This document shows, piece after piece, positions 1 to 38,897 of a stretch of 38,897 bases of DNA. The notes below the pieces were generated by a model. It made no database searches, was not told the origin of the DNA, and saw only the letters and a program-made list of their open reading frames with translations. The stretch's first letter is position 1, and each line of letters starts with the position of its first letter. Origin of the DNA: Frankia alni (GTDB lineage: Bacteria; Actinomycetota; Actinomycetes; Frankiales; Frankiaceae); the NCBI GenBank assembly GCA_026225295.1, contig JAMFSN010000178.1, positions 1-38,897 of the forward strand, given 5' to 3'. The position numbers were made by a program, and so were the translations under genes.

Positions 1-96
1 AGGGACCGCGTGCGTACGGCGGTGGCCGGCCGGACTCCGGGGCGGTAGGTAATTTCTGTGAGGATGATTGCTCAAGGCGGCTGGAGGAGCGGCGGG

Positions 97-528
97 ATGA
101 GGCTCGAACCCGCCGACGGGGGCATGTTCCGGGAACGGGCCGGATGGCGCTATCCGCCGCCGTATGACTTTTACAACGACGACGGCCAGCCGGTGAAGAA
201 CCCCGAGCGGTTCCTGGCCGTCCGGGACGACGACGGCTCGCTGCTCGGCTTCTACTACTTCGAGCACGGCGAGGACGCATTCGTTTTCGGGCTCGGCCTT
301 CGCCCGGATCTCACCGGACGGCGGTTCGGCGAGTCCTTCGTACGCGTCGGGCTCGACCATCTTCAGACTCGCTACTCACCCCGGCGGGTCGTACTCGACG
401 TCGCCGCGTTCAACCAGCGCGCGATCCGCCTCTACCGCCGGGCCGGATTCGTCGAGACCGGACGCCACACCGAGACCTTCGACGGTCACGGCGCGATGGA
501 GTTCATCGACCTGGAACTTCACCCTTGA
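97..528 (+). CDS. GNAT-family N-acetyltransferase
   Basis: A small acetyltransferase of the GCN5-related family, which moves the acetyl group of acetyl-CoA to an amine; the substrate is not predictable. The N-terminal block GWRYPPPYDFY is typical of a GNAT subgroup. The middle holds the acetyl-CoA strand-loop region (FGLGLRPDLTGRRFG), and the C-terminal part has the common GNAT ending in which Asn and Tyr flank a helix (FNQRAIRLYRRAGFVETGRH). I start it at the ATG at 97 because a GGAGG lies nine bases upstream; the frame stays open to a GTG at 58. It is 143 residues, usual for the family. It converges on the next gene with only five bases between stop codons, and it shows no obvious link to the sulfur operon. 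Confidence 0.85.
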   Translation: MRLEPADGGMFRERAGWRYPPPYDFYNDDGQPVKNPERFLAVRDDDGSLLGFYYFEHGEDAFVFGLGLRPDLTGRRFGESFVRVGLDHLQTRYSPRRVVLDVAAFNQRAIRLYRRAGFVETGRHTETFDGHGAMEFIDLELHP

Positions 529-533
529 CTTCG

Positions 534-1031
534 CTACGCGGCGCTCACCAGGGCCGCCCGCAGCTGGACCCGGGCCAGCTCCAGCCACGACGTGAGGGCC
601 TCGGATTCGGCGTAGTCGGACTCGGGCAGGAACAGCCCGCGGGTGGGACTCGACGCGCCCAACTCGGCCAGTACCGGCTTGAGGAACGCCTCGGGAGCCA
701 GCGCATGGCGCCCATCGCCGCCGAGCATCAAGGCCACGGCGGTGGTCCCGGCCAGCGATCCGGCGCCGAAGCGGTCCAGGAACAGCTTCAACAGACCGGT
801 ATAGGTGGCCTTGTAGGTGGGACTGGCCACGATCAGCAGGTCGGCGGCCTGGACCTCGGCGACCGCCCGGGCCACGGCCGGGTCCTTCCAGTCCAACAGC
901 GCCGCACCGAAATCGACCAGATCGAACACCTCGTCCGGCGCGCGGCCGGTGAGCTTCTCCACCACCAGGTGGGCGGCGTGGAAGGTGCGCGAGCGCGGCC
1001 TGGGGTTGCCGACGACGATCACGGTGCTCAC
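534..1031 (-). CDS. NAD(P)H-dependent FMN reductase (SsuE/MsuE-like)
   Basis: A flavodoxin-like NADPH-dependent FMN reductase that would supply reduced FMN to the monooxygenases of the same operon. The FMN phosphate loop is visible near residues 8-16 (GNPRPRSRT), and the flavin/dimer segment SPTYKATYTG is at about 70-79, as in SsuE, MsuE and related reductases of sulfonate systems. Its 165 residues are slightly short of typical SsuE. It is the last gene of the minus-strand block and begins 40 bases after the preceding flavin reductase. Because two-component luciferase-type monooxygenases need a separate reductase, its place in the operon supports that role. The partner enzyme cannot be told from sequence. 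Confidence 0.85.
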   Translation of the reverse strand: MSTVIVVGNPRPRSRTFHAAHLVVEKLTGRAPDEVFDLVDFGAALLDWKDPAVARAVAEVQAADLLIVASPTYKATYTGLLKLFLDRFGAGSLAGTTAVALMLGGDGRHALAPEAFLKPVLAELGASSPTRGLFLPESDYAESEALTSWLELARVQLRAALVSAA

Positions 1032-1071
1032 GGGTCTGCTCTCTGATCGGGGTCGGCTGGCGCGGCGACCG

Positions 1072-1563
1072 TCACGGTTCCAGCCGCCGGAACTGGCTGG
1101 CGTGGAACACCAGCGGGTTGATGTCGTGGTCGGCGTCCAGGTCGCGGACCCGCAACACGACGATGTCGTGGTCTCCGGCCCGCACCTGCTGCTCGATGCT
1201 CGTCTCCAGCCACCCGCTGGCGCCGTCCAGGAGCACCGCGCCGTCGGCGGTCGGCCGCCACGAGAGCTCGGCGAACCGGTCGGCCCGGCGGGCCGCGAGC
1301 TGCCGGCCCGCGCGCTCCTGGGCGGCGCTCAGGATGCTGACGCCGAGCCGGGGGACCGCCCGCAGCAGCGGCCAGGTGGTGGAGCTGCGGGCTATACACA
1401 AGGACACCAGCGGCGGGTCCAGGGATACGGAAGTGAACGAGCTGGCCGCGATACCGACCGGCGCCCCGTCCACGAGCGCGGCGACGGCGGCGACGCCGGA
1501 GGGGAACGCGCCGAAAACGTGCCGCAGCCGCCGCTCGTCAAGGACCGGGATTGTGGTGGTCAT
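1072..1563 (-). CDS. Flavin reductase, HpaC/NtaB-like
   Basis: A flavin reductase of the FMN-binding split-barrel type (HpaC, NtaB and DszD-like reductases), using NAD(P)H to reduce free flavin. The family core lies at residues 37-57: GIAASSFTSVSLDPPLVSLC, where Ala-Ser-Ser-Phe and Asp-Pro-Pro contact FMN. The C-terminal segment ends in a strand seen in the family (VFHASQFRRLEP). I choose the ATG at 1563 because an AGGAG stands six bases before it; starts two and ten codons further upstream would overlap or precede that site. The product is 163 residues. With the neighbouring SsuE-like protein it gives this operon two unrelated flavin reductases, possibly serving different oxygenases. Confidence 0.88.
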   Translation of the reverse strand: MTTTIPVLDERRLRHVFGAFPSGVAAVAALVDGAPVGIAASSFTSVSLDPPLVSLCIARSSTTWPLLRAVPRLGVSILSAAQERAGRQLAARRADRFAELSWRPTADGAVLLDGASGWLETSIEQQVRAGDHDIVVLRVRDLDADHDINPLVFHASQFRRLEP

Positions 1564-1588
1564 CTGCATCTCCTGATCGTCGGGCGTC

Positions 1589-1627
1589 GTCACGGCCGGT
1601 TGTCACGGCCGGTTGTCACGGCCGATC
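1589..1627. repeat. 13-bp tandem repeat, three copies
   Basis: GTCACGGCCGGTT is present at 1589-1601 and 1602-1614, with a diverged third copy at 1615-1627. The third copy runs into a small hairpin (ACGGCCG-ATC-CGGCCGT). It fills the gap between the alpha/beta hydrolase stop and the flavin reductase start. It may be a slippage product; a role as a transcript processing site cannot be judged. Confidence 0.8.
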
Positions 1628-1676
1628 CGGCCGTCACTGGGGATCGCGGCGTCGATGCGCCGTCCCCGGCGGCCGG

Positions 1677-2555
1677 TCACCACGCGCTGGATTCCACCTC
1701 GATGAGCGGCTCCAGGGACGGCTCGTTGCGCAGTGCCTCCAGAAAGGTGACGACCTGGGCGGCGACCGACCGGTGCTGCAGGTCGTTGATGACGTCGTGG
1801 TGGGCGCCGCGCACGACCACCAGCCGAACCCGCCGCAGCGCCTTCGCCGACCGGGTCAACGCCGACCGGTCAGCCAGCGGGTCCGCGTCGCCGACCAGTA
1901 CCAGCCGGGGCAGATCGACCGCGCCGTCATAGGCCTCGTCGAGCAGCTCGCTCGGGACCGGGTCGGACAGCGAGCCGCGCGGCACCGACCGGTCGTTGCT
2001 GAGCACGCCGCGGTGGACGGTGCAGTGGGTGCGGGCGTCGAGTTCCTCGTCCCAGCCGCCGACCGGATGCGCGCCGTAACCCGGCAGCGCCGCCAGCACG
2101 AGCGCCTGCGGCCACCAGCCGACGCCCGGGGTCGCCGACCGGGCCACCCGGACCGCCAGCGCGGCGATCGCGGCGGCTCCGGTGTCCGAACCGACCAGCA
2201 CGAGCGGCCGCGCGGGCCCGTCGGCGCCGAGGCCCGCGACCGCATCAGTCAGCTGCCCGGCGAACCGGTCCAGCGTGCCGGGCAGGTCGGCCCCGTCGAT
2301 GACGGGCGCGGACAGCACCCGTACCCGGTAGGAGTCGGCGGCCAGCCGCCGGCCGAAGCGCCGGTAGGTGGCCGGGCTCTCACCGCGACCGGGTACGACC
2401 AGGACCGTGCCCCGGGTCCGCAGCCCGTCGGGCCCGGTGAAATCCAGGTCGGTGGGGACGTCCAGGTCGGTAGGGACGTCCAGGTCGGTAGGGACGTCCA
2501 GGTCGCTGGGGACGTCCAGGTCGGTAGGGACGTCCAGGTCGGTGGTCTCGCTCAC
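1677..2555 (-). CDS. Alpha/beta hydrolase with Asp at the nucleophile elbow
   Basis: An alpha/beta-fold hydrolase of 292 residues. After a repetitive N-terminus the fold begins near residue 48 (TRGTVLVVPGRGESP, with a Pro-Gly oxyanion loop). The nucleophile elbow reads LVGSDTGAA at about 120-128; aligned with the usual Gly-x-Ser-x-Gly this puts Asp124, not Ser, at the nucleophile position, as in haloalkane dehalogenases and epoxide hydrolases. A candidate acid is in VGDADPLAD (about 221-229) and the His in RGAHHD (about 249-254). The GTG start at 2555 lies one base after the stop of the upstream monooxygenase, suggesting coupled translation. Residues 4-38 are six copies of Asp-Leu-Asp-Val-Pro-Thr/Ser, encoded by an 18-bp tandem repeat. 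Its substrate is probably a product of the neighbouring monooxygenases, which is inference. Confidence 0.8.
   Translation of the reverse strand: MSETTDLDVPTDLDVPSDLDVPTDLDVPTDLDVPTDLDFTGPDGLRTRGTVLVVPGRGESPATYRRFGRRLAADSYRVRVLSAPVIDGADLPGTLDRFAGQLTDAVAGLGADGPARPLVLVGSDTGAAAIAALAVRVARSATPGVGWWPQALVLAALPGYGAHPVGGWDEELDARTHCTVHRGVLSNDRSVPRGSLSDPVPSELLDEAYDGAVDLPRLVLVGDADPLADRSALTRSAKALRRVRLVVVRGAHHDVINDLQHRSVAAQVVTFLEALRNEPSLEPLIEVESSAW
2443..2547. repeat. 18-bp in-frame tandem repeat, about six copies
   Basis: The unit TCCAGGTCGGTAGGGACG (plus-strand reading) is repeated at 2443, 2461, 2479, 2497 and 2515, with a partial sixth copy at 2533-2547. Copies differ at one to three bases. Being a multiple of three, it adds Asp-Leu-Asp-Val-Pro-Thr units to the N-terminus of the hydrolase without breaking the frame. 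Copy number is likely to vary between strains. Confidence 0.95.
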
Positions 2556-2556
2556 G

Positions 2557-3627
2557 TCAGACTCCAGCCAGTTCGGCCGGGCCGGTGGGCCCGGCGCCGG
2601 ATGCGGCAGATACGGCGGGCGCGGGCTGCCAGCCCAGGGCCGGGGCGACCTCGGTGGCGATGAGTTCCAGCGCCCGGATCGCCGCGTCGTGGTCGGGTAC
2701 ACCCGGGTTGAACTGGGTGATCAGATCGGTGGCGACCGGCAGCACCTTCTCCGCCCGCAACCCCGCGATCACCTCGTCGGGGTGGCCGTAGAAAGCGTGG
2801 AAACGCCGCAGGTATCCCTCGAGCGTCAGCCCGGCCGGGAACGCGCCGCGCTCGACCATCGCGCGGCTGGACTGCAGCACCCCGGCCTCGATCTGTTCCA
2901 CCGCCCGGCGCTTGTCGGCCGCCGGGAAGACGAGCCGGGACAGCCCGATCCGGGGTGCGCGCGGCCGGCTCCAGGTGGCCAGGAACTCGTCGGCCCAGGG
3001 CCGCTGGACCTCGTCGGTCGGCTCGTCGTAGCCGTAGGTGGCCCGGTTGAGCAGCAGGTTCGAGCCGCCGGTGGCCGCGTAGGCCGCGCCTGGCCGGCTG
3101 AACACGCCCTGCCAGATCCGGTCGGTGAAGTCGGCGGCCGGGGGCAGGATCCGGAAGCCGGGCGTGCCGACCTCCTCGTTGGCCAACGCCTTGCGCAGCA
3201 CGGCCAGCCCTTCGCTGGTCAGCTCCCGCTTACGCTCCGCGTCGCGGCCGAACGCGGCGTACTCAAGCGCGCTGAACCCGCTGCCGACCCCGATCTCAAC
3301 GCGGCCGCCGCTGAGGGTGTCGACGACCGAGACGTCCTCGGCCAGCCGCACCGGATGTTCCAGCGGCAGGATGGTGATCGCGGTCGCGAGTCGGATCCGC
3401 CTGGTCCGCGCGGCGGCGTGGGCGAGGAACGTCCACGGCGACGGGAGCCCGCCGCCGCCCAGGGAGACGTGGTGCTGGGCCACCCAGCCGACGTCGAAAC
3501 CGAGCTCGTCGGCGACGACGAACAGCTCCTGGGCGTTGCGGTAGGTCGCCGTGAGGTCGTCGCCCCGGCCCTGGACGTGGGTGAGGAATCCGAGCCGGAA
3601 ACGCGGCCGGCCAGCGGGTGACGTCAT
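2557..3627 (-). CDS. LLM-class flavin-dependent oxidoreductase (luciferase-like)
   Basis: A bacterial-luciferase-like flavin monooxygenase, 356 residues, a TIM barrel using reduced FMN delivered by a reductase. Family blocks are visible: RLGFLTHVQG at the N-terminus, ADELGFDVGWVAQHH near 40-53, TRRIRLATAITILPLEHPVRLAED near 75-98 and TLSGGRVEIGVGSGF near 104-118. It belongs to a different branch from the three NtaA/DszA-like enzymes in this block and resembles putative FMN-dependent monooxygenases found with them in sulfur-scavenging clusters. I use the ATG at 3627, six bases after GGGAG; the frame remains open to 3651. Its stop lies one base from the GTG of the hydrolase, so the two are probably translated as a unit. 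Confidence 0.88.
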   Translation of the reverse strand: MTSPAGRPRFRLGFLTHVQGRGDDLTATYRNAQELFVVADELGFDVGWVAQHHVSLGGGGLPSPWTFLAHAAARTRRIRLATAITILPLEHPVRLAEDVSVVDTLSGGRVEIGVGSGFSALEYAAFGRDAERKRELTSEGLAVLRKALANEEVGTPGFRILPPAADFTDRIWQGVFSRPGAAYAATGGSNLLLNRATYGYDEPTDEVQRPWADEFLATWSRPRAPRIGLSRLVFPAADKRRAVEQIEAGVLQSSRAMVERGAFPAGLTLEGYLRRFHAFYGHPDEVIAGLRAEKVLPVATDLITQFNPGVPDHDAAIRALELIATEVAPALGWQPAPAVSAASGAGPTGPAELAGV

Positions 3628-3652
3628 GTGGATCTCCCTTCCGGGCCGCACA

Positions 3653-4963
3653 TCAGGCGACGCCCAGGTTCTCGCGGAATGTGTCGTACTCGTAATCGGT
3701 CCGGAACCGCCCGCGCTTCTGCAGCTCGACGACGACGCCGTCGATGAAACGTTCGAGGCCTTCGGTCTGAACGTCGATATTGATGTTGAAGCCGTCGGAA
3801 GCGCCGTCGTCGACCCATTCGATGATGTTGTCGGCGATCTGTTCCGGGGTGCCGATCAGGATGCGATGGCCACCGCTGAGATTGTTGAACAACAGCTGGC
3901 GCACGGTCAGCCGACGGTCGCGGGCCTCCGTGACGATCTGCTCGCGGTGGCGGGCCAGCACCGAGGAGCCGGGCCCGTCCGCGAGCTTGCCGTAAGGCAG
4001 TTCAGCGTCCAGTTCGAGTTCCGCCGGGGCGATGCCCAGGCGCTCGGCCAGCTGGTCGAGCAGGTAGTCGGCGTCGAGCTGAGCGTCGAGCGCGTCCTTG
4101 CGCTGCCGGGCCTCGGCCTCGGTCGACCCGACGATCACCCACAGGCCGGGGAGCACGACCAGCTTGTCGGGGTCGCGGCCGTAGGAGGCGGCCAGCCCCT
4201 TCACCTGGGTCGAGAAACGCCGGGCCAGATCCTTCGTACGTTGCCCGGTGAACAACGCGTCGGCCCACCGCGCGCCGAATGCGCGGCTGTGACCCGACGC
4301 GCCGGCCTGGAACAGCACCGGCCGTCCCGCGTAGCCCCCGGGGAGCGGGAGCACCGAATGGGTGGAGTAGAACTCGCCGTCGTATTCGACGGGGTTCGTT
4401 TTTGCCTTGTCGATAAAGAGGTCAGCCGGTTTGTCGTTCACGATCGCGGTCGGCGGCAACGACTCCCACAGCCGGGTCACGATCGTGACGAACTCCTCGG
4501 CCTTGCGGTAACGCGGGTCGTGGTCGAGCGTCCCCGACAGCCCGAGGGCCTCGAGGGTGGGCGGATTCTGGCTGGTGATGATGTTCCACGCGGCGCGCCC
4601 GTGGCTGACGTGATCGAGGCTGGCGAGCTGGCGGGCGACGCCGAACGGGTGTCCGTAGATCGCGTGGACGGTCGACACCAGCCCGATGCGGTCGGTGTCC
4701 CGGGCGATCGCGGCCAGCAGGACGGTCGGGTCGAGCCCCCGCCAGGGGCGACGGACGGATTCCGCGCCCAGCGAGCCGAGCGAGTCGGCGAGGAAGATCG
4801 CGTCGAATTTGCCCTGCTCGGCGAGCTTGGCGATGGAGATGTAGTAGTCGACGTCCGTGACGAGGCCCGCGGTGTCCTCGAGTGTCTTCCAGGCCGCGTC
4901 GTGGCGGCCGGCGGTCTGCAGATTGAGGTTCAGGCGGATCTGCCTGGGCCGGTCAGGTGACAT
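3653..4963 (-). CDS. NtaA/SnaA/DszA-family flavin monooxygenase
   Basis: A two-component flavin monooxygenase of the family that includes DszA (dibenzothiophene sulfone), NtaA (nitrilotriacetate), SnaA and the Bacillus S-alkylcysteine enzyme CmoJ. It is 436 residues, normal for the family. Characteristic blocks are YYISIAKLAEQGKFDAIFLADS (about 40-61), RIGLVSTVHAIYGHPFGVARQLASLDHVSHGRAAWNIITS (about 92-131), GRPVLFQAGAS, and the C-terminal LQKRGRFRTDYEYDTFRENLG, which is nearly diagnostic. The start at 4963 is chosen because the frame further upstream runs under the FAD monooxygenase; the Shine-Dalgarno there is weak (AGGG, 13 bases away). Substrate unknown. The operon context suggests carbon-sulfur bond cleavage. 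Confidence 0.92.
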   Translation of the reverse strand: MSPDRPRQIRLNLNLQTAGRHDAAWKTLEDTAGLVTDVDYYISIAKLAEQGKFDAIFLADSLGSLGAESVRRPWRGLDPTVLLAAIARDTDRIGLVSTVHAIYGHPFGVARQLASLDHVSHGRAAWNIITSQNPPTLEALGLSGTLDHDPRYRKAEEFVTIVTRLWESLPPTAIVNDKPADLFIDKAKTNPVEYDGEFYSTHSVLPLPGGYAGRPVLFQAGASGHSRAFGARWADALFTGQRTKDLARRFSTQVKGLAASYGRDPDKLVVLPGLWVIVGSTEAEARQRKDALDAQLDADYLLDQLAERLGIAPAELELDAELPYGKLADGPGSSVLARHREQIVTEARDRRLTVRQLLFNNLSGGHRILIGTPEQIADNIIEWVDDGASDGFNINIDVQTEGLERFIDGVVVELQKRGRFRTDYEYDTFRENLGVA

Positions 4964-4990
4964 GTCGGGGGTGCCCTGTCGTCGCGGTGG

Positions 4991-5028
4991 GGTGGGATCG
5001 TCGCGGTCGGGTGGGATCGGGGCGGTCG
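4991..5028. repeat. 19-bp direct tandem repeat, two copies
   Basis: GGTGGGATCGTCGCGGTCG at 4991-5009 is followed directly by a copy with two changes at 5010-5028. It sits in the 70-base gap between the FAD monooxygenase stop and the next monooxygenase start. Confidence 0.8.
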
Positions 5029-5033
5029 GGCGC

Positions 5034-6872
5034 TCAGCCGGCGGGTACCGGCACGAGGCCGGCGTCGGCCGGCCGTTCGCGGTCGGCCGTGGTCGGGTCG
5101 GCGATCGACCCGGTCGACCCCGCCCCGCTCGGCGCGGTCCCGTCGGCCGGCGGCCCGCCGAGGACGAGGTCGAGCACCGCGGCCGCCCCGCCGGCCGGCA
5201 GCCGGGCGCCGCGCCAGGCGACGTGCTGGTCGGGCCGCACCAGCGCGTTGTCCGCGCCGTACAGCTCCCCGACGGCCGGGTCGGTGAGGTGGATGACCGT
5301 GAACGGCAGCGCCCGGGCGGCGGCCTCGGCGGCGAACGCCTGCTCCACGCTCCGGTCGCCGGTGAACACCAGCAGCGCGAAACCCGTGCCGATCCGGTCG
5401 TAGAGCGTGCCGCCCCACGGGTCGACGTAGCCGTCGGGGGCCCGGTGCCCAGGGCGCGGGTCGGCCTCGTAACGCTCCGGCGACCAGGGCGTCTCCTGCG
5501 CCAGCTGGTCCGGTTCATACCAGATCACGCCCGAGGCGTCGTAGCGCTCGTCGAACACCACCCCGGCCGCCTCACCGCGCTCGGCGGTGATGAGAGTGCC
5601 GATCTCGGTGCGCCGGCGCCCGGCGTCGGGGCTCAGGTCGTCGTCGTCGGGCACGCCGATCCCGCGGATGGCCTCCAGCGTCTCCCGGCTGCGCCGGGAG
5701 CGCTCCAGGGCGTGGTCGGCGACACGCCAGTTGTGCCGGCGCCGCTCCTGGTCGTAGGAGTCCAGCAGCGTCTCCGGGGCGTGGCCGGCCAACACGGCGG
5801 CGAGTTTCCAGCCGAGGTTGGCCACGTCGCCGAAACCCTCGCCGAGGTTGCCGCCCGGGGTGCGGACGTGCGCCGCGTCGCCGGCCAGCACCACCCGACC
5901 GCGGCGGAACGTCTCGGCGACCCGGCTGGCCCGGTAGAAGGTGGTGGCCGACACCAGCTCGAGGCCCAGGTCGAAGCCGAACGCCGCCCGCGCGGTGGCC
6001 AGCAGCTCCGCCTCGGTCGGCTCGTAGTCGAGCGGGAACGGCTCGCTGTAGACCCGCCACTCGCGGGTGCTGACCGCCGCGAGGAAGCCGGCCGCCTGCT
6101 GGTTGAACACGATGTTGGTGCCGCTCGGCGCGGCCCCGACCTGCTCGGAGATGTCCCCGGTCCGCACGATCAGGCGCAGCTGCTTCTGCCGTGCGTACTC
6201 ACCTTCGCGGGCGATGCCGGCCCGGGCCCGCACGGTGCTCGGGCCGCCGTCGGCACCGATCACGTACCGCGACCGGATGGTCCGCCGCTGCCCGGTATCC
6301 GGGTCGACGACCTCGGTGGTGATCCCGTCGGTGGTCTCGGCCAGGGCCTCGACCCGCCACCCGCCGGCGACGGTGACGCCGTGCAGCTCCAGATGATGCA
6401 GGAACGCCTGTTGCAACGCGGTCTGCGGGCGGCGGATCGGGTCGGCCAGCGAATGGCCCCCGCGGCCGGGGTCGGTGAACCCGCGCCGCGCGGTCGGCAC
6501 GAGTTCGTGGCCGACCAGGGACGTGAGGAGCCGGATCCCCTGGTTCCACTCGGGCGGGAACGTCCACTCGTCCCGGATCCGCTGGAGCAGCCCCCAGCGG
6601 CGGAAATGCTCGACCACCCGGGGCGTGTGGCCCATCGCGCCGGCCCGCACGAGCGTCGCGGCCCGCCGGGCGTCGACCACCGCGACGTCGACGCCCCGGC
6701 CGGTGAGATCCACGGCGGCCGACAGGCCGACCGGACCGGCCCCGACAACGAGCACGTCCACCTCGTCCGGCGGCGTCCCGGCGGGAAAGTGCACGATGTG
6801 CACGTCGCGGTCGCCGGTAACAGAAAGTTGGTTTTCGGACAACAGGTTCTCGGACAGCTGGTTCTCGGGCAT
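5034..6872 (-). CDS. Group A FAD-dependent aromatic hydroxylase (PheA/TfdB/MhpA type)
   Basis: A single-component flavoprotein hydroxylase that uses NAD(P)H and oxygen, usually to hydroxylate an aromatic ring. The three family motifs are clear: the Rossmann GAGPVGLSAA at about 44-53, the conserved GADGGPSTVR at about 206-215, and GDAAHVRTPGGNLGEGFGDVANLGWKL at about 331-357. The C-terminal third (about 480-600) looks like the thioredoxin-like domain found in phenol-hydroxylase relatives. It has 612 residues. GAGGAGG lies six bases before the ATG. The N-terminus contains a duplicated NQLSEN-like unit, another short tandem duplication. It is embedded between two NtaA/DszA-like monooxygenase genes, which suggests that the imported substrate is aromatic or becomes a phenol-like intermediate; that is inference. 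Confidence 0.92.
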   Translation of the reverse strand: MPENQLSENLLSENQLSVTGDRDVHIVHFPAGTPPDEVDVLVVGAGPVGLSAAVDLTGRGVDVAVVDARRAATLVRAGAMGHTPRVVEHFRRWGLLQRIRDEWTFPPEWNQGIRLLTSLVGHELVPTARRGFTDPGRGGHSLADPIRRPQTALQQAFLHHLELHGVTVAGGWRVEALAETTDGITTEVVDPDTGQRRTIRSRYVIGADGGPSTVRARAGIAREGEYARQKQLRLIVRTGDISEQVGAAPSGTNIVFNQQAAGFLAAVSTREWRVYSEPFPLDYEPTEAELLATARAAFGFDLGLELVSATTFYRASRVAETFRRGRVVLAGDAAHVRTPGGNLGEGFGDVANLGWKLAAVLAGHAPETLLDSYDQERRRHNWRVADHALERSRRSRETLEAIRGIGVPDDDDLSPDAGRRRTEIGTLITAERGEAAGVVFDERYDASGVIWYEPDQLAQETPWSPERYEADPRPGHRAPDGYVDPWGGTLYDRIGTGFALLVFTGDRSVEQAFAAEAAARALPFTVIHLTDPAVGELYGADNALVRPDQHVAWRGARLPAGGAAAVLDLVLGGPPADGTAPSGAGSTGSIADPTTADRERPADAGLVPVPAG

Positions 6873-6883
6873 GGCGGGCCTCC

Positions 6884-8230
6884 TCAGGCTTCGGCGCTGA
6901 CGAGCCCGCGCTCGAGCGTGTGACGGTTGGCGGGGACCGGCAGCCCGAGGTTGCCGCGCAGGGTGTCGGCCTCGTACCCGGTCCGGAACAAGCCGCGCTT
7001 CTGCAACAGCGGCACGACGTCGGCGACGAACCGCTCCAGGTCCTCAGACGTGCGGAAGCCCAGGTTGAGGCCGTCGAACGCCCGGGCGTCGAACCACTGC
7101 CCGATCGTGGCGGCCACGGTGTCGGGGGCGCCGACGAACGGCGAGGGCTGGTAGTCGGTGAACACCTCCACGGTCTGGCGCAGGGTCAGCCCCTCGGCGC
7201 GGGCGCGGCGCACGATTTCGGTGCCGCGGGTCCGCCCGCCCTTCTCGGCCAGCGCCGCGACGTCCGGGAACGGCGCGTCCAGGTCGTGCTGGCTGAAGTC
7301 GTAGGCCCCGAAGCCGCGGCCCAGGAACGCGAGCTTGCGGTCGAAGTCGTTGTCGGCCTCGAAGACGTCCCGGGACAGCCGCCGGGCCTGCTCGTCGGTG
7401 CCCGCGACGACCGGATTGGCCCCCAGGAAGATCAGGACGTGCTCCGGGTTGCGACCGGCGGCCGCCGTCCGCCGCTTGATGTCCGCGTAGTACGCCTGGG
7501 TCTCGGCCAGCGAGCCGCCCGGCGCGTAGATCCCCTCGGCGACGTGGGCGGCCAGATTGCGACCGTCCTCGGAGACCCCGGCCTGGAAGATCACCGGCTG
7601 GCCCTGCGGCGACCGGGACAGGTTGAGCGGGCCCGCGACCTTGAAATGCTCGCCGACGTGATCGAGAGCGTGCAGCTTGGCCGGGTCCAGGAAGATCCCA
7701 CGCTCCACGTCCGCCGGGAAGGCGTCGTCCTCGTAGGAGTCCCACAGGCCGCGGATCACCGCGACCGCCTCGTGGGCCCGCCCGTAGCGGGTCGCGTAGT
7801 CCAGGTGCTCGTCCAGGCCGTAGTTCCGGCTGGTGCCGGTGTCGAAGCTGGTGACGACGTTCCAGCCGGCCCGGCCACCGCTGATGTGGTCGAGGGAGGC
7901 GAACCGGCGGGCCAGATTGAACGGCGAGTTGTAGGTCGAGCTCAGCGTGCCGACCAGGCCGATGTGGGTGGTGTGCACCGCGACAGCCGACAGCAGGGTC
8001 AGCGGTTCGAGCCGGTTGAGGTAGTGGGCCGGGTAGGTCGCGTTGATGAACTGGCTGTCGACGATGAAGAACGCGTCGAACTTGGCGTGCTCGGCGGCCT
8101 GGGCCTGCGCGATGTACCACCGGATGTCGGTGCTCGCGTTCTTCGGGACCCGCGGGTCCTTCCACAGGCTGTGCTGGCCGGGGCCGCCGACGCCGTAGGC
8201 GCGCAGCGCGAGCCGGATCTTGCGGGTCAT
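6884..8230 (-). CDS. NtaA/SnaA/DszA-family flavin monooxygenase
   Basis: A second DszA-type, FMNH2-dependent monooxygenase, 448 residues. It shows the family blocks: DIRWYIAQAQAAEHAKFDAFFIVDSQF (about 35-61), THIGLVGTLSSTYNSPFNLARRFASLDHISGGRAGWNVVTSFD (about 88-130), GQPVIFQAGVSEDGR, and the C-terminal LLQKRGLFRTGYEADTLRGNLGLPVP. It is closely related to the enzyme at 13646-15082: both begin with a near-identical GVGGPGQH block and both end GNLGLP(V/I)P(A/E)NRH, so they are probably paralogues from a duplication. AAGGA stands five bases before the ATG. It lies between the ABC transporter ATPase and the FAD hydroxylase and is likely translated from the same long transcript. Confidence 0.93.
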   Translation of the reverse strand: MTRKIRLALRAYGVGGPGQHSLWKDPRVPKNASTDIRWYIAQAQAAEHAKFDAFFIVDSQFINATYPAHYLNRLEPLTLLSAVAVHTTHIGLVGTLSSTYNSPFNLARRFASLDHISGGRAGWNVVTSFDTGTSRNYGLDEHLDYATRYGRAHEAVAVIRGLWDSYEDDAFPADVERGIFLDPAKLHALDHVGEHFKVAGPLNLSRSPQGQPVIFQAGVSEDGRNLAAHVAEGIYAPGGSLAETQAYYADIKRRTAAAGRNPEHVLIFLGANPVVAGTDEQARRLSRDVFEADNDFDRKLAFLGRGFGAYDFSQHDLDAPFPDVAALAEKGGRTRGTEIVRRARAEGLTLRQTVEVFTDYQPSPFVGAPDTVAATIGQWFDARAFDGLNLGFRTSEDLERFVADVVPLLQKRGLFRTGYEADTLRGNLGLPVPANRHTLERGLVSAEA

Positions 8231-8308
8231 GAGGTTCCTTTCCGGAGGTCTCTCGCTGGCCGGTCGTCGCTGCCGCCGGGTCTGATGACAGGTGTCCGGT
8301 CGGTGGGG

Positions 8309-9169
8309 TCAGACCCGCAGCCGGGCGCGCAGGGCGTCCCGCCCGGCGCGGTCGGCGGCGGCGGAGCGCAGCGTCGGAGCCGACCCGACGAGCAGCCGGG
8401 TGTAGACGTGCCGGGGCGCGTTGATGACGGTGCGGGCGGCCGCCACCTCCACGATCTCGCCCTCGTAGAGCACGGCGATGCGGTCGGCGACCCCGGCGAC
8501 CGAGCCCAGGTCGTGGGAGATGAACACCAGGGCCACCCCGGAGTCCCGCAGGTCCTTGAGGATCTGCAGCACCTGCACCCGGTTGGCCGAGTCCAGGCCG
8601 CTCACCGGTTCGTCGAGGATGATCAGCGCCGGCTCGGTGACCAGCACCCGGGCGACCGTGACCCGCTGGCGCTGCCCGCCCGACAGTTCGCCCGGCAGCC
8701 GCCTGAGCAGGTCCTCGTCCAGGTGGACGCGGGCCAGGTAGCGCCGGGCCCGGGCCACCGCCTCGGCCCGGCCCACGCCCTGGACGAGCAGCGGCTCGAT
8801 CAGCGACTCCTCGATGGCGAGGTCCGGGTCGAGGCTGCGCAGCGGATCCTGGAAGACGTACTGGACGACCCCCCGGCGGCGCAGCGCCCGCCACTGCCGG
8901 TGGGAGTAACCGGTCACGTCCTCGCCGTCGATGCGGATGCGGCCGGCCGACGCGTGGACGAGTCCGAGGACGGCCCGGGCGAACGTGGATTTACCCGAAC
9001 CGGTCTCCCCGATCACGCCGACGGTCTCGCCCCGCGCCACCGACAGGGAGACCCCCTGCAGCACCCGACGCCGACGCCGCCGCAGCCCGTAGTGCACCTC
9101 GAGATCGGTGACCTCGAGAACGGGACGCCCGGGACCGGCGTACCCAGGCGCGGCCGGGTCAGCGGACAC
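8309..9169 (-). CDS. Peptide/nickel-type ABC transporter ATPase (DppF/OppF-like)
   Basis: An ATP-binding subunit of a dipeptide/oligopeptide/nickel-type importer, 286 residues. Walker A GETGSGKST is at about 54-62, the Q-loop in VFQDPLRSLDP, the signature LSGGQRQRV, Walker B LIILDEPVSGLD and the switch His in FISHDLG. The C-terminal extension with TRLLVGS fits the DppF class. I choose the GTG at 9169 rather than a start at 9217: AGAAGGAG lies seven bases before this GTG, and it leaves only an 11-base overlap with the other ATPase gene instead of 59. It would pair with that ATPase to power the two permeases. Confidence 0.92.
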   Translation of the reverse strand: MSADPAAPGYAGPGRPVLEVTDLEVHYGLRRRRRRVLQGVSLSVARGETVGVIGETGSGKSTFARAVLGLVHASAGRIRIDGEDVTGYSHRQWRALRRRGVVQYVFQDPLRSLDPDLAIEESLIEPLLVQGVGRAEAVARARRYLARVHLDEDLLRRLPGELSGGQRQRVTVARVLVTEPALIILDEPVSGLDSANRVQVLQILKDLRDSGVALVFISHDLGSVAGVADRIAVLYEGEIVEVAAARTVINAPRHVYTRLLVGSAPTLRSAAADRAGRDALRARLRV

Positions 9170-10067
9170 GGTCCAACTCCTTCTCGCCAGCGCCCAGGTG
9201 GTCGCCGGAGCCGTCAACCTCGGGAGCGTCGGCCGCGGGAGCGTCCAGGAACCGGTCCAGGCCGTACTGCTCGTGTTCGTCGATCAGCAGCCGGGTGTAC
9301 TCGTGCCGCGGCTGGTAGAGGACCTGCGCGGTCGGGCCTTGCTCGACCACCTCACCGGAACGCATGACCAGCACCTCGTCGCACACCTGCGCGACGACGG
9401 CCAGGTCGTGGGAGACGACCACGAGCGCGAGCCCGGTCCGTTCGCGCAGGTCGGCCAGCAGGTCGAGGATCTCGGCCTGGACGGTGACGTCCAAGGCGGT
9501 GGTCGCCTCGTCGGCGATGAGGACCTTCGGGCCGGCCGCGATCGCCGCCGCGATGAGGACCCGCTGGAGCATGCCGCCGGACAGCTCGAAGGTGAACTGG
9601 CCGTAGACCAGCTCCGGGTCGCGCAGGCGCACGGCGGCCAGCAGCTCCAGCGCCCGGTGCCGCGCGGCCCGCCGGTTCAACCCCTTCTTCACCCGGCTGA
9701 CCTCGGCGATCTGCCGGCCGACCGGGATCGACGGGTTCAGGTAGGACGCCGGGTCCTGGAAGACCGCGCTGATGGTCCCGCCGCGCAGGTCCACCCACCG
9801 GGCCGGGGTGAGCCCGGCGATGTCGTGGCCGGTGATCTCGATGGAGCCGCCGGACACCACGAAGTGCTCGGGCAGGATCCCCAGCGCCGCCCGGCAGGTG
9901 AGCGTCTTGCCGCTGCCGGATTCCCCGACGATGCCCACCACCCGACCCGGCGTGAGCTCGAAGGAGACGCCGTGCACGATCTCGCGGTCGTTGACCTCGT
10001 CCCGGATCCGGACGTCGCGCAGCGCCAGCACCGCGCTTTCGGGGACACCTTCGGGGACCGGCGTCAT
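9159..10067 (-). CDS. Peptide/nickel-type ABC transporter ATPase (DppD/OppD-like)
   Basis: The second ATPase of the importer, 302 residues. Walker A GESGSGKT is at about 48-55, the Q-loop in AVFQDPASYLNP, the signature LSGGMLQRV, Walker B VLIADEATTALD and the switch His in VVSHDLAVV. The spelling of the signature and of Walker B (IADEATTALD) is that of DppD/OppD subunits. The tail after residue 265 (EHEQYGLDRF onward) is acidic and unlike the usual OppD ending with an iron-sulfur-type Cys motif; no such Cys cluster is seen. Its start overlaps the DppC stop by four bases, so translation is probably coupled. Confidence 0.93.
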   Translation of the reverse strand: MTPVPEGVPESAVLALRDVRIRDEVNDREIVHGVSFELTPGRVVGIVGESGSGKTLTCRAALGILPEHFVVSGGSIEITGHDIAGLTPARWVDLRGGTISAVFQDPASYLNPSIPVGRQIAEVSRVKKGLNRRAARHRALELLAAVRLRDPELVYGQFTFELSGGMLQRVLIAAAIAAGPKVLIADEATTALDVTVQAEILDLLADLRERTGLALVVVSHDLAVVAQVCDEVLVMRSGEVVEQGPTAQVLYQPRHEYTRLLIDEHEQYGLDRFLDAPAADAPEVDGSGDHLGAGEKELDRVR

Positions 10068-10957
10068 CGGGCACCACCTTCGACGGAAACGGGTTCACGA
10101 TCGGCGACCCGGTTGACGCGCGCCCTACGGGTGTTCAACAGCGCGCGTCCCGCCTCACCGGAGACATCCCGGATCGCGTCGGCCAGCTGGTTGCAGCCCC
10201 AGACGGTCGCCATGATCAGCACGATCGGAGCGACCGGGGCGTACGGCTGGTAGTGCAGGTAGCGCAGGTCGGAGGCCAGCAGACCACCCCAGGTCGGCGC
10301 GGGCGGCTGAACGCCGATCCCGAGGAAGGTGAGGCTGGAGACGACGACGAAACCGATGCCGACGGTCTGGGCCAGCGCCACCGCGATCGGCGGCAGCACC
10401 TTCACCCAGACGTGCCGGCGCACGATCCAGCCGATGGAGGCGCCGGAGATCAACGCCGCCTCGACGTACTGCGAGCGCGCGACGGCCAGTGTCGCGGCCC
10501 GCGAGACCCGGTAGAACAGCGGGGAGATCAGCACCCCGACGGTGATCATCGCCTGCGAGATGCCGTTGCCCAGCAGCGCGGTCACCGCGACCGCGAAGAC
10601 CAGGAACGGCAGAGCGATCAGCGTGTCGGCGACCCGCAGCGTCAGCCACTCGAACGCCCGGCCGAGATACACCGACAGAATGCCCGGCACGGCCCCGACG
10701 ACCAGCGCGATCAGCGCGACCTCGACCGAGCCCAGCACGCTGATGCGCGACCCCTCGAGCAGTCGGCTCAACACGTCCCGGCCGAGGTAGTCCGTCCCGA
10801 GCCAGTGGTGCCAGGACGCTCCGGCCAGCTGCTGCGGGCCGCCGGCGAGCGGGTCCTGGGGGGCGAGGAGCTTGCCGAAGACGGCCAGGAAGACGATCAC
10901 GAACAGGACGCCGGCGGCGATCCGGGCCGACACCAGACTCAGGACCCGGCGGACCAT
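10064..10957 (-). CDS. ABC transporter permease (DppC-like)
   Basis: An inner-membrane permease of the DppC/OppC type, 297 residues with about six membrane segments: one near residues 8-28 (ARIAAGVLFVIVFLAVFG), then a periplasmic loop containing HHWLGTDYLGRDVLSRLLEGSRIS, which is the hallmark of DppC proteins, followed by five helices. The cytoplasmic EAA-like loop that docks on the ATPases is in YVEAALISGASIGWIVRRHVWVKVLPP. The C-terminus carries a basic tail. It lies between DppB and DppD with a one-base gap on one side and a four-base overlap on the other. Confidence 0.93.
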   Translation of the reverse strand: MVRRVLSLVSARIAAGVLFVIVFLAVFGKLLAPQDPLAGGPQQLAGASWHHWLGTDYLGRDVLSRLLEGSRISVLGSVEVALIALVVGAVPGILSVYLGRAFEWLTLRVADTLIALPFLVFAVAVTALLGNGISQAMITVGVLISPLFYRVSRAATLAVARSQYVEAALISGASIGWIVRRHVWVKVLPPIAVALAQTVGIGFVVVSSLTFLGIGVQPPAPTWGGLLASDLRYLHYQPYAPVAPIVLIMATVWGCNQLADAIRDVSGEAGRALLNTRRARVNRVADREPVSVEGGAR

Positions 10958-10958
10958 G

Positions 10959-11993
10959 TCACACCCCCCGCTGCGAGGCCGGGGTGACCCGGCCCAGCAC
11001 GACGTTGATGATCAGGTTGAAGCTGACGACCAGCAGGATCGAGACCACCAGCACGCCCTGCACGGCGGGTACATCACCCTGCTGGGCCGCGTCGTTCGCG
11101 AAACGGCCGAAACCCTGCAACCCGAAGATCCATTCGGTCACGACGGAGCCGCCGATGATGACGGGGAACCGCGCGCCGAGGACCGACAGGGCCGGGCCGG
11201 CCCCGTTACGCAGCACATGCCGGAAGAAGATCCGCCGCGGGCTCAGCCCCCGCACGATCGCCCCGGTCACGTAGTTCTCCCGGTAGGCGGCGATCAGACC
11301 GGACCGCAACTGCCGGGCGACAACGGAAATGGCGTCGAAGCTCAGGGCCACGGCCGGCAGCGTGATGTGGGCCAGCCACAGCCCGAAGCCCTGGTTGGCC
11401 GGCACATAGCCGGCGGAGGGAAACCAGCCCAACCCGACGGCGAAGACCTCCACCAGGATGATGCCGACCACGAACGGCGGCATCACCGAGATGACCGTCA
11501 TGAATCCGGTGATGACCCGGTCGATCCAGGTGGTGCGGCGCACCGCGGCGAGGGTGCCGAAGGCGAAGCCGAACACCACCCCGATGATCAGGGCGAAAAA
11601 GCTCACCGACAGGCTGATGGTCAGGCCGTCCCCGAGCAGTTGCGTGATACTCACTCCGCTGGACCAGCTGCGGCCGAGGTTGCCATGCAGCAGATGGTCG
11701 AACCAGCTCCCGTACTGGGCCAGGAACGGGCGGTCCAGGCCCCACTGGCTCTCGATGTTGTGGATGGCCTGCGGCGTCGCGTCCTCGCCCAGTTGGAGAC
11801 GGGCCGGGCTGAGACCGCTCAGGGCGCGCAGCGAGAAGGTTACGAACGTCGCCACCAGGAAAACCGGGACGAAGATCGCGACCGAGCGGGCGAGGGTGGC
11901 CAGGGTGCGGCCGGCCGCCCGCCGCACCCTGGCCGCGACGACCCCAGGGCGCCGACCGGAAACGAACGGGTAGGTAGCCGCGCTCACCGCCAT
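10959..11993 (-). CDS. ABC transporter permease (DppB-like)
   Basis: The partner permease of DppB/OppB type, 344 residues. An extended N-terminal arm of about 35 residues precedes the first membrane helix (LARSVAIFVPVFLVATFVTFSL). The family loop WGLDRPFLAQYGSWFDHLLHGNLGRSW is present at about 90-117, and the docking loop is in YRENYVTGAIVRGLSPRRIFFRHVLRN. GAGGAGG stands seven bases before the ATG at 11993. It forms a heterodimeric channel with the DppC-like protein. The transported compound cannot be read from the permeases, but in this operon it is plausibly an organosulfur compound rather than a peptide. Confidence 0.93.
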   Translation of the reverse strand: MAVSAATYPFVSGRRPGVVAARVRRAAGRTLATLARSVAIFVPVFLVATFVTFSLRALSGLSPARLQLGEDATPQAIHNIESQWGLDRPFLAQYGSWFDHLLHGNLGRSWSSGVSITQLLGDGLTISLSVSFFALIIGVVFGFAFGTLAAVRRTTWIDRVITGFMTVISVMPPFVVGIILVEVFAVGLGWFPSAGYVPANQGFGLWLAHITLPAVALSFDAISVVARQLRSGLIAAYRENYVTGAIVRGLSPRRIFFRHVLRNGAGPALSVLGARFPVIIGGSVVTEWIFGLQGFGRFANDAAQQGDVPAVQGVLVVSILLVVSFNLIINVVLGRVTPASQRGV

Positions 11994-12062
11994 GAGGTTG
12001 CCTCCTCTCGATGAAGGTCGATGAATGTCAACGAACCCTTGGGAATCTCAGCTGGATGGGCG

Positions 12063-13613
12063 TCAGTCGCTGATGGTCACGCCGTTCCAGTCGATGTGGG
12101 CGGGGTTCTTCGGCAGGTTCGAAATGGACTTGCTCTTGGCAAACAGGTTCGGCGCGGAGTAGTCGAAGATCAGGGCCTTGCTCTGCAGTCCGGCCCGCGT
12201 GGCGGCCTGCAGCACCTTGGCGTAGTTGGGCGAGTCCAGCGGGGTCTGGCGAACCTTGGCCACCGCCGCTTCGAAGCCCGCCGGTTCGTAGGGCGAGCTG
12301 AGGTTCAACACGCCGTTGGGGCCGAAGTGCGCCGTGAGCGTCTGGACAGCCGAGTCGCGCCCGGTCGTGCCGTAGAGGGAGAACGTCAGGTCCTTCGCGA
12401 AGAAGGGCGTCGCCCAGTTCTTGTCGACCTTGATGCTCACCTTGATCCCGACGGCCGCGAGTTGGGACTGCACGATCTCCGCGGCCGGGTCGTCCGTCAG
12501 GGTCACCAGTTGGAGGGAGATCTGATTCGGCTTGTAGCCGGCTTCGGCCAGCAGCTGCTTCGACTTGGCCGGGTTGTACGGGTACAGGTCCCCCGACTGC
12601 GGGTCGTAGGCCACGTAGCCCGGCGGGAAAGGCTGGTCGGTGGCCTGGCCGTAGCCGAAGGTGAGCTTGTCGACGAACTCCTTGCGGTTGATGGCGTACC
12701 GGACGGCGTCGACGACCTTGGGGTTGGTGAACGGTGCCTTGTTGACGTTGACGCTGATGTTGCTGGCGTTGAAGCCGGGCTGCACGAAGACGTCGAGGCC
12801 GGCGGCGGTGGCCGCCTTGGCCTGACTCGCGGGGAGGTCGGCGAAGTTGTACGTGCCGGTCTGCAGGCCCGCGACCACCGTCGAGGGATCAGAGGCCGAG
12901 ATCAGCTGCACATTGTCGAAGTGGATGTCCTTGGCGTCCCAGTAGGTGGGGTTCTTCTTCAGGACCGCCTTGGTGCCCGGGATCAGCTGGGTCACGGTGA
13001 ACGGCCCGGCCCCGACCGGGGCCTGGTCCAGCTTCGTCGGGTCGGCCGCCGCCTTGGGACTCGCGACCTGCAACACCCGCTCGCCCAGCAGCAGCGGAAT
13101 CTGATAGTCAACCTGGGTCAGGTGGACCAGCACGTCCAGGTCACCGCTGGTCGTGACCGCCTTGATGGAGGTGAGGTCGCCGAACAGGGCCGAGTTCTTC
13201 TGCGTCTTGGCGCGCTCGATGGCGTCCTTGACGGCCGCGGCGTTCACCGGCGTGCCGTCGCTGAAGGTCAGGTTCGGGCGCAGATGGAACGTGACCTCGG
13301 TACCGGCGCTGTTGTATTTCCAGCTCTCGGCCAGGTCCGGGACGGCGTTGCCGTTGGCGTCGGTCTTGGTCAGCGACGCGTACACGAGGGCCAGCTCCCG
13401 GAACTGGGCTCCGCTGCCCCCGACCACCGGGTCCCAGTGCGTCGGGAAGTACGAGGCGGCCCACTTCAGGGTGGGCGATCCGCCGCCGCTCCCCCCCGCT
13501 GCCGCGCCGCCGCCGCTGCCGGCGCAGGCGCTGAGCACAACGGCCGAGGAGGCCGCCAGGGCCGCCATCCAGGTTGCCGGGCGGGCGCGCGGGGTGCGTC
13601 GTGCGGGGGTCAT
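12063..13613 (-). CDS. ABC transporter substrate-binding lipoprotein (family 5)
   Basis: A periplasmic-type solute-binding lipoprotein of family 5 (DppA/OppA/NikA), 516 residues. The signal peptide has the basic stretch TPARRTPRARPATW, a hydrophobic core and the lipobox LSAC with Cys30 as the lipidated residue, followed by a Gly/Ser linker. The mature part has the family's opening blocks (LKWAASYFPTHWDPVVG, DLAESWKYNSAGTEVTFHLRPNLTFSDGTPVNAAAVKDAIER) and ends with the common C-terminal lobe. I place the start at the ATG at 13613, six bases after AAAGAG; the frame is open to 13649. It is the component that decides specificity, so its ligand would tell what the whole operon is for. Confidence 0.93.
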   Translation of the reverse strand: MTPARRTPRARPATWMAALAASSAVVLSACAGSGGGAAAGGSGGGSPTLKWAASYFPTHWDPVVGGSGAQFRELALVYASLTKTDANGNAVPDLAESWKYNSAGTEVTFHLRPNLTFSDGTPVNAAAVKDAIERAKTQKNSALFGDLTSIKAVTTSGDLDVLVHLTQVDYQIPLLLGERVLQVASPKAAADPTKLDQAPVGAGPFTVTQLIPGTKAVLKKNPTYWDAKDIHFDNVQLISASDPSTVVAGLQTGTYNFADLPASQAKAATAAGLDVFVQPGFNASNISVNVNKAPFTNPKVVDAVRYAINRKEFVDKLTFGYGQATDQPFPPGYVAYDPQSGDLYPYNPAKSKQLLAEAGYKPNQISLQLVTLTDDPAAEIVQSQLAAVGIKVSIKVDKNWATPFFAKDLTFSLYGTTGRDSAVQTLTAHFGPNGVLNLSSPYEPAGFEAAVAKVRQTPLDSPNYAKVLQAATRAGLQSKALIFDYSAPNLFAKSKSISNLPKNPAHIDWNGVTISD

Positions 13614-13645
13614 CGTTTTCTCTTTCTGGGTGGGATCGCCCGCGG

Positions 13646-15082
13646 TCACGGGACGAGAACCGGGCTGGTCGGAGCGGTGGCATCGGTCGGGGTGGTGGCA
13701 TCGGTCCCGGTGCTGGGACTGGTCGGGGCCGGGTCGGCCTGGTCCGGCCCACCGCGGGCCGCGCTGTGACGGTTCTCGGGGATGGGCAGGCCGAGGTTTC
13801 CGCGCAGGGTGGTCGACTCGTACTCGTCGCGCACGACGCCGCGCTCCCGCAGGATCGGCAGCACCTCGTCCGTGAAACGGGCGAAGTCGCTGGGTACCGT
13901 GACGCTGATGTTGATGCCGTCGAAGGCCCCGGCCTCGAACCAGCGCTGAATCTCGTTGGCCACCGTGAGCGGCGAACCGACGAACGGCGAGCGGGCGGCC
14001 TGCAGTTGATGCTCGACCACCTGGCGCAGCGTCAGGTGGTTGTCCCGGGCCAGTTTCTTGATGGCCTCGGCATGGGTGCGGAAGCTGCGCTGCCCGGCCT
14101 CGGCGACCTCGGCCTCGGGGAACGGCGCGTCCAGGTCGTACCGGGAGAAGTCATGCCAGCCGAACGGCCGGCCCAGCTCGGCCAGCGCCCGGTCGAAGCT
14201 CTTGCCGCCCAGGATCGCGTCTTCCTGGGCCCGGGCCTCCTCGTCGGTGTCGGCGATGATCGGGAAGATGCCCGGCATGATGAGCAGGTTTTCCGCGTCC
14301 CGGCCCTTCGCCGCGGCGCGCTCCCGCAGGTCGGCCCGGAACGCCTGACCCTGTTCGACCGTCTGCGCGTGGGTGAAGACCGCGTCGGCGACGCTCGCGC
14401 CCAGGTCGCGACCCTCTTCGGAGTCGCCGGCCTGGAAGATCACCGGCTGGCCCTGCGGCGTGCGCTCCAGGTTCAGCGGGCCGACGACCGAGAAGTACTC
14501 ACCCTTGTGGTTCAGCTGGTGCTGACGGGTGCGGTCGAAGAAGACGTTGCGCTGCTTGTCGCGCGGGAACGCATCGGCCTCGTAGGAGTCCCAGAGTGCC
14601 TGGGCGACCCCCACGTGCTCGAGCGCGCGGCCGTAGCGGGTCGCGTAGTCGTAGTGCTCGTCGCGGCTGTAGTTGCCCGCGGTTCCCCCGTCGCCGCTGG
14701 TGACGACGTTCCAGCCCGCGCGGCCGCCGCTGATGTGATCGAGCGAGGCGAGGCGGCGGGCGACGTTGAACGGCTCGTTGTAGGAGGTCGTGATCGTGCC
14801 CACCAGGCCGATGTGGTCGGTGTGGACGGCGACGGCCGACAACAGGGTCAGCGGCTCGAGCCGGCTCAGGTAGTGGTTCGGGGAATCGGGGGTGATGAAC
14901 TGGCTGTCGACAATGAAGATGAGGTCGAACTTCGCCGCCTCGGCCTCCTGGGCCCGGGCGATGTACCAGCGGATGTCGACGCTGGCGTTCCCGGGTATCT
15001 CGGGGCTGAGCCAGGTGTTGTGCTGCCCGGGGCCGCCGACGCCGATCAGGATCGCACCGAGCTTGAGGGTGCGACGAGACAT
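13646..15082 (-). CDS. NtaA/SnaA/DszA-family flavin monooxygenase, first gene of the operon
   Basis: The third DszA-type monooxygenase of this block and the first gene after the leader peptide. It is 478 residues, about 30 longer than its paralogue at 6884-8230 because of a Pro/Thr/Asp-rich tail (after GNLGLPIPENRH) made of TDATTP-like units. Family blocks are DIRWYIARAQEAEAAKFDLIFIVDSQF, HIGLVGTITTSYNEPFNVARRLASLDHISGGRAGWNVVTS and GQPVIFQAGDSEEGRDL. GGAAGG lies seven bases before the ATG. The enzyme would use FMNH2 from the reductases at the far end of the operon. A sulfone, sulfide, sulfonate or N-substituted acid are all possible substrates for the family; the leader peptide favours a sulfur compound. 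Confidence 0.93.
   Translation of the reverse strand: MSRRTLKLGAILIGVGGPGQHNTWLSPEIPGNASVDIRWYIARAQEAEAAKFDLIFIVDSQFITPDSPNHYLSRLEPLTLLSAVAVHTDHIGLVGTITTSYNEPFNVARRLASLDHISGGRAGWNVVTSGDGGTAGNYSRDEHYDYATRYGRALEHVGVAQALWDSYEADAFPRDKQRNVFFDRTRQHQLNHKGEYFSVVGPLNLERTPQGQPVIFQAGDSEEGRDLGASVADAVFTHAQTVEQGQAFRADLRERAAAKGRDAENLLIMPGIFPIIADTDEEARAQEDAILGGKSFDRALAELGRPFGWHDFSRYDLDAPFPEAEVAEAGQRSFRTHAEAIKKLARDNHLTLRQVVEHQLQAARSPFVGSPLTVANEIQRWFEAGAFDGINISVTVPSDFARFTDEVLPILRERGVVRDEYESTTLRGNLGLPIPENRHSAARGGPDQADPAPTSPSTGTDATTPTDATAPTSPVLVP
13676..13711. repeat. 18-bp in-frame tandem repeat, two copies
   Basis: GGTGGCATCGGTCGGGGT at 13676-13693 is followed by GGTGGCATCGGTCCCGGT at 13694-13711. It encodes TDATAP and TDATTP units in the C-terminal tail of the monooxygenase, beyond the conserved family ending. 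Confidence 0.85.
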
Positions 15083-15187
15083 AGTGATGCCTTCCTTCGG
15101 ACCTCGCTGGGAGGTGAGGGATCAAATGGGGGTGGGCGGTGAGAAGTAAGAGGGGGGTAGCGGGGTGCGACCGGTGGACCGGCCGTG

Positions 15188-15285
15188 CGGGCCCGGCTCG
15201 GATCCCGGGTTCGGGCCCGACCCGCCCACCGTGCGGAGCACCGGCGGTCAGGGGAGCGGATTCGCGCCGCGGCGCGCCCCGCGGC
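15188..15285 (-). promoter_or_regulatory. Hairpin-rich leader region after the Cys leader ORF
   Basis: Between the leader ORF stop and the first monooxygenase there are 252 bases with no gene. On the transcript they can form a 7-bp perfect hairpin (GCCGCGG and CCGCGGC, loop of six, 15266-15285) and a long hairpin between two CGGGCCCG copies (15188-15195 and 15212-15219). No clear run of T follows, so a Rho-independent terminator is not proven; Rho-dependent attenuation or control of translation would also be possible. Confidence 0.45.
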
Positions 15286-15334
15286 CGAGCCGAAGGAGGG
15301 ACCGTTCGACGTCGCCGCTGCGACTACGAAGAGG

Positions 15335-15415
15335 TCAGCGACAGAGCGTGGCGCCGCTGCGGGCGTTGTCCAGCCAGCGACAGCACGTGAGCATCACGGC
15401 GGCGGGCTGGGTCAT
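15335..15415 (-). CDS. Cysteine-type regulatory leader peptide (26 aa)
   Basis: A short ORF of 26 codons with an adjacent Cys-Cys pair and a penultimate Cys; its tail is CCRWLDNARSGATLCR-stop. Two of its Cys codons are consecutive (TGC TGT) and the last is TGT, followed by CGC TGA. The tail fits Asp-x-Ala-Arg-x5-Cys-Arg, shared with three other short ORFs in the window. It begins 102 bases left of the LysR start on the opposite strand and ends 252 bases before the first monooxygenase. No Shine-Dalgarno is visible, so the message may be leaderless. Short Cys-rich ORFs that sense Cys-tRNA and attenuate downstream sulfur genes are known in mycobacteria, and actinomycete leader peptides with a similar RHVDL...CR tail are annotated. 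I infer the same role here. Confidence 0.75.
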   Translation of the reverse strand: MTQPAAVMLTCCRWLDNARSGATLCR

Positions 15416-15440
15416 GAGAGCTAGCTTGCGAGGTCAGGGC

Positions 15441-15522
15441 GACAATGTCCAACTACGCTTCGTGTCGGTCACCCATCACGTTGTCTAATGATTTATTTTC
15501 GACTAGATCGATAGACAATGTC
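15441..15522. promoter_or_regulatory. Divergent control region with candidate LysR operators
   Basis: This AT-richer stretch separates the leader/operon promoter from the LysR gene. It holds a perfect inverted repeat, TTGTCTA (15481-15487) and TAGACAA (15512-15518), with centres 31 bases apart, and two copies of the odd palindrome GACAATGTC (15441-15449 and 15514-15522). The core GACAA therefore occurs three times. Spaced repeats near a divergent LysR gene are the usual layout for LysR-type binding sites. The second repeat overlaps the LysR start codon, suggesting autoregulation. Confidence 0.6.
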
Positions 15523-16426
15523 GAGTAGTGTGCTAGGCGTGGTTCGGACCCTGGACATCGCCCCGCTGCGCAGCTTCGTGGCGGTCGCGGACTGTGGTGG
15601 CTTCCAGCGCGCCGCGGCCGCCCTGCACCTCAGTCAGGGCGCGGTGAGCCAGCACGTCCGCCGCCTGGAGTCCGCCCTCGGTCGCACCCTCGTCGAGCGG
15701 CAGGGGCGCGGCTCGCGTTTCACGGCCGACGGCCAGCAGCTGCTCAGCCACGCGCGGCACATCCTCGCGCGCCACGACGAGGCGGTGCACAGCTTCGGCG
15801 CCCAGACCGACGCGACGGTGGTGATCGGCTCGACCGAGCACGCCGCGGCGCAACTGCTGCCGCATCTCGCGACCGAACTGGAACAGGCGTTGCCCCACTG
15901 CCAGGTCCGGTTCCGCATCGACCGGGGGACGAAGCTGCGCGAGGGGCTGGCCACGGGTCGCATCGATCTGGCCCTGCTGCTCGGCCCGGCCGACGACCCG
16001 GCCGCGACGCCGGTCGGCGAGTTGACGCTCACGTGGTACTCGGCGCCCGGGTGGACCCCGCCACCGGCCCATCAGCCGGTGCCGATCGTGGCGTTCGACG
16101 ATCCCTGCGCGCTGCGGACCCGGGCGCTGCAGACCCTGTCGCGCCACGCGGTCGCCTCCGTGATCGGGGCCGAGGCCATCCAGCTGGCCGGCGTCCAGGC
16201 GGCGGTCGGCGCCGGGTTGGGGGTCGCCCTGATGGCGACGCTGGGCCAGACCCCGGTCGGCCTGGTCGCCCGCTACGACCTGCCGACCCCGGCCCCGCTC
16301 GAGCTCGCGGTGTGGTCCCGGCCCGGCCTCGACGCCGAGATCTCACACCGCACCAGCACCGCGCTGCGCCGCCTGCTCGTGGCGCCGCCCGCCGTCCCGG
16401 ACCTCGAACTCGCCACCGGCGCCTGA
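15518..16426 (+). CDS. LysR-family transcriptional regulator
   Basis: A LysR-type regulator of 302 residues. The winged helix-turn-helix is at about residues 12-72 (LDIAPLRSFVAVADCGGFQRAAAALHLSQGAVSQHVRRLESALGRTLVERQGRG), where SQGAVSQHVRRLE is the recognition helix. An effector domain follows from about residue 95. LysR proteins normally begin two or three residues before this helix; the ATG at 15518 adds about 11 residues, and GTG codons at 15530 or 15539 are alternatives. No Shine-Dalgarno is seen. It is divergent from the large monooxygenase/ABC operon, with repeats in the shared region, so it most likely controls that operon. The ligand is unknown. Confidence 0.92.
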   Translation: MSSSVLGVVRTLDIAPLRSFVAVADCGGFQRAAAALHLSQGAVSQHVRRLESALGRTLVERQGRGSRFTADGQQLLSHARHILARHDEAVHSFGAQTDATVVIGSTEHAAAQLLPHLATELEQALPHCQVRFRIDRGTKLREGLATGRIDLALLLGPADDPAATPVGELTLTWYSAPGWTPPPAHQPVPIVAFDDPCALRTRALQTLSRHAVASVIGAEAIQLAGVQAAVGAGLGVALMATLGQTPVGLVARYDLPTPAPLELAVWSRPGLDAEISHRTSTALRRLLVAPPAVPDLELATGA

Positions 16427-16616
16427 ACTCCCCGGTCCGGCCGCCGCGGGCCGGTCTGAACACCTCGACGGCGGTGTCAGATCCCCGACACGCGGACCCG
16501 GGGGCACTTACCGGACAACAACGGTCGGGGAGCATGTGCGAAGCTGGCACTGACTTGGATGCGGCCGCCGATGCCAGGATGCTCGCCGGTGGCCAGACGT
16601 TGAGCGGGAGAAACTG

Positions 16617-18863
16617 ATGAAGCGGATCGCCGAACTCGCCGTCCGGCGTCGATGGCTCGTCGTCGCCGGCTGGATTGTCTTCGTCATCGCGGCGCAGGGG
16701 ATCGCCGGGGCGCTGGGCGGGGCCTCGTACAAGGACACGTTCAGCCTCCCCCACACCGAGACCGCGTCGGTGGCGAAGCTGCTCAAGGACGCGGGCCTGA
16801 ACAATCAGAACGGCGCCCCGGGCACGGTCGTGCTGAGGGACAAGACCGGAGCGTTCACCGGGGAACCCGCGCAGCTGAGGTCGGCCCTGACCAAGGTGTG
16901 CACCTCGGGTAACCATGTGGCGATGATCGCGTCGCCGTGGGAGTCGATCGACTGCGCGAAGAGCGGGGCTGTCGCGCCCGGGAATACGCGGCTGCTCAAC
17001 ACCGCGCGCGGATCCACCACAGCCGTGGTCACCGTCACCTGGGAGAACGACCACTACGACGCCAAGCTGTTCACGAACGTCTACGACCAGCTCAAGACCC
17101 TGCGCAGCAACTCGCTGCAGGTCGAGTTCACCGGTAACGCCTTCGCCGGCATCGGGCAGAGCAGCGGTTCGGGCTCGTCGGTGTTCATCGGCTTCGCGGC
17201 CGCGCTCATCATCCTGGCCCTGGTGTTCCGCACCGTCGCGGCCACGGTGCTGCCGCTGGCCAGCGCGGTGGTCGCGCTCGTCAGCGGGCTCGGCGTGATC
17301 TACATCCTGAGCCACGCCATCAACGTGTCCAACATCACGCCGTACCTGGCCGAGCTGATGGTGATCGGGGTCGGCGTCGACTACGCGCTGTTTATCGTCA
17401 CCCGACATCGCCGCAATCTGCGCCGCGGCATGCCCATCCCGGACTCGATCGTGAACGCGATCAACACGTCCGGCCGCGCGGTGCTGTTCGCCGGCACGAC
17501 CGTGTGCATCGCCATCCTCGGCCTCATCGCCCTCGGGGTGAGCTTCTTCAACGGCATGGCGGTGGCGACCGCGCTCGCGGTCGGCTTCACCATGATCGCT
17601 TCGCTCACGTTGCTGCCCGCGTTGCTCAGCCTGTTCGGGCTCAAGGTGCTGCCCCGCCGCCAGCGGGCGGCCGTGCGGGCCGGTGAGTTCATCGACGACC
17701 GCCCGGTCGGATTCTGGGCCCGCTGGTCCCAGTTCGTGGCCCGGCGCCGCGTGGTCGTCGCGATCGCCTCCGGCGCGGTGATGATCGCCATCGCGCTGCC
17801 GTTCTTCTCGCTGAACCTGGGCTCCAGCGACCAGGGCAGCGACCCGAAGAGCTCCACGACCCGCTCCGGCTACGACCTGATCTCCGCCAACTTCGGCGTC
17901 GGCTACAACTCCACGCTGGAGGCCGTCGTGAGCGGCCCCGGCGCCTCGGACCAGGCCTACCTGCAGCGCGTGACCAAGACGCTGGCCGCCGTCCCGGGCA
18001 TCGACCCGGCCAGCCTGGGCACGATCCCGCTGGCCAGGAACATCGCCTTCGTGAGTTTCAAGACGACCACGTCACCGCAGTCGGAGAAGACCTACACGCT
18101 GGTCCGGCACCTGCGCTCCACCACCCTGCCGCCGCTGTACAACGGCACGGGCACCCGCATCTACACCTACGGCGACACGGCCATCAACGTCGACTTCGCC
18201 ACGGTGCTGGCCCGCAAGATGCCGCTGTTCATCGCGGTCGTGGTCGGCCTGTCGTTCATCCTGCTGCTCCTCGCGTTCCGCAGCCTGGTCATCCCGTTGA
18301 CCGCCGCGGTCATGAACCTGCTGGCCGCGGGCGGGGCGTTCGGTCTGGTCGTGGCGATCTTCCAGTACGGCTGGCTCTCCGACAGCATGGGCGCCGGGCC
18401 GGGCGGCCCGATCGACGCCTGGATACCGGTCATGCTGTTCGCGATCCTGTTCGGCCTGTCCATGGACTACCAGGTGTTCCTGGTCAGCCGCATGCATGAG
18501 GAGTGGGTGCACAGCCGCGACAACCAGCGGTCGGTGACCTTCGGGCAGGGCGAGACCGGCGGCATCATCACCGCCGCCGCGCTCATCATGATCGCCGTCT
18601 TCCTCGGCTTCGTGATCAGCCCGGGCCGACCGATCAAGATCTTCGGAACCGGCCTCGCCTCGGCGGTGTTCCTCGACGCGTTCATCCTGCGGACGATGCT
18701 GGTCCCGTCCCTGATGCACATTTTCGGGAATGCCAACTGGTTCCTCCCGAGGTGGCTGGACCGCATCACCCCGCAGTTCTCCGTCGAACCAGGCGACCAG
18801 ACCGTCACTTCAACCTCCGGTGGCGACCGACCCGAAGACGAACGGGAGCTGGCCCACACCTGA
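16617..18863 (+). CDS. MMPL/RND-family transporter
   Basis: A large membrane transporter of the MmpL/RND superfamily, 748 residues. It has the expected plan twice over: one N-terminal helix (RWLVVAGWIVFVIAAQGIAGAL), an extracellular domain (about 35-180), a cluster of about five helices (180-350), a cytoplasmic linker, helix 7 (VVVAIASGAVMIAIALPFF), a second extracellular domain and a final helix cluster. GVGVDYALFIVTRHR and LFGLSMDYQVFLVSRMHEE carry the conserved Asp-Tyr pairs of the proton relay. CGGGAG precedes the ATG by about seven bases. It probably exports a lipid or hydrophobic small molecule using the proton gradient. It stands alone, ending at a strong two-way terminator. Confidence 0.93.
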   Translation: MKRIAELAVRRRWLVVAGWIVFVIAAQGIAGALGGASYKDTFSLPHTETASVAKLLKDAGLNNQNGAPGTVVLRDKTGAFTGEPAQLRSALTKVCTSGNHVAMIASPWESIDCAKSGAVAPGNTRLLNTARGSTTAVVTVTWENDHYDAKLFTNVYDQLKTLRSNSLQVEFTGNAFAGIGQSSGSGSSVFIGFAAALIILALVFRTVAATVLPLASAVVALVSGLGVIYILSHAINVSNITPYLAELMVIGVGVDYALFIVTRHRRNLRRGMPIPDSIVNAINTSGRAVLFAGTTVCIAILGLIALGVSFFNGMAVATALAVGFTMIASLTLLPALLSLFGLKVLPRRQRAAVRAGEFIDDRPVGFWARWSQFVARRRVVVAIASGAVMIAIALPFFSLNLGSSDQGSDPKSSTTRSGYDLISANFGVGYNSTLEAVVSGPGASDQAYLQRVTKTLAAVPGIDPASLGTIPLARNIAFVSFKTTTSPQSEKTYTLVRHLRSTTLPPLYNGTGTRIYTYGDTAINVDFATVLARKMPLFIAVVVGLSFILLLLAFRSLVIPLTAAVMNLLAAGGAFGLVVAIFQYGWLSDSMGAGPGGPIDAWIPVMLFAILFGLSMDYQVFLVSRMHEEWVHSRDNQRSVTFGQGETGGIITAAALIMIAVFLGFVISPGRPIKIFGTGLASAVFLDAFILRTMLVPSLMHIFGNANWFLPRWLDRITPQFSVEPGDQTVTSTSGGDRPEDERELAHT

Positions 18864-18883
18864 CCCCGGTCAGCACGCCGCCC

Positions 18884-18930
18884 GGCACGGTGAGCCGGCA
18901 CCGTCGGCCACCGTGCCGGCTCACCGTGCC
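18884..18930. terminator. Two-way terminator with 18-bp perfect stem
   Basis: GGCACGGTGAGCCGGCAC (18884-18901) is the exact reverse complement of 18913-18930, with an 11-base loop. It lies between the convergent MMPL and response-regulator genes. There is no T-run, which is common for actinomycete terminators. Confidence 0.8.
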
Positions 18931-18961
18931 GTGGCCGGAACTGGACGGCCGGCCGGCCGGC

Positions 18962-19609
18962 TCAGAGCATGCGCCGGTCGGCGGCCCACCGGGTCAGCTG
19001 GTGGCGGCTGGACAGCTGCAGCTTGCGGAGCACGTTCGAGGCGTGGGTTTCGACCGTCTTGACGGAGATGAACAGCTCGGCGGCGATCTCCTTGTAGGCG
19101 TAGCCGCGGGCCAGCAGTCGCATCACCTGCCGCTCCCGCGGCGTCAACGCGTCGAGGTCGGGGTCGCGTTCGGGGTCGGTGGGCCGCGCGGCGGGCGAGT
19201 CGCGGAAGGCGTCGAGCACGAAACCGGCCAGCCGCGGGCTGAAGACGGCGTCACCGTCCGCGATCCGGTCGACGGCGGCGGCCAGATCATCGGCCGAGAT
19301 CGTCTTGGTGACGTAACCACGCGCCCCGGCGCGGATCAGCGCAATCACATCCTCGGCGGCGTCGGAGACCGACAGGGCCAGGAACCGGGGCCGGGGCTGC
19401 GCGCCGAGCGCCTCGAGCACCGCGAGGCCGCCCCCGTCGGGCATATGGGCGTCAAGCAGCACGACATCGGGAGTCGTCGCCCGGATCGTGGCAATGGCCG
19501 TCGCCGGGGTCCCCGCCTCACCGACGACGGTCACCCGCGCTCCGAGTTCGGCCCGCACCCCGGCCCGGAACATCGCGTGATCGTCCACGAGCACGATCCG
19601 GGTGGTCAC
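18962..19609 (-). CDS. NarL/FixJ-type response regulator
   Basis: A two-component response regulator, 215 residues. The receiver domain has the acidic pair VDDH at about 8-11, the phosphoacceptor Asp53 in VVLLDAHMPDGG, a Ser in ALSVSD and the conserved Lys in GYVTKTI. The C-terminal LuxR-type helix-turn-helix is LTPRERQVMRLLARGYAYKEIAAELFISVKTVETHASNVLRKLQ (about 150-195). Its GTG start overlaps the stop of the kinase gene by four bases (GTGA), so kinase and regulator are one translational unit. Its targets are unknown; the divergent PspC membrane gene is a natural candidate. Confidence 0.94.
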   Translation of the reverse strand: MTTRIVLVDDHAMFRAGVRAELGARVTVVGEAGTPATAIATIRATTPDVVLLDAHMPDGGGLAVLEALGAQPRPRFLALSVSDAAEDVIALIRAGARGYVTKTISADDLAAAVDRIADGDAVFSPRLAGFVLDAFRDSPAARPTDPERDPDLDALTPRERQVMRLLARGYAYKEIAAELFISVKTVETHASNVLRKLQLSSRHQLTRWAADRRML

Positions 19610-20787
19610 GGCCGCGCCCTCGGCATGGTGATCGCCACCTCGGTGCCGACCCCCACCTCGCTGCGGATCCGGGCCGTCCCGCCGTGGCGTTCGACGCGGT
19701 CGATGATGGACCCGCGCACGCCCTGCCGGTCGTCCGCGACCGCGTCGAGGTCGAAGCCGACTCCGCGATCCCGGACGAACACACTCACGGCGTCATTCTC
19801 CACCTCGGAATACAGCGCCACATTGGTCACCCGGCTGTGCCGGGCCGCGTTGACCAGTGCCTCGCGCGCGGCCCGGACGGCCGCCGCCAGGTCGCCGTCC
19901 AACGCGGTATCGCCGACCGCGACCACCTCGACCGTCACCGCGTAGGCGTCCTCGACCTCGGCCGCCACCCCCCGCAACGCTCCCCCGAACTGGCCGCCGG
20001 CCTCCGCCGAGCCGTAGAGCAGGCCCCGCAGCTCGCGTTCCTGTCCCCGGGCCAACCGCGCCACCTCCCGCGGGGAATCCGCGTTGCGCTGGATGAGCGC
20101 CAGGGTCTGCAGCACGGAATCGTGCAGCTGCGCGGCGATCTCGGCCCGTTCCTGCGCGCGGATCCGCTCGTTGCGTTCGCTCGCCAGCTCCGTGGCGGTC
20201 CGCATCCACCACGGTCCGGTGAGCAGCGCGAAGCCGACGGCGGTGACCACCACCGCCGGCAGGCCGTCCCGGATCGCCGACGTGTCGGACCGGGCCAGGA
20301 CCAGCACGCCGCCGGCGACGACCAGCGTCGCCCCCACGACCACCCGGAGCCGACCGATCCGGTCGGTGCCCCGCGCGGACAACGAGGTGCGCGACAGCCG
20401 CCGCCACCGCTCGCGATCGGTCTCGGTGGCCTGCCGCCACAGCAGCGCGCCCCCGATCCCGGCCAGCAGCATCGGCGCGAACAGTCCGCCCAGCGGGGCG
20501 GTGTAGGCGACGGTCACAATGGCGGCGACGACGGCCGCCGCCCCCACCACGTGTTCCAGGACGGTCGTGACCCGGCCGTGACCCGAGTCGGGGGCGACCG
20601 GCAGCACAATCCAGAAGACGCTGTAGAGCGCGACCCCGAAACCGCCGAGGAAGGCGAGCGCCACGAACACCGCCCGCACCGCCGTGACCCGGACCCGCAG
20701 GTGCTCGGCGATGCCGAGCGCCACCCCGCCGCCACTGGCCCGACCGGGCCGCCGGCACAGGACGGGCCGCCCGGACGACGCTGTCAT
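19606..20787 (-). CDS. PspC-domain histidine kinase (DesK-like HisKA_3 type)
   Basis: A sensor kinase with an N-terminal PspC domain, 393 residues from the ATG at 20787. PspC covers about residues 5-66 (GRPVLCRRPGRASGGGVALGIAEHLRVRVTAVRAVFVALAFLGGFGVALYSVFWIVLPV). Several membrane helices follow (about 75-195). The dimerisation/phosphoacceptor helix is ERAEIAAQLHDSVLQTLALIQ with His at about 222. The ATPase domain has REALVNAARHS (N box) and VRDRGVGFD (G1). PspC-fused kinases of this type are common in actinomycetes and are thought to sense envelope stress. The frame is open to 20943, but residues upstream lack family similarity and would overlap the divergent gene. Confidence 0.9.
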   Translation of the reverse strand: MTASSGRPVLCRRPGRASGGGVALGIAEHLRVRVTAVRAVFVALAFLGGFGVALYSVFWIVLPVAPDSGHGRVTTVLEHVVGAAAVVAAIVTVAYTAPLGGLFAPMLLAGIGGALLWRQATETDRERWRRLSRTSLSARGTDRIGRLRVVVGATLVVAGGVLVLARSDTSAIRDGLPAVVVTAVGFALLTGPWWMRTATELASERNERIRAQERAEIAAQLHDSVLQTLALIQRNADSPREVARLARGQERELRGLLYGSAEAGGQFGGALRGVAAEVEDAYAVTVEVVAVGDTALDGDLAAAVRAAREALVNAARHSRVTNVALYSEVENDAVSVFVRDRGVGFDLDAVADDRQGVRGSIIDRVERHGGTARIRSEVGVGTEVAITMPRARP

Positions 20788-20909
20788 CCACCCATGATCG
20801 CCCCCGGGGACCCCGACGGGTATCGGGGAGCACCCTGAGACGAAATCAGGGTCGCCGTCCGGGGCCCGCCCGATGCGCACCGACCCTCCCGCCCAGCACT
20901 CTCGATGGT

Positions 20910-22211
20910 GTGCAGACCACTGACCCGTCCAGCGACCAGGCATCGTCCCCGCCGCCGCCCGCCGTACCCACCGCGCAGCTCACACCGTCTCCCACGCCAT
21001 CTCCCACACCGTCTCCCACGCCATCCTGCGCCCCGGACGCGGACCCGCCGCCCGGGCCGGAGGCCGGCCCACGCCGGATCCTGCGCCGCAGCCCCACCGA
21101 CCGGGTGGCGGCCGGCGTCGGCGGTGGTCTGGGCGAGTACTTCGATGTCGACCCGGTGCTGTTCCGGGTGCTGTTCGCGACCGCGGCCTTCTTCGGCGGC
21201 GTGGGTGTGCTGGCCTATCTGCTGGCCTGGGCGGTCATCCCCGAGCGGGCCACCCCACACGCGGCGGTCGACCGCTGGATCGGCGAACTGCGCCGACGGC
21301 GGGTGCCGGTCTGGCTCGTCATGCTCGTGGGCGGCCTCGTGGCGTGGGGCATCGGCTTCAGCTGGTGGGTACCGCGACCGTTCCTCCCCCTGCTCGTGGT
21401 GGCGGTCGTCCTCGCGGCCCTCATCGCCCGGCGGGGCCCGGCCCGGCCCGGGCCGGCCGAACCCCCTGCCGACGCCGTCGACCTGACCAAACCCGGACCG
21501 GCCGCCGACGGGAGCCGCCCCGAATGGAGAGAGGAGACCCGCCGCTGGATCGCCGAAGCCGGCGCCGCCGCCCGCGAACGCCGACGCCGGGCGCGGCCGA
21601 TGCTGCTGGCCACCCTCGGGACGCTCACCGCGGGCCTGGGCGCCATCGCCGCTGCCGACGCCGTCCGGGGCGTCGCCATCCCCGTCTACTTCTGGTTCGG
21701 GTTTGCGACCGTGCTGCTCGGTCTGCTGGTCGGGCTGGTTCTGCGACGCACCCCGTGGTCCCTGACCGTGCTGCTCATTCCGGCCGTCGCCGGCCTCGTC
21801 GCCTTCGGCGGATCGGGAGCCAGCCTGCACGACGGCTTCGGCCAGCGCCAGTGGACCCCGACCGGCGCTCCGCAGCCGCACTACCGCCTGGCCTTCGGGC
21901 AGGGAACCCTCGACCTGCGTCATCTCGCCCCGTCGAGCGGATCCCGCACCATCGACGTGGTGCTCGGCGCCGGCCAGGTGAAACTCCTGCTCCCGACGAC
22001 CATGAACGCCACGGTCAACGCCACGATCCACCTCGGCCAGATCACAGTGGACGGCCCGACCCCGGGTCAGCGGGACAGTCCGGGCACCCAGAAAGTGGCC
22101 GGCGGCTTCGATCTCAACCGGGTCCTGCTGCCACCGGCGTCGGCCACCGGCCCGGCGGTCACCATCACCGTGCAGGCGACCGACGGCCAGATCCTGATCC
22201 GACGCGGGTGA
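20910..22211 (+). CDS. PspC-domain membrane protein
   Basis: A membrane protein of 433 residues. A Pro/Thr/Ser-rich N-terminal tail (1-50) containing TPSPTPSPTPS precedes a PspC domain at about 56-113 (RRILRRSPTDRVAAGVGGGLGEYFDVDPVLFRVLFATAAFFGGVGVLAYLLAWAVIPE). Membrane helices follow at about 131-175 and 225-300. The C-terminal region (about 320-433) looks like the beta-rich domain found behind PspC in such proteins (IDVVLGAGQVKLLLPTTM). It is divergent from the PspC-kinase gene, 122 bases apart, and likely acts with that system in envelope-stress sensing. No Shine-Dalgarno precedes the GTG at 20910, so it may be leaderless. Confidence 0.88.
   Translation: MQTTDPSSDQASSPPPPAVPTAQLTPSPTPSPTPSPTPSCAPDADPPPGPEAGPRRILRRSPTDRVAAGVGGGLGEYFDVDPVLFRVLFATAAFFGGVGVLAYLLAWAVIPERATPHAAVDRWIGELRRRRVPVWLVMLVGGLVAWGIGFSWWVPRPFLPLLVVAVVLAALIARRGPARPGPAEPPADAVDLTKPGPAADGSRPEWREETRRWIAEAGAAARERRRRARPMLLATLGTLTAGLGAIAAADAVRGVAIPVYFWFGFATVLLGLLVGLVLRRTPWSLTVLLIPAVAGLVAFGGSGASLHDGFGQRQWTPTGAPQPHYRLAFGQGTLDLRHLAPSSGSRTIDVVLGAGQVKLLLPTTMNATVNATIHLGQITVDGPTPGQRDSPGTQKVAGGFDLNRVLLPPASATGPAVTITVQATDGQILIRRG
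20981..21028. repeat. 12-bp tandem repeat, four copies
   Basis: CACACCGTCTCC and CACGCCATCTCC alternate four times, the last copy diverging at its end, giving the TPSPTPSPTPS segment of the PspC protein. The repeat is in frame. Confidence 0.9.
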
Positions 22212-22289
22212 CCCCGCCCGCCCGGATCAGACCGGGAAGGTCAACCTTGACGGGCGTCGATGGCCGGCCGACCTATCCCGGTCCGGAGC

Positions 22290-23474
22290 TCAGGGCCGGA
22301 CCGCCGCGAGATAGGTGTGGGCGGCGCTGGAACCTTTCTGGAGATACAAGCCCATGATCTTATTTCGGTAGACGGTGTTCCCGGTCGTGACGGTGCAGCC
22401 ACCCGGGCATACCGGACTCGATGCGACATCGACGGGGTGCCACCGGGCCCGGCCGAAGAGGTCGAAGAATCCGATGGCGGGAACGGAGGCCATGGACACG
22501 TGGTTCTGCGCCGTACTCAGGGCCACCAGATGGAAACCGCCCAGCACCTCGGTGATTCCCTCGAAGTGCGTGACCACCGTCCGGTCGTTGCCATAGCTGT
22601 AGTAATGGGGTTGCCCGAAGGTCCCGGTCTGCTCGTTGTAATTTATCAGCAGCCCCCGCTTTCCCCCACCCGCGGCGGAACCGCCGGCCAGGGTGTAAAT
22701 AGGACTGCCCGCGCCACCGTCCTGCCAAATGCCGTAGAGCGTGGTCTGGGTCGACAGGCTTCCGCCGAGACCGAGCAACGTCCACTGGTGCGTGGTCATG
22801 TTGTAGATGAAACCGTTGGCCGAGATCAACCCGCCGGGAACGCTGGGGTTGAGGTCGTAGTTGCCCACGACCAGGTCGCCCATGGTGCTGTGCGGGATCG
22901 TATCCATGACGAAGCAGCCGGTCTGGACCCGCGGGCAGGCTCGCACGTTCCCGGCGGTGTGCCGGCCGTCGGCCGGCACGTTCATCGACGTCCAGGATCC
23001 ACCCCGCCCACCGACCGGCCCGAGGTAGATCATGCCCTGGTTGATGACACCGGTGGGCGCCGAGGATGACTGGTAGCTGCCGACCGCGCGGACCTGGCCA
23101 CGCGGGATCAGGTCCGGATTGAAGCGGTCGGTGTCAGGACCATAAAACGTTGCCGTCGTTTCGCCCGCGAACGGTGGTTTCAACCGCGACACCGTCGCTC
23201 CCGGCGCATCGGCCAGCGACCCGCTGTAGAGGAACGGGTCGGTCGCCGCGCTGCCTTCGATCACCGCCGAGCCCGTCAGTACGACATTTCCGTTGTCGGC
23301 ACCGCGAACACCGGTCGTGATATTACCGGACTGCAGGATAGAAGAGACAGCGGCGGTGCCGGAGGCGGCGGTGTTAGGACGGACGGCCGCGCCCGCCATG
23401 GTCGGCGCACTGGCCGCCAGCAAACTCACCGCGGCGACCCCGCCGAGCACCGTGACATATCGTGCGGTCTTCAT
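22290..23474 (-). CDS. Secreted protein of unknown function
   Basis: I do not recognise a family. The protein has 394 residues from the ATG at 23474, five bases after AGAGG. A clear Sec signal peptide is present (MKTARYVTVLGGVAAVSLLAASAPTMAGAA, cleavage near Ala-Gly-Ala-Ala). The mature protein is rich in Gly, Ser, Thr and Tyr, has four Cys (two in ACPRVQTGC and two in PVCPGGC) that could form disulfides, and shows recurring short blocks such as GLISANGFIYNMTTHQWTLLG and GGAGSPIYTLAGGSA that could be blades of a beta-propeller; that is a guess. Base composition and codon use are less GC-biased than in the neighbours, suggesting transfer or relaxed selection. Confidence 0.75.
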   Translation of the reverse strand: MKTARYVTVLGGVAAVSLLAASAPTMAGAAVRPNTAASGTAAVSSILQSGNITTGVRGADNGNVVLTGSAVIEGSAATDPFLYSGSLADAPGATVSRLKPPFAGETTATFYGPDTDRFNPDLIPRGQVRAVGSYQSSSAPTGVINQGMIYLGPVGGRGGSWTSMNVPADGRHTAGNVRACPRVQTGCFVMDTIPHSTMGDLVVGNYDLNPSVPGGLISANGFIYNMTTHQWTLLGLGGSLSTQTTLYGIWQDGGAGSPIYTLAGGSAAGGGKRGLLINYNEQTGTFGQPHYYSYGNDRTVVTHFEGITEVLGGFHLVALSTAQNHVSMASVPAIGFFDLFGRARWHPVDVASSPVCPGGCTVTTGNTVYRNKIMGLYLQKGSSAAHTYLAAVRP

Positions 23475-23695
23475 CTGCACCTCTGTGGTCTGTGTCGTGG
23501 GTCGGGGTGAACCAGACGGGATAATGCGATTTAGGCCACCGGGCAGAACACGTGCCTATCCGACCGGGGATTCGATGAAGGGGCCGGCCCGGCCGCTCGC
23601 CATCATTTCCTCGGGAAGGCGGAACTCGCAACCGGGGATGGCTGGGCACAGATCGGCCCCCTGCGTTACGACCTATCTGCCCGAACGCGATTGCC

Positions 23696-24148
23696 TCAGC
23701 GCGGCTTGTTGCTGTAGATCCGGGTCGGGTCGAGCAGGACGACGGTGCGGCGTTGTTCGGCCATGACCCGGTCGTACTCGTCCCAGTCGTCGTGGCTACC
23801 GCCGGCGGCGACGAACACCTCGCGCAGCAACGTCCGTAGCCGCTCGTCGTCGATGCCGGGGATCGGATCGTCCGGGCCGATGAGCCGCGCGGCACCCTCG
23901 GCGGCGACCCACTCCCACCCGGACCGGGCGGTCACGGTGAGCTGCGGGCGGGCCCGCAGGTTGGCCAGCTTGACCGGTCCGTACGTGACGAACCCGAGGA
24001 CCCGGTGCGCGGTGCCGGGATCGGGATCGGGCAGCACGCCGGCGTTGACCAGCGACGCCTGGATCGTGGCGTCGGCCCGCAGCGTCGAGACCACGACGAG
24101 GCCGCGTTCCCGGGCGGCCAGTGCGGCGAATCCGTCCAGCGTCGTCAT
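23696..24148 (-). CDS. PPOX-class (F420- or flavin-dependent) enzyme
   Basis: A small split-barrel protein of the pyridoxamine 5'-phosphate oxidase-like superfamily, about 150 residues, of the kind that in actinomycetes often binds F420. Core blocks are LAARERGLVVVSTLRADATIQASLVNAG (about 9-36), GPVKLANLRARPQLTVTARSGWEWVAAEGAARLIG (about 56-92), and a C-terminal RTVVLLDPTRIYSNKPR. I choose the ATG at 24148, with GAGGCGG about eight bases upstream, because the longer reading begins directly after the stop of the nitroreductase with a TTG. It follows the nitroreductase in what is probably a redox operon. Confidence 0.82.
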   Translation of the reverse strand: MTTLDGFAALAARERGLVVVSTLRADATIQASLVNAGVLPDPDPGTAHRVLGFVTYGPVKLANLRARPQLTVTARSGWEWVAAEGAARLIGPDDPIPGIDDERLRTLLREVFVAAGGSHDDWDEYDRVMAEQRRTVVLLDPTRIYSNKPR

Positions 24149-24199
24149 GTGCGGATCCGCCTCGTCGCTGTGGTCGGTCGTGGTGGTCCGTCCCCGCAA

Positions 24200-24715
24200 T
24201 CACCAGTGCCCATGGTGGACGACCTCCTCGAACGGCCGGCGGTTCGGCGTGACGATCGGGCGCAGCGGACGGTCGGCCGGGTAGCCGACCCCGAGCAGGA
24301 AGGACACGACGTGCGTCTCCGGCACACCGAGGATCGCACGGGCCCGGGCCTGATCGCCCACCGACGAGTGGCCGGTGCCGATGCCCAGGTCGGTCGCCGC
24401 CAGCATGATCGCGAACGTCGCCTGGCCGAGGTCGTACTGGTCGACCACCCGCGTCCGGTCGTCGGCCGGTTCGGGTACGACCAGCGCGATCGCCGCGGGG
24501 GCGGCGGCGATGTGGCGCGCTCCCGGCCAGACCGTCGCCAACTCGGTCAGCTGGGCGCGGTCGGTCACGATGACGAAGTCCCAGTGCTGCCGGTTGGAGG
24601 CCGACGGCGCGCGCCAGGCCGCCTCCACGATCCGGGCCAGATGTTCCTCGGGCACCGGGTCGGGCGTGTAGGTGCGGACGTTGCGGCGGGCCCGGATCGC
24701 GTCCCAGGTTTCCAT
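24200..24715 (-). CDS. Nitroreductase-family protein
   Basis: An FMN-dependent nitroreductase-fold protein, 171 residues. Residues 5-16 (DAIRARRNVRTY) are the family's Arg-Arg-Ser/Asn-Val-Arg start, and APSASNRQHWDFVIVTD (about 36-52) is the flavin-binding block. LGIGTGHSSVG and LLGVGYPADRPLRP complete the pattern. GGAGG lies five bases before the ATG. The natural substrate of such enzymes is rarely known; many reduce quinones or nitro compounds, and some act in cofactor metabolism. Its neighbours (PPOX-like downstream, DsbA-like upstream) suggest a general redox group. Confidence 0.9.
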   Translation of the reverse strand: METWDAIRARRNVRTYTPDPVPEEHLARIVEAAWRAPSASNRQHWDFVIVTDRAQLTELATVWPGARHIAAAPAAIALVVPEPADDRTRVVDQYDLGQATFAIMLAATDLGIGTGHSSVGDQARARAILGVPETHVVSFLLGVGYPADRPLRPIVTPNRRPFEEVVHHGHW

Positions 24716-24803
24716 CGGTTCCTCCGGGTCGAAAGGTCAGCGGCGCGGCGGTCGCCGGACCGGCGCCGTGACGCTGTCGCCGGAACGTCGCCGTCGCCCC
24801 CGG

Positions 24804-25412
24804 TCAGCGCGGGACGGCGGTGTGCTTGAACTCGTTGAGCCCGGTCCAGCCGCTCAGCAGGTCGACGACCCGCTCGATGGTCCGGATCGAGGCGGCCGGG
24901 TCGGTGCCGCCCGGGGACCGGTCCATGAGGCGGACGAAGGCCGCCTGGTCCCCGGCGATGAACGTGGGCACGCCCCAGACGGTGTGGGAGGCGACGTACC
25001 GCTCGTGATCGGCCCGCACGCGGGCCAGCGCCTGACCCGAGTCGATCTCCGCGAGAACGGCGTCAGCCGGCGCGCCGCGGTCGGCCAGGACCTTGGCGAC
25101 GTCGCCGCGATCGCTCAACTGCTTGGCCTGGTCGTGGCGCAGCTCGAACAGGGCCCGGTGGACGGCCGGAAAGAGGGCTGGATAGTCGTCGCGTACGACG
25201 ACGCCGGCCTGGAGAGCGAAGATCCCGGTGTCCGGTCCGGGCTGGTCCCACACGTCGGGCTGGCCCTCCTCGACGTGGACCTGTCCGAGGGAGAACGGTA
25301 CGAACGTGACGTTCCAGTCGGCTCCGGAGGCCAGGCCGGTGAGGACGTGTTCGTGGGCGTTGCGCGCGAACGGGCAGCGGTAGTCCCACGTCACGGCGAA
25401 GTCGAGTGCCAT
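24804..25412 (-). CDS. DsbA-family thioredoxin-fold protein with a single active-site Cys
   Basis: A thioredoxin-fold protein with a helical insertion of the DsbA/FrnE type, 202 residues. The active site at about residues 10-16 is DYRCPFA, so the usual second Cys of CxxC is Ala, and no other Cys is visible in the protein. The cis-Pro loop is VWGVPTFI (about 145-152). A related actinobacterial group, the mycothiol-dependent nitroreductase Rv2466c, keeps CPWC; this protein is therefore a monothiol variant that could work with mycothiol, or an isomerase like the 2-hydroxychromene-2-carboxylate group. It lies 88 bases before the nitroreductase. Confidence 0.85.
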   Translation of the reverse strand: MALDFAVTWDYRCPFARNAHEHVLTGLASGADWNVTFVPFSLGQVHVEEGQPDVWDQPGPDTGIFALQAGVVVRDDYPALFPAVHRALFELRHDQAKQLSDRGDVAKVLADRGAPADAVLAEIDSGQALARVRADHERYVASHTVWGVPTFIAGDQAAFVRLMDRSPGGTDPAASIRTIERVVDLLSGWTGLNEFKHTAVPR

Positions 25413-25496
25413 GACCGGGCAACCATGCGGACCTGGTCCCCCATTCCCCAGCGGTTGAGTGGAGATTCGCCGGGCGGGGCGGGCGGGGACTGTCGA

Positions 25497-25640
25497 TCAG
25501 GCTCCCAGGTCGACGGGCCGGTTCGGGTCGCTGGTCCACTCGAACAGCGACCGGTCGTAGATCGCCGCGTCGGGCCGCCCGGCGACGTAGGCGGCGAATG
25601 CCACGAGCGGGGCGGCGATACCGCCGCCACCTTTCCCCAC
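25497..25640 (-). pseudogene. C-terminal remnant of a rhodanese (thiosulfate sulfurtransferase)
   Basis: A 47-codon minus-strand reading frame that ends at 25497. It translates to GGGGIAAPLVAFAAYVAG, then RPDAAIYDRSLFEWTSDPNR, then PVDLGA-stop. This matches the last part of two-domain rhodaneses, in which an active-site Cys precedes Gly-Gly-Gly-Ile, then Val-Tyr-Asp-Gly-Ser followed by Glu-Trp and Asp-Pro-x-Arg-Pro. The catalytic Cys and everything before it are missing: the frame begins Val-Gly-Lys at 25640, where a palindrome and the promoter of a leader ORF begin. It reads as the scar of a deletion that removed most of a sulfur-transfer gene. Confidence 0.7.
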
Positions 25641-25653
25641 TTAGTTAGTGGGG
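25635..25653. promoter_or_regulatory. 7-bp inverted repeat at the leader promoter
   Basis: CCCCACT-TAGTT-AGTGGGG is a perfect inverted repeat ending two bases before the ATG of the leader ORF at 25655. A -10-like TAGTTA lies in its centre at 25642-25647, about eight bases before the ATG, as expected if the transcript is leaderless. It could be a repressor operator or the promoter itself. Confidence 0.5.
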
Positions 25654-25654
25654 T

Positions 25655-25765
25655 ATGGACAGGCGGGACGGTGCGTGTTGTACTTCGTCCGTGACCTGCG
25701 ACGTCGAGCCTACGGCCCGGCTCTACGTCGATCCCGAGCGGGTTGCCACCGCTATCTGTCGCTGA
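25655..25765 (+). CDS. Cysteine-type regulatory leader peptide (36 aa)
   Basis: A 36-codon ORF with four Cys: a pair at residues 8-9 (TGT TGT is preceded by GCG, giving ACCTSS), one at 15 and the penultimate residue. The tail RLYVDPERVATAICR-stop fits the shared Asp-x-(Ala/Glu)-Arg-x5-Cys-Arg pattern. It lies 157 bases before the TauD-type gene and is followed by a terminator-like hairpin at 25807. In the model known for mycobacterial Cys leaders, ribosomes stall on Cys codons when Cys-tRNA is short and the downstream gene is then expressed; I infer this here from layout and sequence. The start ATG has no proper Shine-Dalgarno, so translation may be leaderless. Confidence 0.8.
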   Translation: MDRRDGACCTSSVTCDVEPTARLYVDPERVATAICR

Positions 25766-25806
25766 CCGAGGCCCGGCCGCCGGCCCGATTCCCCTACTTC
25801 CGCGCT

Positions 25807-25854
25807 CGACCCGCCTTTCCCCCGGGTCGCCTTTTCGGCACGCCTCGGCGTGCC
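25807..25854 (+). terminator. Candidate attenuator: hairpin plus T-run, then a second hairpin
   Basis: CGACCCG (25807-25813) pairs with CGGGTCG (25823-25829) over a nine-base loop and is followed by CCTTTT, which resembles an intrinsic terminator. A second hairpin follows at once, GGCACGC-CTCG-GCGTGCC (25837-25854). Both lie between the Cys leader stop and the TauD-type gene. Confidence 0.6.
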
Positions 25855-25870
25855 CGCTACCCGCGCTCCC

Positions 25871-25898
25871 CCGGTTTCGAACGCCCGGTTTCGAACGC
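25871..25898. repeat. 14-bp direct repeat, two copies
   Basis: CCGGTTTCGAACGC occurs twice in direct succession just before the ribosome-binding site of the TauD-type gene. It may take part in the leader RNA structure or simply be a recent duplication. Confidence 0.85.
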
Positions 25899-25922
25899 TC
25901 ATTGTCGAGGAGAGGATCCACC

Positions 25923-26792
25923 GTGACGACCCTTGCCGCCGTCAGTTCCCCGCACGAAACGTTGACCATCCGACCGCTCCAGCCGACGGTCGGCGCGGAA
26001 ATCTCCGGCATCGACCTGCGGCGCCCGCTCACCGACGAGGTCCGCGACGAGATCAAGGCCGCTGTACTCGCGTACAAGGTGGTGTTCTTCCGCGACCAGG
26101 AACTCGACCGCGCGCAGCACGAGGCGTTCGCGCGCCGGTTCGGCCCGCTCTACATCCACCCGAGCGTGAAAAGGACCGCGAACGAGGGCATCACCGCGAT
26201 CCACCCGATCGCGTCGGACGCGTTCAAGGAACTTGAGAATCGCCGGGCGGCCCAGCCGGCCGGCGACCAGTGGGACGGCTACCACGCCGACACCAGTTGG
26301 CGGCTCGACCCGACCTGGGGCGCTGTCCTGCGGGCGGTCACTCTGCCCGAGGTCGGCGGCGACACCATCTGGGTCGACGCCGGCCTGGCCTACCGCGCGC
26401 TCTCGGACGAGGTGAAGGAGCGGCTGGCCGGGCTGCACGTCGTGCACGACTTCCGGGACGCGCTGACCGGTGCCGGGCTCGATTACCCGATCGTGGCCCA
26501 CCCGATCGTGAGGAAGCACCGGGAGACCGGCGAGACGATTGGCTTCGTGAACTTCTCGGTGCACCCGTGGATCGTCGGGCTCGACCGGGCGGAAAGCACC
26601 GAACTGCTCACCGCGATCATCGACCAGTACCGCAAGCCCGAACACCAGGTGCGGTTCACCTGGCGGCCCGGCTCGGTCGCGTTCTGGGACAACCGCGCCG
26701 CCCTGCACTATGCCGTCCGCAACTACGGCGACACGCGCCGGCTCCTGGAGCGGGTCCTGATCGCCGACGAGCCACAGTTCGCCGATATCTGA
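25923..26792 (+). CDS. TauD/TfdA-family 2-oxoglutarate dioxygenase
   Basis: An Fe(II)/2-oxoglutarate dioxygenase of 289 residues, of the group that includes taurine dioxygenase TauD and the alkylsulfatase AtsK, which release sulfite or sulfate from organosulfur compounds. The facial triad is visible as HADTSW (His and Asp, about 120-125) and the distal His in WDNRAALHYAVRNY (about 258-270), with the 2-oxoglutarate-binding Arg in RRLLERV. The N-terminal block IRPLQPTVGAEISGIDLRRPL is typical. The GTG at 25923 follows GGAGAGGA. A Cys leader peptide and attenuator-like hairpins stand upstream, which supports a role in sulfur supply. Taurine, another sulfonate or a sulfate ester are all possible substrates. 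Confidence 0.9.
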   Translation: MTTLAAVSSPHETLTIRPLQPTVGAEISGIDLRRPLTDEVRDEIKAAVLAYKVVFFRDQELDRAQHEAFARRFGPLYIHPSVKRTANEGITAIHPIASDAFKELENRRAAQPAGDQWDGYHADTSWRLDPTWGAVLRAVTLPEVGGDTIWVDAGLAYRALSDEVKERLAGLHVVHDFRDALTGAGLDYPIVAHPIVRKHRETGETIGFVNFSVHPWIVGLDRAESTELLTAIIDQYRKPEHQVRFTWRPGSVAFWDNRAALHYAVRNYGDTRRLLERVLIADEPQFADI

Positions 26793-26807
26793 GCCGGCTC
26801 CGGGGCG

Positions 26808-27401
26808 TTAGGCCGATACCGCGGCCGCGCGTGCCCGCACGATCGTGTCGAAATCGGGGATGCGCCCGGAGATCGGGTTTCCCGTGAACGAACCGACCCA
26901 GCCTTCGGGATCCCGGAAGAAACGAATGGCGGTGAAGTCGGGCGTCGTACCCATGTCGAACCAGTGGGTCGTACCCCGCGGGACGTTCAGCACGTCCCCG
27001 CGTTCACCGAGCACGGCGTAGACCCGATCGCCGATGTGCAGGTAGAAAATGCCGCTACCGCTCGCGAAGTAGCGCACCTCGTCGTCGTCGTGGGTGTGCT
27101 CGGACAGAAACCTGGCCCGCGCGGCGGCGGCCGGGGCGGCGTGACCGGGGTCGCCGCTGGGATGGATGGCGACCACGTCGACCTGGACGTAGCCTTCCCG
27201 TGCGCTGAGCGCGTCGATGGGGGCGCGGTAGGCGGCGAGCACCTCGGCGGCCGGGGCGTCGGCGGCCAACCCGTCCACCACGTCCCAGCGCGAATAGCCG
27301 ACCCCCAGGTCACCCAGCGTGCCGGCGATCTCGGACTCCGCGCCGGACACGAACACCCGGCGCGGGGCTTCGGCCTCGGTATACACACTGAGGTAGGCCA
27401 T
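26808..27401 (-). CDS. mtnD: Acireductone dioxygenase
   Basis: The Fe- or Ni-dependent cupin enzyme that converts the methionine-salvage acireductone to the 2-keto acid precursor of methionine plus formate (iron form). It is 197 residues. The metal ligands are in EHTHDDDEVRYFASGSGIFYLH (His-x-His-x3-Glu, about 101-122) and the fourth His in PRGTTHWFDMG. The N-terminal MAYLSVYTE is close to other family members. It converges on the TauD-type gene with a 15-base gap and is divergent from mtnK. The other salvage genes mtnK, mtnB, mtnA and mtnC lie within the next 5 kb. Confidence 0.95.
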   Translation of the reverse strand: MAYLSVYTEAEAPRRVFVSGAESEIAGTLGDLGVGYSRWDVVDGLAADAPAAEVLAAYRAPIDALSAREGYVQVDVVAIHPSGDPGHAAPAAAARARFLSEHTHDDDEVRYFASGSGIFYLHIGDRVYAVLGERGDVLNVPRGTTHWFDMGTTPDFTAIRFFRDPEGWVGSFTGNPISGRIPDFDTIVRARAAAVSA

Positions 27402-27417
27402 CGATTCATCGTAACTC

Positions 27418-27437
27418 CGATCGGGTTAGTAATCTTT
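27418..27437 (+). promoter_or_regulatory. 20-bp motif shared with 38844-38863
   Basis: CGATCGGGTTAGTAATCTTT lies between the divergent mtnD and mtnK genes. A second copy with 17 of 20 bases identical precedes the gene starting at the right edge of the window. A -10-like TAATCT is contained in it, so it is probably a promoter with an operator-like CGATCG core. Confidence 0.55.
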
Positions 27438-27505
27438 GTCCCGCCTCTCCCGCGGGCCGTCGTCGGGCGGACCCGCCGGAACCCTCCGAAACCGCTGGAA
27501 GCCCG

Positions 27506-28801
27506 GTGCCTGGGTTCGACTACGACGTACTGACCGCGGACACGGTGCCCGCCTACGTCGCGTCGCGACCGGCGCTGGCGGCCCGGATCGACCACGTCAC
27601 CGAGGTCCGCGAGATCGGCGACGGCAACCTGAATCTGGTGTTCGTCGTGTCGGGCACCGGGCCGGGCGTCCGGTCGGGTGTCGGGTCGGGCAACCGTTCG
27701 AGCACCGGTCCGGGTCCCGACGGCGGTGCCGTTCCGGCGAGCCTCGTGCTCAAGCAGTCGCTCCCCTACGTACGGGCCGACCCGTCCTGGCCGATGACCC
27801 CGGAACGCAACCACGCCGAGGCCCGCGCCCTGGCTGTGCACGGCCCGCTTGCCCCGGACGCGGTCCCGGCGCTGTACGACACCGATCCCGACCGGTTCGT
27901 CCTGGCCGTCGAGGACCTGTCGGACCACCGGGTCTGGCGCGCCGCGCTGGTCGACGGCGAGCGGCACGAGGGCGCGGCCGCCGCGCTCGGCCGGTTCGTG
28001 GCCCGGATCGCGTTCGGTACCTCCGTCTTCGGGCTGGCCAGCGAGCCGCAGAAGCGGCTGCTGGCCGCCGCGATCAACCCGGCGCTGTGCCAGATCACCG
28101 AGACCCTGGTGTTCACCGCGCCTTATGCCGCCGGCGACCCCCGACCGGACCCGGCGGCCGGCGCGGCCCCCGACCTCCCGGCGGAGGTGGTGGCCTACGT
28201 CACCGACCCGGAAGTCATCAGCGCGGTCGGCGCGGCGAAGTGGGCGTTCATGACCCATGCGGAGGCCCTCATCCACGGTGACCTGCACACGGGCTCGGTG
28301 ATGGTGCGCCCCGCCACGCCCCGAAACGCGGCGTCGGTCCGGGCGTTCGACAGCGAGTTCGCCTTCTACGGCCCGGTCGGGTTCGACATCGGGACGCTGT
28401 GGGCGAACCTGCTGCTCGCCGCCGCGCGTTCCGCCGCGCTCGGCGACACCGGCAACCTCGCCTGGCGCCTGGCCCAGCCGGCCGCCGGGTGGGATGCGTT
28501 CACCGAGACGTTCCGGAAACTCTGGCCCGACCGCGTCGACCCGACCGTGTTCACCGACGGCGTCCTGGACCAGTTCCTCGACCGGGTCCGGCGCGACGCG
28601 GCGGCGATGGCGGCGACGGAAGCCGCCCGCCGGGTCCTCGGCCCCTACCCGGTGGCCGACCTCGAGACGCTACCCGCCCCCGAACGGGCGCGGGCGACCC
28701 GCGCCGTGCTCGCCGCCGGCCGACTGCTGCTGCTCGACCCGGACAGCGGTCGCGCGCCGGTGCCCACGTTGTTCGACCGCCTCGGCGACCAGCTGAGCTG
28801 A
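27506..28801 (+). CDS. mtnK: 5-Methylthioribose kinase
   Basis: Phosphorylates 5-methylthioribose with ATP to the 1-phosphate, the entry step of the salvage branch present here. It has 431 residues with a kinase fold: REIGDGNLNLVFVV (about 34-47) is the nucleotide loop, SLVLKQSLPYVR contains the ATP-binding Lys, LIHGDLHTGSVMV (about 252-264) is the catalytic loop and FDSEFAFYGPVGFDIG supplies the metal-binding Asp/Glu. A Gly/Ser/Pro-rich insertion at about 50-75 (GPGVRSGVGSGNRSSTGPGP) is not usual in the family. The GTG start has GGAAG about five bases upstream. It ends eight bases from the convergent mtnB stop. Confidence 0.93.
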   Translation: MPGFDYDVLTADTVPAYVASRPALAARIDHVTEVREIGDGNLNLVFVVSGTGPGVRSGVGSGNRSSTGPGPDGGAVPASLVLKQSLPYVRADPSWPMTPERNHAEARALAVHGPLAPDAVPALYDTDPDRFVLAVEDLSDHRVWRAALVDGERHEGAAAALGRFVARIAFGTSVFGLASEPQKRLLAAAINPALCQITETLVFTAPYAAGDPRPDPAAGAAPDLPAEVVAYVTDPEVISAVGAAKWAFMTHAEALIHGDLHTGSVMVRPATPRNAASVRAFDSEFAFYGPVGFDIGTLWANLLLAAARSAALGDTGNLAWRLAQPAAGWDAFTETFRKLWPDRVDPTVFTDGVLDQFLDRVRRDAAAMAATEAARRVLGPYPVADLETLPAPERARATRAVLAAGRLLLLDPDSGRAPVPTLFDRLGDQLS

Positions 28802-28809
28802 TCGCGGCG

Positions 28810-29502
28810 TCAGGTCGGCCGGCTGAGCGCGTCGGCCGCGAGTGCCCACTCCACCAGCCACTGCACGGCCTCGGTATGCCGCCGGGCGGCGTACAGGTCC
28901 GCGCCCCAGGCATAGAGGCCGTGGGCCGCGACCAGCACGGCCGGGACGTTCGGTTCGCGCGCCGCCGCCACCCGGTTCCCCAGCGCCGCCATGTCCTGGC
29001 TGTTAGCGATCACGGGCAGCCGGACGGTCCCGCCCTCGGCCGACCGGCCGAGCGCCTTGAGCATCTCCAGACCGGCCAGGGCGAGCCCGTCCGGCCAGCG
29101 CGCCGCCGCGAGCACCGCGGCCACGGTGTGCACGTGGACGATGGCCCCGGCGCCGGTCAGCGCCGCGATCCGCGCGTGCAGCGGGGCCTCGGCCGACGCG
29201 GCCCGGCCCGTTCCCTCGGGACCGCCAGGCTGGCCAGGCTGCTCGGGACGGCCCCGGCCGTCGACCACGACGAAGTCGGTCGCGGTCAACTCGCTCTTGT
29301 CCAAACCGCTCGCGGTGACCGCCAGCCGGAGCGGATCGCGGCTCACGACGACCGACAGGTTCCCGGACGTGGCGCGCATCCAGCCGAGAGCGGCGTAGCG
29401 GGCCGCCTCCCGGGCCAGTGCGTCCCCGACCTGGCTCGCCGTCCCGGCCGGCCGGCCGGGTTCGGGGGCCGCGGCTTCAGCATGCGCGGATTCGGGCTGC
29501 AT
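28810..29502 (-). CDS. mtnB: Methylthioribulose-1-phosphate dehydratase
   Basis: A class II aldolase-fold, zinc-dependent dehydratase acting on 5-methylthioribulose 1-phosphate. The ORF has 230 residues from the ATG at 29502. Family blocks are RYAALGWMRATSGNLSV (about 34-50), AVTASGLDKSELTATDFV, EAPLHARIAAL, the zinc ligands in GAIVHVHTVAAVL (His-x-His), and AHGLYAWGADLYAARRHTEAVQWL with the third His. A short insert rich in Gly and Pro follows VVDGRGRPE. The frame is open to 29601, but that stretch overlaps mtnA on the other strand and lacks family similarity. Only 39 bases separate it from mtnA, so their promoters must overlap the genes or the messages are leaderless. Confidence 0.93.
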   Translation of the reverse strand: MQPESAHAEAAAPEPGRPAGTASQVGDALAREAARYAALGWMRATSGNLSVVVSRDPLRLAVTASGLDKSELTATDFVVVDGRGRPEQPGQPGGPEGTGRAASAEAPLHARIAALTGAGAIVHVHTVAAVLAAARWPDGLALAGLEMLKALGRSAEGGTVRLPVIANSQDMAALGNRVAAAREPNVPAVLVAAHGLYAWGADLYAARRHTEAVQWLVEWALAADALSRPT

Positions 29503-29541
29503 GGCCCCATCCTGCCGCGCCGAATGTGGCACGCTCGGCGG

Positions 29542-30645
29542 ATGGGGATCCATGTCGACCCGGTCCGGGACGATGCGGTCCGGAGCCCGGCGAGCGATCA
29601 CTCCGGCGCCCCGGCCACCGTCCAGCCGGTCACCTGGACCGGCACCGGTATCCGGCTCCTCGACCAGACCCGCCTGCCCGAGGACGTCGTCTACCTGGAC
29701 GTCACCGAGGTCGACCAGGTCGTCGACGCGATCAGTCGGCTGGTGGTGCGGGGGGCGCCGGCGCTGGGCGCGGTCGGCGCATACGGCGTGGCGTTGGCCG
29801 CCCGGCAGGCCCAGCGGGACGGCTGGTCACCGGAGGAGTTCGAACGCGCGACCGAGCGGATCCGCGCCGCCCGTCCGACGGCGGTCGCGCTCTCCCTCGG
29901 CGTGCGGGAGGCGGGCCGCCATCTCGACGCCGGGGTGGCAGCCGTGGTCGCCGCCGCCGACCAGCTGACCATCCAGGACGCGCAACGCAACCGCGAGATC
30001 GCCCGCCACGGGGCGGACTGGATCGGGGGCCGGCTGTCCGAGCGGCTGGGTCGGGGACCGTTGCGGGTCCTCACCCACTGCAACACCGGCTCGCTGGCCG
30101 CGGCCGGGGTCGGGACCGCCCTGGGCATCATCCGCGAACTGCACGCCCGCGGCTGGGTCGACCTGGTCCACGTCGACGAGACCCGGCCGCTGTTGCAGGG
30201 CAGCCGGCTGACGGCCTGGGAGCTGAGCGCGGCCGGCATCCCGCACGTGGTGCAGGTCGACGGGGCCGCGGCCGGCACGATCCTGCGCGGCGAGGTCGAC
30301 CTGGCCGTGGTCGGCGCCGACCGGATCGCGGCCAACGGCGACGTGGCCAACAAGGTGGGCACGGTCGGGGTGGCGCTGGCCTGCGCGTACGCCGGCATCC
30401 CGTTCATCGTCGCGGCGTCCCACGACACGATCGACCCGGACACCGCGACCGGGGCGGACATCCCGATCGAGCAACGCGACCCCGACGAAGTGCTCAGCTT
30501 CCGGGGCGCGCGGGTCGCCCCGGCCAGGTCCGGCGCCCACAACCCCGCGTTCGACGTCACCCCGGCCGCGCTGGTCGACGCCCTGGTGACCGAGCGGGGC
30601 GTGACCGAGCCCGCGGATCGCCGCCGACCGGTGCCCACCACCTGA
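29542..30645 (+). CDS. mtnA: S-Methyl-5-thioribose-1-phosphate isomerase
   Basis: Converts methylthioribose 1-phosphate to methylthioribulose 1-phosphate. It is 367 residues and related to eIF2B-alpha. Diagnostic blocks are LVVRGAPALGAVGAYGVALAA (about 68-88), VLTHCNTGSLAAAGVGTALG with the catalytic Cys (about 176-195), HVDETRPLLQGSRLTAWEL and GADRIAANGDVANKVGT with the catalytic Asp. I take the ATG at 29542; there is no clear Shine-Dalgarno, and about 25 residues precede the conserved core. It is divergent from mtnB. Confidence 0.95.
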   Translation: MGIHVDPVRDDAVRSPASDHSGAPATVQPVTWTGTGIRLLDQTRLPEDVVYLDVTEVDQVVDAISRLVVRGAPALGAVGAYGVALAARQAQRDGWSPEEFERATERIRAARPTAVALSLGVREAGRHLDAGVAAVVAAADQLTIQDAQRNREIARHGADWIGGRLSERLGRGPLRVLTHCNTGSLAAAGVGTALGIIRELHARGWVDLVHVDETRPLLQGSRLTAWELSAAGIPHVVQVDGAAAGTILRGEVDLAVVGADRIAANGDVANKVGTVGVALACAYAGIPFIVAASHDTIDPDTATGADIPIEQRDPDEVLSFRGARVAPARSGAHNPAFDVTPAALVDALVTERGVTEPADRRRPVPTT

Positions 30646-30872
30646 TCCCGATATCCCAGGGGCCGCGTCTGTCATCCGGCGACGTGACCATTTGGTGACG
30701 GTGACGCCGCACAGCAAATGTCCCGGCCGCGAGGGGTGTCTACCCCGTTGCAGCACAACTGCCGTACGCAGTGGGGATGCCCCGTCGTTACGGAAGGTAG
30801 CCCCTTTGTTGTGCCCTGAGCGTTGCCTTTCGGGTAGGGGTCCGTCCAGGAAGGTGAGGGAGTCGATCTTGA

Positions 30873-30890
30873 TGTATCACGCGTGATACA
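30873..30890. promoter_or_regulatory. 18-bp perfect palindrome, likely antitoxin operator
   Basis: TGTATCACGCGTGATACA is a perfect palindrome ending two bases before the first GTG of the antitoxin gene. A -10-like TACAGT overlaps its right half (30887-30892). Toxin-antitoxin operons are normally repressed by the complex binding such a site. Confidence 0.75.
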
Positions 30891-30892
30891 GT

Positions 30893-31159
30893 GTGACCGT
30901 GAGTGAGGTGCGACCCGTTCCACAGCCTGCGGTTGCGGTCCGAGAGCTCCGTAACCATGGCGGTGAGATTCTCGACCGTGTGGCGCGTGGCGAGTCGTTG
31001 ACGGTGACGAGGGATGGTCACCCGGTCGCGGAACTGCGGCCGCTGGTGCGCCGGCCGTTGTCGGCTGGTCTGCTGCTGGAGCGGTGGCGGCGTCTGCCAG
31101 TCGTCGACCCGGTCCGGCTCCGTGAAGACATCGACAGCGTGCTGGATCCGACGCTGTGA
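30893..31159 (+). CDS. Phd/YefM-family antitoxin
   Basis: A type II antitoxin, 88 residues. The Phd/YefM DNA-binding fold is clear: VAVRELRNHGGEILDRVARGESLTVTRDGHPVAELRPL (about 14-51). The C-terminal tail from RRPLSAGLLLERWRRLP is the part expected to bind and neutralise the toxin. The start may be the GTG at 30893 or at 30899; the second would be leaderless from the -10-like site overlapping the palindrome just upstream. It overlaps the toxin gene by four bases (GTGA). Confidence 0.9.
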   Translation: MTVSEVRPVPQPAVAVRELRNHGGEILDRVARGESLTVTRDGHPVAELRPLVRRPLSAGLLLERWRRLPVVDPVRLREDIDSVLDPTL

Positions 31160-31596
31160 GCGCCCAGGTCCGCCATGTGCGTGGGGTGCTCGACACGAGC
31201 ACCGTCCTTCTCCTGCCCCGTCTCACCAGCCAGGCCAGCCTCCCCGCGGAGCCCCTCATCACCGCGATCACGCTGGCCGAGTTGTCCGTCGGACCGTTGG
31301 TCGCAGCGACGGACGAGGACCGCGCCAACCGGCAAGCCCAGGTGCAGCAGGCCGAAGCGGACTTCGACCCGCTACCGTTCGACGCGTCGGCGGCGCGGGC
31401 GCTCGGCCGGGTCGCGGCGTCGCTGCGCGGTGCTGGACGCAAGCCGGCGGCTCGCGCCTATGACGCCCTGATCGCCGCGACGGCGCTCTCCCAAAACCTT
31501 CCCGTCTACACCTGTAACCCCGCCGACTTTGCGCACATCGACGGCCTGTCCGTCGTCGCGGTCCCCGTGCCGGAATCCGCCCCTGCCGACTTTTAG
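31156..31596 (+). CDS. PIN-domain toxin (VapC-like ribonuclease)
   Basis: A VapC-type endoribonuclease, 146 residues, usually cutting tRNA or rRNA when freed from its antitoxin. The acidic active site is complete: GVLDTSTVLLL (Asp near 13), ITLAELSVG (Glu near 41), AYDALIAATA (Asp near 103) and NPADFAHIDGL (Asp near 123). Translation is coupled to the antitoxin. The pair lies between mtnA and mtnC next to a tRNA-Arg fragment, so it probably arrived with, or is what is left of, an integrated element. Confidence 0.92.
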   Translation: MSAQVRHVRGVLDTSTVLLLPRLTSQASLPAEPLITAITLAELSVGPLVAATDEDRANRQAQVQQAEADFDPLPFDASAARALGRVAASLRGAGRKPAARAYDALIAATALSQNLPVYTCNPADFAHIDGLSVVAVPVPESAPADF

Positions 31597-31611
31597 CTGG
31601 AGCGGTACCGG

Positions 31612-31649
31612 TCGGCCGGGTAGGCCGATTGCGGTACGAGTTGCGGTAC
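31612..31649. repeat. Three GCGGTAC repeats near a tRNA fragment
   Basis: GCGGTAC is found at 31612-31618, 31631-31637 and 31643-31649, the last two as TTGCGGTAC spaced 12 bases apart. Short spaced repeats beside a tRNA attachment site are typical of integrase arm sites, but no integrase is in view. Confidence 0.5.
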
Positions 31650-31718
31650 TGGAGACCCAGAACGGGACGAGCCCCGCTACCTTGATCGTGTGCAGGGCTC
31701 TGACCTGCGGGTACTGGG

Positions 31719-31763
31719 CGCGCTCGGAGGGACGCGAACCCCCCACCTTTTGATCCGTAGTCA
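31719..31763 (-). pseudogene. 3' fragment of a tRNA-Arg(ACG) gene, probable attachment-site remnant
   Basis: Read on the minus strand from 31763, the sequence has the anticodon loop CTACGGA, a T arm (GGGGG-TTCGCGT-CCCTC, with one G-T pair) and an acceptor half CGAGCGC. The D arm and the 5' acceptor half are missing: upstream is the coding end of mtnC, whose TGA stop forms the first bases of the fragment. Integrative elements often carry or leave such 3' tRNA ends. The full gene would have to lie elsewhere. Confidence 0.65.
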
Positions 31764-32507
31764 CCGGGTCGGTCGGACGAGCTGGATCTGGTCGAAGGAC
31801 ACCACCCTGAGGTGGTCGCCGACGCCGCGCGCCGCGTACGGCTCGCCCGGGCGGCAGACGCCCACCGTCGCCCAATCGGCCAGGCGGGCCGCGTCCAGTT
31901 CCTCGAAGCGGTCGGAGAGGAACACCGTCCGCGCCGGCTCTGCCCCGATCGCCCGGGTTATCGCCCGGTAGGATTCCGGCGCTTGCTTGGCGCCCGCGTT
32001 CTCGGTGTCGAAGTACCCGCGCAACAGCCCACCCAGGTCTCCGTCGGTGGTGTGGGCGAACCAGGCCCGCTGGGCGGCGACCGAGCCCGACGAGTACACC
32101 CACAGCCGCGCGCCGGCCGCGACCCAGGCCCGCAGGGCCGGCGCGACATCCGGGTAGAGCGGGGCGGTCAGCTCGCCGGCCTGGAAACCGGCGTTCCAGA
32201 TCAGGCCCTGCAGCGTCTTGAGCGGGGTGACCTTCTCGTCCGCGTCCAGCCAGCGGTTGAGCGCCGCGAGCACTCCCCCGGTGTCCCCGGCCGCCAGGCC
32301 CGTCAGCTCCGCGATCTGGGCCAGCGCCCGGCCCACGTCCGGGTCATCCGGATGGGCGTCGATCCAGGCCGCGAAACGGGTCCGCGAGTAGGGGTACATC
32401 GTCTCGACGACGTAGCGGGCCGGGCTGGTCGTCCCCTCGATGTCCAGCACGACCGTGTCCGCCCGGACCGCGGCCGGGGCCGCCGTCGAGGTCGTCGAGC
32501 CGGTCAC
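31761..32507 (-). CDS. mtnC: Enolase-phosphatase (2,3-diketo-5-methylthiopentyl-1-phosphate)
   Basis: A HAD-superfamily enzyme that enolises and dephosphorylates the diketone phosphate to the acireductone used by MtnD. It has 248 residues. VVLDIEGTTSPARYVVETMYPY (about 19-40) holds the nucleophile Asp and the Glu-Gly-Thr-Thr typical of MtnC. LWVYSSGSVAAQRAWFAHT is motif II, and ENAGAKQAPESYRAI with VFLSDRFEELDAA are motifs III and IV. It starts with a GTG at 32507 and stops inside the first bases of the tRNA-Arg fragment. It completes the mtnK-A-B-C-D set, with no aminotransferase or nucleosidase gene in view. Confidence 0.94.
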   Translation of the reverse strand: MTGSTTSTAAPAAVRADTVVLDIEGTTSPARYVVETMYPYSRTRFAAWIDAHPDDPDVGRALAQIAELTGLAAGDTGGVLAALNRWLDADEKVTPLKTLQGLIWNAGFQAGELTAPLYPDVAPALRAWVAAGARLWVYSSGSVAAQRAWFAHTTDGDLGGLLRGYFDTENAGAKQAPESYRAITRAIGAEPARTVFLSDRFEELDAARLADWATVGVCRPGEPYAARGVGDHLRVVSFDQIQLVRPTR

Positions 32508-32569
32508 GGTTACTGCTTTTACACCTTTCGACGGCCCGGTGCGACGGGGCGGCGTGGTAGACAGGGCGG

Positions 32570-32656
32570 GTGGGATCCGCGCCTTTCACGCGTCGGCTGA
32601 CGCGACGTCGGCACGTCGATCTCGCGCGGTTCCGCTCCTCCTTCTGTCCGCGCTGA
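32570..32656 (+). CDS. Cysteine-type regulatory leader peptide (28 aa)
   Basis: A 28-codon ORF from the GTG at 32570, with an in-frame TAG four codons upstream fixing the start. The tail RRRHVDLARFRSSFCPR-stop carries the RHVDL block seen in annotated actinomycete leader peptides, and fits the window's shared Asp-x-Ala-Arg-x5-Cys pattern, with a Pro inserted before the final Arg. It has only one Cys. It lies 172 bases before the 2-oxoglutarate oxygenase and O-acetylhomoserine sulfhydrylase genes. The sequence between is GC-rich and carries short repeats, but no clear terminator. Confidence 0.78.
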   Translation: MGSAPFTRRLTRRRHVDLARFRSSFCPR

Positions 32657-32700
32657 CCCAGGCTCTCCCCGCTGATCCAGGCCCTCCCCGCTGACGCAGC
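32652..32700. repeat. 19-bp tandem repeat, two copies and a part
   Basis: GCTGACCCAGGCTCTCCCC (32652-32670) is repeated with two changes at 32671-32689, and a partial third copy follows. The first copy starts within the last codons of the leader ORF. Confidence 0.8.
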
Positions 32701-32828
32701 GCTGACGTCGCGCGACCGGCCGCAGGCGCACCCCGTATCCGGCGACGTCCCCCACCTGGGACAGCCCCCCGGCCCGCGCGAAACCCCGATCGCGGAACCC
32801 CGCCCGAGCGGCAAAGGACATCGACGCC

Positions 32829-35310
<2,482 letters not shown>

Positions 35311-35355
35311 TCCGACCCCGTCCGGCCGCGCGAACCGCAGGTTGCTACCCCGGGC

Positions 35356-35388
35356 GGGGCCGGGCCCGCACGTCGCGGGACCGGCCCC
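35356..35388. terminator. Two-way terminator between convergent genes
   Basis: GGGGCCGG (35356-35363) pairs with CCGGCCCC (35381-35388), and inside it CCCGC pairs with GCGGG around a five-base loop, with one mismatch between the two stem parts. It lies between the sulfhydrylase and the copper-binding protein gene. Confidence 0.8.
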
Positions 35389-35410
35389 GCACCGGAACCT
35401 CAGACACCGG

Positions 35411-35764
35411 TCAGCCGGCCACCATCATCGCGCGGCACGCGGTGGCGGCCTTGCGGCAGGCGTCCGCGCACTTCATCATCTGTGCGTCGCCGGGCATCTT
35501 CGCGCACAGGTCGGCGCAACTGGTGCACAGGTCGGCGCACATCCGACACATGTCCATCACGTTGTCCGACATCCGCATAATCATGTCGGCGCACATGCCG
35601 GTGGTGTCGCTGCAGTCCATCAGCATCCGCATGAGAGTGGGGTCCATCATGGCCCCACCCTGGCTCATACAGTAATCCATGGTGCTACGACACATCGACC
35701 GACACTCGATGCACGCGTCGACGCATTCCTGCATTTCCGTGGTCCGGGCGGACATGGTGGTCAT
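35411..35764 (-). CDS. Cys-rich four-helix-bundle copper-binding protein (Csp/DUF326-like)
   Basis: A small protein of 117 residues with 15 Cys and many Met, in the spacing of four-helix-bundle copper storage proteins: CVDACIECRSMC in helix 1, MCRMCADLCTSCADLC in helix 3 and CADACRKAATAC in helix 4. In this family the Cys point into the bundle and bind many Cu(I) ions. There is no signal peptide, so it would be cytosolic. GAGG lies four bases before the ATG at 35764; a second ATG three codons later is also possible. At roughly one Cys per eight residues it is also a notable sink for cysteine near genes of sulfur supply, which may be chance. Confidence 0.9.
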   Translation of the reverse strand: MTTMSARTTEMQECVDACIECRSMCRSTMDYCMSQGGAMMDPTLMRMLMDCSDTTGMCADMIMRMSDNVMDMCRMCADLCTSCADLCAKMPGDAQMMKCADACRKAATACRAMMVAG

Positions 35765-35921
35765 GGTGCCTCGCTCTCTGTTCTCACTGGTCGGACACAG
35801 AGCAGCATCTTCTCAGGGGCACCGGTTCACAGCCACCGGAGAAACCTCGGTCGAGGCCCTGGCGCCCTTTCAGAGGGTGGGCTCAGATCCCGGCTCAGAT
35901 GCGGCATTCGCCACTGGTTTT

Positions 35922-36109
35922 TCACGGAAACTGGGGCGTTCGGGGCCGGCGCGGATTACCCAGGACAATCTCGGGCGTTCCCCGCTCGACCACTCTCCCG
36001 CCGTCAAGGAAAAGCACCTGGTCGGCGATATCCCGGGCGCGGGCGACCGCGCGCGGGACGCCGTGGACGGGCGCCAGGATGACGTTCTCGAGCACGGACA
36101 GGTCGTCCG
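35922..36109 (-). pseudogene. Internally deleted amino-acid ABC transporter ATPase (GlnQ-like) remnant
   Basis: On the minus strand one frame reads ATDDLSVLENVILAPVHGVP, then RAVARARDIADQVLFLDG, then GRVVERGTPEIVLGNPRRPR, then TPQFP-stop at 35922. The first part matches the middle of GlnQ-type ATPases (Leu-Thr-Val-Leu-Glu-Asn-Val...Ala-Pro). The second matches their C-terminus (Ala-Asp-x-Val-x-Phe-x-Asp-Gly-Gly-x-x-Val-Glu-x-Gly-x-Pro...Asn-Pro-Arg). The signature motif and Walker B that should lie between are missing, as is Walker A. The upstream boundary is approximate. Confidence 0.72.
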
Positions 36110-36232
36110 TCGCACTGCCACCGCGACGCGGCGAGCCGCGTCACCGGGTCCCAACCAGGTCACGCCTCACTTTGGCGCATATCTTCACCAAGTAGGTGGA
36201 CAAGGTGCAATGCCCGATGTTCTAATCCCCTC

Positions 36233-36307
36233 ATGGCGACCGCGCGGCACCTCATCGCCCGGCTTCACATCGATCTCGCCCGGGTCCCCAGCGCGGCTTG
36301 TCGTTGA
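36233..36307 (+). CDS. Cysteine-type regulatory leader peptide (24 aa), now orphaned
   Basis: A 24-codon ORF whose tail RLHIDLARVPSAACR-stop is the best match here to the actinomycete leader consensus Arg-x-His-(Val/Ile)-Asp-Leu-x-Arg-Val-x-Ser-Ala-x-Cys-Arg. A -10-like TAATCC lies about five bases before the ATG. The next gene on this strand is the decayed monooxygenase at 36550, 242 bases on, which has its own good ribosome-binding site. The leader seems intact although the gene it controlled is broken. Confidence 0.78.
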   Translation: MATARHLIARLHIDLARVPSAACR

Positions 36308-36549
36308 GGCCCGAGCGGTGCCGGGAGTCGCACCTCAACGGCGCCGCCGGCCCCACCGCACGCTCCCGCCGCCGTTCGCTCCCTGAGCGTCGTGGGCCCG
36401 GGGGTAGGCGCCGACCAGCCGGACCGGACGGGGCTTCCGGCCACCATCCGGAACCGCCAACCTTCCGGAACGCCGGCCACGTAGGCCCCATCAGCCGCCT
36501 TCCCCACCCGTTTCCACTGTGTTCACGACCTGATCAAGGAGCGGGCGCA

Positions 36550-36829
36550 ATGACCGCCACCGCACCGCCACCGGCCGAGCTTCCCGCCGAGCCGGGCCCG
36601 TCGACCCCGCCCGACCTGCCAGCGGACCCCGCTCCGGCGCTGCCCGCCGAGCCGCCGATCATCATCCCTCGGCCCCGTCCCGGAGATGGTCGGGCCGGCC
36701 GGAACGTGGTGACCTCCTTCGACGCCTTCACCGGGCAGAACTTCAAGTGGCTTTCTGCGCCGCGACGACCGCTGCGTCCGGGACGAAGAGTTCCGGGCCA
36801 CCACCCACCTGACGATCGGCCAGCCGTAG
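36550..36829 (+). pseudogene. Truncated and frameshifted NtaA/SnaA/DszA monooxygenase
   Basis: AAGGAG stands eight bases before the ATG. After a Pro/Ala-rich start of about 45 residues the frame enters GRAGRNVVTSFDAFTGQNFK (from 36688), matching the GGRAGWNVVTSFD block of the intact monooxygenases in this window. At about 36748 the similarity moves to the +1 frame and continues as GFLRRDDRCVRDEEFRATTH to a TAG at 36827-36829, where intact enzymes have Arg-Tyr-x-Arg-Ala-x-Glu. The N-terminal 120 residues and the C-terminal 280 are missing. It is a scar of a fourth NtaA/DszA-type gene, downstream of a Cys leader. Confidence 0.78.
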
Positions 36830-36846
36830 CGACCCGACTTCAACAG

Positions 36847-36917
36847 AGGCGGCGGCGGGAATCGAACCCGCGTGCAGGGCTTTGCAGGCCCTTGCCTAAC
36901 CACTCGGCCACGCCGCC
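36847..36917 (-). tRNA. tRNA-Cys(GCA)
   Basis: A complete 71-base cloverleaf on the minus strand: acceptor GGCGGCG/CGCCGCC, D arm with GTGGTTAGGC, anticodon loop CTGCAAA giving GCA, and T arm GCGGG-TTCGATT-CCCGC. The discriminator is T and CCA is not encoded. It lies directly beside the Cys leader and monooxygenase remnant. As charged Cys-tRNA would be the signal read by the leader peptides, the linkage is pleasing but may be chance. Confidence 0.95.
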
Positions 36918-37301
36918 ATGATTTATGGGTAGTTCAGCCCTTCCCGGTGTACGAGGCCAGCCACAGCCAAGCCGAGGCATAACACCGGCCTCGCGGTGGC
37001 CAGGTAACGGGATGCCCGCGAAAAGTGGGTGCGACTATCAATCGCTGCAGACCATCCGCGGTCAAAGCACAACCGCAGTGAACGGAGGCAGGTTACGAGG
37101 TGCGCTAATGCGAGCCGTTGATCGGGGCGTTTAGCCGCGACAGGGTGCGCCGACGAACCTACCGAAGGTTACGTCGAGTCGCAATGCAACAGGCTGCTGA
37201 GTCCGCACCACCGTTACGCTACCGTCAGATCAAAAATTGTCAAGGAAAGCGGTCGCTCCACCTGAGACAACCTCGGCTGGTTGAGCGATCCGACCCGCCG
37301 G
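36918..37301. other. Intergenic stretch without a recognisable gene
   Basis: About 380 bases with lower GC than the surroundings and stop codons in all frames at short intervals. I see no coding pattern, tRNA, strong hairpin or leader ORF. It probably contains the promoter of tRNA-Cys (reading left) and decayed sequence. Confidence 0.6.
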
Positions 37302-38414
37302 TCAGCGGACGGGGACGGTGCCGCCGGCCTCGTCGAGCACCCGGGTCAACATCCCGGCGGCCATGGCCCCGAGGGGGAGGTCGACCCCGGGCGGCAGCAG
37401 CCCGTACTGGATGATCAGACCGGTCAACCGGGCAGCGAGCAGGGCATGACGCACGGCCGCCAGGACCGCGTAGTAGTCGACGTTCTCCACCGGCCGCCCC
37501 AACAGCTGCCCGTAGCGGGCGACCGTGGCCGCGCGGTCGGGCAGACCGGCCAGCCGCGGCCCCCCGACGCCCTCGCTGAGATGCCGGTCAAGGTGCAGGA
37601 ACCAGGCCAGGTCAACCTCCGGCTGCCCGAGGGTGACCATCTCCCAGTCGAGGACCGCCGCGACCCGGGCGCCCCGGAAGATGATGTTGCCGAGCCGGGC
37701 GTCGCCCCACAACAGGCGGACCGGGTACCGCTCGACCGGCCGATGGTCGTGCAGCCAGCGCAGCGCCGCCCCGACGACGCCCGCCGCGGCCGGGTCGACC
37801 TCGAAGAACTCCAGATGCCGCTCATAGGCAGCGACCTGCTGCGCGGACCCGGCCGGACCGTACTCGGGCTGGTCGACGAAACCGAGACCGAGCGGCTCCG
37901 GGTCGAGCCGGTGCACACCGGCCATCGCGACGAGCGCCGCGTCCCACAGCCGCGCCCGTTGCTCGGGCGCCATCTCCCGCATAAAGCCGTGCATGTGGTA
38001 CGGGGGGATGTCCGGCGGAACGTCCCCGTCGACGAAACCGAGCACCAGGAACGGCACCCCCAGCACACCGGGGTCAAGCTCATAGCCATACACCGGCGCC
38101 ACCGGAACGTCGGTCCGGCGACCCAGGAGATCCACCAACCGGCACTGAGCGGCGAACCGGTCCCACGGATAAAGCCGGAAACGACGCGGCGCCAGCTTCA
38201 CCACCAGCGGCCGAGCCGCCCACCGACCGCCGGGGCCGACCCGGAACGCGCCGATCAGCACGGTCTCCTGCGACAACCCCTGGAACTCCGGCACGGTCGC
38301 CTCACCCAGCTCCCAGCGCCCGGCGCCCTCCCCCACCCCGGTCGGGCGAGCGGCCAGCCACTCACCCAGGCCGGCCCGGAGCCGGTCGAGATCGATCTGC
38401 AGCGGGACGGCCAT
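37302..38414 (-). CDS. Phosphotransferase-family protein (APH-like kinase fold)
   Basis: A kinase-fold protein of the aminoglycoside-phosphotransferase superfamily, 370 residues, closest in look to the actinomycete group related to the kinase domain of ACAD10/11. ARPLVVKLAPRR (about 66-77) supplies the ATP-binding Lys, RLLWGDARLGNIIF (about 232-245) is the catalytic loop with Trp in place of the usual His before Gly-Asp, and AAVLDWEMVTLGQPEVDLAWFLHLDRHL (about 251-278) is the metal-binding DxE region. The substrate is unknown. There is no resistance context, so I would not call it an antibiotic-modifying enzyme. It stands alone after the tRNA gene. Confidence 0.88.
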   Translation of the reverse strand: MAVPLQIDLDRLRAGLGEWLAARPTGVGEGAGRWELGEATVPEFQGLSQETVLIGAFRVGPGGRWAARPLVVKLAPRRFRLYPWDRFAAQCRLVDLLGRRTDVPVAPVYGYELDPGVLGVPFLVLGFVDGDVPPDIPPYHMHGFMREMAPEQRARLWDAALVAMAGVHRLDPEPLGLGFVDQPEYGPAGSAQQVAAYERHLEFFEVDPAAAGVVGAALRWLHDHRPVERYPVRLLWGDARLGNIIFRGARVAAVLDWEMVTLGQPEVDLAWFLHLDRHLSEGVGGPRLAGLPDRAATVARYGQLLGRPVENVDYYAVLAAVRHALLAARLTGLIIQYGLLPPGVDLPLGAMAAGMLTRVLDEAGGTVPVR

Positions 38415-38843
38415 CGCTTACCCCCGGGTCAGGAAACGCCAGGTGCGGTGACGGGGCTTCCGAGATGGTAGCGGTGTGTGGTTCGGGGGGGTCCGCTGCC
38501 AACAGCATGATCCGGGTGCGGCGGCGCCGCAGAGCACGGATGAGTTCCGCCAGACCGGTGACCTGCTCGTCGGTCAGCGGCGGCAACGGGCTTGCCTTCC
38601 TTCGCCGTCTGCGGCGGGGTCGCCGGAGGCTGGCGGCGGGAACGGAGGTTTCCGCGTGGGGTGGGAGGGGCCATCGTCGAGTCACCGATCTGCTCGACCT
38701 CATCCGATCCCTCGGCCTCCCCCAACCACCCCACCGCGAACCGACCCCGGCCGGGCCGCCCGAACGCTGACACCGCCTCCGCGCCGCCTCGACGCGTTCG
38801 AGTTGCCGGCCGGCGCGAAACGGCGAAACCGCTCCCATAATTT
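38415..38843. other. Stretch with a possible small minus-strand gene, unresolved
   Basis: Within these bases a minus-strand frame from 38838 to 38362 contains LTDEQVTGLAELIRALRRRR (near 38520-38580), with GC-rich third positions as in real genes here. Its N-terminal part is low-complexity Arg/Pro, and it would end 53 bases inside the phosphotransferase gene. It may be a small unknown protein or a remnant. I cannot fix its start. Confidence 0.3.
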
Positions 38844-38863
38844 CGATCGGATTAGTAGACTTT
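38844..38863 (+). promoter_or_regulatory. 20-bp motif shared with the mtnD-mtnK region
   Basis: CGATCGGATTAGTAGACTTT matches 27418-27437 at 17 of 20 positions, including CGATCGG, TTAGTA and CTTT. A -10-like TAGACT is included. It lies 28 bases before the GTG of the gene that leaves the window. Confidence 0.55.
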
Positions 38864-38891
38864 ACGGATATCCGACCCGGAGGGGGCCACG

Positions 38892-38897
38892 GTGACC
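38892..38897 (+). CDS. First codons of a gene cut by the window edge
   Basis: GTG ACC follows GGAGG with about eight bases spacing, and a promoter-like motif shared with mtnD-mtnK lies upstream. Only two codons are visible, so nothing can be said about the product. Confidence 0.5.

Follow-up and report, generated by a model that had tools for sequence, protein, structure and literature searches.

The Bacillus subtilis ytm/ytn (CmoO/CmoJ) cluster combines an amino-acid-type importer, CmoJ-clade FMNH2 monooxygenases, flavin supply, and a link to cysteine. In Bacillus salvage, S-alkylated cysteine is first acetylated, then sulfoxidised by CmoO, cleaved by CmoJ, and finally deacetylated (PMC10863075; PMC12757645). 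CmoJ, a characterised member of the YtnJ/CmoJ clade, cleaves the C-S bonds of S-alkylcysteine sulfoxides (PMC10863075). The dsz and ssu/sfn desulfurisation operons use reduced-flavin monooxygenases and a flavin reductase for taking sulfur from organosulfur compounds, and the Klebsiella KPN_01854-01858 type locus pairs a TIGR04027-like LLM monooxygenase with an importer of the SBP_bac_5 class (TIGR04027/TIGR04028). In mycobacteria, Cys-rich short ORFs with a leaderless-type start and sulfur-related genes behind them have been reported to be cysteine-responsive, according to the passages of PMC9094748 that cite Canestrari 2020.

As shown in Table 1, ORF and domain annotation of the window (the whole 38,897-nucleotide stretch of a Frankia alni contig analysed here) revealed an operon of 13 genes, all on the minus strand, from 15082 to 534. 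It consists of three NtaA/DszA-type monooxygenases (A1, A2, and A3), one other LLM monooxygenase, one FAD hydroxylase (FADMO), one alpha/beta hydrolase, two flavin reductases, and five importer genes. The initial annotation was right about the gene types and the single strand, while its count of twelve genes disagrees with its own list, which sums to thirteen. The overlaps and short gaps that it described were borne out (junctions from -59 to +83 nt), and the Cys leader at the head and the divergent LysR gene are both present. No terminator-like sites were found within the operon on the minus strand. The contig extends 533 bases beyond the last operon gene, and the sole gene there is a convergent GNAT gene. 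The start codons are uncertain for ABC ATPase 2 (9217 TTG or about 9169 GTG), the hydrolase (2555 GTG), the KPN-type LLM (3651 GTG or 3624 ATG), the Flavin_Reduct-type reductase (1593 GTG or about 1563 ATG), and the lipoprotein (13613 ATG was adopted).

Table 1. Features of the operon and its upstream region in the window.
Feature	Position	Strand	Basis
Divergent LysR-family regulator	15518..16426	+	Pfam HTH_1 + LysR_substrate
-35 element TTGGAC, probable	15447..15452	-	In 19/19 leader-bearing loci compared
-10 element CAAGCT, probable	15423..15428	-	7 nt before leader ATG; leaderless start
Cys-rich leader ORF, MTQPAAVMLTCCRWLDNARSGATLCR*	15335..15415	-	Peptide conserved across genera
A1, NtaA/DmoA-family FMN monooxygenase, YtnJ/CmoJ clade	13646..15082	-	TIGR03860 488 bits; YtnJ 412 bits, 45% identity
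Solute-binding lipoprotein, SBP_bac_5	12063..13613	-	Pfam 244 bits; best PDB match AgaA 127 bits
ABC permease 1	10959..11993	-	Pfam BPD_transp_1 112 bits; conserved order
ABC permease 2	10064..10957	-	Pfam BPD_transp_1
ABC ATPase 1, Opp/Dpp type	9159..10067	-	Pfam ABC_tran; 4-nt overlap with permease 2
ABC ATPase 2, Opp/Dpp type, start uncertain	8309..9217	-	Pfam ABC_tran; NCBIfam Opp/Dpp/Gsi/Nik models below cutoff
A2, NtaA/DmoA-family FMN monooxygenase, YtnJ/CmoJ clade, sister paralogue of A1	6884..8230	-	TIGR03860 471 bits; YtnJ 390 bits
FADMO, group A FAD monooxygenase, RebC-like	5034..6872	-	Pfam FAD_binding_3 + Rng_hyd_C; RebC best by sequence and fold
A3, NtaA/DmoA-family FMN monooxygenase, lineage-specific insertion	3653..4963	-	TIGR03860 416 bits
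KPN_01858-like LLM monooxygenase	2557..3651	-	TIGR04027 274 bits; in 27/50 type I loci
Alpha/beta hydrolase, Asp at nucleophile position	1677..2555	-	G-x-D126-x-G; alpha/beta hydrolase fold
Flavin reductase, Flavin_Reduct/HpaC-HsaB type	1072..1593	-	Pfam PF01613 129 bits
NADPH-dependent FMN reductase, SsuE/MsuE-like	534..1031	-	Pfam PF03358; TIGR03567 86 bits, below cutoff

An almost identical gene order was found in 50 fetched loci of Frankiaceae, Streptomyces, Amycolatopsis, Actinokineospora, Micromonosporaceae, and others. Since the order is repeated in 46 of the 47 informative loci from other species, the clustering is not due to chance, and a single invention of the operon in this genome was ruled out. 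The near-constant core of these type I loci comprises the importer, the RebC-like FAD monooxygenase, and one LLM monooxygenase, while the first LLM, the KPN-type LLM, and the reductases come and go from genome to genome. The open-access literature searched held no description of this operon. It was claimed initially that no characterised pathway has this exact set of genes; that agrees with the search, although the set is not indivisible, because these variable genes differ between genomes and A3 was found in none of the other type I operons examined. The operon appears to be unstudied so far, though it is present in dozens of soil actinobacteria. I regard it as a widespread but so far uncharacterised variant of the known flavin-dependent sulfur-scavenging operons, with import, ring or S-oxygenation, and CmoJ-like C-S cleavage.

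All three NtaA/DmoA-family proteins exceed the curated TIGR03860 cutoff (279.7 bits). A1 and A2, which share 58% identity, are nearer to YtnJ than to DszA, NtaA/EmoA, DmoA, or LadA; A2 is 45% identical to YtnJ. Unlike the dsz and ssu/sfn systems, this operon has monooxygenases that score much lower with DszA (219 and 226 bits for A1 and A2) than with YtnJ, and no SsuD or SfnG is encoded within it. The clade assignment suggests that A1 and A2 are CmoJ-like C-S bond cleavage enzymes. FADMO belongs to group A (FAD_binding_3, 204 bits; TM-scores with RebC of 0.74/0.86). In the hydrolase, D126 is invariant in 38 of 38 sequences and lies just after the strand 120-125; D225/D227 and H254/H255 are also conserved. 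These residues would suit an Asp-nucleophile enzyme of the epoxide hydrolase/dehalogenase type, but the top fold matches are monoglyceride lipases. The SBP_bac_5 protein, two BPD_transp_1 permeases, and two ATPases constitute an Opp/Dpp/Nik-type importer. In contrast to the components of the Klebsiella locus, the LLM and the lipoprotein fall below the curated cutoffs (274 bits against 412.9 for TIGR04027, and 70 against 469, respectively), which places the LLM outside the KPN_01858 family proper.

A conserved short ORF rich in Cys codons, as expected of a cysteine-responsive attenuator, precedes the operon. It is kept in loci of Frankia, Protofrankia, Parafrankia, Jatrophihabitans, Actinokineospora, Micromonosporaceae, and Nostocoides, which rules out a chance ORF. 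Its core codons show eight third-position changes against one first-position and one second-position change, a synonymous bias, while the DNA 3′ of its stop codon is barely alignable between loci. The distance from TTGGAC to the leader ATG is constant at 37-38 nt in 19 of 19 leader-bearing loci, and the counterpart of the -10 element is CATGCT or CATACT in most relatives. The case for the leader rests on this conservation rather than on the motif, since a loose motif search also yielded about 0.8 hits per shuffled window. The sister type II operons have their own leader of similar style (MPLVTCREVDLMRTGSAICR). The conserved peptide at a constant distance behind the promoter is consistent with leaderless, cysteine-responsive regulation. 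This arrangement resembles the mycobacterial polycysteine attenuators as those passages describe them, while the leader sequence and the operon behind it are different and the attenuation here is putative. NCBIfam has no model for the leader, and an Rfam search returned tRNA only. No conserved attenuator structure or terminator was seen between the leader and the genes; folding of the leader region is no better than shuffles in the window (z -0.66), while one relative reached z -2.21. A LysR orthologue (51-74% identity) is present in 30 of the 50 type I loci, in most of them divergent and at the head of the operon.

I lean, only slightly beyond even chances, towards an operon that responds to cysteine limitation, imports an organosulfur compound from outside, and removes its sulfur oxidatively. 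This is based on the gene order conserved in many genera, the leaders of type I and type II operons with their codon bias and promoter spacing, the placement of A1 and A2 together with the activity of CmoJ (PMC10863075), and the mycobacterial precedent in the cited part of PMC9094748. The surroundings point the same way: SfnG-like LLM genes adjoin the operon in Cellulomonas and Microbacterium, and the window also holds methionine salvage genes, a gene for a TauD-type dioxygenase, and an OAH/OAS sulfhydrylase gene whose leader resembles that of the operon. Against this count the lack of a conserved attenuator structure or terminator and the Streptomyces operons, upstream of which the search that found leaders in other loci detected none. 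Likewise, some NtaA-family enzymes have sulfur-free substrates, and SBP_bac_5 proteins bind many different ligands. The initial annotation had proposed import and flavin-dependent oxidation of an aromatic or heterocyclic organosulfur compound. Its organosulfur part is supported by the leader, the CmoJ/YtnJ clade, and the sulfur-rich surroundings, while the only hint of an aromatic or heterocyclic substrate is the RebC/HbpA-like fold of one enzyme.

Does the operon simply encode the Bacillus pathway, with the missing steps located elsewhere? The 45% identity of A1 and A2 to YtnJ/CmoJ would fit, but this is unlikely: the operon lacks an N-acetyltransferase and a deacetylase, and no such family is among the neighbours recurring in relatives (cupin, Rrf2, DsbA-like, FMN reductase, DUF1684, and an apparent transporter). 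As a candidate for the missing acetyltransferase, the GNAT gene at 58-528 was ruled out because it is convergent and was found in the window but not in relatives. Moreover, the Opp-type importer and the Asp-type hydrolase differ from the Bacillus cluster, the RebC-like FADMO has no counterpart there, and the LLM at 2557-3651 matches TIGR04027, not the MsnO8 model. It is also improbable that the operon breaks down or detoxifies an aromatic compound or natural product that contains no sulfur, in which case the leader would merely tie an oxidative, thiol-consuming process to the cysteine supply. FADMO is indeed nearest to RebC, PieE, HbpA, and RdmE-type aromatic hydroxylases, and the hydrolase fold matches general alpha/beta hydrolases only; however, this would leave the CmoJ-clade enzymes, the Cys leaders of both operon types, and the LLM-type sulfone/sulfonate relatives adjoining the operon in some genomes unaccounted for.

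In the mycothiol-dependent detoxification of antibiotics and other electrophiles, actinobacteria excrete mercapturic acids (N-acetyl-S-conjugates). Recycling of their sulfur would account for the absence of an acetyltransferase next to the CmoJ-like pair, since the substrate would already be acetylated on arrival, and also for the Asp-type hydrolase and for the RebC-like enzyme, whose type acts on aromatic natural products. I consider it quite unlikely; if true, it would newly link antibiotic detoxification waste to the soil sulfur supply. Scavenging of nitrogen or metals from NTA/EDTA-like chelates, metallophores, or opines is very unlikely: nickel/opine SBP models of NCBIfam and AgaA are among the best matches of the lipoprotein, all weak, and NtaA/EmoA belong to the same family as A1 and A2, but these score far lower with EmoA (181 and 184 bits) than with YtnJ (412 and 390 bits), and the leader is not a nitrogen- or metal-responsive element.

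In the favoured organosulfur scheme, transcription from the promoter beside the LysR gene would start at the leader ATG. By analogy with mycobacteria, ribosomes may stall on the leader Cys codons when Cys-tRNA is scarce, allowing expression of the downstream genes. The lipoprotein and the importer would take up the compound, and FADMO may oxygenate it by ring hydroxylation or by sulfoxidation in the role of CmoO. With FMNH2 provided by the two reductases for the two-component LLM enzymes, A1 and A2 would act like CmoJ and cut a C-S bond once the substrate has been activated. By-products such as an epoxide or ester may be removed by the hydrolase, and the freed sulfur would enter cysteine synthesis. 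If right, this is a widespread, apparently undescribed route for sulfur from organic matter in soil actinobacteria, including nodule-forming Frankia. The conserved core marks the proteins to purify, and the leader is open to a direct test of its Cys codons.

In the Streptomyces operons, an Rrf2 gene and a gene for a DsbA-like protein stand at the start instead of a leader. None of the other type I loci retrieved carries A3, which was thus rejected as a core gene; a wide sample of the phylum gave no second strong match. It scores nearly equally with YtnJ (225 bits) and DszA (218 bits), and it is most similar to a Microbacterium protein (74%) and to the type II operon LLM (59-61%).

It was found that thirteen genes lie on the minus strand of the window from 15082 to 534, in the order A1 (a luciferase-like monooxygenase, LLM), a solute-binding lipoprotein (SBP), two permeases, two ATPases, A2 (LLM), a group A FAD monooxygenase (FADMO), A3 (LLM), a KPN_01858-like LLM, an alpha/beta hydrolase, and two unrelated flavin reductases. 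The initial annotation had assigned all of these families correctly but had counted twelve genes. The junctions range from -59 to +83 nt, and no terminator-like sites were found on the minus strand of the operon. A GNAT acetyltransferase gene, which has no counterpart among the fetched relatives, is convergent with the last operon gene. The window is one entire contig (38,897 bases) from a 5.78-Mb genome.

How widespread is this operon? With the FADMO as a query against named genomes, 63 loci were collected, of which 50 are close relatives of the window operon (type I), including one rearranged hybrid in a Solirubrobacterales MAG. The hosts include Frankia, Protofrankia, Parafrankia, Jatrophihabitans, Actinokineospora, Amycolatopsis, Micromonosporaceae, Kineosporia, Cellulomonas, and Streptomyces, among others. 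Gene order is kept in 46 of the 47 loci where at least six of the seven core genes share a strand. Among the 50 type I loci, some of them truncated where a contig ends, the FADMO (50), the importer genes (47-50), and A2 (47) are nearly constant; less constant are the hydrolase (37), the divergent LysR gene (30), A1 (29), and the KPN-type LLM (27), and reductases of the window's kind occur in 6 and 3 loci. Thirty-three loci have a cupin gene at their edge. The system is sporadic: among 395 genomes sampled from the class, 12 carry it, nine of them from the window's own family. In the Streptomyces loci, LysR and A1 are missing; an Rrf2 regulator comes first together with a DsbA-like protein, and most of these loci have an FMN reductase at the far end. 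In L065 (680-2723) and sixteen more loci, nearly all from Streptomyces, a divergent cupin gene, the Rrf2-family regulator, and the DsbA-like protein replace LysR, leader, and A1. CymR, the Bacillus cysteine regulator, is also of the Rrf2 type.

A second operon (type II; L032-L037, L075-L078, L084, and L091, from Frankia and others) encodes SBP, permeases, ATPases, an A3-like LLM, a FADMO with 55-58% identity to type I, a distant LLM, and, at its end, DUF1684. Type II operons have a separate Cys leader, MPLVTCREVDLMRTGSAICR, which most of the Frankia copies carry. In the tree, the window A3 groups with the type II branch, and no second FADMO matched in the window's genome at a strict cutoff; thus, the most plausible view is that A3 was inserted into a type I operon. 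Its nearest relative (74% identity, support 96/84) comes from Microbacterium allomyrinae, where it adjoins a KPN-type LLM and DUF1684. Apart from A3, the complete gene set is present in a Jatrophihabitans MAG (L045).

A1 and A2, which share 58% identity, form a pair of sister paralogues; their nearest solved relatives are YtnJ and 3SDO (45%). Since these two were the only outside references in the tree, it is the bit scores that place A1 and A2 closer to YtnJ than to DszA and EmoA. From the Bacillus gene names, YtnJ is presumably CmoJ. CmoJ cleaves N-acetyl-S-alkylcysteine sulfoxides (PMC10863075). The best reading, held with moderate confidence, is that the operon serves sulfur scavenging by import and flavin-dependent C-S cleavage. 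The Bacillus pathway requires an acetyltransferase and a deacetylase (PMC12757645); the window operon has neither. Through mycothiol S-conjugate amidase, actinobacteria release mercapturic acids (PMC4267739), which would fit as candidate substrates, consistent with the missing acetyltransferase. No description of the operon was found in the open-access library searched; each part is of a known kind, and what sets the operon apart is the way the parts are combined, how widely it occurs, and its leader.

The FADMO is RebC-like by sequence and by fold. In the hydrolase, an Asp is invariant at the nucleophile position, directly after a strand in the structure model (mean pLDDT 85), and the fold matches are general only. 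The N-terminus of this hydrolase contains a tandem repeat, DLDVPTDLDVPSDLDVPTDLDVPTDLDVPTDLD, that the relatives compared do not show. In Cellulomonas and Microbacterium, an SfnG-like LLM gene is found close to the operon (L071 12539-13591, L087 91-1155, L096 12.5 kb); the two that were scored reached 227 and 220 bits, below the cutoff of 383.

The leader peptide MTQxxxVMLTCCRWLDxARxxAxLCR is conserved before type I operons of many genera, and was undetected by motif search in several loci, including all Streptomyces. In seven aligned core sequences, variation falls at 8 third, 1 first, and 1 second codon positions. Since variation is biased to third positions and the DNA 3′ of the stop scarcely aligns between loci, the comparison speaks for translation of the leader ORF. 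Each of the 19 leader-bearing loci inspected has TTGGAC at 37 or 38 nt, and a CANNCT hexamer at 7 nt, upstream of the leader ATG, a spacing that would suit a leaderless transcript. Short Cys-rich ORFs of mycobacteria are reported as cysteine-responsive (Canestrari 2020, via PMC9094748 and PMC4633059). I infer that attenuation may operate at the type I leader; no conserved hairpin was found in the leader region.

A second Cys-leader-like ORF end, ...RRLTRRRHVDLARFRSSFCPR, was seen upstream of genes for a 2OG-Fe(II) oxygenase and an O-acetylhomoserine/O-acetylserine sulfhydrylase. About one chance occurrence of the motif alone is expected per window. The same sulfur-rich contig carries further sulfur-related genes and a tRNA-Cys.

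Features of the window outside the main operon genes, with the hydrolase repeat
Feature	Position	Strand	Remark
GNAT acetyltransferase	58-528	+	
Hydrolase tandem repeat	about 2440-2555	-	
TauD-type dioxygenase	25743-26792		
Methionine salvage genes	within 26808-32507		
ARD-like protein	26808-27401		methionine salvage
mtnA	within 28399-30645		above cutoff
Acireductone synthase	31761-32507		above cutoff
Cys-leader-like ORF end	32597-32653	+	
2OG-Fe(II) oxygenase	32829-33932		after leader-like ORF end
O-acetylhomoserine/O-acetylserine sulfhydrylase	about 34050-35310		above PRK07812 cutoff
tRNA-Cys (gca)	36846-36917	-
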